64,000 nucleotides of DNA from Marinomonas profundi (GTDB lineage Bacteria; Pseudomonadota; Gammaproteobacteria; Pseudomonadales; Marinomonadaceae): NCBI RefSeq assembly GCF_020694005.1, contig NZ_CP073013.1, positions 2,552,578 through 2,616,577 on the forward strand. The letters run 5' to 3'. The notes under the pieces were generated by a model. That model worked only from the letters and a program-made list of their open reading frames with translations. It ran no database searches and was not told the DNA's origin. Shown here in pieces: positions 1-64,000 of the stretch. A program made the translations under genes and the position numbers. Position 1 is the first letter of the stretch, and each line of letters starts with the position of its first letter.

Positions 1-74
1 TGCACTCTTGCACTCTTGCACTCTTGCACTCTTGCACTCTTGCACTCTTGCACTCTTGCACTCTTGCACTCTTG
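1..74. repeat. 8-bp tandem repeat array, unit TGCACTCT
   Basis: Nine perfect head-to-tail copies of an 8-base unit plus two bases, running from the window edge, so the true left end is unknown. The period is not a multiple of three, so reading frames through it do not look like a gene. It has no spacers and is not a CRISPR. A second 8-bp array with a different unit follows 26 bases later. Confidence 0.95.
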
Positions 75-100
75 TATTTTCTTCGGCTCTTAGGTTTTCC

Positions 101-210
101 TTTGCTGGTTTGCTGGTTTGCTGGTTTGCTGGTTTGCTGGTTTGCTGGTTTGCTGGTTTGCTGGTTTGCTGGTTTGCTGGTTTGCTGGTTTGCTGGTTTG
201 CTGGTTTGCT
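101..210. repeat. 8-bp tandem repeat array, unit TTTGCTGG
   Basis: Thirteen perfect copies of an 8-base unit plus six bases of a fourteenth. Reading through it gives an artificial protein made of LVCWFAG-like repeats in all frames. It lies 3' of putP, beyond that gene's terminator. A perfect array of this length is expected to change copy number by slippage. Confidence 0.95.
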
Positions 211-281
211 GCTTTCGTTCGCTATTTGAGTTGGGTGGCGGGAGTGGTGAAAAATCCATGGTGTCTTGTCAAAATGTATAA

Positions 282-315
282 AAAAGGCCCGAATCGGGGT
301 GGATTCGGGCCTTTT
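282..315 (-). terminator. Rho-independent terminator of putP
   Basis: A perfect 14-bp inverted repeat (AAAAGGCCCGAATC and its complement) around a 6-base loop. Read on the minus strand it is followed by a T-run, about 70 bases after the putP stop. The T/A symmetry means it could also act on the plus strand. Confidence 0.85.
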
Positions 316-386
316 AACCATGAACTCAGTGAGCTTATGGTTTAGTCACTTGGTGACTTGTTTCTTATCGCTTAGCTTTTTATGGC

Positions 387-1883
387 TTAGTCCATAGTCT
401 CTAACGCTTTTTCGTATTCATCAAAAGACTCTGTAACCGATTCTTCTGGTGCGCCAGTGGCTAGGCTGAATACAAAAATGGCGATGGTTGAGAAAACAAA
501 GCCAGGAACAATTTCATATAAATCGAAAATGCCGCCGGTTAACTGTTTCCATACCACTACGGTTACACCACCGACAATGATGCCCGCTAGAGCGCCGTTG
601 CGGTTCATGTTACGCCAGAATAAGCTTAGGAGAATGGCTGGGCCGAACGCCGCGCCAAAACCAGCCCAAGCGTAAGATACCAAGCCAAGCACGGAGCTTT
701 CAGGGTTCAGGGCAAGTATTAATGCAATGATCGAAATCGCCACAACGGCAAAGCGTCCAACATTGACGATTTGTTGTTGGCTGGCTTCTCTGTTAAACAA
801 TTGCTTGTAAAAATCTTCTGCAAGCGCGGAGGACGATACTAGTAATTGAGAATCCGCTGTACTCATGATGGCGGCAAGAATAGCGGCCAACAAAATACCG
901 GCGATAACAGGATGGAATACGGCATTAACCAAGATCATAAAGATTTTTTCTGGATCGGCTAGGTTGCCAGCCATATTCATGTCTACGTAGTTCATCCCAA
1001 CTAGGCCGACAAGCAAAGCGCCTGCCATAGAGATAAAGGTCCAAATAACGGCAATACGACGCGCTGTTTTAATGCCTTTATTGGAACGAGACGCTTTAAA
1101 ACGGGCCAAGATATGCGGTTGACCAAAGTAACCCAGTCCCCATGCTACCAAAGAAAGGATGGCGATGGCGCTCAGTGGTTCGCCGCTAACGCTGGTCCAG
1201 ATATTGAGTAACTCAGGGTTTTTTGCGGTTAGCGCACCAGAAAGGTCTGACCAGCCGCCTTCAATTGCAACAAGTGGCACGATCACCAAGGCGGCACTCA
1301 TCATTAGGCCTTGTATAAGGTCTGTCCAGGCCACAGCGAGGAAGCCGCCAAACAAGGTGTAAGATACAACGCACACAGTGCCAAGAATGACAGCGTAGGT
1401 GTAGTCTAAACCAAATACGGTTTCAAACAATTTGCCGCCAGCCACTAAACCTGAACTGGTGTAAAACAAGAAGAATAGCAGGATGAAAACGGCTGAAATA
1501 GTTTGAATAAGCTTGGATTTATCATTGAAGCGCTTGGATAGGAAATCTGGAAGCGTCAGTGCATTGTCGGTTTTAATGCTGTAAGTACGTAGACGTTTGG
1601 CGCAAATTAGCCAGTTTAGCCAGGTGCCGACAAATAGGCCGCCAGCAATCCAGATGGCTTCCATACCAGCGGCAAACGCATAGCCTGGTAAGCCGAGTAA
1701 TAACCAACCACTCATGTCTGAGGCGCCTGCCGATATGGCAGTAGGCCAAGGGCCTAAAGAGCGTCCACCCAGAAAATAGTCCTCGGAGCTGGAAGTGCGT
1801 CGATAGGCGTATAGCCCAATGCCTAACATAACCACTAGATAGGCTAAGAATGTAAAGCTGATCGCAAGGCTGTTTTCTATCAT
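387..1883 (-). CDS. putP: Sodium/proline symporter PutP
   Basis: Inner-membrane secondary transporter of the SSS family that imports L-proline with Na+. The 498-aa product has the family's many hydrophobic helices. It carries the SAGASDMSGW segment (residues 51-60), whose Asp56, Ser58 and Gly59 match the Na+/proline site residues of E. coli PutP, plus GGFLAVAWTDLIQG and MSTADSQLL further on. The frame stays open upstream to 1940, but I place the start at 1883: a GAGGGG ribosome site lies just upstream there and the product then begins like known PutP proteins. It is monocistronic with its own terminator. No putA is nearby. Proline may serve as nutrient or osmoprotectant; other SSS substrates are less likely given the overall match. 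Confidence 0.93.
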   Translation of the reverse strand: MIENSLAISFTFLAYLVVMLGIGLYAYRRTSSSEDYFLGGRSLGPWPTAISAGASDMSGWLLLGLPGYAFAAGMEAIWIAGGLFVGTWLNWLICAKRLRTYSIKTDNALTLPDFLSKRFNDKSKLIQTISAVFILLFFLFYTSSGLVAGGKLFETVFGLDYTYAVILGTVCVVSYTLFGGFLAVAWTDLIQGLMMSAALVIVPLVAIEGGWSDLSGALTAKNPELLNIWTSVSGEPLSAIAILSLVAWGLGYFGQPHILARFKASRSNKGIKTARRIAVIWTFISMAGALLVGLVGMNYVDMNMAGNLADPEKIFMILVNAVFHPVIAGILLAAILAAIMSTADSQLLVSSSALAEDFYKQLFNREASQQQIVNVGRFAVVAISIIALILALNPESSVLGLVSYAWAGFGAAFGPAILLSLFWRNMNRNGALAGIIVGGVTVVVWKQLTGGIFDLYEIVPGFVFSTIAIFVFSLATGAPEESVTESFDEYEKALETMD

Positions 1884-2314
1884 TGTTATTGTCCCCTCGT
1901 TAACATTTTTCGGATGACGTCTTTTTTCTATATTAAGCAATAAACCAAAAAAGTGTTATTTTGGCATTACGATCACTTGCTATCCTTTGCTGATGGAAAA
2001 CGCTGATCAAAGGCGACATCCGAGACTTGTTATCATTATTGAATTGTCACTGTTGAGTTACCAGTGTAGTAGTCATTGAGTTGTGATGTAAATGAAATCC
2101 AATTTTCGTAAAGAAGATGGACACTATTTGACATATTTTCAAGACCTACGCCGATTCTAGGTTGCTGAGAAAGGATATTCTTTCAAAATTCTCTGACAAA
2201 GTTACAAAAAAATCGTATTTTGCGATGAGAGGCGCGCTTTTCTCTCTCTTTTTCTGTTTCTATGCTTGGTCTGTTGCGTGACTGTGTTTGTTTTGCTGAT
2301 GGAAAGAAATGAAA
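1884..2314. other. Intergenic region upstream of putP
   Basis: About 430 bases without a credible gene between the putP start and the hexR terminator. It must hold the putP promoter. I see no repeats or strong palindromes, and no clear consensus promoter. Confidence 0.5.
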
Positions 2315-2335
2315 AAGGCGCATGTTATGCGCCTT
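2315..2335 (-). terminator. Rho-independent terminator of hexR
   Basis: Inverted repeat AAGGCGCA / TGCGCCTT with a 5-base loop. Followed on the minus strand by TTT and an A/T-rich stretch, about 50 bases after the hexR stop. Confidence 0.75.
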
Positions 2336-2384
2336 GTGTTTGCTTTTCTGTCTGGCTTTTTACCAGTGCTGAGAGCAGAAGTGG

Positions 2385-3251
2385 TTATTTATTTTCGATC
2401 TTAGGCAGGCGAGTATCTTGTATGCTTTGTTTGAGCTTTTTAAGATGCGCATTGAATTCAGGGCCGCGTTTTAACAGCACTCCGGTTGCCAGTGCGTCAA
2501 TCAAGGTTAGATACACAATCCGTGAACTCATTGGCGTATAGATATCGGTATCTTCGGTCTCTTCTATCGGCAATACAATCGAGCAATGTTCGGTAAGGGG
2601 CGAATCTGGATTGGTGATGCCAATTACCGAGGCGCCTGTTGCTCTTGCCACTCGTGCGGTTTCGATCAATGGCAAGGTTCGACCTGTATAGGAAATAATC
2701 ACGATAGCATCACCAGCGTGAGCACCCGCGGCAGCCATACGTTGTACTAGAATGTCGGTGTAGGCAACAACCGGCATGTTCAAACGGAAAAATTTATGGT
2801 GTGCGTCTTTGGCGACAGGGCCTGAGGCGCCAAGTCCATAAAACTCAATGCGACGTGCTTGAGCCAATACATCGACTGCTCGGCTGATGAGCGCTTCGGG
2901 TAAAATCTCTTGAGCACGAGTTAGGTTGTTTTTCGCGGCTTCAAATATTTTGGCAGTGACGGCGCCTGGGGCATCGTCTGGCTCGACATTAAGGTTCACA
3001 TAAGGTGTTCCTGTGGCGAGGCTTTGGGCCAGCGATACTTTAAAATCAGGAAAGCCACTGCCGATAAGGCTGCGACAAAAACGGTTTACCGTTGGTTCAC
3101 TGACTTCCGCTCTGGCGGCAAGTTTCGCAATACTGGAATGAATCGTGGTTTTAGGGTCGGCAAGAATAGCTTCCGCAACTTTACGTTCGGATTTGCTTAA
3201 TGTGCTCAGTCGTTCTTGTATCTTACGAATAATGTCTTCGTGTTTATTCAT
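2385..3251 (-). CDS. hexR: RpiR/HexR-family transcriptional regulator
   Basis: 288-aa cytoplasmic regulator with an N-terminal RpiR-type helix-turn-helix (about residues 1-77, with the EPTVNRFCRSLG-like recognition region) and a C-terminal SIS sugar-phosphate-binding domain (about 125-260). The SIS segment beginning FYGLGASGPVAKDAHHKF is very like HexR, the 2-keto-3-deoxy-6-phosphogluconate-responsive repressor of central sugar metabolism in pseudomonads and relatives. It is transcribed away from the kinase-like gene at 3340 and ends at its own terminator. No Entner-Doudoroff genes are in the window, so the target set is inferred from the family only. Confidence 0.85.
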   Translation of the reverse strand: MNKHEDIIRKIQERLSTLSKSERKVAEAILADPKTTIHSSIAKLAARAEVSEPTVNRFCRSLIGSGFPDFKVSLAQSLATGTPYVNLNVEPDDAPGAVTAKIFEAAKNNLTRAQEILPEALISRAVDVLAQARRIEFYGLGASGPVAKDAHHKFFRLNMPVVAYTDILVQRMAAAGAHAGDAIVIISYTGRTLPLIETARVARATGASVIGITNPDSPLTEHCSIVLPIEETEDTDIYTPMSSRIVYLTLIDALATGVLLKRGPEFNAHLKKLKQSIQDTRLPKIENK

Positions 3252-3339
3252 TGATCTGCTTCAAGTTGTCTATTGACTCGGATGGTTCGGTTGTTCATTC
3301 TGACAGCCACTGACAATTCTGGCAATAAAATGATGCAAA

Positions 3340-4242
3340 ATGACAACACTATCTGAGTATTTCGTTAAAATGGCAGGAATATTGCCTACCCTGGCGGAGA
3401 TTGAAACTACTTTATTAGAGGACGGCTTTTCAAACAAGGTGTATTTGATCCACTGGCATCAAATTCCTCGCCTTGTGCTTAGAATTCCGAGTTCGGATGC
3501 GTCCGCTTTTGGTATAGATAGGTCGAGTGAAAATGCGGTTTTGTTGGCGGCGGTTAGGGCGGGTATTTCACCGCCTGTGCTTTGGCATGATGATCAAGGT
3601 GCGTTTGCCTGTCAGTTTGTGTCTCAACCTTCTCTTGATTGGGCGGTTTTTCATCAAGATAAAGAGATTCCACGTCTCGCACAAGCGCTAGTGCAGGTGC
3701 ACAGTTTACCCATGGGACAGCATCACTATGATGTGTTCGATGTGATTGAACATTATTTGGCTGGCATTTTGTTTCATTGTGGTGATAACGCGTCGTTGCT
3801 GGTGGAATACGACTACCTTAGCGCTCTTTTTAGACAATTAACCCCGCCCGACGTGTTTTTAGCGCCCGTGCTTTGCCATAACGATTTAAATCCTAAAAAT
3901 ATCTTAATGGACAGTGAACAATTGTGGCTTATTGACTGGGAATACGCTGGCGTTGGTGATCCGCTATTTGACCTTGCGGTGGTGGTTAAGTCCCACAATT
4001 TAGACGCAAGGCAAACGACGTTGTTGTTGCACTCATATCGATCGGACCTTCCTGAGGTGGAATCGTTAAAGGCGATTCAAACGTATGTCAAAGCCTACGG
4101 GCTAAGAGAAATGGCTTGGCTGTTGTTAAAGCACTTAGTGACGCCTGAAGAGGCATTGTTGCGACAACATTATGATGAATTTAAAGCAACACCCGGGTTA
4201 AATCCTTTTCATGAGAAAGGCTTGGCGCGATTAATAAAGTGA
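3340..4242 (+). CDS. Phosphotransferase of the choline/thiamine/aminoglycoside kinase fold
   Basis: 300-aa APH-superfamily kinase. The catalytic (Brenner) motif is seen as CHNDLNPKNIL and the metal-binding segment as LIDWEYAGVGDPLFDLA, both in the second half; the latter resembles choline kinase and thiamine kinase (ThiK). The N-terminal half has the short glycine-poor ATP loop (GFSNKVYLI). The natural substrate cannot be decided; a sugar, choline-like alcohol or thiamine is more likely than an antibiotic. The start lacks a strong ribosome site, so an internal ATG at residue 11 is possible. The stop overlaps the first possible start of ung, so the two are probably co-transcribed. Confidence 0.75.
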   Translation: MTTLSEYFVKMAGILPTLAEIETTLLEDGFSNKVYLIHWHQIPRLVLRIPSSDASAFGIDRSSENAVLLAAVRAGISPPVLWHDDQGAFACQFVSQPSLDWAVFHQDKEIPRLAQALVQVHSLPMGQHHYDVFDVIEHYLAGILFHCGDNASLLVEYDYLSALFRQLTPPDVFLAPVLCHNDLNPKNILMDSEQLWLIDWEYAGVGDPLFDLAVVVKSHNLDARQTTLLLHSYRSDLPEVESLKAIQTYVKAYGLREMAWLLLKHLVTPEEALLRQHYDEFKATPGLNPFHEKGLARLIK

Positions 4243-4970
4243 GCGAAGTAATGACATTAACCGGAGATTGGCAAGACTATTTAGCCGATGAATTTGCCCA
4301 AGACTACATGCTGGCGTTACAGGCATTCTTGCAATCAGAGCAACAACATAAAACCTTATACCCTGCTGAACCTGAGTATTTTGCGGCGTTAAACGCGACG
4401 CCGTTTAGTCAGGTAAAAGTCGTGATTCTGGGGCAAGACCCTTATCACGGCGAAGGTCAAGCCCATGGTTTGTCGTTTTCGGTAAAGCCCAATATTAAAG
4501 TGCCGCCGTCTTTGGTGAATATTTATAAAGAGCTTGAAATGGATTTAGGCATTGTTCCGGCGCAACATGGTTTTCTGGGCCAATGGGCGGAGCAGGGTGT
4601 GTTGTTGTTAAACAGTGTGTTGACGGTAGAGGCGGGTAAAGCCGGTTCTCATCAAAACAAAGGCTGGGAGATCTTCACTGATAAAATCATCGCGCTGATT
4701 AATCAGCACCACCAAGGCGTTGTTTTTATGTTGTGGGGCGCTTATGCGCAGAAAAAAGGTCGCCATATTGATCGTCACCAACATTGCGTGTTGGAAAGCG
4801 TTCATCCATCGCCTTTGTCGGCTTATCGTGGCTTTTTGGGGTGCCAGCATTTTTCAAAAGCCAATGACTATTTAACCACGCTTGGCAAAACGCCCATACA
4901 ATGGGCATTGAAAGGCGTTGACGATAACATGGCTCACGCAGAACAAAAGGCGCAAATACCCTTGTTCTGA
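4239..4970 (+). CDS. ung: Uracil-DNA glycosylase, family 1
   Basis: Removes uracil from DNA, the first step of base excision repair. The catalytic water-activating motif GQDPYHG is at about residues 65-71 (Asp67), and the HPSPLS DNA-intercalation loop at about 189-194 contains the catalytic His189. Length (243 aa) is normal for the family. The listed start is a GTG that overlaps the upstream kinase stop; an ATG at 4251, four codons later, with GCGAAG upstream, is an equally good or better start. The gene end is included in a short tandem duplication (see 4962-5007). Confidence 0.95.
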   Translation: MSEVMTLTGDWQDYLADEFAQDYMLALQAFLQSEQQHKTLYPAEPEYFAALNATPFSQVKVVILGQDPYHGEGQAHGLSFSVKPNIKVPPSLVNIYKELEMDLGIVPAQHGFLGQWAEQGVLLLNSVLTVEAGKAGSHQNKGWEIFTDKIIALINQHHQGVVFMLWGAYAQKKGRHIDRHQHCVLESVHPSPLSAYRGFLGCQHFSKANDYLTTLGKTPIQWALKGVDDNMAHAEQKAQIPLF

Positions 4971-5007
4971 GTGAATGCGCTTGTTCCGAATGAGTGCTCT
5001 TGTTCTA
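4962..5007. repeat. 19-bp imperfect tandem duplication at the ung stop codon
   Basis: The unit TTGTTCTGAGTGAATGCGC begins with the last codons and stop of ung. It is followed by a diverged second copy (4981-4999) and a partial third (5000-5007). It resembles the stop-codon-linked repeats at 13321, 26980 and 55852. Confidence 0.7.
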
Positions 5008-5027
5008 GGCGAGCGGAGAGGCTTGCG

Positions 5028-5945
5028 TTATTTTTTTGTGTCTAATTGATAGGGCAATGGAAGTAGGCTAATGACTTGCTTGTCCAGCAGAAGTGATTGA
5101 GCATCGCTTGGCTCAATGTTTAAGATGATTTGTGCAAAATAAGTGTCTTCTACGGCACTCACATCAAGAACCTGTCCGATGTTTTTACCTTGCGCATCTA
5201 GAATGTCTTCTGCGTTGCTCGGTTGACCTTGCCATGTTGCTAGGGCCAGTTGTTTCTTTGATTTTCCTCGATACTGCATGCGCGCCACAATTTCTTGCCC
5301 TGTGTAACAACCTTTGGTGAAGCTGATGCCGCCTGTGCGTTGCATGTTCAGCCATTGAGGCAAGACTTGTTCGCTTTGGTCGAGTGAAATGAGGGGGCGC
5401 GCCGACAGTATGCTAAGCCCCGCGAGTGCCGTATTGTGCTCTGCAGTGGCGCTATTTTCCGCGCGATCAATAAGCCATTCGATGGTGAGTGGGTATTGGC
5501 ATAGGGTCATTTTAACGGTGTCTTTGTCTTGGCTCACTGCGAGATTTTCCGCGAGTGACTCTGGCGCGTGGTCGAGAGCGCTTTGCGTCAGTTTGGCATA
5601 AACTTGGTAGTGATCTTTGTCATTAAACAGTTCAGTTTTGAAAAAAACGGCGTATTTTTTCAAATGGGACAAGGTGCTATCGAGCAGGTCTTTGCTCATC
5701 AGCATGAGTATGTCTGCGTTATCTTGGAGTAGGTAAAAGTTACTGATAATACGTCCTTTTACGCTGCAAATTGCGCCATATAGACCATTTTCTGCGGTGA
5801 GTTTATGAATGTCGCAGGTGATTTGGCCTTGTAAGAACTTTTTGGCATCGACCCCTGTTACTCGCAATACTCCGATGTGGTGTTGCTTAGCGATGACGTG
5901 TTCATTTTGTAAGATGGCGTTAACGGTGTTGCTTAGCGAGGTCAT
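5028..5945 (-). CDS. ygfZ: tRNA-modifying/Fe-S cluster protein YgfZ (folate-binding)
   Basis: 305-aa GcvT-like protein. The diagnostic motif KGCYTGQE is at residues 211-218, with the essential cysteine at 213. YgfZ helps maintain certain Fe-S enzymes, including the MiaB tRNA methylthiotransferase, using tetrahydrofolate. The C-terminal beta-barrel part follows the motif. It is transcribed alone on the minus strand, about 100 bases upstream of the end of nothing else in that direction; in many gammaproteobacteria ygfZ sits near sdhE, which here is 13 kb away. Sure of family and function class. Confidence 0.93.
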   Translation of the reverse strand: MTSLSNTVNAILQNEHVIAKQHHIGVLRVTGVDAKKFLQGQITCDIHKLTAENGLYGAICSVKGRIISNFYLLQDNADILMLMSKDLLDSTLSHLKKYAVFFKTELFNDKDHYQVYAKLTQSALDHAPESLAENLAVSQDKDTVKMTLCQYPLTIEWLIDRAENSATAEHNTALAGLSILSARPLISLDQSEQVLPQWLNMQRTGGISFTKGCYTGQEIVARMQYRGKSKKQLALATWQGQPSNAEDILDAQGKNIGQVLDVSAVEDTYFAQIILNIEPSDAQSLLLDKQVISLLPLPYQLDTKK

Positions 5946-6044
5946 AGAGTGATTTCCATTAAAGGTCTTGTGTCATTGGTCGGCATGAATAACTGATCAG
6001 TAATGGCTATTTTAGGATTTTCAATAGTCTACTGGTCACCATGC

Positions 6045-7052
6045 TTATTGTTTGGTTTGTTCTGCGAATTGCGCTTTGATTTGCAGTAGCTTGGGCAATT
6101 CTTGCTGCAATAATGGTGGCAATGCTGGGTCAAAGTGCTTGCCGCTTTGCGCCATAATGTAATCAATAGCCTCTTCTGTTGACCAGGATTTTTTGTAGGG
6201 GCGCTCGCTGGTTAACGCGTCAAACACATCGGCTAGGGCCACAATACGGCCTTCAATCGGGATGTTTTCGCCTGCTAAACCATTTGGATAGCCTGTGCCG
6301 TCCCATTTTTCATGGTGGGTCATGGCAACCGAATGGGCCAGCTCAATCAGGTAGGAGCTAGGGTTGGATAAAATTTCACCGCCTATTTGGGTATGGGTTT
6401 TCATGATCTCGTATTCGTCTGCGGTGAGTTTGCCAGGTTTTAAGAGAATGTTGTCTGCAATACCGATTTTTCCGATGTCATGCATGGGAGCGGCCATCAT
6501 TAAATCGTCAGCGGACTCTTCACAAAAGCCGTAGGCCAAGGCGATGACTTTCGAGTAGCGGCTCATGCGCTGTACATGCATGCCGGTCTCGTTGTCTTTG
6601 TATTCGGCGGCGCGGCCAAGTCGCTGTATTAGGTCGATGTGGGTGATGAGCAGTTCGTCGGATCGGATCAAGGATAAATGGGTTTTGACCCTAGCCAATA
6701 CCACCGCAGGGACGATGGGTTTAATAATGTAATCAACGGCGCCTATTTCAAAGCCCTTGGCTTCATCAATGCTGTCTTTGAGGGCGGTGACAAAAATCAC
6801 GGGAATATGAGCGGTGGCGGGGTTTTGTTTGAGTCGCTCACAGACTTCTAATCCGGTCATTTGTGGCATCATGATGTCTAGCAATATCAGGTCAACGGAT
6901 TCTTTTTCGACCAAGGCCAATGCGTCTTGACCTGAGCGAGCGAAAGACAGGCGATAGTGAGCCGTTTGTAGAACTTGCCGCAAGACCCTTAAATTGGTGG
7001 GTTCATCATCAACCAATAGAATGCGAGGCGCGGGTTTGTTGCCGATTCTCAT
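6045..7052 (-). CDS. Response regulator with HD-GYP phosphodiesterase domain
   Basis: 335-aa protein with an N-terminal receiver domain (about 8-125; phospho-acceptor Asp59 in LILLDIMMP, Lys111) and a C-terminal HD-GYP domain (about 140-330). The HD pair is at 191-192 in HDIGKIG, followed by HHEKWDGTGYP at 246-256, so the catalytic metal ligands and GYP motif are intact. HD-GYP proteins of the RpfG type hydrolyse cyclic di-GMP. Its ATG overlaps the stop of the upstream hybrid kinase by four bases (ATGA), implying translational coupling and that the kinase is its partner. Expected effect when phosphorylated: lowering c-di-GMP, which would favour motility over biofilm. Confidence 0.92.
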   Translation of the reverse strand: MRIGNKPAPRILLVDDEPTNLRVLRQVLQTAHYRLSFARSGQDALALVEKESVDLILLDIMMPQMTGLEVCERLKQNPATAHIPVIFVTALKDSIDEAKGFEIGAVDYIIKPIVPAVVLARVKTHLSLIRSDELLITHIDLIQRLGRAAEYKDNETGMHVQRMSRYSKVIALAYGFCEESADDLMMAAPMHDIGKIGIADNILLKPGKLTADEYEIMKTHTQIGGEILSNPSSYLIELAHSVAMTHHEKWDGTGYPNGLAGENIPIEGRIVALADVFDALTSERPYKKSWSTEEAIDYIMAQSGKHFDPALPPLLQQELPKLLQIKAQFAEQTKQ

Positions 7053-10000
7053 TCACTGATCTCCTGTTGAGTCGTTTGTTTTGAGTTGTTTGTTTTGAGT
7101 TGATGAGTTAAGTCGTTGAGTTGCTCGATAGCAAGGTTAAAGTTGAAATCTGCAATGGCTTCGCCGATGTCGATTGCTTGTTTTTTCATCTCGCTTGGTA
7201 CATGCCTAATCAATTGTTGTATTGTTTCATCGTTAATTTCCCCTAAGCTGGCTGAGGTAATGAGTGCGTCGATTAGCGGTGGCAATTCCACCTTGTTGAG
7301 TGGTGTCGAGGGCGCCTCGGCTGTTTCGGCGTCGGTGGCATGGGTTTGCATTAAAGTCGCAAGCTCCTCTGAAAAACAATCTAATAAGGGTCGCAGTGCT
7401 TGAATATTGGCTTGGCATTGTTCTGCGTCTTCCGCGCTGGCGGCCATTTCTATGGCGGCCATTGTGTTCGATATGGAGAGTAAAGCCAGATTCCCTGAGG
7501 TGCCTTTGATCGCGTGGGCCAGTAGTCCGATCTGTTGGTATTCGTGAGTCAATACATGCTTTGTTAAGACATCGACTAGGTTGACATTTGTGGTCAAAAA
7601 TTTGGCCATTTCAGACAGATAAACCGCCAAGTCACGCCACAATAATAGGCCTTTTTCAAGGTGGATTTGTGTGTGCTTTTGTCGTGACTGAGGCGATTTT
7701 AAGCGTGACTGTTTTAAGTGCGACGGCGGTAAACTGTGTAAATCTGGCGTTTCGTCATGTGTTAAGTGATCTTGCGTTAAATGATTTTGAGCAACATTAT
7801 TCGATGTTTCAGTCAATACTCGAGCCATTTCGGCGGTTAAATTATGCAGATCGATCGGTTTGTTAGCAAAGCCGTCCATGCCCGCTTGTTGGGCGTCGCG
7901 CTTGTCTTCTATTAATACGTTAGCGGTGAGGGCGATGATAGGAGTGTGCGACAGTTGCTTTTCTTTTTCATACTGGCGAATGATTTGGGTCGCCATTAAA
8001 CCGTCCATTTTGGGCATTTGAATGTCCATTAGAATTAAATCAGGCTGTATAGACTTAAATTGCTCAACCGCTTCTAAGCCGTCTTTGGCGACAAAGATGG
8101 CATGGCCGTGACGTTTTAATAATAAAGTGAGCAAGGTAAGGTTTTGCTCAATGTCGTCTGCGATGAGTATTTTCTTGGGTTTAATGATCGTCAGTTGTGG
8201 CGTTGCAGTGTCAACGGGTAAATCGGATTCGATAAGGGGAAGATCAAAATAAAAATCACTGCCAATGCCGAGCTCACTACTGACCTGAATGTCTCCGCCC
8301 ATGAGTGTCACCAATTGCTTGGAAATACTGGTTCCCAATCCTGTGCCACCAAAGCGACGGCTCATGGACGCATCGGCTTGGGTAAAGGGGTCGAAGATAT
8401 GCGTTAGGCGCTCCTCGGCGATGCCGATCCCCGTGTCTTTTACCGCAAAGCGTAAGTGCTCGTTGTCTTGCTTGGTAATGGTGAGAGTCACGCTGCCTTG
8501 CTCGGTAAACTTGATGGCGTTGCCCAAAATATTCATTAACACTTGACGAATTCGGTCTTCCGCCCCCCAGTAAGAAGTGGCCACGTTTTGTGCGATGTGA
8601 AAATGCAGAGCCAAGCCTTTATTTCTGGCTTGCAGCCATAATGTTGAGATAACAGTATCGACCATGTTGCTGAGCATAAAGGGTTGTATGTCGAGTTCTA
8701 GTTTGTTTTTTTCTAATTTGGCGCTGTCTAGTATGTCGTTGAGAAGGTGCAGTAATGAACGTGCAGATTTACTGATGGTGGCTAAATGCTTTTTGTTTTC
8801 ATCTGTGGTGTCTGATTCTAATAAAATATCAGAAAAGCCAATAATGGCGTTCATTGGGGTGCGTATTTCGTGGCTCATATTGGCTAAAAATGACGCTTTG
8901 CTTTCGGCTGATGCCTCGGCTTTGGCTTTGGCTAGGCGCAGTTCATCTTCTATTTTTACGCGTTGCGAGATGTCTAGAATGACCCCGTCAATCCATTCCG
9001 GCTCGCCCTGTTCGTTATAAATGACAGAGCCATTTTCGAGCACCCAAACAGAGTGGCCATTTTTGTGTGTTAGGCGATATTCTATCTTGTAGGTGTTGTG
9101 CTCTTTGGTGGCTTCCTTGACGGTGTGGGCCGCCTTGTCTTTGTCTTCTGGGTGGATCATTTTGCCAAAAGAAATCCTATTGTTATAGAAGTCTTCAGTG
9201 GTCCAACCGGCGACATCGTAAATGGCATCGCTGACAAATAGCGTTGTCCATTCGTCGTCCATTAAACAGCGAAAGGAGGCGCCGGGAATGTTTTTGATCA
9301 GCGAGCTGAGTTGTTTTTCGCTGGCTTTGATGGCTTTTTCCATGGTTTTTCTGGCTGAAATATCACTAATAAAGCCAACAAATAATGTCTCACTGCCCGG
9401 AATGTCTACCAAACCGACGCCAAGGCGAATCGGGAACACCTTGCCGTTCTTGTTGACTGCTTCAATTTCGTACTCTGCGCCGGAAAAAGTCACTTCGTTG
9501 GTGTTACGAAAGTGCGTTAAGGCGGTGTTAAATGCCTCAGCATGATGAGTGGGAAATAACAGGTGAAAAGAGCGGCCAATAATGTCTTTTTCTGACCAGC
9601 CAAATAGGGTTTCTGCGGCTTTATTAAACGCCTTGATCATGCCATTGCTGTCAATGCTGATAATGGCGTCAATAGCGGTGTCTAAGGTGGTTTTTAGGCG
9701 TATTTCGCTGGCGGTTTTTTCTTGCAGTAGTTGCCTGTAACGCAGTTGAGAGGCGATGTTAGCGGCCAAAATAGACAGTAATAAAGTGATGGTCGCGACC
9801 ACAAACGAGAAGTAACCATTAGAGCGATCGCCAAGGTCGGCCATGTGGGTATGGCCATCGGAAATAAAGCGCGCTCCCGCCATGCCAGCATAGTGCATTC
9901 CTGAAATCGCCATACCCATGATCAACGCGCTGATGCTGTTGATCCATATTTGGCTGAGTCCTAAGGATAATCTTTTGACATAGTAATGGGTCGACAGAGC

Positions 10001-10516
10001 GATTGAGGCGAGCACCACGGCAATGACGAGAGACAGCACAAACCAGACAGGGTCATAGCGTAAATCAACACTCATTTGCATGGCGGCCATACCAATATAG
10101 TGCATAGCGCCAATGCCTGAGCCAACTAACACACCGCCTACCAACAGTTCCCAAAGCGTTAGGTTTGGCTTAATCAGTCGCTTTAGCGTGATGTAAGACG
10201 CCACAATGCTGGGCAGCAGAGATAACGCCGTTAACAAGGGGTCATAGGAAATCGCATGACCCATGTTGAATGCCAGCATGCCGACAAAGTGCATACTCCA
10301 AATACCGCCCGCCATGATAAAAGAGCCGGACACCAAGGCGATGTTCTTGTATTTTTCGATCACAATGTGCTGTGCGATGGAGGCAAAATGTAAGGCGAAA
10401 AAAGACGCGGCGACGGCTAATGACACAGAAAGGGCAACTAATAAAATGTTGTAATGGCCCATTGCAAGATGACTTGGGTCGACTTGTGTAACAAAAAAAT
10501 GATTAAGCCATTGCAT
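7049..10516 (-). CDS. MHYT-PAS-PAS hybrid sensor histidine kinase with receiver and Hpt domains
   Basis: 1155-aa inner-membrane kinase. The MHYT sensor (about 20-260, seven hydrophobic helices) shows SMHFVGM at 74-80, AMHYIGM at 137-143 and GMHYAGM at 206-212, the His/Met set proposed to bind copper and sense O2, CO or NO. Two PAS domains follow (about 275-390 and 400-520), then HisKA (His549 in SHEIRTPMN), HATPase (N-box NILGNAIKF, G-boxes DTGIGIA and GGTGLG), a receiver (about 782-900, Asp831) and an Hpt domain (His1000 in HAIKGTSGNL). The linker at about 905-950 is low-complexity and made of HLTQDHLTHDE-like repeats. Phosphate would pass His549-Asp831-His1000 to the HD-GYP regulator encoded just downstream. 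The C-terminal tail contains a 14-bp tandem duplication. Confidence 0.93.
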   Translation of the reverse strand: MQWLNHFFVTQVDPSHLAMGHYNILLVALSVSLAVAASFFALHFASIAQHIVIEKYKNIALVSGSFIMAGGIWSMHFVGMLAFNMGHAISYDPLLTALSLLPSIVASYITLKRLIKPNLTLWELLVGGVLVGSGIGAMHYIGMAAMQMSVDLRYDPVWFVLSLVIAVVLASIALSTHYYVKRLSLGLSQIWINSISALIMGMAISGMHYAGMAGARFISDGHTHMADLGDRSNGYFSFVVATITLLLSILAANIASQLRYRQLLQEKTASEIRLKTTLDTAIDAIISIDSNGMIKAFNKAAETLFGWSEKDIIGRSFHLLFPTHHAEAFNTALTHFRNTNEVTFSGAEYEIEAVNKNGKVFPIRLGVGLVDIPGSETLFVGFISDISARKTMEKAIKASEKQLSSLIKNIPGASFRCLMDDEWTTLFVSDAIYDVAGWTTEDFYNNRISFGKMIHPEDKDKAAHTVKEATKEHNTYKIEYRLTHKNGHSVWVLENGSVIYNEQGEPEWIDGVILDISQRVKIEDELRLAKAKAEASAESKASFLANMSHEIRTPMNAIIGFSDILLESDTTDENKKHLATISKSARSLLHLLNDILDSAKLEKNKLELDIQPFMLSNMVDTVISTLWLQARNKGLALHFHIAQNVATSYWGAEDRIRQVLMNILGNAIKFTEQGSVTLTITKQDNEHLRFAVKDTGIGIAEERLTHIFDPFTQADASMSRRFGGTGLGTSISKQLVTLMGGDIQVSSELGIGSDFYFDLPLIESDLPVDTATPQLTIIKPKKILIADDIEQNLTLLTLLLKRHGHAIFVAKDGLEAVEQFKSIQPDLILMDIQMPKMDGLMATQIIRQYEKEKQLSHTPIIALTANVLIEDKRDAQQAGMDGFANKPIDLHNLTAEMARVLTETSNNVAQNHLTQDHLTHDETPDLHSLPPSHLKQSRLKSPQSRQKHTQIHLEKGLLLWRDLAVYLSEMAKFLTTNVNLVDVLTKHVLTHEYQQIGLLAHAIKGTSGNLALLSISNTMAAIEMAASAEDAEQCQANIQALRPLLDCFSEELATLMQTHATDAETAEAPSTPLNKVELPPLIDALITSASLGEINDETIQQLIRHVPSEMKKQAIDIGEAIADFNFNLAIEQLNDLTHQLKTNNSKQTTQQEISE
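7074..7101. repeat. 14-bp direct duplication inside the kinase 3' end
   Basis: Two perfect adjacent copies of GTTTGTTTTGAGTT, about 25 bases before the kinase stop. They encode part of the polar tail (HQLKTNNSKQTTQQ). Since 14 is not a multiple of three, gain or loss of one copy would shift the frame of the last residues and disturb the ATGA coupling to the response regulator. Confidence 0.8.
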
Positions 10517-10767
10517 TAATTGTACTTCTACCTTTTCTATGGAGAACCAGCATGGTGTCTTTTATGTAGGCTATGGTAACACCTTCAATTTGTGGCGACA
10601 TCCTCAGGCGTAAAGCTAACGGTTTTTATGCGTTTTTTATACTAAAAAGGCCTATTTTCAAAAAAATATTGACTCAACTGCTGATTATTTCGACTATGAA
10701 ACGACAGGGTTTTATTGGCGCCAGTATGCCAAGTGAATAATAACCTCCCACATAATCTTCTGACAAA

Positions 10768-12270
10768 ATGAGCAATAACATGTATCTAGGTCTTGATCTT
10801 GGAACCTCTGGTTTAAAAGGTGTGGTAATTGACGACAAGGGCAGCGTGGTGGCGCAAGCGTCTGCTCCGTTAACCGTGAACAGCCCTCAAGCAACGTGGT
10901 CCGAGCAAGATCCTGAATCCTGGTGGCAAGCTTGTCTTGAGGTGATTGAGTTGCTACATCAGCGTCTTGATTTGAGCAAAGTCAAAGCCATTGGCCTGTC
11001 AGGGCAAATGCACGGCGCGACGTTATTAGATCAAAATGGACAGGTGTTACGTCCCTGTATTCTGTGGAACGATGGTCGAAGCCAAGCCCAGTGTGAAGCC
11101 TTGATGACGCAATTTCCTGAGCTTATTGAGCGTTCAGGTAATCTTTTTATGCCGGGATTCACCGCCCCCAAAATACGTTGGGTACAAGACAACGAAGCAG
11201 ACATTTTTGCTAAGTTGGCGTTTGTGTTGCTGCCTAAAGACTATTTGGCCTATCGACTCACTGGCACCATGTCATCGGATTGCTCCGATGCGGCGGGAAC
11301 ATTGTGGTTAAACCCTCAAACTCGTCAATGGGATGATGCGTTGTTGGCCGCAACAGGGTTAACACAAGCCAATATGCCAACGCTTTACGAAGGGTGTGAT
11401 CTGGTTGGTGAGTTGTCCCCAGAAGTTGCACAGGCGTTGTCTTTGCCGGTGTTACCCTTAGTGGCAGGCGCGGGTGATAACGCCGCCGGCGCAGTGGGCA
11501 TGGGCGTTACCAACCCAAATCAAGGGTTTATTTCACTGGGTACCTCGGGTGTGTATTTCACGGTGAGCGAATCTCACAAAGCAAACCCAGAAAATACCGT
11601 GCATGCGTTTTGCCATGCGTTGCCGAATCGTTGGCACCAAATGGGCGTGACATTAAGCGCGGCGAACTCTCTTGCTTGGTTTGCTAAATTAGTCGGTCAA
11701 TCGGTCGCGGAACTCTTAGAGGCGCTCGATGATTGCCCTGATCATACGACGCGGGTGTTGTTTTTGCCTTATTTAAGTGGCGAACGGACGCCTCATAATG
11801 ACCCTTTGGCAAATGGTCAGTTTGTTGGGTTAAGCAATACGACTCGTGTTGAGGACATGACTTTGGCGGTATTAGAGGGTGTGGCTTTCTCTTTATTGGA
11901 TTGCCAAAATGCGTTGGATAGCGCGGGAAGCAGGGTGGAAGAGTTGTCTTTGATTGGCGGTGGCGCACGTTCTGCGTTATGGCGTCAAATTATCGCCAAT
12001 GTGCTAAATAAGCGTCTTATTTACCGTGATGGTGGCGATGTGGGGCCTGGGCTAGGAGCCGCCCGTTTAGCGTTATTGGGCGAACAACAGCGTCAGGGAA
12101 AAGCGATTGAGGCTTTAATTGCAGAATATTGCACCATGCCAGATGCCTTGGCGGTTCATCAGCCAGAGGCCGCCACACAAGCTTATTACCAGCACAAATA
12201 CGCGCTTTATCAATCACTGTATCAGGCGACAAAAGACTTAAACGATAAATTGGCACAGTCGTCTTGGTAG
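10768..12270 (+). CDS. xylB: Xylulokinase
   Basis: 500-aa FGGY-family carbohydrate kinase that phosphorylates D-xylulose to D-xylulose 5-phosphate for the pentose phosphate pathway. Seen: the N-terminal phosphate loop LGLDLGTSGLKG; the xylulokinase signature GLSGQMHGATLLD; the substrate/catalytic Asp in GAGDNAAGAVG; GTSGVYF; and the C-terminal IGGGARSALWRQI adenosine motif. It faces the polyol dehydrogenase and importer operon, whose AraC gene ends 30 bases away. This supports oxidation of a pentitol (D-arabitol or xylitol) to D-xylulose followed by this kinase. No strong Shine-Dalgarno is visible; ATG at 10780 is an alternative start. Confidence 0.92.
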   Translation: MSNNMYLGLDLGTSGLKGVVIDDKGSVVAQASAPLTVNSPQATWSEQDPESWWQACLEVIELLHQRLDLSKVKAIGLSGQMHGATLLDQNGQVLRPCILWNDGRSQAQCEALMTQFPELIERSGNLFMPGFTAPKIRWVQDNEADIFAKLAFVLLPKDYLAYRLTGTMSSDCSDAAGTLWLNPQTRQWDDALLAATGLTQANMPTLYEGCDLVGELSPEVAQALSLPVLPLVAGAGDNAAGAVGMGVTNPNQGFISLGTSGVYFTVSESHKANPENTVHAFCHALPNRWHQMGVTLSAANSLAWFAKLVGQSVAELLEALDDCPDHTTRVLFLPYLSGERTPHNDPLANGQFVGLSNTTRVEDMTLAVLEGVAFSLLDCQNALDSAGSRVEELSLIGGGARSALWRQIIANVLNKRLIYRDGGDVGPGLGAARLALLGEQQRQGKAIEALIAEYCTMPDALAVHQPEAATQAYYQHKYALYQSLYQATKDLNDKLAQSSW

Positions 12271-12299
12271 CACTAAAAAACGGCTATTGGATGAGGGCA

Positions 12300-13193
12300 C
12301 TAGTGCGCGGTGGTGCCTTCGATATGAATATTGCTTTGTGTCCGAAAATCTCTAGGGGTGACGCCTTTGAGTTCATGGAAGCGGCGGTTAAAGTTAGCCA
12401 CATTGTTAAAGCCGACTTGAAAGCAGATCGTGGCGATTTGCTGGTCGGTTTCGGTGAGCAAACTGCAGGCTCGGCTAATGCGGACGCGATTCACAAATTC
12501 AATAAAACGATTGCCTGTGGCTTTTTTAAAAAAACGTGAAAAGTGGCTATCCGACATGCCAATCAAGCTTGCCACGCTAGAAAGCGTAATGTCTTGGCTG
12601 TAGTTCTGTGACACGTAATCGACAACCGTGTTGATTTTGCGCTGTAATGTCTCGTTTGATTTTAAATCAATCTGTACCGTAGACAGCAAACGATAACTTC
12701 GGCTTTGGGCCAGCTTTTGCAGTAGCGGAAGTGAAATAATCAACCTTGATAAGCCGCTTGAATCCCGTACTTTTTGGAAAATATCGGCTAGGTATTGATG
12801 GTTTAAATCGAAAAACTCAATACCGGATTTTGCTCTAGCAAGCATGGGTAAAATTTCGGCCAATTCTGGAATGATCTTCATACCATTGGAAAAAGACTCG
12901 TGGTCAAACCGTATCACCATGTCTCTTAGCGGGATATCTTCTTGATCGTTTTGGCAAATCCAATTATGTGGCAGCCGAGGGCCGGTTAAGATCAATTGAC
13001 CTGGTGCGTAATTACCAATGTAGTCGCCGACAAACACTTTTCCGGACGTTGCCACGATAAAGTGCAATTCATAGTCGTCGTGGGCATGCCAGCGAATAAG
13101 ATCGCTTGGATGACCGTGCTCTAAATAACGAATGGTTTCATTGTCTTCGACAATTTCGTATTCGGGGGTGATGCGTTTGACGGTATTTAGCAT
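12300..13193 (-). CDS. AraC-family regulator of the polyol locus
   Basis: 297-aa regulator: N-terminal cupin-like sensing domain (about 20-150, with WHAHDDYELHFIV and a PGQLILTGPRLPHNW segment) and C-terminal double helix-turn-helix (about 195-290, ending in VGFNNVANFNRRFHELKGVTPRDFR, the usual AraC/XylS signature). The frame extends to a TTG at 13208, but the ATG at 13193 has GAGCGAGA at good spacing, so I use it. It follows the dehydrogenase in the same direction and is separated from it by a 16-bp repeat array. It is the obvious candidate activator of the polyol importer promoter upstream of 19076. Confidence 0.85.
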   Translation of the reverse strand: MLNTVKRITPEYEIVEDNETIRYLEHGHPSDLIRWHAHDDYELHFIVATSGKVFVGDYIGNYAPGQLILTGPRLPHNWICQNDQEDIPLRDMVIRFDHESFSNGMKIIPELAEILPMLARAKSGIEFFDLNHQYLADIFQKVRDSSGLSRLIISLPLLQKLAQSRSYRLLSTVQIDLKSNETLQRKINTVVDYVSQNYSQDITLSSVASLIGMSDSHFSRFFKKATGNRFIEFVNRVRISRACSLLTETDQQIATICFQVGFNNVANFNRRFHELKGVTPRDFRTQSNIHIEGTTAH

Positions 13194-13320
13194 AATTTTC
13201 TCGCTCAAGCCGTATTTTTTGGCGCTTATAATGTCACCATTTTTGCCATGTATTTATTATGGATAACCGCTTCAAGAAGGCAAGGCTTGCCGCCTTGTCT
13301 GCTTGAAGCTGATTGTCGCT

Positions 13321-13422
13321 ATCTAAGCATACATACATCTAAACTATCTAAGCATACATATATCTAAGCATACATATATCTAAGCATACATATATCTAAG
13401 CATACATATATCTAAGCATACG
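13321..13422. repeat. 16-bp tandem repeat array running into the dehydrogenase stop codon
   Basis: Unit ATCTAAGCATACATAT, with four perfect copies at 13346-13409. These are flanked by a near-copy and a 9-base partial on the left (13321-13345) and a terminal copy at 13410-13422 that encodes the last residues and stop of the polyol dehydrogenase. The array therefore looks like repeated duplication of that gene's 3' end. It lies between the dehydrogenase and the AraC gene, so copy number could alter their co-expression. Confidence 0.95.
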
Positions 13423-14842
13423 TTGCCATATTGGTTTGAATGGCGCTCGTGAGCTGTGTCACAAAATCTGGGTATTCTGTTGGCAGATTGCCCCACAAAA
13501 AACGATCGGTGACAAAAGCCTGAATCCCCGCATCATCATTACTGAATGCGGCCAGTGAGGCTTTGTTTGGCTCATGATAAGGCGTGCTAAGCTTGCCTTG
13601 ATCCGATAGCTGTATAAAGGTGAACCAGCTGGCAATGCCTTGAATGGTTTTGCTAGGTGTCCGGCCTTTTTTATAGCAGCCTTCTAAGGTTGGAAACACA
13701 AATATTGGGAATTTAGCGTAGCCATCGGTGCAAATCCGTTCGATGGTGTCGCCAATGTTGGCGTTACTAAAGCGTTGTGCGATGACTTCGAAATACGCGG
13801 GTAGATCCACCACAGAATCACCGATAGCAGGAATCGAATCTTGCAAGATAAAGTCGGTGAAATACTGCTTTAATGCGTTATCGCGCATGGCTTCATCAAA
13901 ATAGGTGAGCCCTTTTAACGCCGCTTGGTAGGTAACACAAGTGTGGCCTGCGTTTAGGATGCGAATTTTGGCTTCTTCAAAGGGGTCGACTTTATCGACA
14001 AACTGCACGCCAACCAGATCAAGAGCGGGTTTTTGCCCTGCAAAATTGTCTTCTACTACCCATTGAATAAAATCTTCGCCCATCACGGTCATTTCATCAT
14101 CAATACCAAAGCGAGTGCGCACATCGTCAACGTGTTGTTGGCTGGGTTTTGGTGTGATTCTGTCTACCATTGAGCAAGGAAAAGAAACATGCTGCTCAAC
14201 CCATTTGATTAAGGCTTCATCTTGCTTGGCGGCCAAAAATTGCAGCAGCCCGGTGTTTAGCAATTCGCCGTTATGGCGCAGGTTGTCACAGCATAAAAGG
14301 GTGATTTTTGCATTGGATACTTGGCTGCGCTGCTTTAGACCTGCGTATAAAAAGGCGTAAAGCGTGTTACGACTCCCTTCCACATCCGCTTTAATAGCAG
14401 GGTGTTCAAGCATTAAACGACGGTTTTCGTCCAGATAGTAGCCGCCTTCAGTGACCGTTGATGTCACCAGCTGGGTACGTTCATCCGCCATCAGCGCATC
14501 GACTGCTTCGGGCGTTTGGGCGCCGTCAATTTGTTGTACGATAGAACGAATGTGCTCGTAGTGCGTTTCGCCATCAGCCGCCATGGTTTTTAGGACGTAT
14601 TCGCCTTGCTGTTGCATGAAGCGAGTAAAATGCTGGCTATCTTGTGGTCGTATATTGACGCCCGTAATGCCCCAATGACGCTGTGTGTCGTGGCTTAAAA
14701 GTCGGTCAAAATACACGGCTTGATGAGCGCGATGAAACGCACCAACACCCAAATGAATGACGCCAGCTTGAATGGTGTTTTTGTTGTAATCCTGTACAGA
14801 CAGCTGTTCACTGTTTAACGAGGCGTGTAAATAGTTGCTCAT
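13412..14842 (-). CDS. Polyol dehydrogenase of the long-chain mannitol/arabitol family
   Basis: 476-aa NAD-dependent polyol-specific long-chain dehydrogenase. Seen: the N-terminal nucleotide-binding HLGVGAFHRAHQ and the catalytic Lys-x4-Asn-x2-His set as KIRILNAGH. It oxidises a sugar alcohol to a ketose (mannitol to fructose, D-arabitol to D-xylulose, or sorbitol to fructose). With xylulokinase opposite and no fructokinase in the window, D-arabitol 4-dehydrogenase (DalD-like) is the best guess, but mannitol cannot be excluded. A longer reading frame runs to 14986 inside the ATPase gene. I choose the ATG at 14842 because it begins one base after the ATPase stop, with GAGGAAG upstream, implying coupling. 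Confidence 0.9.
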   Translation of the reverse strand: MSNYLHASLNSEQLSVQDYNKNTIQAGVIHLGVGAFHRAHQAVYFDRLLSHDTQRHWGITGVNIRPQDSQHFTRFMQQQGEYVLKTMAADGETHYEHIRSIVQQIDGAQTPEAVDALMADERTQLVTSTVTEGGYYLDENRRLMLEHPAIKADVEGSRNTLYAFLYAGLKQRSQVSNAKITLLCCDNLRHNGELLNTGLLQFLAAKQDEALIKWVEQHVSFPCSMVDRITPKPSQQHVDDVRTRFGIDDEMTVMGEDFIQWVVEDNFAGQKPALDLVGVQFVDKVDPFEEAKIRILNAGHTCVTYQAALKGLTYFDEAMRDNALKQYFTDFILQDSIPAIGDSVVDLPAYFEVIAQRFSNANIGDTIERICTDGYAKFPIFVFPTLEGCYKKGRTPSKTIQGIASWFTFIQLSDQGKLSTPYHEPNKASLAAFSNDDAGIQAFVTDRFLWGNLPTEYPDFVTQLTSAIQTNMATYA

Positions 14843-14843
14843 G

Positions 14844-15938
14844 CTAGGCTTCCTCTGGAATAACGGAAATGACACGATCATTCTCGTTGAATAAAATGAC
14901 TTCGGAAGTATCAATTTGGATGCTGACTTCTTGTCCGTCTTTAAGCTCTGTTCGAGCGGGTGCCTTGATGATAATGGTTTGATCATTAGACAACTGCAGG
15001 TGTGCGTAAGCTTCGGAGCCTAAATGCTCGACTAATTCAATCCGACCTGTAAGGTCGCCGCCGTCTTTTACAAGCGTCATGTGTTCAGGGCGAATGCCGA
15101 CAATAACGGACTCAGGCAATGGGCCTTTTAAGCGATTCGCGGGGAACAAGATGGATTGCCCGAGCAGGTCGATGGCAAAGTTATCTTCTTGGCGAACAAT
15201 TTTATTGGCCTTAATAAGGTTCATTTTTGGCGTACCAATAAACTCTGCGACAAAGCGGTTATTAGGCTGACGATAAAGCTCTAATGGCGTGCCGACTTGT
15301 TCTATTTGACCGGCGTTCAAAATTACCACGCGGTCCGCCAAGGTCATGGCTTCTACTTGATCGTGGGTCACGTAAATCATCGTGGTGCCCAGTTTTTTGT
15401 GCAGGCGAGCCAGCTCTAAACGCATCTGTACGCGCAGCGCCGCGTCCAAGTTGGACAGCGGTTCATCGAACAAGAAGACTTTAGGTTGACGCACAATCGC
15501 GCGGCCAATGGCGACGCGTTGACGTTGGCCACCGGACAGCTCTTTTGGCTTACGCTCTAATAACTCATCCAGCTGCAAGGAAGCCGAGACGGAACGCACT
15601 TTCTCTTTGATCTCTGCATCCGACACCTTCGCAAGGCGCAGCGCAAAAGACAGGTTGTCCGCCACCGTCATGTGTGGATACAAGGCATAAGATTGGAACA
15701 CCATCGCCAGATCGCGCTTTGACGACGCAAGCTCGGTGATTTCTCTGCCATCTAGGTCAATGCTACCGCCAGTGCTGGATTCAAGCCCGGCAATGGTGCG
15801 TAACAAGGTGGATTTACCGCAGCCAGAAGGCCCAACAAACACCACAAATTCCCCTTCGGTAATGGTGAGGTTGATACCGCGAAGGGCGTGATAATTGTCG
15901 TAATGTTTTTGTAGATCTGTAATCGTTAAATAAGACAT
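14844..15938 (-). CDS. Polyol ABC importer ATPase (MsmK/UgpC/SmoK type)
   Basis: 364-aa cytoplasmic ATPase: Walker A GPSGCGKST at 36-44, Q-loop in VFQSYALYPHMT, signature LSGGQRQR, Walker B VFLFDEPLSNLD, H-loop VTHDQVEA. A C-terminal TOBE/OB regulatory region (about 240-364) is typical of carbohydrate uptake ATPases. It energises the two permeases encoded upstream in the same operon. The order binding protein - permease - permease - ATPase - dehydrogenase matches sorbitol/mannitol (smo/mtl) operons of proteobacteria. Confidence 0.93.
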   Translation of the reverse strand: MSYLTITDLQKHYDNYHALRGINLTITEGEFVVFVGPSGCGKSTLLRTIAGLESSTGGSIDLDGREITELASSKRDLAMVFQSYALYPHMTVADNLSFALRLAKVSDAEIKEKVRSVSASLQLDELLERKPKELSGGQRQRVAIGRAIVRQPKVFLFDEPLSNLDAALRVQMRLELARLHKKLGTTMIYVTHDQVEAMTLADRVVILNAGQIEQVGTPLELYRQPNNRFVAEFIGTPKMNLIKANKIVRQEDNFAIDLLGQSILFPANRLKGPLPESVIVGIRPEHMTLVKDGGDLTGRIELVEHLGSEAYAHLQLSNDQTIIIKAPARTELKDGQEVSIQIDTSEVILFNENDRVISVIPEEA

Positions 15939-15954
15939 AAAAATTTCCTAATAA

Positions 15955-16785
15955 TTATTTTACGGCGCCGAAAGTCAGGCCTTGTACTAGTTGCTTTTGA
16001 CAGAACCAACCGAAAATAACGATTGGTGCGCAAGCCAGCGTGGAGGCGGCGGATAATTTTGCCCAGAATAAACCTTCAGGGCTGGAGTAAGAGGCGATCA
16101 TCGCGGTTAATGGTGCGGCGTCGGAGGCGGTTAGGTTCAATGACCAAAAGGCTTCATTCCAGCACAACACGATAGACAAAAGAGCCGTTGATGAAATGGC
16201 GCCAACCGACAGTGGCAGCACGACTTTAACCACTTCGTCCCACGGGGTTGCACCGTCCATTCTGGCGGCTTCGAGGATTTCTTTTGGTAAGTCTTTGAAG
16301 TAGGAAAACAGCATCCAGACAATAATAGGCAGATTCATCAGGGTGAAAATGATCACCAATGCCGTTTTGGAATCCAACAGCCCATAATCGCGACATAAAA
16401 TGTAAATCGGCACCAAGACGCCAACTGCGGGCAACATTTTGGTCGAGAGCATCCACAACAAAATGTCCTTGGTGCGTTTACCAGGGAAAAAGGCCATGGA
16501 GTACGCCGCCGGAATGGCAATGATCAAGGCAATAATGGTGGAACCAAATGAGGTCACCACCGAGTTCCAAGCATGATGAAGGTAATCACTGCGTTCTTGA
16601 ACGACTTTAAAGTTGTCTAAAGTCGGTTCAAAAAACAGCTGTGGCGGCACCGAGATGGCTTGCAGTTCAGTTTTAAAGGAGGTGATAAACATCCAGAAAA
16701 TAGGAAAAAATAGCACCAATGCCACTGTCCAAGCGAATAAGCCAGTCAGAATGATTTTGAGTTTGCGTTGTTGATTAAGAGTCAT
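15955..16785 (-). CDS. Polyol ABC importer permease 2 (MalG-like)
   Basis: 276-aa inner-membrane protein with about six hydrophobic helices. The EAA cytoplasmic loop that contacts the ATPase is seen as EILEAARMDGATPWDEVVKVVLPLS. The frame is open to a GTG at 16794, but the ATG at 16785 has GAGGTG six bases upstream and is preferred. It begins about ten bases after the stop of permease 1, so translation is probably coupled. Confidence 0.92.
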   Translation of the reverse strand: MTLNQQRKLKIILTGLFAWTVALVLFFPIFWMFITSFKTELQAISVPPQLFFEPTLDNFKVVQERSDYLHHAWNSVVTSFGSTIIALIIAIPAAYSMAFFPGKRTKDILLWMLSTKMLPAVGVLVPIYILCRDYGLLDSKTALVIIFTLMNLPIIVWMLFSYFKDLPKEILEAARMDGATPWDEVVKVVLPLSVGAISSTALLSIVLCWNEAFWSLNLTASDAAPLTAMIASYSSPEGLFWAKLSAASTLACAPIVIFGWFCQKQLVQGLTFGAVK

Positions 16786-16795
16786 CGTATTCACC

Positions 16796-17656
16796 TCACA
16801 CCGTTAGGTTTTTGCCAACGGCACGAATTAAGAAAAAGGCCACAATATTGGCGAGTATGACCGCAAATAAACCGCCTGCTGAAGCGACACCAACGTCATA
16901 TTGGAGAAGCGCTTGGTTGTATATCAGATAGGCTAAGTTGGTACTGTCGTAACCCGGGCCACCACCAGTCGAGACAAAAATCTCTGCGAACACGGCCAAT
17001 AGAAAGATGGTTTCTATCATGATTACTACGGCAATAGGACGCGCAAGGTGAGGAATGGTTAGATAGCGGAAAATATGCCAACCGGTCGCGCCGTCCATTT
17101 GAGCGGCTTCTTTTTGTTCGGTGTCTTGGGATTGCAGTGCGGTGACAAACACCAGAATGGCAAAGGGAAGCCATTGCCAACTGACCATAATGATGACGGA
17201 CATTAAGGGGTAGCTGGACAGCCAGTCGATGGGCTCCAGTCCTAAGGATTGCGATATCCAAGCGAAAATCCCATAAACCGGGTTCATCATCATGTTTTTC
17301 CAGATCAAGGCGTTGACCGTGGGCATGATAAAGAAAGGCGAGATAAGCAACACACGAACGATGCCTTGTCCGAAAAAAGGCTTATCAATTAAGGCGGACA
17401 GCATGACGCCTAACACAACGGTGATGATCAACACGGACAGCAGCAGTATGAGCGTATTGGACACCGCAGGGATAAAGCCTGGGTCGGTGATGAAGAACTC
17501 AAAATTCATCCAGCCGACGAAGTTATTTTGGCCTGGGTACAGCAGGTTGTACCGTATGGTGGAAAAATAAATGGTCATGGATAACGGAATAATCATCCAA
17601 ACCAAAAGCATGATGACGGATGGCGCCATTAATAAGCGAGTGATTGAGCGCTTCAT
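16796..17656 (-). CDS. Polyol ABC importer permease 1 (MalF-like)
   Basis: 286-aa inner-membrane permease with about six hydrophobic helices and the EAA loop as EQKEAAQMDGATGWHIFRYLTIP. It pairs with permease 2 to form the membrane channel. A strong stem-loop separates it from the preceding binding-protein gene, which fits lower expression of the membrane subunits. Confidence 0.92.
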   Translation of the reverse strand: MKRSITRLLMAPSVIMLLVWMIIPLSMTIYFSTIRYNLLYPGQNNFVGWMNFEFFITDPGFIPAVSNTLILLLSVLIITVVLGVMLSALIDKPFFGQGIVRVLLISPFFIMPTVNALIWKNMMMNPVYGIFAWISQSLGLEPIDWLSSYPLMSVIIMVSWQWLPFAILVFVTALQSQDTEQKEAAQMDGATGWHIFRYLTIPHLARPIAVVIMIETIFLLAVFAEIFVSTGGGPGYDSTNLAYLIYNQALLQYDVGVASAGGLFAVILANIVAFFLIRAVGKNLTV

Positions 17657-17712
17657 GATGTGTTTCTCTTATTATAAGCAGGGTTTTGCTCTTGGTAGAG
17701 CGGATCAAAAGT

Positions 17713-17741
17713 AAGAAATAGGGCGGTTAGCCCTATTTCTT
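17713..17741 (-). promoter_or_regulatory. Intercistronic stem-loop between binding protein and permease genes
   Basis: A perfect 12-bp inverted repeat (AAGAAATAGGGC and its complement) with a 5-base loop, in the 100-base gap after the binding-protein stop. Only a short broken T-tract follows, so it is more likely a partial terminator or an mRNA-end stabiliser than a full stop. Similar hairpins sit after malE-type genes and keep the binding protein in excess. Confidence 0.7.
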
Positions 17742-17756
17742 GATCAAGCTTGGGGG

Positions 17757-19076
17757 TTAGTAATAACCGGCTTGACGCATTTGACGATCTGCTGAAACAT
17801 TGGCAGATTTCAACGCTTGATCGACGGTCATGGAACCCGCCAATGCCCCTGAAATCATTTGCCCAGTCGTGGTACCAATCGCCTGAAACTCAGGAATAGC
17901 AGCGAATTGAACCCCAACATAGGGCGATGGTTTCAGTGTGCTGTCGGTTGGGTCCGCAGAGTTAATGGCTTTTAACTCAGCATCGGCAAAGACAGCGGCT
18001 TGTTGAAATTTAGGATTGGCATAAGTGCTGGCTCGTGTTCCAGTGGGTACTGCCGCCCAACCATTATTTTGACCAACCAATTGGATGTATTCTTTAGAGG
18101 TTGCCCAACGAACGAATTTTTGCGCTGCTTCTGCGTTTTTCGTTGCTGCTGGTATGCCCAGTGCCCATGCCCAAAGCCAGTTCGCGCCTTTCTCTGTTAC
18201 AGAGTAAGGAGACTGGGCAAAGCCTACTTGGTCAGCCACTTTACTTTGCTTAGGATCGGTGACAAAAGACGCTGCGATAGTGGCGTCAATCCACATGCCG
18301 CATTTGCCTTCGTTAAACAAGGCTAGGTTTTCATTAAAACCATTACTGCTAGCGCCTGGAGGTCCATATTTGCTAAGTAAATCGACGTAGAAGTTCACTG
18401 CATTTTTCCACTCAGCTGTTTCCAATTGAGGCTTCCAGCTTTCATCAAACCAGCGAGCGCCAAAAGAGTTTGCCATGGCTGTCATAAAAGCCATGTTGTC
18501 ACCCCAGCCAGCTTTGCCGCGTAAGCAAATACCGTAAATGCCTTTTTCAGGGTTGTTTACGGCAGCAGCGACATCGCGAATGTGCTCCCAGCTGTCTCTG
18601 TCATTGATTTCCATGCCTGCGGCTTTGACTAGGTCTTTGCGGTACATGACCATGGAGCTTTCACCATAAAATGGTGCTGCATACATAGTGCCTTCGTAAG
18701 ATAGGCCGCCACGAATGGATGGCAAAATATCATTTACATCGAAGTTACCGCTAGTATCGATTGCTTGTAACCAGCCGCGCTCACCCCAGATAGGTGTTTC
18801 GTACATGCCGATTGTCATAACGTCATAAAGACCGCTTTTATTAGCGATGTCTTGAGTGACGTTTTGGCGAAGTGTATTCTCTTCGAGGGTAACCCATTTT
18901 ACTTTTATATCAGGGTTGGCTTTTTCAAATGCGGGTGTGAGTTTTTGCATTTCAATCATGTGGCCGTTGTTTACGGTGGCCACGGTGATTTGAGTTGCTG
19001 CGAAGGTGCTAACGGCGGTCATCGCCGCTGTCATGGATACCGCATAAGTTAGGGTATTTTTGGTAAGGCGTTTCAT
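17757..19076 (-). CDS. Polyol ABC importer periplasmic binding protein (SmoE-like)
   Basis: 439-aa extracellular solute-binding protein, family 1. It has a clear Sec signal peptide (KR at the N-terminus, hydrophobic core, cleavage near TFAA about residue 27). The body resembles sorbitol/mannitol binding proteins (PFYGESSMVMYRKDLVKAAG, GKCGMWIDATIAASFV, NWLWAWALGIPA). The first gene of the operon, with a good GGGGGA ribosome site. It captures the polyol in the periplasm for the two permeases. Confidence 0.93.
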   Translation of the reverse strand: MKRLTKNTLTYAVSMTAAMTAVSTFAATQITVATVNNGHMIEMQKLTPAFEKANPDIKVKWVTLEENTLRQNVTQDIANKSGLYDVMTIGMYETPIWGERGWLQAIDTSGNFDVNDILPSIRGGLSYEGTMYAAPFYGESSMVMYRKDLVKAAGMEINDRDSWEHIRDVAAAVNNPEKGIYGICLRGKAGWGDNMAFMTAMANSFGARWFDESWKPQLETAEWKNAVNFYVDLLSKYGPPGASSNGFNENLALFNEGKCGMWIDATIAASFVTDPKQSKVADQVGFAQSPYSVTEKGANWLWAWALGIPAATKNAEAAQKFVRWATSKEYIQLVGQNNGWAAVPTGTRASTYANPKFQQAAVFADAELKAINSADPTDSTLKPSPYVGVQFAAIPEFQAIGTTTGQMISGALAGSMTVDQALKSANVSADRQMRQAGYY

Positions 19077-19399
19077 AGGTTTCCCCCAGTTTGGAGTTTC
19101 TTTGTTTTTATAGTCGTACCTAATTCTTGATAATCGTTTATCAAGTGATCAATAATATAGGCTATGTCATAATTGACCTGTTAATACATAAATAGCCAAT
19201 AAATGTACTATTTTGCTTCATTATTCACTTATTGTTAAAATTTGAGTCAATATAATATTCTTTTGAGCTGGCTGTTCGGTCCCTATCTCTTTGTCTATTA
19301 AGGTTTTGCATGATAAATGTCATGCTATGAGGCGAAGCCGTTTTCGTGTTTTTTATTTAAATGGTTATAATATCGGCATTCTATTTTAAGGGTAATATC
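19077..19399. other. Divergent intergenic region between polyol operon and sdhE
   Basis: About 320 A/T-rich bases with no gene. On the minus strand a TATAAA element near 19105-19110 could be the -10 of the polyol operon, with no good -35, as expected for an activator-dependent promoter. An inverted repeat at 19126-19145 covers the -35 area. The sdhE ribosome site AAGGG lies just before 19400. Confidence 0.45.
19126..19145. promoter_or_regulatory. Candidate operator upstream of the polyol operon
   Basis: Perfect inverted repeat CTTGATAA-tcgt-TTATCAAG, about 50 bases upstream of the binding-protein start and overlapping where the -35 would lie. AraC proteins usually bind direct repeats, so a different regulator may act here. 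Confidence 0.45.
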
Positions 19400-19675
19400 A
19401 TGATCGAAACCAAAGAATCGCTTAGTTTCAAGCGTCTTAAAATGCAGTGCCGTCGTGGCATGTTGGAGCTTGATGTTCTGCTAGAGCCTTTTTTAGCCGA
19501 TGTGTATTTAACGTTGGATGAGGAGGACAAGCTGCGTTTCGCTCGTTTACTGACCTGTGAAGACCAAGATCTCTTCCCATGGTTTATGCAAAGAGAAGTG
19601 CCGGAAGATCCGAATCATGCGCGTATTGTTGACCTTATAGTGTCTCGTGTTCAGCCTGAAAACTACCGAGCTTAA
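19400..19675 (+). CDS. sdhE: FAD assembly factor SdhE (YgfY/CptB)
   Basis: 91-aa small helical protein that promotes covalent flavinylation of succinate dehydrogenase and fumarate reductase. Seen: the MQCRRGMLELDVLLEPFL segment with the conserved RGMLE FAD-transfer motif, and the EDQDLFPWFM segment. The open frame starts at 19361, but the ATG at 19400, with AAGGG upstream, matches the family's start. The ygfX-like gene overlaps its 3' end, the usual gammaproteobacterial pairing. Confidence 0.93.
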   Translation: MIETKESLSFKRLKMQCRRGMLELDVLLEPFLADVYLTLDEEDKLRFARLLTCEDQDLFPWFMQREVPEDPNHARIVDLIVSRVQPENYRA

Positions 19676-20090
19676 AGGCTCGCGGATTGGCCTAGCGTTG
19701 TGGCTGGTGACGGCCATAGCGTATGCCGCTCTGTTGCGTTTGTACTGGGTGCCGGTTGATTGGCAGGCATTATTTTATGCGCTGGCGTGCGCGAGTGGCG
19801 TATGGCTAGTGTGGTTTGTTCGTCGGACGAGTCGGCGTATTGGTATTGATGATCAAGGCGCCTTTTTATTTGAGCGAGGGGCTTATAAAAGGCTGGTTTT
19901 TATTCGCGCGAATGATTTTCAGCTAATTGCCCGAGTGGATCAAGGCGACCGTTTTTGGGCGCAATGCTGGCCGGTTTTTCGGGTGATTTATCGTGACAGT
20001 GTCGACGCCAACCAATATCAAATATTGCGTTCTTTTGCGGCACAACAGATTGTGTTGCGCCGCAGTGAAAGGCCTAAAAAAACACGCTAG
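19647..20090 (+). CDS. YgfX/CptA-like membrane protein
   Basis: 147-aa protein with two predicted membrane helices near the N-terminus (about 14-33 and 38-58) and a basic cytoplasmic tail. The sequence is weakly conserved, but position (overlapping the end of sdhE, GTG start) and topology match YgfX, described in E. coli as the CptA inner-membrane partner of SdhE/CptB. Function here is inferred from context. It ends about ten bases before the convergent end of nadB. Confidence 0.65.
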   Translation: MFSLKTTELKGSRIGLALWLVTAIAYAALLRLYWVPVDWQALFYALACASGVWLVWFVRRTSRRIGIDDQGAFLFERGAYKRLVFIRANDFQLIARVDQGDRFWAQCWPVFRVIYRDSVDANQYQILRSFAAQQIVLRRSERPKKTR

Positions 20091-20102
20091 GGCTTGTTTG
20101 CA

Positions 20103-21746
20103 TTACGTGCTTATGTCTTTTGTGTGGCTGTTCTTGCGTTCAATAGAATGGGCGTTAAATAGAGTGGGCGTTAATATGGTTGGCGATGTGGCGGCTAACT
20201 TGTCTGGGTAGTCTAAGGTAAAGTGCAAGCCACGACTTTCTTTTCGGGACATGGCTGAACGTATGATTAGGTCGGCGACAACGGCAAGGTTGCGCAGCTC
20301 TAATAAATCATTGGACACCTTGTAATTGCTATAAAACTCGTGAATTTCGGACAATAACAAGTCGACTCTATGCTTGGCTCTTAGTAGTCGTTTATCGGTT
20401 CTAACGATGCCCACATAATCCCACATAAAGCGTCGTAATTCTTGCCAGTTATGGGTAATCACCACGTCTTCATCTGAGTTGGTGACCTTGCTTTCATCCC
20501 AATCAGGAATGACGACATCATTGGCTAAAGCATGGTTTTGGGTGATGTGCTGTGCGGCTGAGCGAGCAAATACAATGCATTCCAATAGCGAATTACTGGC
20601 TAATCGGTTGGCGCCGTGTAAGCCGGTGTAAGAGGTTTCGCCAATGGCGTAGAGGTTGTCAATATCGGTGGCGCTGTGTTGGTTGACGACCACGCCGCCG
20701 CAAGTATAGTGCGCTGCAGGCACCACAGGAATGGGGCCTTTGGTCATGTCATGGCCATATTCTAGGCAACGTTTGTAAATGGTTGGAAAGTGCTCTTTGA
20801 TAAACTCAGGGTCTTTGTGGGAGATATCGAGCAGCACATGGTGAACACCAAGGCGTTTCATTTCATGGTCGATGGCGCGCGCCACGATGTCCCGTGGGGC
20901 TAATTCTTCTCTCTTATCAAATTTGGACATAAAACGGGTGCCATCGGGCAATAAAAGCTTGCCGCCTTCCCCACGCACCGCTTCGGATATTAAAAAGGTT
21001 TTGGCTTTGGCGTCGTATAAGCACGTCGGGTGGAATTGATTAAACTCCATGTTGGCCACTCGACAACCGGCTCGCCACGCCATGGCAATACCATCGCCAG
21101 ACGCTGTGTCTGGATTGCTGGTGTAAAGGTATACCTTGCTGCTGCCACCGCAAGCGAGTGAAATGAAGCGACCATGGAAAACTTCGATCACGTCGTCATC
21201 TAGATTCAGGGCGTACACACCGACGGCACGATTGGGGCCAGCGAGGCCGAGCTTTTTCGTGGTGATAACATCTATGGCAACACGATCTGGGTAAAAGTCT
21301 ATGTTAGGGTGGTTGGTGGCGTTTTTGATTAGGGTTTGTGAGATCGCCAAGCCTGTTGCGTCGGCGCTGTGAATGATGCGTCTGTGGCTGTGTCCGCCTT
21401 CTTTGGTTAAGTGGTATTCTTCGCTTTCACCGTAGCGCGTAAAAGGAACGCCTTGGGAAATTAGCCAGTCGATGCTTTCTTTGGAACGTTCAACCGTAAA
21501 CCTGATGGCATCTGGATCACCCAACTCAGCGCCGGCGTCTATGGTGTCGTTAATATGTGAGTCGATAGTGTCTTTGTCCGACAGCACCGCCGCGACGCCA
21601 CCTTGGGCGTAAAGTGTCGACCCTTCACGGATGTCCGCCTTGGTTAAAATGGCGACGCGATGATGGTCCGCAAGCTCTAGGGCAAGTGTTAGCCCAGCAG
21701 CGCCTGCGCCAATAATAACGATGTCGTGTTTATAGTGTCGGCTCAT
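20103..21746 (-). CDS. nadB: L-aspartate oxidase
   Basis: 547-aa FAD enzyme that oxidises L-aspartate to iminoaspartate, the first step of de novo NAD synthesis (with NadA). Seen: the dinucleotide-binding [15 protein letters not shown] near the N-terminus, [13 protein letters not shown], the [11 protein letters not shown] and [11 protein letters not shown] segments, and [23 protein letters not shown] of the succinate-dehydrogenase flavoprotein family. Full length. It is divergent from rpoE, the arrangement found in E. coli and Pseudomonas. Confidence 0.95.
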
Positions 21747-21889
21747 TGTATTGATCTAATTCGTGTCTAAAGAATTAATGTTACTATTGTTGCCAATAAA
21801 TAGTGAATACTTTCTGATGCCCCATTTTGAATATTCATCAGATTTCTATTTTATGTTGGGTGTGTTTTCTTCAAATTGATAAGATGATG

Positions 21890-21917
21890 GGAACTCACCC
21901 AGAGGGTTGTTGTCTTC
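21890..21917 (+). promoter_or_regulatory. Candidate sigma-E/AlgU-type promoter of the rpoE operon
   Basis: GAACTC at 21891-21896, a 16-base spacer and TCTTC from 21913 fit the known RpoE/AlgU pattern (GAACTT-N16-TCtgA) except for the last -35 base and part of the -10. It lies about 50 bases upstream of the rpoE start, so it would give the autoregulation known for this family. Motif match only. Confidence 0.5.
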
Positions 21918-21967
21918 TCTTGTAATAAGCAAGGGCACAGACAAATAAGGTTTAACATGAGGTGCCT

Positions 21968-22555
21968 ATGCAGCACGAAACGTCTTCTGATCAGGCGTTA
22001 GTCGAAAGAGTACAGCAAGGTGACAAACGAGCATTTGATCTTTTAGTGATCAAATATCAATACAAAGTCATCGGTTTAATTGGACGTTATGTACAAGATA
22101 GAGGTGAAGCACTGGATGTTGCGCAGGAAAGTTTTATTAAGGCGTACCGTGCAATAGGAAGTTTTCGCGGAGACAGCGCGTTTTACACTTGGTTGTATCG
22201 TATCGCGGTGAACACGGCGAAGAATTATTTAGTGAGTCGTTCCCGTCGCCCTCCTGAATCAGACGTTGAATTAGATAATGAAGAAGCATCTGGTGTTTAT
22301 GAGTTATTAACCGACATTGATACTCCAGAAGCAAATTTAAACACAGAGCGTCTTGAGGCCGCGATTAATCATGCCATTCAGCATTTGCCAGAAGAATTAC
22401 GTGGCGCGCTGACATTACGTGAGTTTGACGGTCTGAGCTATGAAGATATTGCATTGATCATGGAGTGTCCGGTGGGGACGGTTCGATCAAGAATTTTTCG
22501 TGCGAGAGAGGCAGTGGAAAAACACATACGTCCTTTGATGGATGGGGGAGAGTAA
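21968..22555 (+). CDS. rpoE: Envelope-stress sigma factor RpoE/AlgU
   Basis: 195-aa ECF sigma factor. Region 2 is seen as the stretch from LVERVQQGDKRAFDLL to SFRGDSAFYTWLYRIA and region 4 as LPEELRGALTLREFDGLSYEDIA plus VGTVRSRIFRARE. It directs transcription of envelope protein folding and, in relatives, exopolysaccharide genes. The start at ATG 21968 is chosen because GAGGTG sits at correct spacing; a GTG at 21962 is possible. First gene of an operon with anti-sigma factor, RseB, RseC and DegP/MucD. Confidence 0.95.
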   Translation: MQHETSSDQALVERVQQGDKRAFDLLVIKYQYKVIGLIGRYVQDRGEALDVAQESFIKAYRAIGSFRGDSAFYTWLYRIAVNTAKNYLVSRSRRPPESDVELDNEEASGVYELLTDIDTPEANLNTERLEAAINHAIQHLPEELRGALTLREFDGLSYEDIALIMECPVGTVRSRIFRAREAVEKHIRPLMDGGE

Positions 22556-22557
22556 TC

Positions 22558-23235
22558 ATGGCGGCAAAAAATGATAACCTTTATGATCTGCGCGCGAGTT
22601 TGTCGGCAATGTTCGATGGCGAAGCAACAGAACACGATATTAACGGCTTGCTAACAGCAGACTCGGCTGAATTGGCTCAACAGTCGCTGAGTTTGCATTT
22701 AATCCAGCAGACACTTCATAAAGACTCAGAAGTGTCGATTGGCCTTCAAGACAATTTGCTACAGCGTATACAAGCACAGCTCAGTGCCGATGAGTTGGGC
22801 ATGCCTGTATCCGGGGAGAAAGCTCATTCCGTTATTAGGCAAGAGCGCTTTGAATCGCGAGACAAGGTTGTATCGTTGAGTTTGCCGGTTTTGTTGGACA
22901 AAATGTCTGACGAGACGCCTCGAAGCTCGTGGAAAACGGTGTTTTCTAGTTTGGCGGTGGCGGCCAGCGTGACCTTTGTGGTTATTTTGGGCGGTAATGA
23001 GCTGTTTTCTCTTGATGGTAATGTGTCGGCAGAGCAAGTAACCGCAGCAGTGCCGAATGGCATGGTGACGCCTTTAGAGGTTGCGCCGCTGGCGTCTTTA
23101 AACAGTGATGCGCTGCAAATAGACAATACTAGGTTGCAGAATTACCTTCGCCAACATGCGGAGCAAGCGACGATGACGGTAGGTCAAGGTATGATCCCTA
23201 TGGCGAGAGTCGTCAGTTATCCCATGAAAGAGTAA
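22558..23235 (+). CDS. mucA: Anti-sigma factor RseA/MucA
   Basis: 225-aa single-pass inner-membrane protein. The N-terminal cytoplasmic anti-sigma domain (about 8-80, with LRASLSAMFDGEATEHDINGLL) sequesters RpoE. A hydrophobic helix (about 130-145, VFSSLAVAASVTFVVILGG) is followed by a periplasmic part that binds RseB and is cut by DegS/RseP under stress. A longer open frame begins inside rpoE, but ATG 22558, three bases after the rpoE stop with GGGGGAG upstream, is the right start. Confidence 0.9.
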   Translation: MAAKNDNLYDLRASLSAMFDGEATEHDINGLLTADSAELAQQSLSLHLIQQTLHKDSEVSIGLQDNLLQRIQAQLSADELGMPVSGEKAHSVIRQERFESRDKVVSLSLPVLLDKMSDETPRSSWKTVFSSLAVAASVTFVVILGGNELFSLDGNVSAEQVTAAVPNGMVTPLEVAPLASLNSDALQIDNTRLQNYLRQHAEQATMTVGQGMIPMARVVSYPMKE

Positions 23236-23238
23236 GTT

Positions 23239-24222
23239 ATGAGATTGTTTTTGCGGTTGCGTATTCCCATCATGATATTCAGTCTAGTGCTCTCTAATTT
23301 AGTGCTTTCTAGTGCGGTGTTTGCCTCATCGTCGACATTGGATGCGCTGCAATTACTGAGAAGCATGACTCAGTCGTTTTCGACCCTAAGTTATGAGGGG
23401 GTGTTTGTTCATTCGGAAGCGACGAATATGAACAGCATGCGAGTTCGTCACGACTTGATGAAGGGCGTGGAATACGAAAGTTTAGTGAATTTAGATGGCG
23501 ACAAAATTGAGATTTTACGCATTGACGATAAAATTATCTGCGTGTATCCCAATGCTCTGGTTGCGAATATGCGCACGCCATTGGTGCCGCCATTCAAACG
23601 TTTTAAAAGTGTGGAAAGCGACTATCTTACCAAGGGGTATGAGATGGTGGTGGACCCTAATACGAGCCGTATTGCTGGGCGTGACGTGGTGTCGGTAAGG
23701 CTGATACCAAAAGATAATTACCGCTATGGGCATCAGTTTTGGCTTGATGAAAAAAACCACTTTCTTTTGAAACATGACATGATGAAAGTCGATGGGCAAT
23801 TATTGGAAAGAATTCAATTCACCTCGGTGAATTTTTCTCCGAACTTGAAATATGAAGACTTTGTCCCAAAAGAAGGAAGTTATTCTGAATCGATAGTCGA
23901 AGTGCGGCCAAGGCGTATCAAAAATCTTTGGCAGTTTGATTGGTTACCAGAAGGCTTTTCGCTTGTTTGGCCAGAAGCGCGTTCTCTTAATCATGGCACC
24001 AGTATGCTGCTGTTATCGGACGGTATGACGACCATATCGGTGTTTATTGAACCCACTCGACAGGCGAAGCCGATGTCTATTTTGAGCATGGGGGCCACGA
24101 TCGCTGGAGAGCGCAGTATTAAAGTAAAAGATCAATTGTATTTACTCACCATGGTGGGTGAAGTGCCCGACGTAACCATAGAAAAATTGATGACCGTATT
24201 TATGCCAAAGGGTGAATCATGA
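23239..24222 (+). CDS. rseB: Sigma-E regulatory protein RseB/MucB
   Basis: 327-aa periplasmic protein with a signal peptide (cleavage near VFASS, about residue 30). It has the two-domain MucB/RseB layout: a LolA-like lipid-sensing domain (about 33-205, SYEGVFVHSEATNMNSMRVRH) and a smaller C-terminal domain. It binds the periplasmic part of the anti-sigma factor and blocks its cleavage until mislocalised lipopolysaccharide is sensed. It starts three bases after the mucA stop. Confidence 0.93.
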   Translation: MRLFLRLRIPIMIFSLVLSNLVLSSAVFASSSTLDALQLLRSMTQSFSTLSYEGVFVHSEATNMNSMRVRHDLMKGVEYESLVNLDGDKIEILRIDDKIICVYPNALVANMRTPLVPPFKRFKSVESDYLTKGYEMVVDPNTSRIAGRDVVSVRLIPKDNYRYGHQFWLDEKNHFLLKHDMMKVDGQLLERIQFTSVNFSPNLKYEDFVPKEGSYSESIVEVRPRRIKNLWQFDWLPEGFSLVWPEARSLNHGTSMLLLSDGMTTISVFIEPTRQAKPMSILSMGATIAGERSIKVKDQLYLLTMVGEVPDVTIEKLMTVFMPKGES

Positions 24223-24686
24223 TTGAAGAGTCGGGCAGAGTTTTGTCCATAGAGCAGGGCTTTGCTGACGTTGAAACGATCCGCACCAGCAGCTGCTCTT
24301 CTTGTCGTGCGCGCCATGGTTGTGGTCACCACGCGATTGCTCAGGTGTCATCCGCAAATAGAATGCGCATGCGCGCTATTGATCCATTATCGGTCGAGGT
24401 GGGGCAGCATGTGGTGGTCGGTATCCCAGAAGATACCTTGTTGCAAGCTTCGGTATGGATGTATCTGATTCCTTTGTTGGGGTTGCTTGGTGGCGCGGTT
24501 TTGCCTTCCTTGTGGAATGGCGATTCAGGTGTTGCTGTATTGCTGTCTATTGTCGGTTTTGCTGGTGGTTTATTATTGGCAAGAAATAAGTCTAAAAACG
24601 AAATAAATAATCTCGATTATTATCCCAAAATTTTACGAATTGAACACTCTCAGGATGATCACATCCCCGTTATGTTGACATCGTGA
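24219..24686 (+). CDS. rseC: SoxR-reducing/RseC family protein
   Basis: 155-aa inner-membrane protein with an N-terminal cysteine cluster (SSCSSCRARHGCGHH, about 23-37) and two central membrane helices (about 82-115). RseC of the rpoE operon is a positive modulator of sigma-E and is linked to the SoxR-reducing system. It overlaps rseB by four bases (ATGA), so the two are translationally coupled. Confidence 0.9.
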   Translation: MIEESGRVLSIEQGFADVETIRTSSCSSCRARHGCGHHAIAQVSSANRMRMRAIDPLSVEVGQHVVVGIPEDTLLQASVWMYLIPLLGLLGGAVLPSLWNGDSGVAVLLSIVGFAGGLLLARNKSKNEINNLDYYPKILRIEHSQDDHIPVMLTS

Positions 24687-24750
24687 AGGTGGCATTGTCT
24701 TCACCTGGCACTGTAATGAACTTGGTATGTCTTATAAGGAGACCAAATCA

Positions 24751-26160
24751 ATGAACAGATTGCTTAAACAAGCCAGCATGGTTGTCGTCAGTACCTTTAT
24801 GATGGCGTCTATGCTTTCCCATGCCGCTGCACTCCCTGACTTTACCGAGTTGGTGGAAGAGGCCTCTCCTGCAGTGGTGAATATCAGTACGGAGCAAAAA
24901 ATTGTCGCCAAAGCGGCGAATGAAAATCAACCACAGTTAGGTCCTAACAGCGAAGAGTTGAACGAGTTTTTCAAACACTTCTTTGGTCAGCAACCGTTCG
25001 GTCAGCAAGCGCCGCCACCACAAGGGCAGCGTAGCTCATTAGGGTCGGGTTTTATTGTTTCTCATGACGGCTATGTGTTGACCAATAATCATGTGATTGA
25101 TGGCGCGGATGTGATTCACGTGCGCTTAAACGATCGTCGTGAATATGTGGCGACATTGGTTGGAACCGACCCTAGAACCGATCTTGCCTTGCTTAAAATT
25201 GAAGCCACTGATCTGCCTATTGTAAAAATGGCGGATTCCGACAAGCTCAAACCGGGTCAGTGGGTATTGGCGATTGGCTCCCCGTTTGGTTTTGACTATA
25301 CGGTCACCGCGGGCATTGTAAGTGCGACCGGTCGAAACTTACCGTCAGACAATTATGTGCCGTTTATTCAAACGGACGTGGCGATTAACCCGGGTAATTC
25401 TGGTGGGCCATTGTTTAATTTAGACGGGGAAGTGGTGGGAATTAACTCACAAATTTATACGCGCTCGGGCGGTTTTATGGGCGTGTCTTTTGCGATTCCC
25501 TCTAAAGTGGCTATGTCGGTTGTTGAGCAGCTGAAGAAAGACGGTAAAGTGTCTAGGGCTTGGCTTGGGGTACTCATTCAGGATGTGAATAACGAGCTGG
25601 CCGAGTCGTTTGGGTTGGATCGTTCAAATGGTGCGCTGATTAGTCGTGTATTACCCGATTCACCTGCTGAAAAAGCGGGCTTGCAATCAGGCGATATTAT
25701 TCTTGAGTTTAATGGTCAAAGCATCGCCCATTCCGGTGAATTGCCTTATGTTGTTGGGCAGATGAAAGCGGGTGATAAAGTAGACGCGACCGTGTATCGA
25801 GAGGGTAAAGAGCAGAACATTTCGGTGATGTTAGAAGCGCGTCCTAATGACTCGGAAACCTTGGCTCAATCACAGCAAGATCAAAGCCGCTTTGGTATGG
25901 TGGTGGGTGACTTACCTGCTGAAATAGCAAAACGTTTTGATATTGAAAGTGGGGTGATTATTGAGCAAATTATCGGTGGTGCCGCGGCACGTAATGGCTT
26001 GCAGCAAGGTGATGTGATTACCATGTTGAATGGCAAACCTATTGATAATGTAACGAGCTTTAATGAGGCCGCCAAAGCGGTTCCAAATGGTCGATCAGTG
26101 CCAATGCGAGTGATTCGACAAGGCTACCCAATGTTTATTCCTTTTAAAATTGTTGAATGA
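24751..26160 (+). CDS. mucD: Periplasmic serine protease DegP/MucD
   Basis: 469-aa secreted protease/chaperone. Signal peptide about 1-26 (LSHAAA). The catalytic triad is intact: His114 in TNNHVID, Asp144 in RTDLALL, Ser217 in NPGNSGGP. Two PDZ domains follow (about 265-360 and 375-465). It degrades misfolded envelope proteins; as the last gene of the sigma-E operon it matches mucD of Pseudomonas. The frame opens at 24727, but AAGGAG precedes ATG 24751. Confidence 0.95.
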   Translation: MNRLLKQASMVVVSTFMMASMLSHAAALPDFTELVEEASPAVVNISTEQKIVAKAANENQPQLGPNSEELNEFFKHFFGQQPFGQQAPPPQGQRSSLGSGFIVSHDGYVLTNNHVIDGADVIHVRLNDRREYVATLVGTDPRTDLALLKIEATDLPIVKMADSDKLKPGQWVLAIGSPFGFDYTVTAGIVSATGRNLPSDNYVPFIQTDVAINPGNSGGPLFNLDGEVVGINSQIYTRSGGFMGVSFAIPSKVAMSVVEQLKKDGKVSRAWLGVLIQDVNNELAESFGLDRSNGALISRVLPDSPAEKAGLQSGDIILEFNGQSIAHSGELPYVVGQMKAGDKVDATVYREGKEQNISVMLEARPNDSETLAQSQQDQSRFGMVVGDLPAEIAKRFDIESGVIIEQIIGGAAARNGLQQGDVITMLNGKPIDNVTSFNEAAKAVPNGRSVPMRVIRQGYPMFIPFKIVE

Positions 26161-26179
26161 TGCCAGATAGGTCATGAAA

Positions 26180-26215
26180 GCAAAATAAAACCCGCTGTGG
26201 CGGGTTTTATTTTGC
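26180..26215 (+). terminator. Terminator of the rpoE-mucD operon
   Basis: A perfect 16-bp inverted repeat with a 4-base TGTG loop and flanking A/T tracts, about 20 bases after the mucD stop. It could work in both directions. Confidence 0.9.
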
Positions 26216-26471
26216 TTAAAACTTGAAGATAAAGATTAGACATGTAACTATTTTGAGTCCGTCATACGGCAATGACGCAATATCATCTAGGCTGGACGCT
26301 CTATCAATGGGCAAACGAATCAATACAGCTAAGAGCTGTTTGGATAATTTGGATAATAAAGTCCCTAGAAAAACGTCTAGGAAAAAAGCGCCTAGAAGAA
26401 AAGATGAAAAGTGCTTAGAGAACGAAATATTCAGACAGCAACGCTAAACAACAATATAGGAAGGAGATTGG

Positions 26472-26900
26472 GTGGTGACGCAAGCAGTAGAAAAGGGGAT
26501 TTGTTTTCGACTGGGAGGTGAGCGCTATATTCATCCTCTTTCGAGTGTAAAAGAGGTCCTTAGCTACCAGTCTCCAGCGCCTGTACCGGGTGCGGGTCTT
26601 GGGGTTGAGGGAATAATCGACGTGCGTGGTCATATGGTGACGGTATTGTATGGCACCCACCTATTGAATTTAAACCCTGATGAGTGTGAAGAAGAAGGGC
26701 ATATTATTGTGCTGGATCTACCGGCTGGCTACTTTGGTATTCGAGTCGAAGGCGTGGAACGGGTGATGGATTTACCCGAGAATAACGACGATCATGGGCT
26801 AGAATATCGCGATAATGGCTGTATTCAGGGCACTATTCAGCATGATGATGAGCTTTATATTTTAGTGGAATTTAACGATTACTGCTCGGCATTAGATTAA
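26472..26900 (+). CDS. CheW-like domain protein (orphan)
   Basis: 142-aa single CheW-like domain: ICFRLGGERYIHPLSSVKEVL, a central VEGIIDVRGHMVTVLYG (the usual site of IxxRG in CheW), and LPAGYFGIRVEGVERVMDLP. CheW couples chemoreceptors to CheA, but no chemotaxis genes are here. It may work as an adaptor for a distant signalling array or type IV pilus system. Two consecutive GTG codons follow an AAGGAGA site, so the start is 26472 or 26475. The 250 bases before it contain only a doubtful basic open frame. Confidence 0.8.
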   Translation: MVTQAVEKGICFRLGGERYIHPLSSVKEVLSYQSPAPVPGAGLGVEGIIDVRGHMVTVLYGTHLLNLNPDECEEEGHIIVLDLPAGYFGIRVEGVERVMDLPENNDDHGLEYRDNGCIQGTIQHDDELYILVEFNDYCSALD

Positions 26901-26917
26901 CGTTTGGCATTTTTTGT

Positions 26918-26963
26918 GCCGCTAGCGAGCCACAGAGAAATCTGTTATTGGCTCGCTAGCGGC
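26918..26963. repeat. 15-bp inverted repeat after the CheW-like gene
   Basis: GCCGCTAGCGAGCCA and its exact complement separated by 16 bases. No T-run follows on the plus strand, so it is a weak terminator at best. It may instead be a structured 3' end or a small palindromic repeat. Confidence 0.6.
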
Positions 26964-26979
26964 GTTAAAAATATTTACA

Positions 26980-27109
26980 GTGACTTTCTAAAGTGACTCT
27001 CTAAAGTGACTCTCTAAAGTGACTCTCTAAAGTGACTTTCTAAAGTGACTTTCTAAAGTGATTCTCCAAAGTGACTTTCTAAAGCGACTTTCTAAAGTGA
27101 TTTTGAAAA
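26980..27109. repeat. 13-bp tandem repeat array abutting the argA stop codon
   Basis: Exactly ten copies of a 13-base unit, consensus GTGACTTTCTAAA, some with one to three changes, filling 130 bases up to the base before the argA stop. A further related copy (27115-27127, GTGACTTTGAAAA) lies inside the argA coding end, encoding part of IFSKSL. The array thus appears to have grown from the gene's own 3' end. Confidence 0.95.
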
Positions 27110-28420
27110 CTAGAGTGACTTTGAAAATATCTTAGAGTTACGTTGATAGTTATACAGAGCCTGCTTTTTGGTTGGCAAGCTGGCTAGGGTGGTTTCGCTG
27201 AAACCTCTTTCAATAAACCAATGAGCGGTGCGTGTGGTCAGTAGAAAGAGAGTCGACAAATGTTGCTGTTTTGCCGACTGTTCAATGCCTTTTAACAGGC
27301 GCTCGCCACGGTTTGAGCCTCGATAGTCTGGTGAAACGGCTAAGCAAGCGACTTCTCCTGCGTATTCTTGCTCAAACGGATACAAGGCGGCGCAGGCGAC
27401 AATCGCGCCGTCTCGTTCGATGACAATAAACCTGTCTATTTCGTTTTCCAGTAGTTCTCTTGAACGTCTGACAAGAATGCCTTTCTCTTCCAGTGGCGAC
27501 AATAGGGCCATCATGCCGCCGACATCGTCAATGTGAGCGGGGCGCAGTTGCTCATAACTGTCTTCGTCTATCATGGTGCCAGAGCCTTCACGGGTGAAGA
27601 GTTCTCGCAATAGACCGCCATTCTCGTTGTATGAAATCAAATGTGCTCTTGGCACGCTCTGGCGAACGGCTTGTACGCAGGCATCTAACGCCGCATGGGT
27701 GATGCTTGACAGAGACTTTGCGTTAAGGATGATGTCCGCGTCCTTGGTTAATAACTCCGAGTAAAGTTCGCCATTTTCTTTAAAAATGCCTTCTTCTTCA
27801 GAAAAAATAACCAGCTTGTCGGCTTTTAGTTGAACCGCAGCTTGGATCGCGACGTCTTCGCTTTTTAAGTTAAAGACTTCGCCCGTGGGGGAAAAGCCGA
27901 GATGCGGTAGCAGCACCATGTTGTCGTCTTCGAGCAAACGAAAAATCGCTTCGGTGTCGATTCGGCGAACCTCACCTGAGTGACCATAATCAACGCCGTC
28001 TACCACGCCTAACGGTCTGGCTATGACGTAGTTACCGCTGCAAACCTTTAGTCGTGCACCGTCCATTGGCGTGTTTGAAAGCCCCATAGACAGTTGGGCT
28101 TCAAGTTGCACGCGCACCGCCGCTGAGGCTTGAATGACGTCAAGCAGCTGATCTTGTGGGGTAATGCGATAGTTGTCTTCAACACGACTGACAATGTGCT
28201 TGCTTTCCAGTATTCGGTTGATTTGTGGTCGCGCGCCTTGTACAAGAACGAGACGAATTCCCAGTGAGTCCAAGAGCGCAAGGTCATGGATAATGCTTGA
28301 AAAATGCGCACATTCAACGGCTTCCCCAGGAATGAGAATCACGAAAGTTTTCCCCCTATGAGCATTGATATAGGGAGATGAATGGCGGAACCAGTCCACA
28401 TATTTTAGTTCTTCAGGCAC
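27110..28420 (-). CDS. argA: N-acetylglutamate synthase ArgA
   Basis: 436-aa enzyme acetylating L-glutamate, the committed step of arginine synthesis. The N-terminal amino-acid-kinase-like domain (about 20-290; FVILIPGEAV, LVLVQGARPQINR) is the arginine feedback site, and the C-terminal GNAT acetyltransferase domain (about 295-430; CLAVSPDYRGSNRGERLL acetyl-CoA loop) is catalytic. It starts at a GTG preceded by GAGGA, overlapping the end of argE by eight bases, so the two are one transcript. Confidence 0.95.
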   Translation of the reverse strand: MPEELKYVDWFRHSSPYINAHRGKTFVILIPGEAVECAHFSSIIHDLALLDSLGIRLVLVQGARPQINRILESKHIVSRVEDNYRITPQDQLLDVIQASAAVRVQLEAQLSMGLSNTPMDGARLKVCSGNYVIARPLGVVDGVDYGHSGEVRRIDTEAIFRLLEDDNMVLLPHLGFSPTGEVFNLKSEDVAIQAAVQLKADKLVIFSEEEGIFKENGELYSELLTKDADIILNAKSLSSITHAALDACVQAVRQSVPRAHLISYNENGGLLRELFTREGSGTMIDEDSYEQLRPAHIDDVGGMMALLSPLEEKGILVRRSRELLENEIDRFIVIERDGAIVACAALYPFEQEYAGEVACLAVSPDYRGSNRGERLLKGIEQSAKQQHLSTLFLLTTRTAHWFIERGFSETTLASLPTKKQALYNYQRNSKIFSKSL

Positions 28421-29612
28421 GCTGATCCTCGTTTCTCTGTACGTTTGTTTGAAGGCAAAAGCGCTCGATTAAGCCGCGTATTACCTGTTGCATAGGTTTA
28501 ATTTGATCTAATGCCATAAACTCATTGGGCTGGTGGGCCTGATCAATAGACCCAGGGCCAAGTATCAAGGTTTCCATTCCCATTTGATTTAGAAAAGAGC
28601 CCTCAGTTGCAAAAGCCACGGTACTGGCTTGGCGTTTCGTTAAGGCTTCACAGGCTTTTATGATATCCGATTCTACCGGAGTATAAAAAGACGGCACATC
28701 AGGGAATAAGCTATTTAACTGTATTATAGTGCCGGTTTTTTCTTCTATGGAAGGCAGAATGCCAGCAATCTCCGCCATTAATGCTTGGTTGCTCATGCCT
28801 GGCAGGGCTCTTAAATCAAATTCAAGCTCGCAGTGCCCACAAATTCGGTTTGGGTTATCGCCGCCGTGAATGCAACCAAAGTTCATGGTTGGGTAGTCTA
28901 TGACAAAGCTGGCGTCGCGGTAGTTTTTTTTCAAATCTTGACGAAACAACATAAGCTCAGTCATGACCGCGTGCATGGCATCCAACGCATTGTTGCCCAA
29001 TGAAGGGTTAGACGAGTGTCCGGCTTGTCCGGTAATTTGAATGCGCTCCATCATAATGCCTTTGTGAGCATAAATGGGCGTCAGTGAGGTGGGTTCACCG
29101 ATCAGGGCGTATCGGGCCTTGATTTTATTTTGTTCCGCTTTATTTTGTTCCACTAAAGCCCGCGCTCCAGACATGGAGCTTTCTTCGTCCGCGGTCGCGA
29201 GAATGATTAACGGCTGCTTTAAATCAGCCAGCTGCATTTGGTGAATGGTGTCGAGCACAATGGCGAAAAACCCTTTCATGTCACAGCTGCCAAGCCCATA
29301 GAGCTTTTGCTCTCTTTCTTCTAGTGTGAACGGGTCAGATTTCCAGCGCCCCTTGTCATAAGGCACTGTGTCTGTGTGTCCCGCTAAAACCAAGCCCCCG
29401 TCGCCAGTGCCGAGGGTGGCAATCAAGTTGAACTTACCTAGGTGATCCGGTACGGGCATGACCTCACATTGAAAGCCTTGTGAACTCAGCCAGCTTTCGA
29501 GCAATTGGATAACGCCTTTATTTGACTGATCCCAGTGGGCTTGACTACAACTGATAGAGGGTGAAGCAATGAGTTGAGTCATCATGTTAATAAGCGAAGG
29601 CAGTGTGGGCAT
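28413..29612 (-). CDS. argE: Acetylornithine deacetylase ArgE
   Basis: 399-aa M20-family metal peptidase that releases ornithine from N2-acetylornithine. The dinuclear zinc site is visible: LAGHTDTVPY (His/Asp), GLGSCDMKG (Asp), ATADEESSMSG (Glu-Glu) and a late LGPGSIDQAHQPNEF (His). It is translated just ahead of argA. Having both argA and argE is the linear arginine route; no argJ is seen here. Confidence 0.93.
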   Translation of the reverse strand: MPTLPSLINMMTQLIASPSISCSQAHWDQSNKGVIQLLESWLSSQGFQCEVMPVPDHLGKFNLIATLGTGDGGLVLAGHTDTVPYDKGRWKSDPFTLEEREQKLYGLGSCDMKGFFAIVLDTIHQMQLADLKQPLIILATADEESSMSGARALVEQNKAEQNKIKARYALIGEPTSLTPIYAHKGIMMERIQITGQAGHSSNPSLGNNALDAMHAVMTELMLFRQDLKKNYRDASFVIDYPTMNFGCIHGGDNPNRICGHCELEFDLRALPGMSNQALMAEIAGILPSIEEKTGTIIQLNSLFPDVPSFYTPVESDIIKACEALTKRQASTVAFATEGSFLNQMGMETLILGPGSIDQAHQPNEFMALDQIKPMQQVIRGLIERFCLQTNVQRNEDQRA

Positions 29613-29731
29613 AAAGGATGATCCTTGAATCCGAGTTATTGCCTAATATTACTACTGTAAGCTGGGCATCTGGTACACTTGCTTGAATATTATTTTTCTT
29701 TGTTGTTGGCCCAGCGGCAAAGGTTTAAGGG

Positions 29732-30694
29732 ATGGGTATATATATTATGGCTATTGAGCTAGAGCTAAAATTAATGCTGCAATCTGAGCATCTGACATCG
29801 GCCAGCAATTTTCTCGACAATATTTGTGCATCGTCCAATCACGATGGGCAATCGCGTTTGCCGACTCTGACTCTAATGAATGCGTATTTCGATACGCAAG
29901 ACGGCGATTTGATGCAAGCGGGTATGGCATTGCGTATTCGTGCGGTGAACGGCCAGTTTATACAGACGGTAAAAACTCGAGGCAGCAATCGTATTGGTAT
30001 GCATGCTCGTGGCGAATGGGAGTGGCAATTACCCAACGCTAGATTGGATTTAACTTTATTAACACAAGTGCCATTGCCGGAGTCGTTAGCAGACATGGCG
30101 TGGGGTGCTCAACTGGTGGAAGTGTATCGTACGGATTTCGAGCGGCAAGTGTGGAACATAGATTGCCATAACACGCAAATGGAAGTGGTGTGTGATCGAG
30201 GTTTGGTGACTTCTCCTTATGGCGAAGACGCGATTTGCGAGTTGGAACTGGAACTGAAATCGGGCGATGAAGCCGGGCTCTATGAGTTTGCTTTACAGTT
30301 GGCGGAGTGTGTTCCGGTGCAAGTGAGTCTTGTGTCAAAAGCACAAAAGGGCGTTCGGTTAAAAAATCGTCATATTGAATTTCCTGAAAAACTGCACAAC
30401 ACAACAGATGAAATCGCCTTGGCGGCTTACTGGTATGAGGTTTGGTTGGCGTATTGGGAGGCGATGTATTTTATGCAAGACGAGGCGCTTATGCAGCCTG
30501 TTCGGCATTCAATGAGCCAATTGAGCGACTGCTTACCTGACGACTTGGCGCTCACTGTGACGCGCTTAGATCAAATGTTAGTCGCGCAGTTAAAAGAAGA
30601 CGAAACGGCGATATTAAAAACCTTGGCGGGCATGACACAAATAGGTATTGTGATGCTCAACATCGGCAAATGGCTAAATCAACAAACGATTTGA
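29732..30694 (+). CDS. CYTH-domain inorganic triphosphatase (YgiF-like)
   Basis: 320-aa protein with an N-terminal CYTH domain (about 5-205). The ELELKL motif near the start is the ExExK triphosphate-binding signature, and CELELELKSGD and a KAQKG segment follow. YgiF of E. coli hydrolyses inorganic triphosphate and is also next to glnE. The C-terminal part (about 215-320) is helical, much shorter than the CHAD domain of YgiF, so CHAD may be truncated or replaced. Start may be ATG 29732 or 29747 (MAIELELKL). Confidence 0.85.
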   Translation: MGIYIMAIELELKLMLQSEHLTSASNFLDNICASSNHDGQSRLPTLTLMNAYFDTQDGDLMQAGMALRIRAVNGQFIQTVKTRGSNRIGMHARGEWEWQLPNARLDLTLLTQVPLPESLADMAWGAQLVEVYRTDFERQVWNIDCHNTQMEVVCDRGLVTSPYGEDAICELELELKSGDEAGLYEFALQLAECVPVQVSLVSKAQKGVRLKNRHIEFPEKLHNTTDEIALAAYWYEVWLAYWEAMYFMQDEALMQPVRHSMSQLSDCLPDDLALTVTRLDQMLVAQLKEDETAILKTLAGMTQIGIVMLNIGKWLNQQTI

Positions 30695-30721
30695 TTTTCT
30701 GCTAAGTTATTGTTTTTATAG

Positions 30722-30758
30722 CAAGTGATAGTTCTTGTACCAAGTGATAGTTACAATA
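30722..30758. repeat. Short direct repeat upstream of glnE
   Basis: CAAGTGATAGTT occurs at 30722-30733 and again at 30741-30752, a 19-base period, in the gap between the CYTH gene and glnE. Too short to interpret alone, but it fits the local habit of small duplications after stop codons. Confidence 0.5.
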
Positions 30759-30779
30759 AAAAATGCTAAGGAACCTCCT

Positions 30780-33710
30780 TTGACGCCCCCGAATTTAAAC
30801 CCAAGCTACCCTGATTTTTGTGCGCAATCGACCACTCGCTTTTTGTTGCTAGAACAAGTGCAAGAAGCCAGAGAAAGACACTCTCTTGCGGAATTAAACA
30901 CAGAGCAGATCGCCGTTTTGGAACCATTGTGGATACTCAGTCATTATCTGCATCAACAATTTATCCGCTTTCCTCATTGGCTAGACGATGTATGGGGGCT
31001 GGATACGCTGCCTGAACGCCCTTCGAAAGAAGCGCTCTTGGCGGGTGAGGTGTTTTTTTCTCATGCCGCGAGTGCGTGCCTTCAAGCCCCTCTGGAAGCC
31101 CTAGATGAAGCCAGTTTTATTAAGCGTTTGCGTCTGTATCGTCAGTGGTGGATGGTGCGGCTGATTGCCTTAGATATTCAGCAGAAGCTTTCTTTGACGG
31201 CGTTAACGTCTCGCTTGAGTGGTCTGGCCGATGCCTGTGTGAATGCCAGCTTACAATGGTCTGAGCAACATTATTTAGGCTTGTATGGACGAGCTTTAGA
31301 CAGCGAGGGTTTGCCGCAATCCATGATAGTGATTGGCATGGGGAAACTTGGTGGTAACGAGTTAAATTTGTCTTCTGACATTGATTTGATTTTTGCATTT
31401 CGCGAGCACGGTGATACCCAAGGTGGAAAGAAAAGCCTGTCTCACCAAGAGTACTTTACCAAACTGGGTCAAAAGTTGATCCAGCACCTAGATCAGGTCA
31501 CGGCCGATGGTTTTGTGTTTCGCGTCGACATGCGCTTGCGACCGTTTGGACAGTCAGGTGCCTTGGTGTTAAACATGGATTCGCTCGAAAACTATTATCA
31601 AGATCAAGGGCGAGATTGGGAACGATACGCCATGATAAAAGCCCGAGTGATGTCTGGGAACGCCTTGGATGTTCGAGAGTTTGAAGCGTTGCGTAAACCT
31701 TTTGTGTATCGAAAATACTTAGACTTTGGCGCCATAGGTGCATTGCGTGACCTCAAGCAAATGATCGCCAAGGAAGTGCGTCGTAAAGGCATAGAGCACA
31801 ATATTAAACTGGGCGAAGGTGGCATTCGTGAAGTGGAGTTTATCGCGCAAGCGTTGCAGATTTTGCATGGCGGTCGGGACCAAGGCTTGCAAACCCCAGC
31901 CTTATTGAAAGTGCTGCCTTATCTTGCTCAGCATGACTACTTGCCGGTCGAAGAAATGGATCAATTACGTGAGGCGTATTTACTTTTGCGTCGCACCGAG
32001 CATGCATTACAAGCGGTGAATGACGAGCAAACCCAACTGCTACCCGAAGACGATAACGCGCGCCTACGCATTGCCTTGATCGTTGGATTTTCGTCTTGGC
32101 AGGCTTTAGAAGAACGCCTATGGCAAGTGCGTAAAAATGTTCATCGTGCGTTTGTGGCGTTAATTGATGACGGGGAAGAGAACAGCGAAGAAGTAAAAAA
32201 CCAAGACATGTGGCGCTTATTAATTAAGCACCCAGAAGATACAGACGCCATATTAGATGCGATTGAAAGCATTGCTTGGCAGGACCAAGACGCCAGTGTA
32301 AAGCGCATTTCACAGCGTCTTAGTTCTCGCACCGTGGTGTTTATGCAGCCAATTGGGCAAGAGCGTTTGGCGATATTTTTGGCGGCATTGATGGCCAAAT
32401 TAGAAGACGAAGCGAATCCTGATTTAGTCTTAGAGCGCGTTTTTCCGATTTTAGAAGCGGTATTGCGCCGTACCGCGTATTTGGTTTTATTGTGTGAAAA
32501 CCAAACGGCACTGACGCACCTTATTCGTTTATGCCGAGAAAGCGTGTGGTTTACCGAGGCGATTTCGACGACGCCGGCGTTGTTGGATGAGTTGTTGGAT
32601 GCCAACACACTGTTTTTGCCACCCGATAAAGCGATGTTAGTGGAAGAGCTTCAGCAAATCTTGTTACGTTTACCAGAAAACGACGAAGAGGCTCAGATGG
32701 ACGCCATGCGGCGTTTTAGACTCTCTATTATTTTGCGTATAGCGGCGTGTGACATCACTGAAATTTTGCCTGTGATGAAGGTCAGCGATCATTTAACTTG
32801 GCTGGCCGAAGTACTGTTAGAGCAAGTGTTGCAGCAGTCTTGGCAGTATTTGACTAAGAAGCATGGCTTTCCCGTGAGTCAAGGTGAGGTGGCTTATACC
32901 CCGCAATTGGCGATTATTGGTTATGGCAAATCCGGTGGTTGGGAATTGGGTTATGACTCAGACTTGGACTTGGTATTTGTCCACGACGCCCAAGCGACGG
33001 GCAGTACCGATGGCGAGCGCAGTCTTGATAATTTAACCTTTTACACTCGCCTAGGTCAGCGTTTAATCCACATGATTACCAGCTTCACCGCAGCAGGTCG
33101 TTTGTATGAAGTCGATATGCGCCTAAGACCCTCGGGCAACTCTGGCTTATTAGTCTCAAGCTTAGAGTCTTTTAGGGATTATCAGCAGAAAGAGGCTTGG
33201 GTATGGGAACATCAAGCGCTAACGCGCTCCCGCGGGTTGGCTGGCGAGCCAACCTTACTGGCCAGATTTGAAGCGTGTCGTAAGGAGATCATTGCGTCGG
33301 TGCGAGACCGAGCAGTGCTGAAAGCGGAAGTCATCAAAATGCGCGAAAAAATGCGTGGGCATCTGGATACTGGCGGCAAAGAAAAAGGCTTCGATCTAAA
33401 ACAGGGCGCTGGTGGTATTATTGATATTGAGTTTATGGTGCAGTATTTGGTGCTTGCCTGGTCTTATAAATACCCAGAGTTAATGCGTTTTTCAGACAAT
33501 GTACGCCAACTAGAAGCCGCGGCGGCAGTGGCGTTACTGGACGCAGATCAAGCTGGAAAAATGACCGATACCTATACCTTGTACCGTTCGTTGACGCATC
33601 GTCTTAGCTTACAGCAGCAAGGCCGCGTGGTTCAAAACGACGCCTTGGTCGAAAACCAGAGCTTGATAAGCCAGTATTGGGAACGCTTTGTTAAGGATGA
33701 GCGCCTCTAA
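30780..33710 (+). CDS. glnE: Bifunctional glutamine synthetase adenylyltransferase/removase
   Basis: 976-aa enzyme that adenylylates and deadenylylates glutamine synthetase in response to PII, tuning nitrogen assimilation. Two nucleotidyltransferase domains are seen: the removase half with GMGKLGGNELNLSSDIDLIF and the transferase half with GYGKSGGWELGYDSDLDLVF, each followed by a GlnD-PII-uridylyltransferase-like helical region (VDMRLRPFGQSG, VDMRLRPSGNSG). I use the TTG at 30780, seven bases after AAGGA; the frame is open to a TTG at 30735. Length is normal. Confidence 0.94.
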   Translation: MTPPNLNPSYPDFCAQSTTRFLLLEQVQEARERHSLAELNTEQIAVLEPLWILSHYLHQQFIRFPHWLDDVWGLDTLPERPSKEALLAGEVFFSHAASACLQAPLEALDEASFIKRLRLYRQWWMVRLIALDIQQKLSLTALTSRLSGLADACVNASLQWSEQHYLGLYGRALDSEGLPQSMIVIGMGKLGGNELNLSSDIDLIFAFREHGDTQGGKKSLSHQEYFTKLGQKLIQHLDQVTADGFVFRVDMRLRPFGQSGALVLNMDSLENYYQDQGRDWERYAMIKARVMSGNALDVREFEALRKPFVYRKYLDFGAIGALRDLKQMIAKEVRRKGIEHNIKLGEGGIREVEFIAQALQILHGGRDQGLQTPALLKVLPYLAQHDYLPVEEMDQLREAYLLLRRTEHALQAVNDEQTQLLPEDDNARLRIALIVGFSSWQALEERLWQVRKNVHRAFVALIDDGEENSEEVKNQDMWRLLIKHPEDTDAILDAIESIAWQDQDASVKRISQRLSSRTVVFMQPIGQERLAIFLAALMAKLEDEANPDLVLERVFPILEAVLRRTAYLVLLCENQTALTHLIRLCRESVWFTEAISTTPALLDELLDANTLFLPPDKAMLVEELQQILLRLPENDEEAQMDAMRRFRLSIILRIAACDITEILPVMKVSDHLTWLAEVLLEQVLQQSWQYLTKKHGFPVSQGEVAYTPQLAIIGYGKSGGWELGYDSDLDLVFVHDAQATGSTDGERSLDNLTFYTRLGQRLIHMITSFTAAGRLYEVDMRLRPSGNSGLLVSSLESFRDYQQKEAWVWEHQALTRSRGLAGEPTLLARFEACRKEIIASVRDRAVLKAEVIKMREKMRGHLDTGGKEKGFDLKQGAGGIIDIEFMVQYLVLAWSYKYPELMRFSDNVRQLEAAAAVALLDADQAGKMTDTYTLYRSLTHRLSLQQQGRVVQNDALVENQSLISQYWERFVKDERL

Positions 33711-33863
33711 ATTAAAGTCACTAAGCTAAGGTCACTCAATTAAACGGGCATCGATAGCGTGTTGTCAGTGACGCACGCGGTTACAAAAAGGTGTTCGTAA
33801 ATTGACCAGTTGGCCGCTATACTTTGCCTATCGATTGGCTTTTTACGAATAATAGGAGGAACA

Positions 33864-34073
33864 ATGCCAAGCATTAATGGTGTCAGTAGTCCTGCAATGG
33901 ACTACGCCAGCGAAGCTTATAGCGCCAACTTAGCCAAAGCCGCGCAACAACAAAAAGCAGAGCAAGACCTTGCGCTATTGGCAGAAGCCTCAAAAAGCGT
34001 CACCCCTGCCGCCAGCAGCGGATCCTACACCACGACGGATAACCTCGGTCAGAATATAAACGTGAACGTTTAA
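33864..34073 (+). CDS. Small protein of unknown function
   Basis: 69-aa hydrophilic protein with a very good ribosome site (TAGGAGGA) in front of ATG 33864 and a terminator 40 bases after the stop, so it is a real monocistronic gene. The middle (about 12-45) is Ala/Gln/Lys rich and likely one amphipathic helix (SANLAKAAQQQKAEQD); the tail is Ser/Thr/Asn rich. No signal peptide. Length and helix recall small motility-associated proteins (YjfB type), but I do not recognise it with confidence. Confidence 0.75.
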   Translation: MPSINGVSSPAMDYASEAYSANLAKAAQQQKAEQDLALLAEASKSVTPAASSGSYTTTDNLGQNINVNV

Positions 34074-34115
34074 TTTAACCGCTTATTCTATTGATTAAAA
34101 AATGTTAGAAAACAC

Positions 34116-34148
34116 AAAAAGCCCCGCAGATTCACTACGGGGCTTTTT
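34116..34148 (+). terminator. Terminator after the small gene at 33864
   Basis: AAAAAGCCCCG and its complement around an 11-base loop, ending in a T-run. Also suited to the minus strand, but the AraC gene there is transcribed away from it toward the left and ends at 34219, so it may serve both convergent genes. Confidence 0.9.
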
Positions 34149-34218
34149 AGTTTTATGGGGTAGTGACAAGGTGCTTAATAAAAGAGGCCGTTTTTAGGTT
34201 ATACCATTGAGGGGAGCG

Positions 34219-35184
34219 TTATACGCGAGTGAATTTTTTCCGGTATTGTGAAGGGGATAGCTCTTTATACTGTTTAAATAGGCGTCGGAATGTTCTATCT
34301 GTTTCGAACCCTAATGATTTTATAATGAAGTCGAGTGATGCTTTGCTATTGATCAATTTTTCTGCAGCGAGGTGAATACGCCAACGGTTTAGGTAGTCTA
34401 TAGGAGGGACGCCAACACACTGTGGAAATCGCTTAGATAACACTGAGCGGGATATATTTGCCTCTACAGCCAGCTCTGGAAGCGTCCAATTATGTTGAGG
34501 GGCTTGGTGGATGGCTGTTAAAACTTTTGCAACCGATTTGTTTTTCATACCCTTGAGAACGCCTACTGAACTAATCTCATTTGATAATATGTAGGCTCTT
34601 AGTGAACCCATTATAATGAGTTCTGAAAATTGAGTTGCCACCGCAAAATAACCTGGACTGTTGTCATCAATAAAAAACTGAATCGCTGGATGAATCAGCT
34701 GTAAAAAATTAGATTCACGTTGTTTTAAAATAAAATATTCAGGAAAAGATGATAACAAAAAATTATTTTGGTGATTCTGGAAAGTAAAAGCTACTCCAAG
34801 TAATTGGGTTTCAGGACCACCACCACCCCAGTTAACTTGCATTGCGGAAGAGGGTTGTATCGATGAGCTCAATCCTTGAAATGTATCGCCGTGCCATGGT
34901 AGTGCATCAAGGAGGATTGTTTCACTATCAGGACCGGACAAAATTGCAAGGTTTGCACCTCTAGGGGCAATGACTGAGTCGCCTGTTTGCAGTTGAATGG
35001 TGGCAGGGGATTTGGTTGATGAGCTGTCTCTTATTTGTACCCAACATTGGCCTGACACAACGCTTAAACAGTAGCCTAGATTAAAGTTGTTCACGTCAAC
35101 TCCCCAAGGCGCAGACATTGTCCAGCGTGAGATACTAGTCGATTCGACTTTCAATGAAGATAAAACGCTACTCAGTAAGTCCAT
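34219..35184 (-). CDS. AraC-family regulator with cupin-6 sensor
   Basis: 321-aa regulator: N-terminal AraC-binding-like cupin domain (about 1-190, SAPWGVDVNNFNLGYCLSVVSGQCWV) and C-terminal HTH (about 220-320; WTLPELAVEANISRSVLSKRF, ending SLGFETDRTFRRLFKQYKELSPSQYRKKF). Divergent from the FAD monooxygenase at 35295, with about 110 bases between, so it probably controls that gene and perhaps the sulfatase pair beyond. Inducer unknown. Confidence 0.85.
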   Translation of the reverse strand: MDLLSSVLSSLKVESTSISRWTMSAPWGVDVNNFNLGYCLSVVSGQCWVQIRDSSSTKSPATIQLQTGDSVIAPRGANLAILSGPDSETILLDALPWHGDTFQGLSSSIQPSSAMQVNWGGGGPETQLLGVAFTFQNHQNNFLLSSFPEYFILKQRESNFLQLIHPAIQFFIDDNSPGYFAVATQFSELIIMGSLRAYILSNEISSVGVLKGMKNKSVAKVLTAIHQAPQHNWTLPELAVEANISRSVLSKRFPQCVGVPPIDYLNRWRIHLAAEKLINSKASLDFIIKSLGFETDRTFRRLFKQYKELSPSQYRKKFTRV

Positions 35185-35294
35185 AAATTCAGGTTTATTT
35201 GTCCGATTTTTAATAATTTAAGGTGTATTTAACTTATTTTCACTGAGTTAGCATGATCCAGTCAATGACTAAAATAGGAATAAGAAGGTTAATT

Positions 35295-36524
35295 ATGACT
35301 GACATTAAAAACGTATCTTGGGAAAAGGGTAAGCGAGTTGCGATTATCGGAGCGGGTCCTGGTGGGGTGTCGGCCGCTTTAGGTCTGTTGCGGCAGGGTT
35401 ATGACGTACGCATTTTTGAAAAAAGTGCTGAGCCAAAGCCATTAGGCGGTGCTGTCTTGTTGAGCGTGCCTGTATTGGCAGTATTGCGCTATTACGGTGT
35501 CGATTTGAATAATTTTGGTTCTTTTACCGTGACGGAATTTCGTAACCATAAAGGCAAGCTTAGGGCAAAATTACCTTTTAATAAGAAGGTAGAGGAGTCA
35601 TTCGGCATTAAGGGTTGGCATTATGGAATGTTGCGGGCCAATGCCTTCGAAAAAATGATGAATCTGTTGCCCGAAGGCACCATTGTAGGGAATTCTGATT
35701 TCGATCGTTATGAAGAAAGTAGTGATCAAGTCACGGTATATTTTAAAAATGGGGAATTTGTAGAGGCTGATATCGTGGTGGGAGCGGATGGGATTCGATC
35801 TGGAGTCTCTAGTCAGGCTTTTGGTGAGCCGGACCTATTTCATGTTGGTTTAAGGGTTTGGTTAGCTTGGTGTAATCCAATAGACGGGATTCCTAAGCAG
35901 CAGGGAGTTATCTCGCATTCTCATAAGTATCAAGCCAGTTTTTTTCCAATGATGCATAACGGGAAACCGGGTTATGAGTGGTGGATCGTTGAGCCTGTCA
36001 AAGAAAATGAACCGCATCCCAAGGATCCAAAAGCCTACATTACTGATATTTTAAAGGGATGGTTTGATCCTTTACCGCGCTTTCCAGAAGCAACAGATTT
36101 CGATAAACAAGTATTTGCTTGGGATATATACAATCGACCTTCAATGAAAAAATGGAGTAAGGGACGAGTCGTTTGTTTAGGTGATGCCGTGCATCCGGTA
36201 TCTCCTTATGCGGCTTATGGCATGGGCATGGCGATTGAGGACGGTTATTTTTTAGCGACGTTCCTTGGTGGCGTTAATTTAAGCGATGCTGCTGCAGTAC
36301 AAGAAGGTTTTGTGGGGTTTGAGGGTGAACGTGTTGACTATGTTAACCATCATGTTGAATTTGCAAGAGAGCTAGGGAAACGCTTTCATCATGCGCCTTA
36401 CCCAGTGGCTAAAGTCCGTGATTTTGTCTTTGACCATACAGCAGTGCTGCAAAAATTAATTGCGAAAGACTATCTTGGCGATGCCGAAAAAATGAGCTTA
36501 TCTATGACAGAGTTACATGTCTGA
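35295..36524 (+). CDS. FAD-dependent aromatic hydroxylase (group A flavoprotein monooxygenase)
   Basis: 409-aa single-component flavin monooxygenase of the salicylate/6-hydroxynicotinate hydroxylase type. The FAD site is seen as VAIIGAGPGGVSAALGLL near the N-terminus, the NAD(P)H/FAD DG motif as DIVVGADGIRSGV, and the second FAD motif as GDAVHPVSPYAAYGMGMAIEDG. It should insert one oxygen into a hydroxylated aromatic ring in the cytoplasm. Start 35295 is taken because AAGAAGG precedes it. Exact substrate unknown. It is followed after 150 bases by a secreted sulfatase, suggesting the desulfated product is its substrate. Confidence 0.85.
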   Translation: MTDIKNVSWEKGKRVAIIGAGPGGVSAALGLLRQGYDVRIFEKSAEPKPLGGAVLLSVPVLAVLRYYGVDLNNFGSFTVTEFRNHKGKLRAKLPFNKKVEESFGIKGWHYGMLRANAFEKMMNLLPEGTIVGNSDFDRYEESSDQVTVYFKNGEFVEADIVVGADGIRSGVSSQAFGEPDLFHVGLRVWLAWCNPIDGIPKQQGVISHSHKYQASFFPMMHNGKPGYEWWIVEPVKENEPHPKDPKAYITDILKGWFDPLPRFPEATDFDKQVFAWDIYNRPSMKKWSKGRVVCLGDAVHPVSPYAAYGMGMAIEDGYFLATFLGGVNLSDAAAVQEGFVGFEGERVDYVNHHVEFARELGKRFHHAPYPVAKVRDFVFDHTAVLQKLIAKDYLGDAEKMSLSMTELHV

Positions 36525-36673
36525 TTCTAGTCTTCAGGTTTACGGGAGCTTAGGTGACTGTAGACCTATTAAGTGTAGATTTGGCGATTATTCTCAAAAT
36601 ATTAGCATTCGATTTTATCAATAGGTGGGTTTGGTTTTAAGGGCTTGACCAAGGGTTAATTGCTGATAGCTTT

Positions 36674-38551
36674 ATGACTGATAAAAATAATACACAGTTT
36701 GTAATGGATGTATCTATGATTAATCGCTTTTATGATAGAGGTGCTAGCACCTTGTTGAAATTCCAAATTCCTCATTTACGTCTTGGCCTTGTTGCCGTTT
36801 CTTTGTTAAGCACGTCGGTTGCTATTCAAGCTGAAGCCGTCCCTTCCAGTTCAGAGCGCCCGAATATATTATTGATTATGGCGGATGATTTAGGTTATTC
36901 AGACTTGAGTGCTTTTGGCAGTGAAATCAATACTCCCAATATTGACGGTTTAGCAACACAAGGACGAATACTGACGAATTTTCATACGGCTGCTGTGTGT
37001 TCGCCTACTCGTGCAAGTTTGATGACAGGGGTTGATCATCATCTAGCGGGCATCGGCAATATGGGCGAAGTGGTTGGACTTAATATTATTCAAAATAAGC
37101 CGACTAATGCGCCATGGGGAAAATCCAATACTTACGATTTTGACAGTATTCCAGAAGGTTATCGTGGGCATTTAAGTGAGAAGACAGCAGCGATGCCAGA
37201 GCTGTTATCTGATGCCGGATATCACACCTACATGGTCGGTAAGTGGCATTTGGCGTATGACATAAAAGCGCCTGATAAAGACCACAGAGCTTTTTATCGA
37301 ATTAATAAATCAGCTTTGCCATATGCGAGAGGCTTCGATAAATCTTTTACCTTGGTAAATGGTGGGGCTTCTCACTTCGCTCCTTCGACGCCACCCACAC
37401 CACTCGACATGGTTATGTATGCTGACAATGATCGTTTGATGCCAGCAGAGGCGTTGCCGACAGACTTCTTTTCTACCACGTTTTATACGGATAAGTTGAT
37501 CGAATACATTGATTCAAACCATGATGATGGTAAACCTTTCTTTGCTTATGCGGCCTATACCGCTCCCCACTGGCCACTGCAAGCTCCAGAAGCCGACATC
37601 GCTGTTCATAAAGGGCGTTATGATGAGGGTTATGGTGCCATTATGGCGCGCCGTATTGAGCGCATGAAGTCGCTTGGTATCGTCCCTGATAATGCTGCAC
37701 CAGCGGTTGAAATAGGCGGTGATAAAGCTTGGCAGGCGTTGACCCCAGAAGAGCGTAAAAAAGAAGCGAAAACGATGGAGCTTTATGCGGCCATGGTGAC
37801 TAACCTAGATCATCATGTGGGGCGTTTGGTTTCTCATTTGAAACAGATTGGCGAATACGACAATACTGTTATCATGTTTATGTCAGATAATGGTGCGGAA
37901 GGGGCTAGCGCGTTTGCGCCACCAATTCCGGGTACGAAAGTTGATAATGCCTACGATAATATGGGCAAACCGGGTTCAGTTGTTGCCTATGGTGCTAAAT
38001 GGGCGGAAGTCAGTACGTCTGCGTTCAGTTATTTTAAAGGTTTCACGGGGGCGGAAGGTGGTACCGCATCGCCTTTGATTGTTAAGTTGAATGGCCAAGA
38101 GGTGGCGAAGCCAATGTCGGCAGCTCGTCTTCAGGTGACTGATGTACTTCCAACATTGCTAGACATGGCTGGCGCTGCCCTACCAGGCGATACGTTTAAA
38201 GGTAAGTCTATTCACGTTCCTCAGGGGGTGTCATTTTTACCAGCATTGAAAAATGATGGTGAGGTGTTTCGAGTACACCCTAAAGGTACCGTTTTTGTTG
38301 ATGAGTTGATGGGGGCGAGCTACGTTGTTCGTGACAATTGGAAATTAACACAGCAAAATCCGCTAGCTGAAAAGCGTTCGCTTACAAAAGATGTCCCTTT
38401 TCGTTTATATGATTTGTCAACAGATCGCAGTGAATCCATCGACGTTGCTGTGCAACACCCAGAAATAGTGGCTGAGCTAAAGGCGGAGCTGCTTAAATAC
38501 TTCTCTAAAAATAGCGTAGTGGAACACGCGACTTCTTATACAGGAAGATAG
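36674..38551 (+). CDS. Secreted arylsulfatase
   Basis: 625-aa sulfatase with a signal peptide after a long polar N-terminus (hydrophobic stretch about 36-52, cleavage near QAEA), so it acts in the periplasm or outside. The sulfatase signature C-S-P-T-R is at 109-113; Cys109 would be converted to formylglycine. Metal residues lie in MADDLGYSD (Asp71, Asp72), the GKWHLAYD segment carries the conserved Lys/His, and MSDNGAEG the Asp/Asn pair. It belongs to the long arylsulfatase subgroup and releases sulfate from an organic ester. The start could be a later Met (about 36704 or 36716). The maturase is encoded next. Confidence 0.92.
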   Translation: MTDKNNTQFVMDVSMINRFYDRGASTLLKFQIPHLRLGLVAVSLLSTSVAIQAEAVPSSSERPNILLIMADDLGYSDLSAFGSEINTPNIDGLATQGRILTNFHTAAVCSPTRASLMTGVDHHLAGIGNMGEVVGLNIIQNKPTNAPWGKSNTYDFDSIPEGYRGHLSEKTAAMPELLSDAGYHTYMVGKWHLAYDIKAPDKDHRAFYRINKSALPYARGFDKSFTLVNGGASHFAPSTPPTPLDMVMYADNDRLMPAEALPTDFFSTTFYTDKLIEYIDSNHDDGKPFFAYAAYTAPHWPLQAPEADIAVHKGRYDEGYGAIMARRIERMKSLGIVPDNAAPAVEIGGDKAWQALTPEERKKEAKTMELYAAMVTNLDHHVGRLVSHLKQIGEYDNTVIMFMSDNGAEGASAFAPPIPGTKVDNAYDNMGKPGSVVAYGAKWAEVSTSAFSYFKGFTGAEGGTASPLIVKLNGQEVAKPMSAARLQVTDVLPTLLDMAGAALPGDTFKGKSIHVPQGVSFLPALKNDGEVFRVHPKGTVFVDELMGASYVVRDNWKLTQQNPLAEKRSLTKDVPFRLYDLSTDRSESIDVAVQHPEIVAELKAELLKYFSKNSVVEHATSYTGR

Positions 38552-38663
38552 TCAGCTTGACCCGAAAATTGCCGCTGTTAAGGAACCTGAAGTGTCCTGT
38601 AGGCGGCAACTTTGTTTGTCATGTACTGTCTTTGGCTCTTGTGAATATGAGGTGCAAAAAGTA

Positions 38664-39887
38664 ATGGATCGAATAAACAACTTTGGTGTCATGGCTAAGC
38701 CGAGCAGCTCGGTCTGCAATATCGACTGTACTTACTGTTTCTATCTGGAGAAAGAACATCTTTATCCAGATAGAAAAAAACAGTGGCGTATGGACAATAC
38801 CACGCTAGAAAATTACATACGTGAGCAAATTCAGTCTCAGCAAGGTGAGGTCATTGATTTTGTTTGGCAAGGAGGTGAGCCCACGTTATTAGGAGTGGAC
38901 TTCTTTCGCCAAGTCATAGTGTTTCAAGAGCAGTATCGCGGTTATAAAACGGTGACTAATGCTTTGCAAACTAATGCGACTTTGCTTGATAAGGAGTGGG
39001 CTTTATTTTTCAAAGAACACCATTTTTTAATTGGTGTCTCCATTGATGGTGATCGAATTAGCAACGACACTTATCGTTTATCCCGCAAAGGCAAAAGCAC
39101 CTTTGATGAAACGCTGAACGGCCTTGCGTTACTCAAAAAACACAAGGTGGACTTTAATACGTTAACAGTAGTGAATGCAGAGAACGTAAAGCGGCCATTA
39201 AATGTTTATGCGTTTCTAAAACGTATTGGCAGTCGATATATACAGTTCATCCCCTTAGTTGAGCGTAAAGCCATTGTCCCAGATAGTCATGGCTTAACTT
39301 TGATTCAACCGACATTTGCTGGCGAATCCAATCTTGCACAATGGTCTGTCCCAGCTAAAGCGTATGGCAAGTTTTTGAATACGATTTTTGACCATTGGAT
39401 TCAAAACGATTTGGGCGACGTTTTTGTTATGAATTTTGAGCAAACCATGAGTCAGCTTGTGGGCCGCCCAGGTGCTTGTGTGTTTAGTGAAACCTGCGGC
39501 AATGGATTAGTCATGGAGTCTAATGGGGATGTGTATTCCTGTGACCACTATGTTTACCCAGAACATAAACTAGGCAATGTAAATGAAGCATCGTTAATTG
39601 ATCTAGTAAATCTGCCGCAAAATCTTAAATTTGGCCAGGATAAACTCAGTAATATCAGTGTTAATTGCCATCAATGTGAAGTGCGTTCTGTTTGTCACGG
39701 TGGCTGCCCAAAACATCGATTTGAGCCTTCTGATGATGGTGTGTTGAATCGTAATTATCTGTGTGATGGTTTTAAATCTCACTTTTCTCATGTCATACCA
39801 AAAATGTCAGAAACCATCGGCATGTTAAGTCACCAGTTGCCAATGAAAAAAGTAAAGCAAGAGATAAAACGAAGGTTTTATTCATAG
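38664..39887 (+). CDS. Radical SAM anaerobic-type sulfatase maturase
   Basis: 407-aa radical SAM enzyme that oxidises the active-site cysteine of the sulfatase to formylglycine before export. The AdoMet cluster motif CNIDCTYC gives Cys18, Cys22 and Cys25. The C-terminal SPASM region has two more clusters (CVFSETCGNGLVMESNGDVYSC region; CHQCEVRSVCHGGCP). Start 38664 follows GAGGTG; an upstream in-frame extension to 38592 is unlikely coding. Being beside a Cys-type sulfatase makes the pairing firm. Confidence 0.92.
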   Translation: MDRINNFGVMAKPSSSVCNIDCTYCFYLEKEHLYPDRKKQWRMDNTTLENYIREQIQSQQGEVIDFVWQGGEPTLLGVDFFRQVIVFQEQYRGYKTVTNALQTNATLLDKEWALFFKEHHFLIGVSIDGDRISNDTYRLSRKGKSTFDETLNGLALLKKHKVDFNTLTVVNAENVKRPLNVYAFLKRIGSRYIQFIPLVERKAIVPDSHGLTLIQPTFAGESNLAQWSVPAKAYGKFLNTIFDHWIQNDLGDVFVMNFEQTMSQLVGRPGACVFSETCGNGLVMESNGDVYSCDHYVYPEHKLGNVNEASLIDLVNLPQNLKFGQDKLSNISVNCHQCEVRSVCHGGCPKHRFEPSDDGVLNRNYLCDGFKSHFSHVIPKMSETIGMLSHQLPMKKVKQEIKRRFYS

Positions 39888-39930
39888 AGTAAAGCCTTGC
39901 TAAAAACGAACCATTTCTAGTTACAGCGAT

Positions 39931-40050
39931 TTATTTCGCCCCCATGTTAGCGGTAGCTTCTTCTAGTCTATTTCGCCGCCAAATAAGATCGTCATCACTT
40001 AGGTTTTTCCTCTGGGTTGGAGAGCTCATGTTGAGTTTTTCACCTCTAAT
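39931..40050 (-). pseudogene. LysR-family regulator remnant, C-terminal end
   Basis: On the minus strand this reads to the stop at 39931 with a tail DDDLIWRRNRLEEATANMG, which lines up with the end of the intact LysR protein at 45333 (NDEGLIWLRNILKEAALNMG). Only about the last 24 codons are recognisable; upstream it meets the left end of the IS66 element. The N-terminal remnant of the same kind of gene lies just beyond the right end of the element. Confidence 0.75.
40043..40050. repeat. Left target-site duplication of the IS66 element
   Basis: CCTCTAAT directly precedes the left inverted repeat and recurs at 42892-42899 after the right inverted repeat. Eight bases is the IS66-family target duplication length. 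Confidence 0.95.
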
Positions 40051-40077
40051 GTAAGCGCCCTTAAATCTGCATTCTTG
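40051..40077 (+). repeat. Left terminal inverted repeat of the IS66 element
   Basis: 27 bases starting GTAAGCGCCCTTAAATC, the typical IS66 end GTAAGCG. It matches the complement of 42865-42891 at 26 of 27 positions. Confidence 0.95.
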
Positions 40078-40139
40078 CTGACCTTCTCGTAATATCAGAA
40101 CCTAACACCTGTTTACTTTAACCATGAACAGGTGTCTTT

Positions 40140-40463
40140 ATGAATACTTTTTCGGATCCTCAATCCCGTGCTGACTTTTGGCGGGCGCAAGTCACAGCTG
40201 CTGAGGCAGCGGCCATGTCCAGTGCTCGGTTCTGCAAAGAAAACGATCTCAATTATTCTCAATTCATGTATTGGCGGCAGAAATGTCAGACACCATCAGC
40301 CCCAATATCGGAGGACAAGTCGTCCAGTTTTATCAAAGTGGAACCTTCATTGGGCCAGTTAGGGTCAGGCTTGTCGGTGTCTTTGCCAAATGGCATGCAA
40401 ATCCACGGTATTGATTCGACCAATGTGACCTTGGTTCGTCAGTTGTTGGAGTGGGCGTTATGA
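40140..40463 (+). CDS. tnpA: IS66 accessory protein TnpA
   Basis: 107-aa first IS66 protein: a helix-turn-helix-like N-terminus (FWRAQVTAAEAAAMSSARFCKE) followed by a short basic/polar tail with the SVSLPNGMQIHG segment usual for this family. Required for transposition, precise role unclear. Its stop overlaps the tnpB start (ATGA), the conserved IS66 coupling. Confidence 0.93.
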   Translation: MNTFSDPQSRADFWRAQVTAAEAAAMSSARFCKENDLNYSQFMYWRQKCQTPSAPISEDKSSSFIKVEPSLGQLGSGLSVSLPNGMQIHGIDSTNVTLVRQLLEWAL

Positions 40464-40825
40464 CACGTTATTTTCGCCCGTCGGTCGACATGCCTAAGAT
40501 CTATCTTTATCGTCAGCCAGTGGATTTTCGTAAAGCCGCTGTGGGGCTGGCAGCGATTGTGGAGCAGGAGTTGGCGCAGAATCCTTTTGATGGTGCTTTG
40601 TATGCGTTTACCAATCGGCACCGGAACAAAATTAAATGTTTATTTTGGGAGGACAATGGTTTTGTGCTGTATTACAAAACCCTTGCCGAGGACAAGTTTC
40701 GTTGGCCCAAAAAGGGTGACGAGGTGATCTCTCTTACTGGACAACAGATTAATTGGCTGCTGGATGGCTATGATATAACGGCGATGAAAGGCCATAAAAA
40801 ATTGCATTATGAGTCTGTTTTTTAA
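40460..40825 (+). CDS. tnpB: IS66 accessory protein TnpB (Orf2)
   Basis: About 121 aa. Typical IS66 Orf2: the IYLYRQPVDFRKAAVGLAA start, FWEDNGFVLYYKTL, and LDGYDITAMKGHKKLHY end. Helps transposition. I choose the ATG at 40460, overlapping the tnpA stop; a GTG at 40451 is possible. Confidence 0.95.
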   Translation: MTRYFRPSVDMPKIYLYRQPVDFRKAAVGLAAIVEQELAQNPFDGALYAFTNRHRNKIKCLFWEDNGFVLYYKTLAEDKFRWPKKGDEVISLTGQQINWLLDGYDITAMKGHKKLHYESVF

Positions 40826-40860
40826 CGCGTTTTAGGGGCTGTTATGATAAAATAACGTAC

Positions 40861-42525
40861 ATGAAAACAGCCCCTAATACGCACAACATCTCGGTCAATT
40901 ATGCGACTCTGTCACAGGCGGAGTTGTTGTCGTTGCTGGTCAAAAAAGACCAAGATCTCGTGCAAAAAGATCAGGTGTTAGCGCAAAGAGATCAGGTACT
41001 AGAGCTGAAAAATCAGCTCCTTGATGATCACCATCAGGTTATTCAGCATCAAAAAGCCTTGCTGGATGAAAGAGACCGTAAAATTGCACAGTTAGAGGAG
41101 CTCCTGCGCTTAGCCAAGGCTCAGAAGTTTGCGGCAAGCAGTGAAAAGTCCGTCTATCAAATCGATCTGTTTGATGAGGTGGAATTGGAAGCGGCCATTG
41201 CGGCTCTGATCGAACAACTGCCCGAAGACGTGCTTCCAGAAGCGGTTCGATCTCGTAAACGCCAACGTGGCTTCTCTGACAAACTGACTCGCGTACGGGT
41301 GGAACTGCGTTTGTCAGAAGAAGAAAAAGCCGGTGCCACGTCTACCTTTTTCAGCAAGGTCAAAGAAGAACTGGACATCATACCCGCCCAGGTTCGAGTG
41401 TTAGAGTACTGGCAGGAAAAAGCCGTCTTTAAAACACAAGAGGACCAAGCAGACCACATCGTTGTCGCCAAACGTCCTCTTCACCCACTCGGTAAATGTG
41501 CCATTAGCATCAGCGCGCTGGCTTACATCATCGCTGGAAAATATGCGGATGGCCTGCCCTTGTATCGCTTGGAAAAACAGATCGAACGTTACGGAGGGCA
41601 TTATGACCGCACCAGCATGGCCCACCACGTCATCCTGCTGACTGACAGAGTCCAGTCCCTACTGAATCTTGCTTGGGAAACCCAATTGGAAGCGGGGTAC
41701 CTACAGGGTGACGAAACCCGTATCCAAGTGCTCAAAGAAGACGGCAAAACCGCCCAATCGGATAAATGGATGTGGGTGATACGCGGCGGACCGCCAGACA
41801 AACCTATCGTGCGTTTTGAATACAACCCTTCCCGAAATGGGGAGGTACCCGTGCAGCTGCTCGATGGGTTTAAAGGTGTCCTGCAAGCCGATGGCTATGG
41901 CGGCTACAATGCCGTGTGCCAGAAATACAACCTAACTCGCATTGGTTGCTGGGATCACGTGCGCCGTAAATTTATTGAGGCCAGCAAAGGCGCTGACACC
42001 AAAAAGAAAAACAAAAACTCACCCCCTACCAAAGCCGAGGTGGCATTAAGCCATATCCGTAAACTCTACAGGATTGAAACACAGATAAAAGACCTGAGCG
42101 ACGCTGAGAAACATCGCGTGCGCCAAGAGCAAAGCCTTCCGGCCCTCAACACCTTTAAAGAATGGCTCGGCAATAATGTCGATAAAACCCCAAAAGACCA
42201 GCTGACCTACAAGGCCATCCGCTACGCCCTCAACCAATGGGAGACACTCACGGGATACTGCGAGGATGGGCAATTGCACATCAGCAATGTCTTGGCTGAG
42301 AACGCCATCCGCCCCTTCGCAATTGGACGTAAGAATTGGTTATTCGCCGACACCTCACAAGGGGCCAAAGCCAGCGCGGCTTGGTACAGTCTTGTCGAAA
42401 CCGCCAAAGCCAACGGCCTAGAGCCTCATGCGTATATTTTGCATATCCTGCAGCACATCGCTAGCGCCGACACCGTTGAAAAATTAGAAGCCTTATTGCC
42501 TTGGCGTGTTAAAGCGGCGCTGTAA
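40861..42525 (+). CDS. tnpC: IS66 transposase TnpC
   Basis: 554-aa DDE transposase. The N-terminal coiled-coil/leucine-zipper region (about 15-90, KKDQDLVQKDQVLAQRDQ repeats) is followed by the central IS66 DDE domain: Asp in GDETRIQVL, Asp in LQADGYGGYNAV, and Glu in LAENAIRPFAIGRKNWLF near the end. Uninterrupted, so the element may be active. Confidence 0.95.
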   Translation: MKTAPNTHNISVNYATLSQAELLSLLVKKDQDLVQKDQVLAQRDQVLELKNQLLDDHHQVIQHQKALLDERDRKIAQLEELLRLAKAQKFAASSEKSVYQIDLFDEVELEAAIAALIEQLPEDVLPEAVRSRKRQRGFSDKLTRVRVELRLSEEEKAGATSTFFSKVKEELDIIPAQVRVLEYWQEKAVFKTQEDQADHIVVAKRPLHPLGKCAISISALAYIIAGKYADGLPLYRLEKQIERYGGHYDRTSMAHHVILLTDRVQSLLNLAWETQLEAGYLQGDETRIQVLKEDGKTAQSDKWMWVIRGGPPDKPIVRFEYNPSRNGEVPVQLLDGFKGVLQADGYGGYNAVCQKYNLTRIGCWDHVRRKFIEASKGADTKKKNKNSPPTKAEVALSHIRKLYRIETQIKDLSDAEKHRVRQEQSLPALNTFKEWLGNNVDKTPKDQLTYKAIRYALNQWETLTGYCEDGQLHISNVLAENAIRPFAIGRKNWLFADTSQGAKASAAWYSLVETAKANGLEPHAYILHILQHIASADTVEKLEALLPWRVKAAL

Positions 42526-42864
42526 AGGCACACGCCCATCAAGCAAACGGACACAACAGCAAAAAGCACGGGATAAAAAAGAAACGGGTAGGCGTAAAAT
42601 AAAAAAGTAAAATAAAAAAATAGAAATCGTAAAAGCAAAGAAGAGAAATCAAAGAAAGGCTTTACCGCCGCATCCCTGCAGCCACTGAATCTTCCTGAAA
42701 AGAGACAGAGCCTCCCTCCTGGAGGCGTAGGCAAATCCGTTCGCCCTCTGTCTATATTTACCCTAGCCTTTTTTGACACCTGATGCAACCTCACGTATCA
42801 ATTTACATTATCGATGGATGATCACTACAAGGTCATTTACAACAACACAAAACAAATTAAACGA

Positions 42865-42891
42865 CAAGAATGCTGATTTAAGGGCGCTTAC
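42865..42891 (-). repeat. Right terminal inverted repeat of the IS66 element
   Basis: Complement of the left repeat with one mismatch; ends in GCGCTTAC followed by the target duplication. The 340 bases between tnpC and this repeat hold no credible gene. Confidence 0.95.
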
Positions 42892-42899
42892 CCTCTAAT
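42892..42899. repeat. Right target-site duplication of the IS66 element
   Basis: CCTCTAAT, identical to 40043-40050. Confidence 0.95.
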
Positions 42900-42968
42900 G
42901 AGGCTTTTCTAAGCTAACAGAGTGTCTAATAGTACTAACAAGTTGAGATCTGATTTCTTAAATTTTCT
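42900..42968 (-). pseudogene. LysR-family regulator remnant, N-terminal end
   Basis: On the minus strand this reads KFKKSDLNLLVLLDTLLA then a TAG stop, aligning with the start of the intact LysR at 46250 (RFKKLDLNLLVALDTLLS). Where that gene has its ATG the remnant has AGA, so no start remains. The 270 or so central codons are missing: the other flank of the IS66 element has only the C-terminal end. The deletion therefore predates or accompanied events before the IS insertion, since the target duplication is intact. Confidence 0.8.
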
Positions 42969-43308
42969 AAAAACTCATAATATTTTTTCTAAGACCTTTC
43001 GATCAGATCGAATGGTTGATTCTGTTTAAAGGTTTTTTATGAAAAGCTGAAGTGGTTTATAGTAAATGTGTTTTTTAAATGATAGTAGACTGTTTGTTTG
43101 TTTTGTTGCTGATGTTAGCTCATTCATTAAATGTATAAAAATATAAAATTATTTTTATACAGATATCTAATTTTATTGTGATTTTAATGTCTTTTAAATT
43201 AAGTTTTGATGAAAATGTATTAATTTTTAAATCACTGTTTATAAAATTATAAGTGTTTTTCTGTTCGATGAATGATCTGACATTATTATAAAAATTAGAG
43301 GTGTAGGT
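42969..43308. other. A/T-rich regulatory region upstream of the hydrolase
   Basis: 340 bases without a gene, unusually A/T rich from about 43070. It contains the presumed LysR box (42998-43032) and must hold the promoter of the hydrolase-cyclase pair. GAGGTG just before 43309 is the hydrolase ribosome site. Confidence 0.6.
42998..43032. promoter_or_regulatory. Candidate LysR operator upstream of the hydrolase
   Basis: A 35-base element with the inverted repeat TTCGAT-N3-ATCGAA, containing a T-N11-A LysR-type box, followed by GGTTGATTCTGTTTAAAGG. 32 of 35 bases match the element at 46281-46315 between the intact LysR gene and the porin. Similarity continues weakly for about 30 more bases. Confidence 0.8.
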
Positions 43309-44469
43309 ATGGCGTTATTTGAATATTTCCCAAATTATGTTTGGAACTTGTCTGTTTCTATTGCGGTAGAGAGCGGCGCTAGAATGGGCGAAATTATCGA
43401 TATGTGTAAGCCACTGCGCGAAGCTGCGGCAAACGGTGACGACGCCGGCACTGTCGAGTTTCTCCAGCAGTGGGTGAAAATGGCGGACAAGCTTATTGGT
43501 CTGGCCGATGAAGATGAAGCGGCAGGCTGTTATTTTTCTGCTGGCAGTAAGTTAAAAAGAGCCGCTCTGTACCTGATGGTTGCTGAAAGAATGCAGGGCC
43601 AAGGTCACCCTAATCGCATGGAAACATGGCGCAATGCACAGGCTGCTTTTCGTAAAAGTATCCAACTTAGCCAAGACAATTGCGAATACGTTGAGGTGCC
43701 GTTGGAAAATGGTGGCACCATGCCAGCATTGTATGTTCGAGCGCCTGGTGAGGGTCCTCATCCTACTGTGGTTTATTGTAACGGTTTGGACAGCTGTAAA
43801 GAGATGTTGTATTGGTCAAACTTGCCGCAAGCCTTGGCCAAACGCGGCATATCGACCCTTTGTGTTGATCAGCCGGGCACTGGTGAAACCTTGCGTACAT
43901 ATGGACTGCCTGCGGTACCCAATAGCGAAGTTTGGGCATCAAAAGCAGTGGACTGGCTAGAGCAGCAAGACGATGTTGACACCGCTCGTATCGGAATGAC
44001 AGGTATCTCCCTCGGTGGCCATTTTGCCCCGCGTGCCGTTGCTTTTGAACCTAGATTCGCCGCTGGCGCCGTGTGGGGAGCTAACCACAACTGGGCAGAA
44101 GTACAGCAAAAACGTCTAAAACGCGAGGGAGAAAACCCCGTTCCGCATTATTGGGCACATGTCATGTGGGTATTTGGCGCAACCGATATGGACGATTTTT
44201 TTGCTAAAGCGGAAGGTATGAACCTGAATGGCGTGATGGAAAAAATACAGGTTCCTTTCCTCGTGACGCATGGTGAAAAAGATCGCCAGATTAGCCTTGA
44301 TTACGCTCATCAAAGTTACGATCAGCTGATCAACTCACCCCATCGTGAATTTAAAATCTTTACCGAACGCGAAGGCGGCGTCGAGCATGTTGGCGCCGAC
44401 AATATGAGTTTTGGCTGCGATTATATTGCTGATTGGTTCGCGAAAACGTTAGGCGGCAAACGGGGGTAA
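43309..44469 (+). CDS. Alpha/beta hydrolase (DUF1100/2,6-dihydroxypseudooxynicotine hydrolase-like)
   Basis: 386-aa cytoplasmic alpha/beta hydrolase with a long N-terminal helical part (about 1-125) as in C-C bond hydrolases acting on pseudooxynicotine-type substrates. The nucleophile Ser234 lies in GISLGG, the acid is probably Asp325 in HGEKDRQI, and the base His360 in GVEHVG. Likely role: hydrolysis of an aromatic ester, ketone or ring-cleavage product. It is followed four bases later by the cyclase gene. A decayed copy of its C-terminus is at 49511-49636. Confidence 0.85.
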   Translation: MALFEYFPNYVWNLSVSIAVESGARMGEIIDMCKPLREAAANGDDAGTVEFLQQWVKMADKLIGLADEDEAAGCYFSAGSKLKRAALYLMVAERMQGQGHPNRMETWRNAQAAFRKSIQLSQDNCEYVEVPLENGGTMPALYVRAPGEGPHPTVVYCNGLDSCKEMLYWSNLPQALAKRGISTLCVDQPGTGETLRTYGLPAVPNSEVWASKAVDWLEQQDDVDTARIGMTGISLGGHFAPRAVAFEPRFAAGAVWGANHNWAEVQQKRLKREGENPVPHYWAHVMWVFGATDMDDFFAKAEGMNLNGVMEKIQVPFLVTHGEKDRQISLDYAHQSYDQLINSPHREFKIFTEREGGVEHVGADNMSFGCDYIADWFAKTLGGKRG

Positions 44470-44473
44470 AAAC

Positions 44474-45253
44474 ATGTCTCGTCAATTTATTGATTTATCG
44501 ATTTATCTTGAGAACGATGTCATCACCGATCCGCCGTTTATGCGTCCAGAGATTACCTATCAGACGCACGCGGAAACCGTTCCTGAAGCGAATCACTTTT
44601 TTCCGGGTGTTGCGGCGGATGAATTTCCAGGAGGTCATGGATTTGCGGCGGCTGAGACGGTGAAGCTCACCACTCACAATGGCACGCATTTGGACGCTCC
44701 TTGGCACTTTCACCCGACGATGAACAATGGCGAAAGGGCGATTACCATAGATGAAGTGCCATTGGATTGGTGTTTTCGCCCCGGCGTAAAGCTGGATTTT
44801 CGTCACTTTGAAGACGGCTATGTCGTCACCGCGGCGGATGTCGAGGCGGAACTGAAGCGCATTGGGTATGAGCTGCAGCCCATGGATATTGTCTTGGTTA
44901 ATACGGCGGCAGGAAGCGCCGTAGGGAATCCTGATTTTTGTAATATCGGTTGCGGTATGGGCTATGAAGCGACCATGTATTTATTGGAGCGCGGGGTGCG
45001 AGTAACAGGTACGGATGCTTGGTCGTGGGATGCCCCCTTTAGCCATACTGCTAAGCGTGTGGCCGAAACCGGTGATTACTCTTTAATCTGGGAAGGCCAC
45101 AAAGCGGGTCGGGATGTGGGGTATTGTCATCTGGAAAAACTGCACAACCTTGAAGCCTTGCCAGCCTTTGGTTATACCGTGGTTTGTTTTCCTCATAAGG
45201 TGCGCGGTGGTTCGGCTGGCTGGACTCGCGCTGTTGCTATTATCGATGGTTAA
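44474..45253 (+). CDS. Cyclase-family metal hydrolase (kynurenine formamidase/isatin hydrolase fold)
   Basis: 259-aa protein of the cyclase/KynB superfamily. The metal site HNGTHLDAPWH (His68, His72, Asp74, His78) is intact, and the second conserved block VTGTDAWSWDAPF and WEGHKAGRDVGYCHLEKL follows. Members hydrolyse amides or lactams (formylkynurenine, isatin). With the hydrolase just upstream it probably acts on the same pathway. A homologous pseudogene lies at 59791-60232. Confidence 0.87.
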   Translation: MSRQFIDLSIYLENDVITDPPFMRPEITYQTHAETVPEANHFFPGVAADEFPGGHGFAAAETVKLTTHNGTHLDAPWHFHPTMNNGERAITIDEVPLDWCFRPGVKLDFRHFEDGYVVTAADVEAELKRIGYELQPMDIVLVNTAAGSAVGNPDFCNIGCGMGYEATMYLLERGVRVTGTDAWSWDAPFSHTAKRVAETGDYSLIWEGHKAGRDVGYCHLEKLHNLEALPAFGYTVVCFPHKVRGGSAGWTRAVAIIDG

Positions 45254-45283
45254 GCGAAAAGTTCACTAAGCGAGCAATTCAAG

Positions 45284-45312
45284 GCGGAAGTAAGCACGTG
45301 TTTTACTTCCGC
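45284..45312. terminator. Bidirectional terminator between cyclase and LysR genes
   Basis: Inverted repeat GCGGAAGTAA / TTACTTCCGC with a 9-base loop and T/A tracts on both sides, between two convergent genes. Confidence 0.8.
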
Positions 45313-45332
45313 TTTTAATTGCAATGCTGTGT

Positions 45333-46250
45333 TTATTCTACACCCATATTAAGAGCCGCTTCTTTTAATATATTGCGTAACCAAATCAGTCCTTCGTCAT
45401 TGTTTCTATATTGATGCCATTGTACGCATTGTTGCATTGGTGGGATGTCAAAAGGCAGGGGGAGAATTTCTAATGGCCATACCTTGGCCATTTTTTTCGC
45501 TAATCTGGCGTGGATGGTCGCGATGTTTTCCGAGCCTATGACCAAGGCGGGTAGAGAGGCGAAGCTAAAGGTTGTGGCGACTAAGCGGCGTTTGATTCCG
45601 TATTTCTCTGTGATCGAGGTTTCCAGAAAGTCTTTTTTAATATCCCCTGGGCGCATTAATACATGACCCGCTGCCGCGTATTTTTCAGTGGTTAGCGGGT
45701 CTTTTGCTATTTGGCTGTGCTTCCAAACGACACAGACAAACTCTTCTTCATACAGCACTTCGCTAGGGTGTTGTGCCGACATAAAATTAGAGGGAATGAT
45801 TAATAGATCGGCTTTGCCTTGCTCTAGTTGCTCATGTGGGTTGTTTTCTACTTGAGCTAAGAGCTGAAAGCGAGCTGTGCTTTTTTGTTTGCCAACGATT
45901 TCTAAAGCATGGGGAATAAGTACGGTTTGTGTGTAATCGGAACAAAAAATACTAAAAATTCGATCTGTTGTTTTTGGGTTGAAGCTGGGTTGCACAAGTA
46001 TGGTGCTTTCGATGTTGTTGAGAGCATTTCGTACGTGTATTTTTAAATTTTCGCCTAACGGGGTAATGACCATCCTCCTGCCTATTTGCGTGAGCAAATC
46101 GTCTTCAAAATACTCTCGTAATCTTGATAAAGAGTTGCTCAGGGCTGAAGGGCTCATATTGAGCTTTTTGGCACCTTTAGTGATGCTTTGCTCGGAAAGC
46201 AGAGTATCTAATGCTACCAATAGATTGAGGTCGAGTTTTTTAAATCGCAT
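45333..46250 (-). CDS. LysR-family transcriptional regulator
   Basis: 305-aa regulator. The N-terminal winged HTH is about 1-65 (LNLLVALDTLLSEQSITKGAKKLNMSPSALSNSLSRLREYF), the effector-binding domain about 90-300. It is divergent from the DUF1302 porin; the shared gap contains the TTCGAT-N3-ATCGAA box also found upstream of the hydrolase. It is therefore the likely activator of both the hydrolase-cyclase and porin operons. Effector unknown, probably an aromatic intermediate. Confidence 0.92.
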   Translation of the reverse strand: MRFKKLDLNLLVALDTLLSEQSITKGAKKLNMSPSALSNSLSRLREYFEDDLLTQIGRRMVITPLGENLKIHVRNALNNIESTILVQPSFNPKTTDRIFSIFCSDYTQTVLIPHALEIVGKQKSTARFQLLAQVENNPHEQLEQGKADLLIIPSNFMSAQHPSEVLYEEEFVCVVWKHSQIAKDPLTTEKYAAAGHVLMRPGDIKKDFLETSITEKYGIKRRLVATTFSFASLPALVIGSENIATIHARLAKKMAKVWPLEILPLPFDIPPMQQCVQWHQYRNNDEGLIWLRNILKEAALNMGVE

Positions 46251-46280
46251 AGTTTTTTCGTTGCTTGTTATTTTTGATCA

Positions 46281-46315
46281 TTCGATCATATCGAATGGTC
46301 GATTCTATTTAAAGG
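46281..46315. promoter_or_regulatory. Candidate LysR operator between LysR and porin genes
   Basis: Contains TTCGAT-CAT-ATCGAA, a perfect 6-bp inverted repeat within a T-N11-A core. Near-identical to 42998-43032. It lies 31 bases from the LysR start codon and about 80 from the porin start, the usual place for an activator/autorepressor site. Confidence 0.82.
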
Positions 46316-46392
46316 GTTTTTCCGAAAGGTTGCAGTAATTTACATTGGACTTGTTCTTAAAGCATAAAAATAAAATTTGAGAGGAAGGACAA

Positions 46393-48006
46393 GTGAAAAT
46401 AATCAACTCGACGCCATTTCGGCTGAAGGTCGTTGCGTTAGCAATTGCCTCAAGCGCAAGTACAGGGTACGCCTTTAATATTGAGACAGGTAATCGAGAC
46501 GTAAGAATCAGTTTCGATAATACGGTGAAGTATAGTGCCGCCGCTCGCCTCAAAGATCAGTCTGACACCCTTACATCTGATGATAACTATGACGATGGTA
46601 ATAATAACTTTGATAAAGGTCTGGTATCTAATCGTTTAGACCTACTTTCAGAGTTTGATGCCTCATACGACGGTTTTGGTGTTCGTATTAGTGGTGCAGC
46701 TTGGTATGACGATGTCTATCAGCAAGACACTGATAATATGACTAGCACCAATAATAACTATGGTTCCGCAAGGAAGTTTTCTGGTCAAACCAAAGATATT
46801 ATGGGTGGCGGCGCTGAGTTATTAGATGCGTTTGTGTATGGTCGTTTTCCTGTGGTTGATGGCATGGAGGGTACGTTACGCGTAGGCCGCCACTCCCTTT
46901 TGTGGGGGGAAAGCTTGTTCTTTGGTGCTAACGGTATCGCGGGTACGCAAGGTCCTGTGGATGTTGTGAAGCTGATGTCTGTTCCAAACTCTCAATTTAA
47001 AGAGACGATGATACCAACCGGTAAAGTGTCTGTTGATCTACCAGTGTCTGAAACAGTCTCCGTTGGTGCTTATTACGCCTATGAATGGCAGAAGTCACAA
47101 TTGCAACCAGCCGGGGCTTACCTTTCTTCAGGAGATTCGGTTGACGGGGATCGAATTCTCGCAGGCACAATCGGTAACTTTGATCATAGTGATGATGTTG
47201 AGCCATCTGACTCAGGACAGTACGGTGTTCAAGTCAAGTTTAGCGACTATGAAAGCGATATTGACTATGGTCTGTATGCCATCCGTTTTCACGCCTATGC
47301 GCCAAGTGGAAACTATACAACCACGATACCTCAAATGGGCCCTCCTAAAGCGCGGGATTATCGTTGGGCCTATGCCGAAGGTATTGAAGCTTATGGCTTT
47401 AGTATGTCGAAAACCATTGGCGGATGGGGTTGGGCTGGTGAAGTGTCTTATCGTACCAACAGTCCATTAGGTACTAAGCCTCAAGGTCGAACTACCTCTC
47501 AAGAGCCCTATAACAATAACAGTAACCCAGGTTATGCGATTGGTGATACCGCTCATGCGCAAGTTAGCTGGATTGCCAGTGTGCCTAGCTTTATTTCTCA
47601 GGAAGCCTCCTTTGTTGGTGAGCTTGCATGGAACACTCGCGTAAAAACGACAGAAAATGAAGACTTGCTGAATCCGAATGCAGATAAGTCGGCGGCGTCT
47701 CTGCGAGTGGTGTTTACGCCTACGTATCGACAAGCTTTCGACGGGGTGGATTTAAGCCCATCTATTGGTGCTAGCTATACAGTCGGTAACTCCTCGGCGC
47801 TTGGGTCTTCATTTGGTACCGACAAAGGCGGTGATATCAACATAGGTGTGAAAGCGCTTTATCTGAATCGTTGGAACGCCTCTTTAAACTACATGAAGTT
47901 TTATGGGCCTGAAGGTGTTTTTAATGATGACACCAATAGCCAAACCTATAAACAGTCCCTCAAAGATCGCGACTTTATCTCCGCTTCTATTAGCACCACC
48001 TTTTAA
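46393..48006 (+). CDS. DUF1302 outer-membrane porin-like protein
   Basis: 537-aa protein with a signal peptide (about 1-27, ending GYAF) and a body of alternating beta strands rich in Gly, Tyr and Ser, ending in ISTTF with a C-terminal Phe typical of outer-membrane barrels. DUF1302 proteins are found with DUF1329, YCF48-like and RND genes in aromatic and steroid degradation clusters, and are thought to admit hydrophobic substrates. GTG start, with GAGGAAGG upstream. Confidence 0.87.
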   Translation: MKIINSTPFRLKVVALAIASSASTGYAFNIETGNRDVRISFDNTVKYSAAARLKDQSDTLTSDDNYDDGNNNFDKGLVSNRLDLLSEFDASYDGFGVRISGAAWYDDVYQQDTDNMTSTNNNYGSARKFSGQTKDIMGGGAELLDAFVYGRFPVVDGMEGTLRVGRHSLLWGESLFFGANGIAGTQGPVDVVKLMSVPNSQFKETMIPTGKVSVDLPVSETVSVGAYYAYEWQKSQLQPAGAYLSSGDSVDGDRILAGTIGNFDHSDDVEPSDSGQYGVQVKFSDYESDIDYGLYAIRFHAYAPSGNYTTTIPQMGPPKARDYRWAYAEGIEAYGFSMSKTIGGWGWAGEVSYRTNSPLGTKPQGRTTSQEPYNNNSNPGYAIGDTAHAQVSWIASVPSFISQEASFVGELAWNTRVKTTENEDLLNPNADKSAASLRVVFTPTYRQAFDGVDLSPSIGASYTVGNSSALGSSFGTDKGGDINIGVKALYLNRWNASLNYMKFYGPEGVFNDDTNSQTYKQSLKDRDFISASISTTF

Positions 48007-48017
48007 TTCTTTGGAGA

Positions 48018-49385
48018 ATGATGATGTATAACAATAAAAAACACGCTCTTAGTATGTTAGCTACCTCGGTAGTACTAGGTTGCTTTTCGCTGGCTTCTTA
48101 TGCGGCCGTTAGCCCAGAGCAAGCGGCTCGACTGGGGGCAGACCTAACCCCGTTTGGTGGTGAAAAAGCGGGTAACAGTGACGGTTCTATCCCTGCCTGG
48201 ACGGGCGGTTTTAATGATCCGATTGAAGGTGAAGTATTAGGTGGGAAGCGCTTAGACCCTCTTGCTGATGAGAAGCCTTTATACACAGTGACTGCAGCAA
48301 ATATGGACAAGTATGCTGAGAAGTTAACCGATGGTGTGAAGGCAATGCTGCAAAAGTATCCGGATACTTATCGTCTAGATGTTTATCCAACCCATAGAAC
48401 GGCGACGGCGCCTGAATGGGTATACAACTACACCATGCAGAATGCTTTAAAAGCTAAATTAGATGGTCATAAAATCCTTGATGCGTTTGGCGGTGTGCCT
48501 TTTCCCATTCCTCAAAACGGATTGGAAGCCATCAATAACCATCGCCTTTCTTGGAAAGGGGTGAGTTGGGAAGCCGATATTAACCAGTATCAAATTACCT
48601 CAAGTGGCAAGGCTGTGTTAACCACCGATGGTTTATTGAAGAACCAAATGCCCTATTACTTTGAAGAAGGTTCCAGTGAAGGGTTTGATGGCTTTTTTTG
48701 GGAAATCAACCTTGAAAACTACGGCCCACCAATTCGTGCGGGTGAAAGAATAGCAGGTCGTACCAATTTGGATGAGGGCAAAACTCAGTCTTATGTTTAT
48801 TTAGCGGGCCAACGTCGTGTGCGTAAGCTCCCCAATGCTTGTTGTGACACGCCGACGCCAGCAACCGCGGGGTTAATGTCCTTTGATGAGTTAAGCGTAT
48901 TTTCGGGCACGACTGAAGTGTTTGATTGGAAGTTGCTCGGTAAGAAAGAGATTCTGATTCCCTACAATGAAAACCGTTTTTTACAGTACAGCGATGAAGA
49001 AGCGATTGCCGCTAGCCACTTAAATCCTGATGCTGTTCGTTGGGAGTTGCATCGAGTATGGGTGGTTGAAGCAACGCTTGCTGAGGGTAAACGCCATCAG
49101 GCTGTGCGTAGTAAATACTACCTTGATGAAGATACTTGGCAAGCTTCTTTGGCGGATCGTTGGGACTCAAATGGTGACTTATGGAAAACCCTATGGCAGT
49201 TCAATTACATCATGCCTGAGTTCCCAGGCACGATTCCGCAAACCTTTGGTTTTTATAACTTACTGTCCGGTGAGGCTTATGTGGCCAATATGATGAATGA
49301 TAAGTCATTCCACAATAGACCGGTTGCTCGTTTTCCTACCAGTACTTTTACTGGTCAAGGTTTAGCGCGTCAGGGTACTCGATAG
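48018..49385 (+). CDS. DUF1329 outer-membrane lipoprotein-sorting-like protein
   Basis: 455-aa secreted protein with a signal peptide (cleavage near SYAAV, about residue 31), family DUF1329 (LolB-like fold). It starts at one of three consecutive ATGs (48018, 48021, 48024) after GGAGA. It follows the porin by 11 bases in an apparent operon. Its biochemical role is not known; co-occurrence with DUF1302 and RND transporters suggests transport across the outer membrane. Confidence 0.87.
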   Translation: MMMYNNKKHALSMLATSVVLGCFSLASYAAVSPEQAARLGADLTPFGGEKAGNSDGSIPAWTGGFNDPIEGEVLGGKRLDPLADEKPLYTVTAANMDKYAEKLTDGVKAMLQKYPDTYRLDVYPTHRTATAPEWVYNYTMQNALKAKLDGHKILDAFGGVPFPIPQNGLEAINNHRLSWKGVSWEADINQYQITSSGKAVLTTDGLLKNQMPYYFEEGSSEGFDGFFWEINLENYGPPIRAGERIAGRTNLDEGKTQSYVYLAGQRRVRKLPNACCDTPTPATAGLMSFDELSVFSGTTEVFDWKLLGKKEILIPYNENRFLQYSDEEAIAASHLNPDAVRWELHRVWVVEATLAEGKRHQAVRSKYYLDEDTWQASLADRWDSNGDLWKTLWQFNYIMPEFPGTIPQTFGFYNLLSGEAYVANMMNDKSFHNRPVARFPTSTFTGQGLARQGTR

Positions 49386-49421
49386 GTTCATTTAATACTC
49401 AGTTAATCCGATTATTTTTGT

Positions 49422-49472
49422 ATCAAAGGGAGAGCGTTGCCTTACCCCTTTTGGCCGCGCTCGTCCTTTGAT
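49422..49472 (+). terminator. Possible terminator after the DUF1329 gene
   Basis: Imperfect stem ATCAAAGG-GA-GAGCG with complement CGCTC-GT-CCTTTGAT and a 20-base loop. Only a short T-run follows after five bases, so it is a weak call. Confidence 0.4.
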
Positions 49473-49510
49473 GCAGGTTTTGGACTGACTGAAAAAGTGT
49501 ATTTTACAAA

Positions 49511-49636
49511 AGAGAATTGAAGATATTTACCGATTGTGAAGGTGATATTCAGCACTCTAGTTTTGATCATTCTGCCAATGCTGGGGCGTATATCGCCGAT
49601 TGGGTGGCAGAGACATTGAATGGTCATACGACCTAA
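49511..49636 (+). pseudogene. C-terminal remnant of an alpha/beta hydrolase
   Basis: An open frame of 41 codons without a start reads RELKIFTDCEGDIQH, then AYIADWVAETLNG, and ends in TAA. It matches the C-terminus of the intact hydrolase at 43309 (REFKIFTEREGGVEH, DYIADWFAKTLGG). The catalytic His is retained but nothing upstream of residue 345 is left. It lies directly before the VOC gene's ribosome site. This is clear evidence of a lost paralogue. Confidence 0.85.
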
Positions 49637-49656
49637 TCGCAAAGAGGATAGAAATA

Positions 49657-50610
49657 ATGAAAATAGTGGGTTTAGAAACTATCGTTTTTGGTGTTGAAGA
49701 TGTCGCTTCTTGCGCTATTTTTCTAACCGACTACGGTTTGTTTCCTGTTGATGTCACGGAAACAGGCGGGCGTTTTGAAGCATTAGATGGTACTGCAGTC
49801 GTGTTGGCGCATGTCTCTGATACCAGTCTTCCTGCCAGTATTGGTAATGGTTGTATGATGCGAAAAACCGTCATGGGCGTTGCTGATAGCGCGACGATTG
49901 AGGCGATTACTGAAGAATTACGTAAAGATCGAGAGGTACGACAACTAGCCGATGGCTCTATTGAATCGACAGATGACTCTGGTTTTGTGATTGGCTTTCA
50001 GGTGACTGCTCGTAAAGAATTGAATTTGGCGGGTGAAATTTCTAATGTGCCGGGATCGCCATTTCAACGTCCCGTTAACCACCAAGCAGTACAGTTAGAG
50101 GTGGACTCAATTCGTCCTCGAACCTTGTCTCATATTGTGTATTTTGTGCCTGACCCGGTAAAAGCAGAAGCGTTTTATGTCGAGCGATTGGGCTTTCGTT
50201 GTACCGATAGATTTGAAGGTGCAGGGCCATTTCTACAACCAGCAGGAACGTTAGATCACCACACCCATTTCTTGATTGGTGCGCCACCATTTATGCAAGG
50301 CGTTGAGCATTTCACTTTCCATTTTGCCGGGCCTACTGAAGTGATGCAAAACGGTTCTCAGTTTATTGAAAAAGGTTATCAAGCTTTTTGGGGGCCGGGT
50401 CGACATATTATGGGATCGAACTGGTTCTGGTATTTCAACAGCCCTTTTGCATGCCATATCGAGATGGATGCCGACATGGATTTACATGATCAAAACTGGA
50501 GCCCTCGTTCGCTCCCTATGGGTGCAGACAACTCACAAGCCTTCTTGCTGCGTTACAGAAAAAAATGGTCACCAGGAAAAGATACCCCTCATAACGGCGA
50601 TTATGAGTAG
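49657..50610 (+). CDS. Two-domain VOC protein, extradiol dioxygenase-like
   Basis: 317-aa vicinal-oxygen-chelate protein of the 2,3-dihydroxybiphenyl dioxygenase type. The catalytic metal triad appears present in the C-terminal domain: His159 (LSHIVYFVPD), His218 or His222 (VEHFTFHFAG) and Glu269 (CHIEMD). It would cleave a catechol-type ring meta to the hydroxyls. Start 49657 follows GAGGATAG; the frame extends upstream into the hydrolase remnant but does not belong to it. Substrate unknown. Confidence 0.8.
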   Translation: MKIVGLETIVFGVEDVASCAIFLTDYGLFPVDVTETGGRFEALDGTAVVLAHVSDTSLPASIGNGCMMRKTVMGVADSATIEAITEELRKDREVRQLADGSIESTDDSGFVIGFQVTARKELNLAGEISNVPGSPFQRPVNHQAVQLEVDSIRPRTLSHIVYFVPDPVKAEAFYVERLGFRCTDRFEGAGPFLQPAGTLDHHTHFLIGAPPFMQGVEHFTFHFAGPTEVMQNGSQFIEKGYQAFWGPGRHIMGSNWFWYFNSPFACHIEMDADMDLHDQNWSPRSLPMGADNSQAFLLRYRKKWSPGKDTPHNGDYE

Positions 50611-50660
50611 TGGTATTTAAGTAACAAAATGTGTAAACAAGTCGTTGGTATAAGAGATAA

Positions 50661-50707
50661 CGTTTTATGGGGGGAGCGGTAATTCTTTATTACTGCCCAT
50701 AAAAACG
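50661..50707 (+). promoter_or_regulatory. Long imperfect stem-loop between VOC and MFS genes
   Basis: CGTTTTATGGG pairs with CCCATAAAAACG around an inner GCGGTAAT / ATTACTGC stem. It has no T-tail. It could be a terminator of the VOC gene or a leader structure of the MFS operon. Confidence 0.45.
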
Positions 50708-50845
50708 GAAGGTGACGATACGTCGCTACCACGCAATAACAATAAACAAAGTGGATGGTAATAGTATGTTGATGATGTCTGTGAGATACGGGATTTTTTG
50801 CTTTACGGATCGAAGAGAACCAACCTTTCTTATGGGAGGTGTGCA

Positions 50846-52015
50846 ATGAGCCATCGTTTTGGATTTAAAGGCAATTTTGCTTTGATGGTGTCTCATAGTG
50901 CCGGCATGTTAGACCTAGTGGCGTTGCCTTTATGGATTGGTGTTTTGGTGACTTCGTATCATTTTGATAGCCAGCAAGCCGGTGGTTTAGTGACGTTGTT
51001 TTTAATCGGGGCGGTGTGCGCAAGTGTGTTAATTGCTCCGCGTTTTAAACAATTAAATCGACGTATGGTGGCGAGCGTTGGCTTTTTGGCGTCAGGGTTA
51101 TGCTTTTTTACCGCTTCTCAAACCAATGATTATGTTCAGTTAGCCGTACTGCATGTGGTGGCAGGTATCACGGCAAGCGCCGCACTCAGTATGGCGCATG
51201 GCACTTTTGCACGAGCTGAAAATCCGCATCAGTTGTTTGCTATTGCCGGCCTTACGTTAGGTATTATGGCGTTCGTCTTTATGGGCGCGACACCCAATAT
51301 TACTAAGGCTGCGGGCGGGCATTCATTGTTCATTATCTTTGGCGGAATTATGACGTTTGCTGCGCTTGTTTGTGCTGTGGCCTTTCCTTCGCTGGTGTTT
51401 GATCATGAAGAAAGTACGAAGGCTAAACCGGTTGCCACTAAAATCTCATCTAGCGTTTGGTATGGCATTGTCGGCATTAGCTTAATGGCAGTGACTCAAG
51501 CCATGACGTTTAGCTTTATGGAGCGCGTCGGTAATGAGCGAGGTTTTGCGGCGGATTCTGTGACCTTAGTGTTGGTCGTGCTTGCGCTGATTAATATTTT
51601 TGCAGCGGTGTTTGCTGGGTTTTTTGAAAAGCGTCTTTCGGTCCGGGTTGTGTTATGCGCGGGCCCTGTGCTGCAAATTATCTTGTCTAATATTATGATG
51701 AACGCAACCAGCTTCGCTTTTTATGCCGCGTCAGCATCCTTCTTTGTTGCCCTGATGATATTCACTCATACCTTTGTTTTTGGCTTATTGGCTCGTTTAG
51801 ACGCGTCGGGTCGCGCCATGGCGGCAACACCGGCGATGTTAATGATAGGCGCCGCGATTGGTCCAATTTTGGGGGGAACCATCATTAAGTTTGTGGGCTA
51901 TCAAGGTATTGGTATCGCTGCTTTTATATTCGGTACGATTTCACTTGTGTGCTTTTTGCGTGTTTTTCAGCGCAGCGCCGATGTCATTCAATCTGAATCT
52001 GAATCTGTGGCGTGA
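50846..52015 (+). CDS. Major facilitator superfamily transporter
   Basis: 389-aa inner-membrane protein with about 12 hydrophobic helices, an MFS fold with the loop FKQLNRRMVASVGFL between helices 2 and 3 and a central basic loop (ESTKAKPVATK) near residue 195. It probably imports or exports a pathway compound. ATG 50846 has GGGAGGTG upstream. It is eight bases ahead of the YCF48-like gene and seems to open an operon that continues to 59716. Confidence 0.85.
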   Translation: MSHRFGFKGNFALMVSHSAGMLDLVALPLWIGVLVTSYHFDSQQAGGLVTLFLIGAVCASVLIAPRFKQLNRRMVASVGFLASGLCFFTASQTNDYVQLAVLHVVAGITASAALSMAHGTFARAENPHQLFAIAGLTLGIMAFVFMGATPNITKAAGGHSLFIIFGGIMTFAALVCAVAFPSLVFDHEESTKAKPVATKISSSVWYGIVGISLMAVTQAMTFSFMERVGNERGFAADSVTLVLVVLALINIFAAVFAGFFEKRLSVRVVLCAGPVLQIILSNIMMNATSFAFYAASASFFVALMIFTHTFVFGLLARLDASGRAMAATPAMLMIGAAIGPILGGTIIKFVGYQGIGIAAFIFGTISLVCFLRVFQRSADVIQSESESVA

Positions 52016-52023
52016 GGTGAATA

Positions 52024-53109
52024 ATGTTTAATCAGAAGAAAGCGATAACACACCCTGCTAGCTTCTTACGTAAGCTCGCTAGGTTCACTCTGATGGCTTT
52101 GCTACTTTGTCGTATTGAGTGGAGCATAGCGGCCGTGGCGGATGCGATGGATCGACCTGCTATAGCGTCTAACTTGGGCGCGCATTCTGCCTTAATGTCG
52201 GTGGCATCGGTGGGGGATCATTATATTGCCGTTGGTGAACGGGGTTTGATTCTTCGTTCAGATGCCGAGGGAAAAAACTGGCAGCAGCGGCCTTCGCCAG
52301 TCAGTGTCACGTTAACTGGCGTAAGTTTTACGGATGAACATAACGGCTATGCGATTGGTCATGGCGGTATTGTATTACGCACCACTAATGGCGGCGAAGC
52401 ATGGCAGGTTCAGCTTGATGGTCGCACATTAGCTGAAAACCTTTTGCTTGAGGCTGAGAAATCCAATGATCAGGAGGCCATTCAACAGGCTAATTTTTTG
52501 TTATCGGATGGCCCTGATAAACCTTTTTTAGATGTGTTGGTGCTGGAGCGAGAGCATCTTGTGGTCGTTGGTGCTTATGGCTTGGCCTTTGAAAGTGAAG
52601 ACGGCGGCCAGACTTGGACGTCTTGGATGGAGCGTATTGAGAACCCATTTGGCCTGCATTTATACAGCATCCGTAAACAAGGTGAGCGTATTTTAATTGC
52701 CGGTGAGCAGGGCTTTGTTGCCCTTTCAATGGATGACGGCCAGTCGTTTGAAACCATCGAAACGCCTTATGGCGGCAGCTTTTTTACCGCTCAACTATTA
52801 GGACAAAGTGACATAGTGCTGGCTGGTTTGCGCGGTAATACCTTGCTATCCAATGATAATGGACAACACTGGAAAATCATTAAAAACCCTATTGGTTCGT
52901 CGATTATGGCGTCTTTTATCCACTCTAATGGCCAAGTCGTCATGGCTAATCAAGCGGGAACCTTGCTGGGTCTGAAAGAGAATCGACTGGTCCCACTTAC
53001 CCGTAAACGCCTTCCACCTTTAACCGCTATGCTAGAAAAAGTGAACGGTAGTGTACTTGCTTTAAGCATCAATGGGCCTGTTTCTATTGATGTAGGAGAT
53101 TTCAAATGA
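52024..53109 (+). CDS. YCF48/BNR-repeat periplasmic protein
   Basis: 361-aa secreted beta-propeller. Signal peptide about 1-36. Repeats such as GEQGFVALSMDDGQSF, GERGLILRSDAEGKNW and GHGGIVLRTTNGGEAW are the BNR/YCF48 type. These proteins accompany RND transporters in DUF1302 clusters and may act as periplasmic adaptors. It overlaps the RND gene by four bases (ATGA), so they are coupled. Confidence 0.85.
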   Translation: MFNQKKAITHPASFLRKLARFTLMALLLCRIEWSIAAVADAMDRPAIASNLGAHSALMSVASVGDHYIAVGERGLILRSDAEGKNWQQRPSPVSVTLTGVSFTDEHNGYAIGHGGIVLRTTNGGEAWQVQLDGRTLAENLLLEAEKSNDQEAIQQANFLLSDGPDKPFLDVLVLEREHLVVVGAYGLAFESEDGGQTWTSWMERIENPFGLHLYSIRKQGERILIAGEQGFVALSMDDGQSFETIETPYGGSFFTAQLLGQSDIVLAGLRGNTLLSNDNGQHWKIIKNPIGSSIMASFIHSNGQVVMANQAGTLLGLKENRLVPLTRKRLPPLTAMLEKVNGSVLALSINGPVSIDVGDFK

Positions 53110-55502
53110 AACATCACTCATCGGCTTCATCAGAGCATGAATTTGACCCTAGTTCTGGTTCTTTTATTGAGCGAACGTTATTTAATCATCGTTTAATCGT
53201 TATTATCATTTGTGCCTTGGTGACGGGGTTATTGGGTTGGCAAGCAACCAAGTTAACCATTAATGCGAGCTTTGAAAAAACGTTACCAACTCATCAAGAG
53301 TATATTCAAAACTATTTGGAATATGAAAATGAGTTAACCGGTTTAGGCAATGCGTTACGCATTGCCGTGGTGAACCCCGAAGGCAGTATTTATGACGCTC
53401 ACTATCTAGAGCTATTGCGCCAGTTTAGTGATGAAGTGTTTCTATTGCCTAGCGTAGACCGAGTGCAAATGAAATCGCTTTGGACGCCTTCAACTCGTTG
53501 GATTGGCGTGACCGAAGAGGGTCTAGATGGCGGTCCAGTGATTCCTGAAAATTACGATGGCTCCGCGGCGAGTTTACAAGAGTTGAAAGCCAACGTGGCT
53601 CGCTCTGGGCAAATTGGTCAGTTAATCGCCGCCGATGAAGAATCCACCATTATCTATATGCCACTGTTAAGCGAAGAAGCGACAGGGGAAGCGTTGGATT
53701 ATGCCAAGTATTCAGACCTCATTGAAGGCCTGCGCGCCAAGTACCAAGCCAAAGGTTTGGACATTCATATTACCGGTTTTACCAAGGTCATGGGGGACTT
53801 GATCGAAGGCGTACAGGCGGTTTTGTGGTTTTTTGCCTTAGCGGTGGTGATTGCGACCTTTATGGTGTTTTGGTACACCCGCTGTGTGCGTTCAACCTTT
53901 CTAGTAGTGTTTGCCTCTTTGTTAGCCGTGGTATGGCAACTGGGTATTTTGCCGACGCTAGGTTACGTCTTGGACCCTTATTCAATCCTAGTGCCTTTTT
54001 TGGTGTTTGCTATCGGTATGAGTCATGGCGCCCAGAAAATGAACGGCATTATGCAGGATGTTGGCCGTGGTTTTGACAAGCTAGTCGCGGCGCGTTTTAC
54101 CTTTAGGCGTTTGTTTCTTGCCGGCTTAACCGCGTTGTTGGCCGACGCCGTTGGTTTTGCGGTTTTGTTGGTGATTGATATTAAAGTCATTCAAGAATTG
54201 GCGATCGCGGCTTCTATTGGTGTGGCGGTGTTGATTTTTACCAATTTGATTTTGTTGCCCATTATGCTGTCTTATGTTGGTGTCAGTCAAAAAGCAGCAG
54301 ACCGCAGTGTTATCAATGATATTGATGCTGAAAATATTAAAAAAGTGCCTGCTCTTTGGGTATTTTTAGACAAGTTTACCCAACGTAAATGGGCCATTGG
54401 CGCCTTGATAGCAGGGGCAGTTCTGGCCGTTGGGGCTTTCTCCCTAAGCACTCAATTGAAGATCGGCGACCTGGATCAAGGGGCGCCTGAACTACGTCAA
54501 GACAGCCGCTATAATCAAGATATCGCCTTTATGAATCAGCATTATGGCGCTTCCAGTGATGTGATGGCCATCATGGTTAAAACACCTGAAGGTCAGTGTT
54601 CCCAGTACGATACCTTGAAGAAAATAGACACGCTTGAGTGGCAATTACGTCAGTTGGCTGGCGTGGAGTCCACCAACTCTTTGGCGCTATTGTCTCGTCG
54701 TGTATTGTCTGGTTTAAATGAAGGTAACCCTAAATGGTACGAATTTTTACCCAACCAAGGAATGTTGAATTACATCACCGCGGGCGCACCACGGGGGTTG
54801 TACAACAGCAGCTGTAGTCTATTGACGGTTTATGTCTATCTGCAAGATCACAAAGCCGACACCTTGAGTAACATCGTTAATCATGTGGAAGCTTTTGCTA
54901 AAGACAATAATACCGACGATGTGCAGTTCCTTTTGGCGGCGGGCAGTGCGGGGATTCAAGCGGCCACCAATATCTCTGTAAAAGCGGCTTGGCACCAAAT
55001 GCTGTTTCTGGTTTATGGTGCGGTGGCTTTGTTGTCTCTTATTACATTCCGCTCGTTTAAAGCCGTTATTGTGGCGCTGCTTCCTCTGATGCTGACGTCC
55101 ATTATGGTTGAGGCTCTGATGGTGTTACTCGGCATGGGGGTGAAAGTCGCTACCTTGCCAGTTATCGCCTTGGGGGTAGGCATTGGTATTGACTATGCCT
55201 TGTATGTTTTATCCATTACCTTGGCCGGATTACGTCAAGGCACCAGTTTATCTCAGTCTTATTTAAGAGCGCTTAACTTCACCGGCAAAGTGGTGATGCT
55301 AACTGGCGTGACCTTGTCCGTTGGGGTGATTACCTGGGTGGCCAGTCCGATTAAATTCCAAGCGGATATGGGCTTGTTGCTCGCCTTTATGTTCATTTGG
55401 AACATGTTAGGTGCATTGATTCTATTGCCTGCACTGGCGCACTTTTTACTTAAGCCCAAATACCCAAGTGACACCAAAGTGCAGGATGAGTCTGCGATAT
55501 GA
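53106..55502 (+). CDS. MMPL/RND-family transporter
   Basis: 798-aa inner-membrane protein with two repeated blocks, each a periplasmic loop followed by a five-helix bundle (about 225-390 and 640-790), as in MMPL and SSD-type RND transporters. Seen: the FAIGMSHGAQKM and GVGIGIDYALYVLS motif segments with the proton-relay Asp in the second. It moves hydrophobic molecules using the proton gradient. Partnered here with YCF48, DUF1302 and DUF1329 proteins. Confidence 0.88.
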   Translation: MKHHSSASSEHEFDPSSGSFIERTLFNHRLIVIIICALVTGLLGWQATKLTINASFEKTLPTHQEYIQNYLEYENELTGLGNALRIAVVNPEGSIYDAHYLELLRQFSDEVFLLPSVDRVQMKSLWTPSTRWIGVTEEGLDGGPVIPENYDGSAASLQELKANVARSGQIGQLIAADEESTIIYMPLLSEEATGEALDYAKYSDLIEGLRAKYQAKGLDIHITGFTKVMGDLIEGVQAVLWFFALAVVIATFMVFWYTRCVRSTFLVVFASLLAVVWQLGILPTLGYVLDPYSILVPFLVFAIGMSHGAQKMNGIMQDVGRGFDKLVAARFTFRRLFLAGLTALLADAVGFAVLLVIDIKVIQELAIAASIGVAVLIFTNLILLPIMLSYVGVSQKAADRSVINDIDAENIKKVPALWVFLDKFTQRKWAIGALIAGAVLAVGAFSLSTQLKIGDLDQGAPELRQDSRYNQDIAFMNQHYGASSDVMAIMVKTPEGQCSQYDTLKKIDTLEWQLRQLAGVESTNSLALLSRRVLSGLNEGNPKWYEFLPNQGMLNYITAGAPRGLYNSSCSLLTVYVYLQDHKADTLSNIVNHVEAFAKDNNTDDVQFLLAAGSAGIQAATNISVKAAWHQMLFLVYGAVALLSLITFRSFKAVIVALLPLMLTSIMVEALMVLLGMGVKVATLPVIALGVGIGIDYALYVLSITLAGLRQGTSLSQSYLRALNFTGKVVMLTGVTLSVGVITWVASPIKFQADMGLLLAFMFIWNMLGALILLPALAHFLLKPKYPSDTKVQDESAI

Positions 55503-55858
55503 GTGATTTTGATGAAAAAGCACTTTGTCATATTGATGATATTGATGAAGGGGCGACAAAAGGCTTTTTGGAAAACGCCGCTGGGCACGATTTGTTTTTT
55601 GTCGTGAAGAAGGATGGCCAGTTATTCGCCTGGCGAAATGCCTGTCCTCATGTGAATGGGGCACCAATGGCGTGGCGTAAGGATGCTTATATGGATGCCA
55701 AAAAGCAACATGTCGCTTGTCATGCCCATGGCGCTTTGTTTGAACCAACCACGGGATTGTGTATCCAAGGACCTTGTCTTGGTAAGGCATTGGAGAAAAT
55801 CCCGATTCATATTAGCCAAGCGGGCGTGGTGTCAATTCAAGTAACAAACGTTAACTAA
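55499..55858 (+). CDS. Rieske [2Fe-2S] ferredoxin
   Basis: 119-aa Rieske protein with cluster ligands Cys49-x-His51 and Cys74-x2-His77 (CPHV and CHAH). It is too small for an oxygenase alpha subunit, so it is an electron carrier to an oxygenase. ATGA overlap with the RND gene. Its stop codon sits in a 15-bp tandem repeat. Electron partner unknown; the ring hydroxylase at 62136 is a reductase-driven type that may not need it. Confidence 0.85.
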   Translation: MSDFDEKALCHIDDIDEGATKGFLENAAGHDLFFVVKKDGQLFAWRNACPHVNGAPMAWRKDAYMDAKKQHVACHAHGALFEPTTGLCIQGPCLGKALEKIPIHISQAGVVSIQVTNVN

Positions 55859-55886
55859 ATAGACAGTAACTAAATAGACAGTAACT
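55852..55886. repeat. 15-bp tandem repeat spanning the Rieske ferredoxin stop codon
   Basis: Two perfect copies of TAACTAAATAGACAG (55852-55866, 55867-55881) and a partial third. The first copy contains the TAA stop of the ferredoxin gene. Same pattern as the arrays at 4962, 13321 and 26980. Confidence 0.85.
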
Positions 55887-55920
55887 CATTGTACAAACAA
55901 CAAAAATAAGGGTTCATTAC

Positions 55921-57051
55921 ATGGCTGCAGTAAATAGAGTATTGGTCATTGGTGGTGGCTTTTCCGGTATGGCCACAGCAATTAAAATGCGTCGTCATGG
56001 CATTCAAGTCGATCTGGTTGAAATTGATCCAGAATGGTGTGAATTGGGCGCGGGAATCAGCATTAATGGTGCGTCGATGCGAGCGTTAGAAAACCTTGGC
56101 TTGTACCAGCAAGTGGTTGAACAAGGCTGTGTTACCGATGGCGTGGCGATTCATTTAGCCCATGGGCCTTTAGTTATGGAGTTACCAACTCCCAGCCCTG
56201 TTGGCTCTTCTGTAGGAGGCAGCGGCGGTATTTTTCGTCCTACTCTCGCGCGTATTATGTCTGCTGCGACCCTTGAGTCGGGTGTTAATGTTCGCTTGGG
56301 TTGTACTTATACGCAAATGATTCAGTCCGACAAAGACGTGACAGTAAGCTTCACCGATGGCACGACGCAGAGCTATGACCTTGTGGTCGGCGCGGACGGT
56401 GTGCATTCGACAATACGCAAAGAGCTTTTCCCTGAAGTGCCTGATCCTGAATACATAGGCCAAGGCGTGTGGCGTGCCATTTTGCCACGTCCGGCTGAGA
56501 TTAATCGTGTCACCATGTGGGTGGGAGATCACCTTAAACTTGGCGTGAACCCCGTGTCCGATACCCTTATGTATATGTTTATTACCGAAGATCGCCCCAC
56601 GAAAGAGCACATAGACATAGAAACTTGGCCGCAAGTGTGTGCTGATTTGATGGCGCATTTCCCGAACCCTATTGTTCAGTCGTTGATTCCTCATGTATTA
56701 AAAGAAGAGGCCAATATTGATTATCGCCCATTGGCTAATTTATTGGTGAAAACGCCTTGGAACAAAGGCCGTGTAGTGATGATTGGCGATACAGTCGCGG
56801 CGACCACCCCTCATCTTGCTTCTGGAGCCGGAATTGGCATCGAAAGCGGTATCGTATTGGCGGACGAATTGGCCGCAAATGATGATTTGAAAATGGCGTT
56901 TGATAAATTTCATCAACGTCGTTGGGAGCGTTGTCGTATGGTCGTGGAAAATTCTGAGCGCTTGTGTCATATCGAAATTAATGGTGGCGATAAGGCCGAA
57001 CACTCAAAAATTATGGGACAGTCATTAATGGCTTTAAGTCAGCCAATTTAA
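55921..57051 (+). CDS. FAD-dependent aromatic monooxygenase
   Basis: 376-aa single-component flavin monooxygenase: FAD motif VLVIGGGFSGMATAIKMRRHG, DG motif VVGADGVHSTIRKEL, second FAD motif MIGDTVAATTPHLASGAGIGIESG. A second, only distantly similar hydroxylase to that at 35295. It would hydroxylate the ring before extradiol cleavage. No shine site strong; ATG follows GGGTTCATTAC. Confidence 0.87.
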   Translation: MAAVNRVLVIGGGFSGMATAIKMRRHGIQVDLVEIDPEWCELGAGISINGASMRALENLGLYQQVVEQGCVTDGVAIHLAHGPLVMELPTPSPVGSSVGGSGGIFRPTLARIMSAATLESGVNVRLGCTYTQMIQSDKDVTVSFTDGTTQSYDLVVGADGVHSTIRKELFPEVPDPEYIGQGVWRAILPRPAEINRVTMWVGDHLKLGVNPVSDTLMYMFITEDRPTKEHIDIETWPQVCADLMAHFPNPIVQSLIPHVLKEEANIDYRPLANLLVKTPWNKGRVVMIGDTVAATTPHLASGAGIGIESGIVLADELAANDDLKMAFDKFHQRRWERCRMVVENSERLCHIEINGGDKAEHSKIMGQSLMALSQPI

Positions 57052-57141
57052 TACTCCCTTTGGGCAGTGATGATATTTATAACGGATCACTGCCATTTTT
57101 TATTTATTAGGTTTTTTGCTTTATACCCAAGAGGTTTTTCG

Positions 57142-57717
57142 ATGAATTTCCCTGATATTTACCGTGTGGTCACAGGCCATGATGAAAATGGCAAGGCGGT
57201 TATTTTAGAAAACGGTCCACTTAATACTGTGATGGATTTAGAAGCGGTTCCGGGTACTCGATTTCATGAGGTCTGGAATACTGCTGAGAGCCCAGTTCAT
57301 ATTGCTCATACTCAAACAGATCCCACCCTTGGCCCCGTTATTTTACCACCGATGAAAACGGGTACTCGAATTCGATTTGTTGATATTCCGCCAGATACTG
57401 AGGAGTTTTTGACTCAGGGTAAAGGCAAGATGAAAGCGATGTTTTCAAAAGTTGGTGATGAAGACGCTTCAACCGTAAAAGAAGATTCGCCTCATCCTTT
57501 GATGCATCGCACTGAGTCTGTGGACTACGGCATTGTCATTGAAGGCGAATTAACCTTGATCGTCGACAAGGGCGAGGCGGTTTTGAAGCCGGGCAGTGTG
57601 GTGGTTCAGCGCGGTACCAATCATGCTTGGGCAAATCGTTCTGGAAAAATGTGCCGTATTTTATTCATCTTAGTCGGTGGACAGTACGACGACGAACTGG
57701 CCAACGCTTTGCGTTAA
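57142..57717 (+). CDS. Cupin-domain protein
   Basis: 191-aa protein with one cupin barrel in its C-terminal half (about 105-185): DYGIVIEGELTLIVDKGEAVLKPGSVVVQRGTNHAW. The metal residues usual for dioxygenases are only partly present, so it may be an isomerase, regulator or small dioxygenase. Start 57142 follows AAGAGG. It lies between the FAD monooxygenase and FAH gene in the same operon. Confidence 0.75.
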   Translation: MNFPDIYRVVTGHDENGKAVILENGPLNTVMDLEAVPGTRFHEVWNTAESPVHIAHTQTDPTLGPVILPPMKTGTRIRFVDIPPDTEEFLTQGKGKMKAMFSKVGDEDASTVKEDSPHPLMHRTESVDYGIVIEGELTLIVDKGEAVLKPGSVVVQRGTNHAWANRSGKMCRILFILVGGQYDDELANALR

Positions 57718-57741
57718 CAAGAGCGTAATAAGGAAGAATTT

Positions 57742-58722
57742 ATGAAATTTGCAACGTTACCGAATGGCTCATTAGATGGCCGCTTAGTTGTCGTATCGAA
57801 AGACTTAACAAAAGCAGTCGATGCGACGCTTATCGCCCCTAATTTATTATCAGCCGTGCAAAACTGGCAGGAAAAATCAGCAGACCTACAAGCTTTGTAC
57901 GATCTGTTGAATGCAGGAAAAGTCGATTTTGCCTTTGATTTTGATCCGTCTGCTTGTCTTGCGCCGTTACCAAGAAGCCCTCAGTGGTTAGACGCTTCGG
58001 CTTTTATCAATCATGGTAAATTGATGGAAGAGGCTTTTAATACCAAACCCATTCCAGATTTTGAGACGATTCCGGTGATATATCAAGGGGCGAGCGATGA
58101 CTTCCAAGGCCCAACGGTCGATATCCCCATGCCAAGTGAAGCGGATGGAATCGACTTTGAAGGGGAGTTTGGCGTGGTGATGACAGAGGTTCCTATGGCG
58201 GTTTCTGTTGAAAAAGCGGCCAATACTATTTGCTTAATCGTACAAATAAACGACTGGAGTCTACGGGCTTTTGGTCCTCGTGAGATGGCAACGGGGTTTG
58301 GCTTTATACAAGCGAAGCCGTCTTCCAGCTTTGCGCCAGTTGCCGTAACACCTGATGAATTGGGGGATGCGTGGTGTAATGGTCGAGTGAATATGCATCT
58401 CAATGTAACTTGGAATGATCAGCGTTTTGGTGAACCTCACGGTAGTGAAATGAACTTTTCTTTCCCGCAATTGGTTGCTCATGCGGCACGCACTCGAAAA
58501 CTGACAGCGGGCTGCATTATTGGCTCGGGTACGGTCTCTAATAAATCTCGTGAAGCAGGATCTGCCTGTATTGCTGAGCGACGAGTGATTGAAAAAATCG
58601 ATCTAGGCGAAATCAGAACTCCGTTCATGCGCTTTGGGGACAAAGTCCGTATGCAAGCAAAATTTGATGATGGACGTGATGGTCCATTTGGTGTGATCGA
58701 GCAAAAAGTCATAGCGAATTAG
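57742..58722 (+). CDS. Fumarylacetoacetate hydrolase-family protein
   Basis: 326-aa member of the FAH superfamily. The fold core contains the metal-binding DFEGEFGVVMTE (Asp/Glu ligands), VCLIVQINDWSLR-like segment and GCIIGSGTVSNKS. FAH-family enzymes hydrolyse or hydrate acylpyruvates or 2-oxo acids made by ring cleavage. This fits the end of the pathway. Ribosome site AAGGAAG upstream. Confidence 0.83.
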   Translation: MKFATLPNGSLDGRLVVVSKDLTKAVDATLIAPNLLSAVQNWQEKSADLQALYDLLNAGKVDFAFDFDPSACLAPLPRSPQWLDASAFINHGKLMEEAFNTKPIPDFETIPVIYQGASDDFQGPTVDIPMPSEADGIDFEGEFGVVMTEVPMAVSVEKAANTICLIVQINDWSLRAFGPREMATGFGFIQAKPSSSFAPVAVTPDELGDAWCNGRVNMHLNVTWNDQRFGEPHGSEMNFSFPQLVAHAARTRKLTAGCIIGSGTVSNKSREAGSACIAERRVIEKIDLGEIRTPFMRFGDKVRMQAKFDDGRDGPFGVIEQKVIAN

Positions 58723-58738
58723 CAAAAGGAGTGGTCAG

Positions 58739-59716
58739 ATGCACGTACTAATTACCGGAGCAAATGGCTTTGTTGGGCAAGCGCTGACAAAACATATCTT
58801 GTCTCAAGGCTGTGTGGGAGACCGCAGGGTGTCGCGTTTGACCTTGCTGGATCGTCAGTTTGATGGGGGTCTTGTCGATCAATCGACAGACGGTTTAGTC
58901 GTTGAACATCAGGGTGGTGATCTTGCAGACGATCAATGGTTAAAAGACACGCTAGGGCGTTTCCCAATGGATGTTATTTTCCATCTGGCCAGTATTCCCG
59001 GTGGTATGGCGGAACAAAATGATGAACTTGGTCGTCGTGTCAATATTGATGCCACGATGACCTTGCTGGAAATCTGCAAAGCGCAAACCGAGTTAACAGG
59101 GCGCAAACCAGTATTCGTGTTTGCCAGCAGCATTGCCGTCTTTGGCATTATGCCAGATTGGGTAAGCGACAATACGCCATTAAAACCGCAGATGAGCTAT
59201 GGTGCTCACAAAGTTGTCGGTGAAGTAATGGTCAATGACTTTAGTCGCCGTGGTTGGATTGATGGTCGTTCATTGCGTTTGCCCGGCGTACTGGCTCGTC
59301 CTCCCGCAGAAACTGGCCAATTGTCGGCTTTTTTGAGCGATATTATCCGTGAGGTATCCCAAGGCCATGCTTTCGTTTGCCCTATGTCTGCTGAGTCGAA
59401 AACCTGGGCATCTTCTCTGCCGAACATCATTGAAAATTTATTGCATGGCGCCGCAGTCGAAGAAAGCAAGCTCAAGTCGAATCGAACTTTTACTTTACCC
59501 ACTCTCTGTTTCAGCATGGCACAAATGGTTGACGCCATTGGCTTGGTTTATCAGCAGAACGCAAATGAGCTGGTTAGTTATGAACCCAATCCTATGATTG
59601 AAAAATTGTTTGGATGCTTTCCTCTGCTAGAAACTCTGGCGGCGGATAAGGTAGGTTTTAGACACGATGTGGATTTGAACAATCTTGTTAGACGGGCATT
59701 GTTCAAAGGTCATTAA
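58739..59716 (+). CDS. NAD-dependent epimerase/dehydratase (DenD-like SDR)
   Basis: 325-aa extended SDR. Cofactor site GANGFVGQALTKH; catalytic Ser-Tyr-Lys as SSIAVFGI...SYGAHKVVGE. Resembles D-erythronate dehydrogenase DenD and nucleotide-sugar epimerases; more likely a 2-hydroxyacid or sugar-acid oxidoreductase here. Last gene before a strong terminator. Ribosome site AAAAGGAG. Confidence 0.8.
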   Translation: MHVLITGANGFVGQALTKHILSQGCVGDRRVSRLTLLDRQFDGGLVDQSTDGLVVEHQGGDLADDQWLKDTLGRFPMDVIFHLASIPGGMAEQNDELGRRVNIDATMTLLEICKAQTELTGRKPVFVFASSIAVFGIMPDWVSDNTPLKPQMSYGAHKVVGEVMVNDFSRRGWIDGRSLRLPGVLARPPAETGQLSAFLSDIIREVSQGHAFVCPMSAESKTWASSLPNIIENLLHGAAVEESKLKSNRTFTLPTLCFSMAQMVDAIGLVYQQNANELVSYEPNPMIEKLFGCFPLLETLAADKVGFRHDVDLNNLVRRALFKGH

Positions 59717-59736
59717 TAGGCAGTCATTCCCAATAG

Positions 59737-59772
59737 AAAAAGAATACTCTAAGTCCTAGAGTATTCTTTTTT
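59737..59772 (+). terminator. Terminator of the 50846-59716 operon
   Basis: AGAATACTCT / AGAGTATTCT with a 7-base loop, preceded by A-run and followed by T-run. Also suited to the minus strand. Confidence 0.9.
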
Positions 59773-59790
59773 ACCGCTAAATCTCAGTGA

Positions 59791-60232
59791 TTAATCAAAA
59801 ATCGCGACGGCGCGAATAAAGCCAGCAGAGCCGTTTTTGATCTTATAAGGGAAGCAAGACACCATAAACCCATTGGTCGGTAAGCTGTCTAAATTAGAGC
59901 GCTTTTCCATTTGCCCGTAGCCAATATCTCGACCGGCGTTATGGCCTTCCCAAATGATTGACGCATCCCCGGATTCTGAAAACGTTTCACGGGTATATTT
60001 GAATGGTGTATCCCAGCGTCATGCATCAGTGCCGACCACGCGTACATCACGTTCTAAATGCCAAGGAGCGTCCACGTGAGTACCATTATGGGCACTCATC
60101 ACCATTTTCTCGACCGCCCAAGCTTCATCGCCTAGCTTTTAGGCCAGGGAACATGTTTGCCATTTCTGGCCAGCCTTGTTGATGGTCAATGTATTCTTGT
60201 GTCTGTAAAAAGCCTCATAGTCGTTCTTAGTT
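59791..60232 (-). pseudogene. Decayed cyclase-family hydrolase gene
   Basis: On the minus strand one frame from about 60132 to 59791 reads AHNGTHVDAPWHLE, then RDVRVVGTDA, a TGA stop (60019-60021, where the intact homologue has Trp), RWDTPFKYTRETFSESG, WEGHNAGRDIGYGQMEK and ends FDVAIFD-type. It matches the cyclase at 44474 but lacks about 85-90 codons between the metal motif and the VRVVGTDA block. A one-base insertion at about 60133 and another near 60190 break the N-terminal part (QGWPEMANMFPGLK). Certainly non-functional. Confidence 0.88.
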
Positions 60233-60310
60233 CTAGCAAGCTTAAGAGATGACCTGGATGTGAAAATTTCTGCTTTAGATTGGAATCAACCTGCGTAACG
60301 GCAATTAAAT

Positions 60311-60328
60311 ATTGTCAAACTAGACAAT
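60311..60328. promoter_or_regulatory. Inverted repeat upstream of the MarR gene
   Basis: ATTGTC-AAACTA-GACAAT, a perfect 6-bp inverted repeat about 100 bases before the MarR start. It is a plausible operator, either for MarR autoregulation or a GntR-type protein. It does not share the half-site of the palindrome at 61034, so one of the two belongs to another regulator. Confidence 0.45.
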
Positions 60329-60427
60329 CGTCAATACCATATGCTAATACATTGAGTTAGTTGCGATTTTTTGCTTTTTCCCCTTCGTATCCATGATTAT
60401 CAATCTATTAAATGAGTATTTATAGAT

Positions 60428-60916
60428 ATGCCAAACGACCAGTATGAAGATACCCATTCCCTTAATTTGGAACGCTATGTTCCTGCACTTGTTACTTTTT
60501 TGGCCAATAAACTATCGACCGGCGCGTCTTCTTTATACCGAGAACTTTTTGGTATTGGTATTGTTGAATGGAGGCTGATCTCGCTACTTGTAGTAGAAAA
60601 TGGTATATCAGCTAATCGTATGTGTCAGGTAATTGGTTTAGACAAATCAGGTGTAAGCCGTTCTCTAAAGTTTCTTGAAAATGAAAAATATGTCTACTCT
60701 AGTGTCGATCCAGAAGACGCCCGTAGATTTATTATTTGGATGACTAACAAGGGAAGGGCTCTACACGATAAAGTATTTGAGGTCGCTATCGCGCGCGAAA
60801 AACTACTACTTGAAGGTTTTAGCAAGAAAGAAGTTGATACCCTGATAAAACTGCTTAACCGATTAAATGACAGTGTTAGTAAGGTAAATAGTTTCCGCCC
60901 TAATCTCCCCAAGTAA
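60428..60916 (+). CDS. MarR-family transcriptional regulator
   Basis: 162-aa winged-helix regulator. The HTH and wing (about 45-105) appear as EWRLISLLVVENGISANRMCQVIGLDKSGVSRSLKFLENEKYVY followed by the Arg-rich DPEDARRFIIWMTNKG wing. It lies in front of the Rieske oxygenase genes in the same direction, so it is the likely repressor of the promoter at 61069. Weak ribosome site. Confidence 0.9.
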   Translation: MPNDQYEDTHSLNLERYVPALVTFLANKLSTGASSLYRELFGIGIVEWRLISLLVVENGISANRMCQVIGLDKSGVSRSLKFLENEKYVYSSVDPEDARRFIIWMTNKGRALHDKVFEVAIAREKLLLEGFSKKEVDTLIKLLNRLNDSVSKVNSFRPNLPK

Positions 60917-61033
60917 TTCTGAAACACCTCACTTCCCGCCTTAGATTTTTATCATAAGCATATGATTTAAATTGATTTTCTCACAATAAAACTTAAAAAA
61001 TAATGGAAAACAAGCTCGTCAAGTGATTTTCTT

Positions 61034-61071
61034 CAACGAAATAAAGTTGCTATAGCAACTTTATTTCGTTG
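61034..61071. promoter_or_regulatory. 38-bp perfect palindrome, candidate MarR operator
   Basis: A 19-bp half and its exact complement with no spacer, centred between 61052 and 61053; core GTTGCTATAGCAAC. It overlaps the first three bases of the -35 hexamer TTGACA (61069-61074) of the Rieske-gene promoter. A dimeric repressor bound here would block RNA polymerase. It could alternatively form a hairpin, but it is upstream of the transcription start. Confidence 0.85.
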
Positions 61072-61098
61072 ACATCACAACTATATTGACGCTATAAA
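61069..61098 (+). promoter_or_regulatory. Sigma-70 promoter of the Rieske oxygenase genes
   Basis: Perfect -35 TTGACA (61069-61074), 18-base spacer, -10 TATAAA (61093-61098), 40 bases before the reductase start. The best consensus promoter in the window. Confidence 0.75.
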
Positions 61099-61138
61099 GA
61101 TTGCATAAGCCAGCTAAAAACAACTAAGGCAGTCTTAA

Positions 61139-62083
61139 ATGATTAACGTTCTTATTAAGAAAAAGAAGCTTGAAGCGCCTGATATCGTTAGTTTCGAACT
61201 TACAAGTTTAGAAGGTGAAAAGCTTCCTGACGCTACCCCTGGGGCTCATATAGACGTATGTGTTAGTAGTGGAATGACTCGACAATATTCTATTTATAAC
61301 GACCCTCAAAAAACGGATAGCTATAAAATTGCAGTATTGAAAGATTCGAATTCTCGTGGCGGCTCGGTAGCCTTGCATGAAGACTTTCATGAGGGCGATG
61401 TGATTGGTATTTCAGCTCCGAGAAACCTGTTTGAACTAAACAATGAGGCCCCGTCTTATATTTTAGTGGCAGGAGGTATTGGCATTACCCCTATCTTGTC
61501 AATGGCTGATCGACTGCAATCTGAGCAGCGTTCCTTTTCCTTGCACTATTTCGCACGAAATATTGATAAGGCTGCTTTCTATGACCAAATCATCTCCTGT
61601 GATTGGGCCGATAAGAGTTCATTCTATTTCGATGACGAAGAGAAAGAATCCTTTCATCAAGCGCTGCTTAACGCTAATCATCAGGCTCACCTGTATGTAT
61701 GCGGGCCAAATGGTTTTATGGAATTTGTGTTTTCTTCGGCTAGGAAAGTTGGTTGGTCAGAGTTTAGGTTGCACAAAGAACATTTTTCGTCTGCCCCACG
61801 TGAAGATGCTGAAAATCAAGCTTTTGACGTTGAAATTGCCAGCTCAGGTGAACGCTTTCATATTCCTGAAGGCCGTTCTGTGTTCGAAGTATTAGATGAT
61901 GCTGGTGTTGACGTTAATGTGTCTTGTGAGCAAGGCATATGTGGTTCTTGTTTAATAAGAGTCATATCTGGAGTTCCGGATCATAGAGATCAGTTTTTAT
62001 CGAATGATGAGCGGGCTAAAAATGATCAATTTACTCCCTGTTGCTCTCGATCACTGACAAAAATGCTAGTACTTGATCTTTAG
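61139..62083 (+). CDS. Rieske oxygenase reductase (VanB-like flavodoxin/ferredoxin reductase)
   Basis: 314-aa reductase: FMN/oxidoreductase barrel (about 1-95, with RQYSIYNDP flavin motif), NAD-binding domain (about 100-210, GGIGITPILSMA) and C-terminal plant-type [2Fe-2S] domain with CEQGICGSC and a late Cys. This layout is that of vanillate demethylase subunit B. It passes electrons from NADH to the oxygenase encoded next. Shine-Dalgarno AAGGCAG upstream. Confidence 0.92.
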   Translation: MINVLIKKKKLEAPDIVSFELTSLEGEKLPDATPGAHIDVCVSSGMTRQYSIYNDPQKTDSYKIAVLKDSNSRGGSVALHEDFHEGDVIGISAPRNLFELNNEAPSYILVAGGIGITPILSMADRLQSEQRSFSLHYFARNIDKAAFYDQIISCDWADKSSFYFDDEEKESFHQALLNANHQAHLYVCGPNGFMEFVFSSARKVGWSEFRLHKEHFSSAPREDAENQAFDVEIASSGERFHIPEGRSVFEVLDDAGVDVNVSCEQGICGSCLIRVISGVPDHRDQFLSNDERAKNDQFTPCCSRSLTKMLVLDL

Positions 62084-62135
62084 TATTCATCCAAAAAAGT
62101 AAATAAAAATAAAGTAAATAAAAAAGGAGACTTGT

Positions 62136-63230
62136 ATGAGTGTTCAATATGTTAGCGCAGCTGAACTAATCGATTCTGATACTGAATCAACATCCCCATT
62201 TCCATTAAATATGTGGTATGTAGCGGCCTTGAGCTCTGAGCTTCAAGATAAACCTTTGCCCCGCACATTGCTTAATAACCACATTGTATTTTTCCGTACA
62301 GCTGATGGAAAAGCTTCGGCGCTTGAAGATAAATGTTGTCATCGATCTTTGCCTTTATCTCTGGGGACAGTCGAAGAGAGTGGTATTCGTTGTGGTTATC
62401 ACGGATTATTATTTAATGGTGATGGAAAGTGTATAGAAATCCCGGGGCAAGACAAAGTTCCGCGTAAAGCCTTAGTATCCGCTTATTTTATTTGCGAACA
62501 AGACCATCTTATTTGGATCTGGTTTGGAGATAAGAATAATCAAGAACCAACTTGTCTTCCACCAAGTTACCCAGTTCATAATGCCCCCGAATATTTATTT
62601 GGCGGTGATGTATACCATTACGATGCCCCATATCAGTTAATACACGATAATTTATTGGACCTTAGTCATTTAGGGTATGTCCACCTTCATACGATTGGTG
62701 GAAATGCAAAATTGCATATGACCGCTGAGACTAAAGTTGAAAGCGACGAAAAAACAGTTCGTGTTATTCGTCATATGCCTGATTCTGTTCCACCTCCAAC
62801 TTATTCTTTAGCTTATCCGTTTACAGGTAAAATTGATCGTTGGCAGGAGATTCTTTTTAAAATATCGCACCTAGAGATTTGGACTGGTGCTGTAGACGCA
62901 GGCTCTGATTCTTTAGAAAATCCTAATCGTGATGGATTTCATATGAAAGGTTTTCATGGCATTACGCCTGAGACGGAAACGACTTGTCATTATATATGGA
63001 CTATGTCTACGAACCCTAAAAATGATCCAAAAGAAACGGCTAAAAAAGTCATTGAACAAACTAGATTGACTTTTGATGAAGATAAAGTGGTCATTGAGGC
63101 TCAGTATAAAAACATGCAAAGCTTTAAACATAATAAAATGCTGGATATACATGTGGATCTGGCACCAAACAGAGCGCGTCGTATTATCGAAACATGTCTA
63201 GTGCTAAATTCTGATGTATTAGAGAAATAG
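62136..63230 (+). CDS. Rieske non-heme iron oxygenase (VanA-like)
   Basis: 364-aa oxygenase. Rieske ligands: Cys67-x-His69 and Cys86-x2-His89. The mononuclear iron site is in DLSHLGYVH (Asp175, His178, His183). The family includes vanillate O-demethylase VanA, toluenesulfonate and dicamba oxygenases; the product here is a demethylated or hydroxylated aromatic acid. Ribosome site AAAAGGAG. The substrate cannot be stated from sequence. This area is more A/T rich than the island's first half. Confidence 0.9.
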   Translation: MSVQYVSAAELIDSDTESTSPFPLNMWYVAALSSELQDKPLPRTLLNNHIVFFRTADGKASALEDKCCHRSLPLSLGTVEESGIRCGYHGLLFNGDGKCIEIPGQDKVPRKALVSAYFICEQDHLIWIWFGDKNNQEPTCLPPSYPVHNAPEYLFGGDVYHYDAPYQLIHDNLLDLSHLGYVHLHTIGGNAKLHMTAETKVESDEKTVRVIRHMPDSVPPPTYSLAYPFTGKIDRWQEILFKISHLEIWTGAVDAGSDSLENPNRDGFHMKGFHGITPETETTCHYIWTMSTNPKNDPKETAKKVIEQTRLTFDEDKVVIEAQYKNMQSFKHNKMLDIHVDLAPNRARRIIETCLVLNSDVLEK

Positions 63231-63284
63231 ATGGTTGCAATGATTAAGTAATAAAAAATCAAAAATAATAAAAAGGTGATGAAT

Positions 63285-64000
63285 ATGAATATGAAAAATA
63301 AAAAAATAATTCTTTTTTTAGGTTGTATGTGGTCAACTTTTGCGTTTTCACAAACATACACATTACGTCTTGCTCATTTTTGGCCAGCCAACTCGAGCGT
63401 TGGCAACGTTATACAAGACTGGGCGAATTCAATTGAGAGTGATTCAAATAAACAACTAAATATTGAAATATATCCAAGTCAAACGCTTGCTAAAGCGGCA
63501 CAAAGTTATACAGCAACGGTGAGCGGGATTGCCGATATTACTGTCACAGCTCAAGGCTATATGGCTGGTCGGTTTCCACTTACTCAGGTGGTGGAACTTC
63601 CTGGTTTGATTACTAATGCTGAAAATTCAAGCTGTGTTATCCAAAAACTTTATGACAATAAATTAATATCGGCAGAATATAGTGATACACATCCGTTATT
63701 TTTATTTGTTCATGGGCCAGGGCATATCCATACTAGCGACAAACAAGTTTCTACGCCAAGTGATTTAGAAGGAATGCGTATTCGCCGTGCAACAACGGTT
63801 GTAGCGGATTTGCTTAGTTCAATGAATGCTAATCCTGTCGGTATGCCAGCCCCAGAAACCTATCAATCGGCACAACGTGGCGTTATTCAGGGTGTGGCTT
63901 TTCCTTGGCAAGCAATGAAAGATTTTCGTCTAAATGAATTATTATCACATCATACAGAAATAGGTCTATACACACTCTCCTTTATCACTACTATGAATAA
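63285..64000 (+). CDS. TRAP transporter binding protein DctP (partial, cut by window end)
   Basis: About 238 codons, frame open to the window edge. Signal peptide about 1-23 (ILFLGCMWSTFAFS), then YTLRLAHFWPANSSVG, a DLEGMRIRR-like segment (GMRIRRATTVVADLL) and VQGVAFPWQ-like motif of the DctP family. In-frame ATGs at 63279, 63285 and 63291 follow AAAAGG; I prefer 63285. It should bind an organic acid in the periplasm; the DctQM subunits are presumably beyond the window. Likely brings in the substrate of the Rieske oxygenase. Confidence 0.88.
   Translation, partial: MNMKNKKIILFLGCMWSTFAFSQTYTLRLAHFWPANSSVGNVIQDWANSIESDSNKQLNIEIYPSQTLAKAAQSYTATVSGIADITVTAQGYMAGRFPLTQVVELPGLITNAENSSCVIQKLYDNKLISAEYSDTHPLFLFVHGPGHIHTSDKQVSTPSDLEGMRIRRATTVVADLLSSMNANPVGMPAPETYQSAQRGVIQGVAFPWQAMKDFRLNELLSHHTEIGLYTLSFITTMN

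Follow-up and report, generated by a model that had tools for sequence, protein, structure and literature searches.

Short tandem repeats with different units recur at the stop codons of several genes in the window analyzed here (the whole 64-kb stretch of the Marinomonas profundi genome), which raises the question of what process creates them and why they gather at gene ends. The original prediction had named the stops of four genes (ung, polyol dehydrogenase, argA, and Rieske) and a duplication in a hybrid kinase gene, and all five repeats were recovered by Tandem Repeats Finder (TRF). The TRF arrays of the window, with genes identified by their domains where indicated, are as follows:

4961..5006, plus strand: 19-bp array, 2.4 copies, with the TGA stop of ung (gene 4239-4970; UDG domain) inside the first unit
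7067..7102, minus strand: 14-bp array, 2.6 copies, out of frame within the hybrid kinase gene (7049-10516; domains), 18 bp before its stop
13319..13421, minus strand: 16-bp array, 4.8 copies, 100% match, with the TAG stop of the mannitol/polyol dehydrogenase gene (13412-14842; domain) inside the first unit
20136..20174, minus strand: out-of-frame 16-bp array, 2.4 copies, located 33 bp upstream of the stop in the FAD-binding protein gene (20103-21746; domain)
26979..27127, minus strand: 13-bp array, 9.7 copies, with an additional 18-bp register, across the TAG stop of argA (27110-28420; AA_kinase and GNAT domains)
30704..30752, plus strand: 19-bp array, 2.6 copies, beginning 9 bp past the stop of a CYTH-domain gene (29732-30694; domain)
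45251..45281, plus strand: weak 16-bp array with 1.9 copies and an 80% match, starting at the TAA stop of a cyclase-family gene (44474-45253; domain)
55852..55886, plus strand: 15-bp array, 2.3 copies, 100% match, with the TAA stop of the Rieske gene (55499-55858; domain) inside the first unit
62096..62124, plus strand: 15-bp array, 1.9 copies, 12 bp past the stop of the gene 61139-62083

The stop codon was expected to lie in or touch the first unit, as it does for ung, polyol dehydrogenase, and Rieske. For argA this depends on the register, since the stop belongs to the first unit only in the 18-bp register and is located about 1.15 units into the merged array in the 13-bp register. The weak array at 45251-45281 and the 16-bp array at 20136-20174 had not been noted previously.

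Enrichment of arrays at stop codons

The association of repeats with stop codons is confirmed and extends beyond the window. Following the genome scan that had been proposed, we compared stops, starts, and random placement in 60 stretches outside the window, which together cover 1.2 Mb of the 3.65-Mb Marinomonas genome. Of the 97 noncoding arrays found there, 27 overlap a stop codon versus 7.8 expected from random noncoding placement (Poisson P = 6e-8), arrays with more than 20 coding bases being dropped (3 of the 34 stop overlaps at score 50), while the same placement test gave no enrichment at start codons (7 observed vs 8.4 expected). Overlapping TRF rows were merged, and periods below 9 or above 40 were dropped; with the lower limit set at 7, we found 159 arrays at a score of at least 50 in 1.264 Mb versus 3 in one order-2 Markov simulation.

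Among 691 gene ends with 40 bp of free downstream sequence, a test that does not use TRF detected a 13-21-base repeat in 12.3%, versus 0.7% in shuffles; in the relative G029, the same test gave 1.5% of 465 gene ends. The density of stop-proximal arrays, with ties assigned to the stop label, is 2.7- to 14-fold that of the remaining intergenic DNA in four of the five AT classes, and the fifth class has no stop-side array.

Comparison with related genomes

At a score of at least 50, arrays occur at 30 of 1043 stops outside the window versus 4 of 1333 stops in seven congeners (Fisher P = 1.5e-7), the latter forming an uneven sample of 1.54 Mb (868 kb from G029 and 65-200 kb from each of the others). 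None of 211 stops in E. coli K-12 carries an array. The share of noncoding arrays located at stops is also higher here (31/100) than in the congeners (2/33; P = 0.004).

The two sets were further compared by unit size. For units of 13-21 bp, there are 120 arrays per Mb here versus 36 in the seven congeners, whereas the densities for units of 9-12 bp are 13.4 and 13.0, respectively. The sizes peak at 13-17 bp, and the lower boundary is a step, with one case at 12 bp versus 15 at 13 bp. Since short two-copy arrays fall below the score limit of TRF, we did not trust this program alone, and the step is backed by counts of exact and 85% identical repeats; these size counts drop intergenic pieces shorter than 40 bp, and 52-nt units are outside the counted periods. 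Neither the strength of the excess in this lineage, which is far above that of the sampled congeners, nor its confinement to units of about 13-21 bp was part of the earlier expectations.

An artefact of assembly, repeat calling, or gene calling might be suspected because the genes come from our own caller, checked on a single 50-kb stretch of E. coli (which yielded 42 of the 44 annotated stops, none in excess, and 37 of the 44 starts), and because the four small congener sets were called with a model trained on the M. profundi genome. However, the copies within arrays differ by point changes, the same sites are occupied in orthologues, the TRF-free test agrees, and the two sets match in the 9-12 bp class. 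We give this explanation hardly any credence.

Unit sequence, copy structure, and orthologous sites

The units vary between genes and have little in common except A-richness, which bears out the original view that they do not represent one mobile repeat. A shared motif was sought and rejected: only weak, mostly A-rich k-mers emerged, and some of the top 8-mers derive from the unit of a single array that is linked to IS66 and occurs four times. On the coding strand, the arrays at stops are A-rich (0.398 vs 0.319). The copies are arranged head to tail, with units in the minisatellite range of about 10-60 bp; 20 of 117 noncoding arrays have a 100% match, and 88 of 117 contain fewer than three copies.

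Among 35 exact duplications, 15 continue for a further full unit and were excluded from the count of junction identity. The remaining 20 have on average 4.0 further identical bases versus 0.94 expected; without the four IS66-linked copies (n = 16), the mean is 5.0 versus 0.94, with at least four such bases in 12/16 and none in 3/16, a pattern that later expansion can mimic. Such a partial copy could also form later than the initial duplication, which complicates a reading in terms of microhomology.

Orthologous sites were aligned by eye for those array genes with an available stretch from a relative. At locus L015, array 1 is a single copy in 10/10 congeners and array 2 has two or more copies in 8/10, and at L014 there are 2-4 degenerate copies in 10/10; G029 has one copy at all three sites. 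Copy number thus differs between species at each of the three aligned sites, although at one of these this genome alone departs from the others. The mannitol/polyol dehydrogenase unit is a single copy in the four relatives shown, and in L063 this site has GTAT direct repeats at 16 bp spacing. The ung array is absent in 12/12 Marinomonas relatives examined (one contig stops about 50 bp past the stop codon), and the 30-bp insertion at the Rieske stop is absent in 5/5. Insertion of novel sequence seemed apparent for Rieske, where 8 nt of the unit have no counterpart in the relatives, and for L015 array 1 when compared with G029, but closer congeners identify L015 array 1 as local sequence. These sets show local duplications, some confined to this genome and others old with changing copy number.

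The narrow range of unit sizes would also suit the insertion and loss of a mobile element (a transposon or casposon-like element) leaving target-site duplications of 13-18 bp. We consider this very unlikely given that some arrays reach 9.7 copies, that several orthologue sets show the unit to be a copy of local sequence, and that the only element noticed beside an array is the IS66 at one four-copy array.

Position of arrays around genes

At a score of at least 50, 27 arrays start within the 11.8 kb at -15 to 0 from the stop and 21 within the 13.9 kb at 0 to +20, followed by a dip at +20 to +40; array starts are also raised 10-40 bp upstream of start codons. Among coding arrays, counting a unit that recurs within one locus a single time, 11 of 53 are near the gene start and 11 of 53 near the gene end (5.6 expected for each). 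Terminator-like hairpins, counted at gene ends with 60 bp of free downstream sequence, start at a median distance of 61.5 bp for gene ends with arrays versus 33 bp for the others, indicating that material was inserted between stop and terminator. We saw no loss of terminators at array genes (14/45 vs 127/577 with a hairpin, P = 0.19). The spread of array starts, the more distant terminators, and the equal frequency of coding arrays at both gene ends suggest that the stop is a tolerated place rather than a nucleation site, contrary to the claim that repeats nucleate at the stop codon itself.

The same observations bear on a targeted mutagenesis at the ends of transcription or translation (via stalled RNA polymerase, R-loops, or nicking), which would produce 13-21 bp duplications near stops, with the lower limit acting as a physical ruler. 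The excess of stop-proximal arrays over other intergenic DNA at equal AT, a stop share above that of the congeners, the abrupt onset at 13 bp, and the A-richness of stop arrays on the coding strand would all agree with it. On the other side are the wide range of array starts, their rise before start codons, and the equal frequency of coding arrays near gene starts and gene ends; there is also no significant head-on bias in replication strand (20/38 leading vs 60%, P = 0.41) and no link between arrays and distance from the origin inferred from GC skew. On balance, we regard this account as rather unlikely.

A selected function at mRNA 3' ends (for example as barriers to decay, as stops repeated in different frames, or as small RNAs) would fit the finding that some arrays recur throughout the genus at one and the same stop, with copy numbers that vary, and transcription of bacterial repeats has been proposed in PMC8161180. 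However, the units are unrelated, relatives go down to one copy, the ung and Rieske stops lack arrays in all relatives compared, and noncoding periods have no preference modulo 3. We consider such a function improbable.

Repair genes and end joining

In G000, the 5' nuclease family PF02739 has two matches, in frames of 940 and 266 aa, which from their size we take to be PolA and Xni. The xseA, sbcB, recJ, topB, and mutS genes are all present, with open frames and no stops inside the match. Loss of a repair nuclease was accordingly rejected as a cause, all six families tested being present, although presence is no proof of activity. Ku has no match in 48/48 genomes of the genus Marinomonas, and Ku-dependent end-joining duplications were also rejected. 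Slippage or end joining had been suggested as a shared process; a shared process holds, end joining by Ku is unlikely, and slippage is the probable duplication step.

Proposed origin of the arrays

The explanation that we favor, with reservations, is that the arrays are short minisatellites born by local tandem duplication, intensified in this lineage, and surviving where they are least harmful, including gene ends. Segments of 13-21 bp would be repeatedly duplicated in tandem, often at sites with a few bases already repeated that distance apart, and copies would later be gained and lost. The process would act chromosome-wide, in this Marinomonas lineage at a strength far above that in the sampled congeners, with survivors gathering where duplication costs least. 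A unit spanning the stop would leave the protein unchanged because the first copy retains the stop; the stretch from stop to terminator would tolerate extra length; and in coding sequence almost only multiples of three would survive, more commonly near gene ends. In agreement with such a frame filter, the period is divisible by three in 55/61 coding arrays versus 36/117 noncoding or edge arrays. We infer that slippage is the duplication step and tolerance the reason for the stop bias, so that the original suggestion of escape from selection likely explains the 3'-end location. Several observations count against this explanation: under tolerance alone, the noncoding arrays of the congeners should be as frequent at stops as those found here, and they are not; stop-proximal arrays are denser than those in other intergenic DNA of similar AT content; plain slippage does not predict the step between 12 and 13 bp; 8 nt of the Rieske unit have no counterpart in relatives; and the repair families tested gave no sign of a defect.

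A bolder and decidedly doubtful proposal is a duplication activity with a built-in 13-bp minimum, aimed at gene 3' ends, that has rewritten about one eighth of the gene ends with free downstream sequence. Driven by a putative enzyme or a changed replication or termination factor, it would be the bacterial counterpart of Borg repeat-making.

Relation to known repeat systems

Replication slippage between short direct repeats and VNTR/minisatellite turnover are characterized by a local unit, a partial extra copy, and copy-number variation, and the Marinomonas arrays have all three, the variation being between species. To our knowledge, a 13-bp lower limit and a strong intensification in one lineage are outside this standard picture.

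According to passages of the Borg study (PMC9879509), Borg tandem repeats are scattered genome-wide, with units that differ at almost every site, and are specific to the lineage, the host having virtually none; they are A-rich, often flanked by partial copies, and have multiples of three in ORFs, and about half are intergenic or have a first unit that falls wholly or partly within a gene end. The Marinomonas arrays are likewise scattered, unit-diverse, lineage-specific, A-rich, and mostly divisible by three in coding sequence, and they too are often accompanied by partial copies and tend to lie between genes or at gene ends. In contrast, the same passages concern perfect units in arrays of at least three units in archaeal elements, whereas the arrays described here lie on a bacterial chromosome and mostly have 2-3 imperfect copies, so that by the match and copy counts given above they are not Borg-type arrays. 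Unlike in those passages, stop-codon enrichment was measured here against a null model. Subirana and Messeguer describe, in the main text of PMC8161180, bacterial tandem repeats of constant size and variable sequence, with units of 20-21 or 52 nt in at least four copies; 'stop codon' and 'intergenic' are absent from this main text. Restricted unit size, unrelated sequences, and strong differences between related species are common to both, but the Marinomonas units of about 13-21 nt belong to another size class.

Since one genome of the genus is strongly affected and its relatives have low rates, the cause of minisatellite birth becomes approachable by comparison, and the minimum of 13 bp offers a clue to the mechanism that can be tested. 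At stop codons, length mutations survive and are able to rewrite the tails of proteins. The resemblance to Borg repeats would open the question of repeat-making to study in bacteria.

Enrichment of tandem repeats at stop codons

The genome was sampled as 60 stretches of 20 kb spaced along its length, which together with the window (2552578-2616577 within the single-contig genome of 3,648,059 bases) comprise 1.264 Mb. Genes were called with a dicodon model, checked against one E. coli stretch, and arrays with Tandem Repeats Finder (TRF; period 9-40, score ≥ 50). Altogether, 148 arrays were identified, window included; 34 arrays overlap stops (among 1094) and nine overlap starts (among 1098). 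For the random expectation, each noncoding array was placed randomly where at most 20 coding bases were covered. With the window included, 31 noncoding arrays overlap stops compared with 8.3 expected. The predicted preference for stop over start codons was borne out on the sequence outside the window, where 27 stop overlaps were observed versus 7.8 expected, and seven start overlaps versus 8.4.

All five repeats named in the original prediction are present where it had placed them, and domain searches concur with its gene names: a uracil-DNA glycosylase domain in the ung product, a mannitol dehydrogenase domain in the polyol dehydrogenase, amino-acid kinase and GNAT domains in the combination typical of argA, a Rieske domain in the Rieske gene, and an MHYT-PAS-HisKA-receiver-Hpt architecture in the hybrid kinase (the Hpt match falls slightly below the curated cut-off). 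All eleven top-ranking relatives of ung from named genomes belong to Marinomonas. The stop codon had been described as lying in or touching the first unit, and this applies to 36 of 42 stop-overlapping arrays (score ≥ 40); in the other six, argA included, it lies just past the first unit.

In the open literature searched, mostly at listing level, no paper was found that reports bacterial tandem repeats to be enriched at stop codons. The nearest known case is that of Borgs: the Borg study notes repeats that begin with a unit placed wholly or partly within a gene end, with an A-bias and flanking partial copies. Subirana and Messeguer (PMC8161180) describe bacterial repeats limited in size and variable in sequence, of sizes other than those found here, and passages of a wider survey of prokaryote satellites (PMC6749651) mention neither stop codons nor Marinomonas.

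Lineage distribution

Array density is 117 per Mb in this genome versus 36 per Mb in seven congeners (1.54 Mb), where only 4 of 1333 stops are overlapped; the respective values for E. coli K-12 (250 kb) are 12 per Mb and 0/211. Counting lag matches around stops directly, with no use of TRF, gave 12.3% of 691 gene ends in this genome (0.7% after shuffling), 1.5% of 465, 1.7% of 121 and 2.5% of 118 in the farther congeners G029, G039 and G020, and 6/128 in four nearer relatives (G006 1/37, G034 3/38, G025 1/27, G038 1/26). In this genome, lag matches occur at 6.1% of 760 starts (0-6% in congeners) and at 0.6% of 669 positions inside genes. Over a wider span around stops the counts were 123/690 for this genome, 10/127 for the near four and 28/704 for the far three, with 4, 1 and 6 in shuffles, respectively; therefore, the near relatives may share the trait weakly. 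No cause of the lineage effect was found: the six families looked for, covering nucleases, a topoisomerase and mismatch repair, are all present, and Ku is absent in all 48 genus genomes searched.

Unit size and other repeats

Several further repeats were recorded in the window and the sampled stretches (L-handles):

Window 1-74: octamer array, TGCACTCT x9.2, extending to the window edge
Window 101-215: octamer array, TTTGCTGG x14.4, adjoining the TGCACTCT array
Window 42594-42650, L010:13682, L016:2693 and L034:12446: IS66-linked array, four occurrences in the sample

Upstream of both octamer arrays is a sodium:solute symporter gene; by exact pattern, no other site in the genome has two TTTGCTGG units in tandem, and similar arrays with 7-8 bp units are present at L042:6631 and L042:8653. 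The four-copy array, located 68 bp after a gene (in the window, an IS66-family transposase), is a repeat that travels with an insertion sequence. At L009:14487-16081, the 15-bp unit TGACGCTGACCGGTT appears seven times at a spacing of 261 bp within a 6741-bp open frame that, as a guess, probably encodes a repeat-domain surface protein.

The excess over congeners depends on unit size (score ≥ 45): densities per Mb are equal for 9-12 bp units (13.4 versus 13.0) and differ for 13-21 bp (120 versus 36) and 22-40 bp (15.8 versus 7.8). At 85% identity, the count of noncoding duplications is one for 12 bp and 15 for 13 bp, and it remains high up to 17 bp; the 15 include three additional copies of the IS66-linked array. 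Exact noncoding duplications of 10 to 17 bp number 4, 0, 1, 9, 4, 5, 4 and 3 in this genome, the nine at 13 bp including four IS66-linked copies, versus 5, 1, 1, 2, 1, 2, 0 and 0 in congeners. Simple slippage does not explain the lower limit of 13 bp.

Origin of the units

Orthologue alignments were judged by eye. None of 12 relatives has an array at the ung stop. Each of the four relatives shown has a single copy of the mannitol dehydrogenase unit; in L063, a stretch of a relative, GTAT is repeated at 16 bp spacing in the same place. The 30-bp insertion after the Rieske stop is missing from all five relatives, where 8 nt of the unit have no visible counterpart. At L015:18805-18861 and L014:6451-6507, ten congeners carry arrays of this kind, with 1-4 copies, at the equivalent stop. 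A single copy is found in all ten at L015:17871-17920, and in G029 at each of the three sites. Some sites are therefore old and subject to turnover, and others originated in this genome. For several array genes lacking an alignable flank in the relative shown (e.g. L013:16014, L044:3060), the origin is not readable there.

In the L014:6451-6507 orthologues of G025 and G038, the array is apparently in frame (by eye) as a repeated C-terminal tail; in this genome, a 14-bp unit terminates the protein earlier. The gene end thus appears to have been altered through array turnover.

Exact arrays that continue for less than a full additional unit do so over 5.0 identical bases on average, versus 0.94 expected (16 independent arrays, three of them with none), as expected if the duplication step is guided by a short direct repeat.

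Position relative to genes

Per kb of opportunity, array starts (score ≥ 50) numbered 1.7, 3.1 and 2.1 in three successive 5-bp bins ending at the stop-codon end, 0.8, 2.0, 2.1 and 1.2 in the next four, 0.3 at 20-40 bp, ~1.3 at 40-80 bp and 0.2-0.7 farther out. On the other side of the gene, the values were 1.1-1.6 at 10-40 bp upstream of the start and 0.4-0.7 farther away. The median distance at which terminator-like hairpins begin is 61.5 bp for array ends and 33 bp for other ends. The profile fits insertion anywhere from the last codons to the terminator, and then again past it. Array density decreases from convergent (0.90 per kb) through codirectional (0.63) to divergent gaps (0.38).

Of 61 arrays inside genes, 55 preserve the reading frame; of the six out-of-frame arrays, three are within 80 bp of the stop. 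Among 53 distinct coding arrays, the 100 bp next to the stop hold 11 and the 100 bp next to the start another 11, versus 5.6 expected in each case. Mainly because of this symmetry, we prefer tolerance, the survival of duplications where they are least harmful, over targeting, in which some duplications would be directed to 3' ends. Two observations speak against this preference: congener arrays lack the stop bias (2/33 versus 31/100 in this genome, P 0.004), and in four of five AT classes the stop-proximal rate is higher than that of the remaining intergenic DNA, under a labelling that assigns ties to the stop. Either duplications are tolerated in a much smaller zone than the intergenic average would imply, or some targeting takes place.
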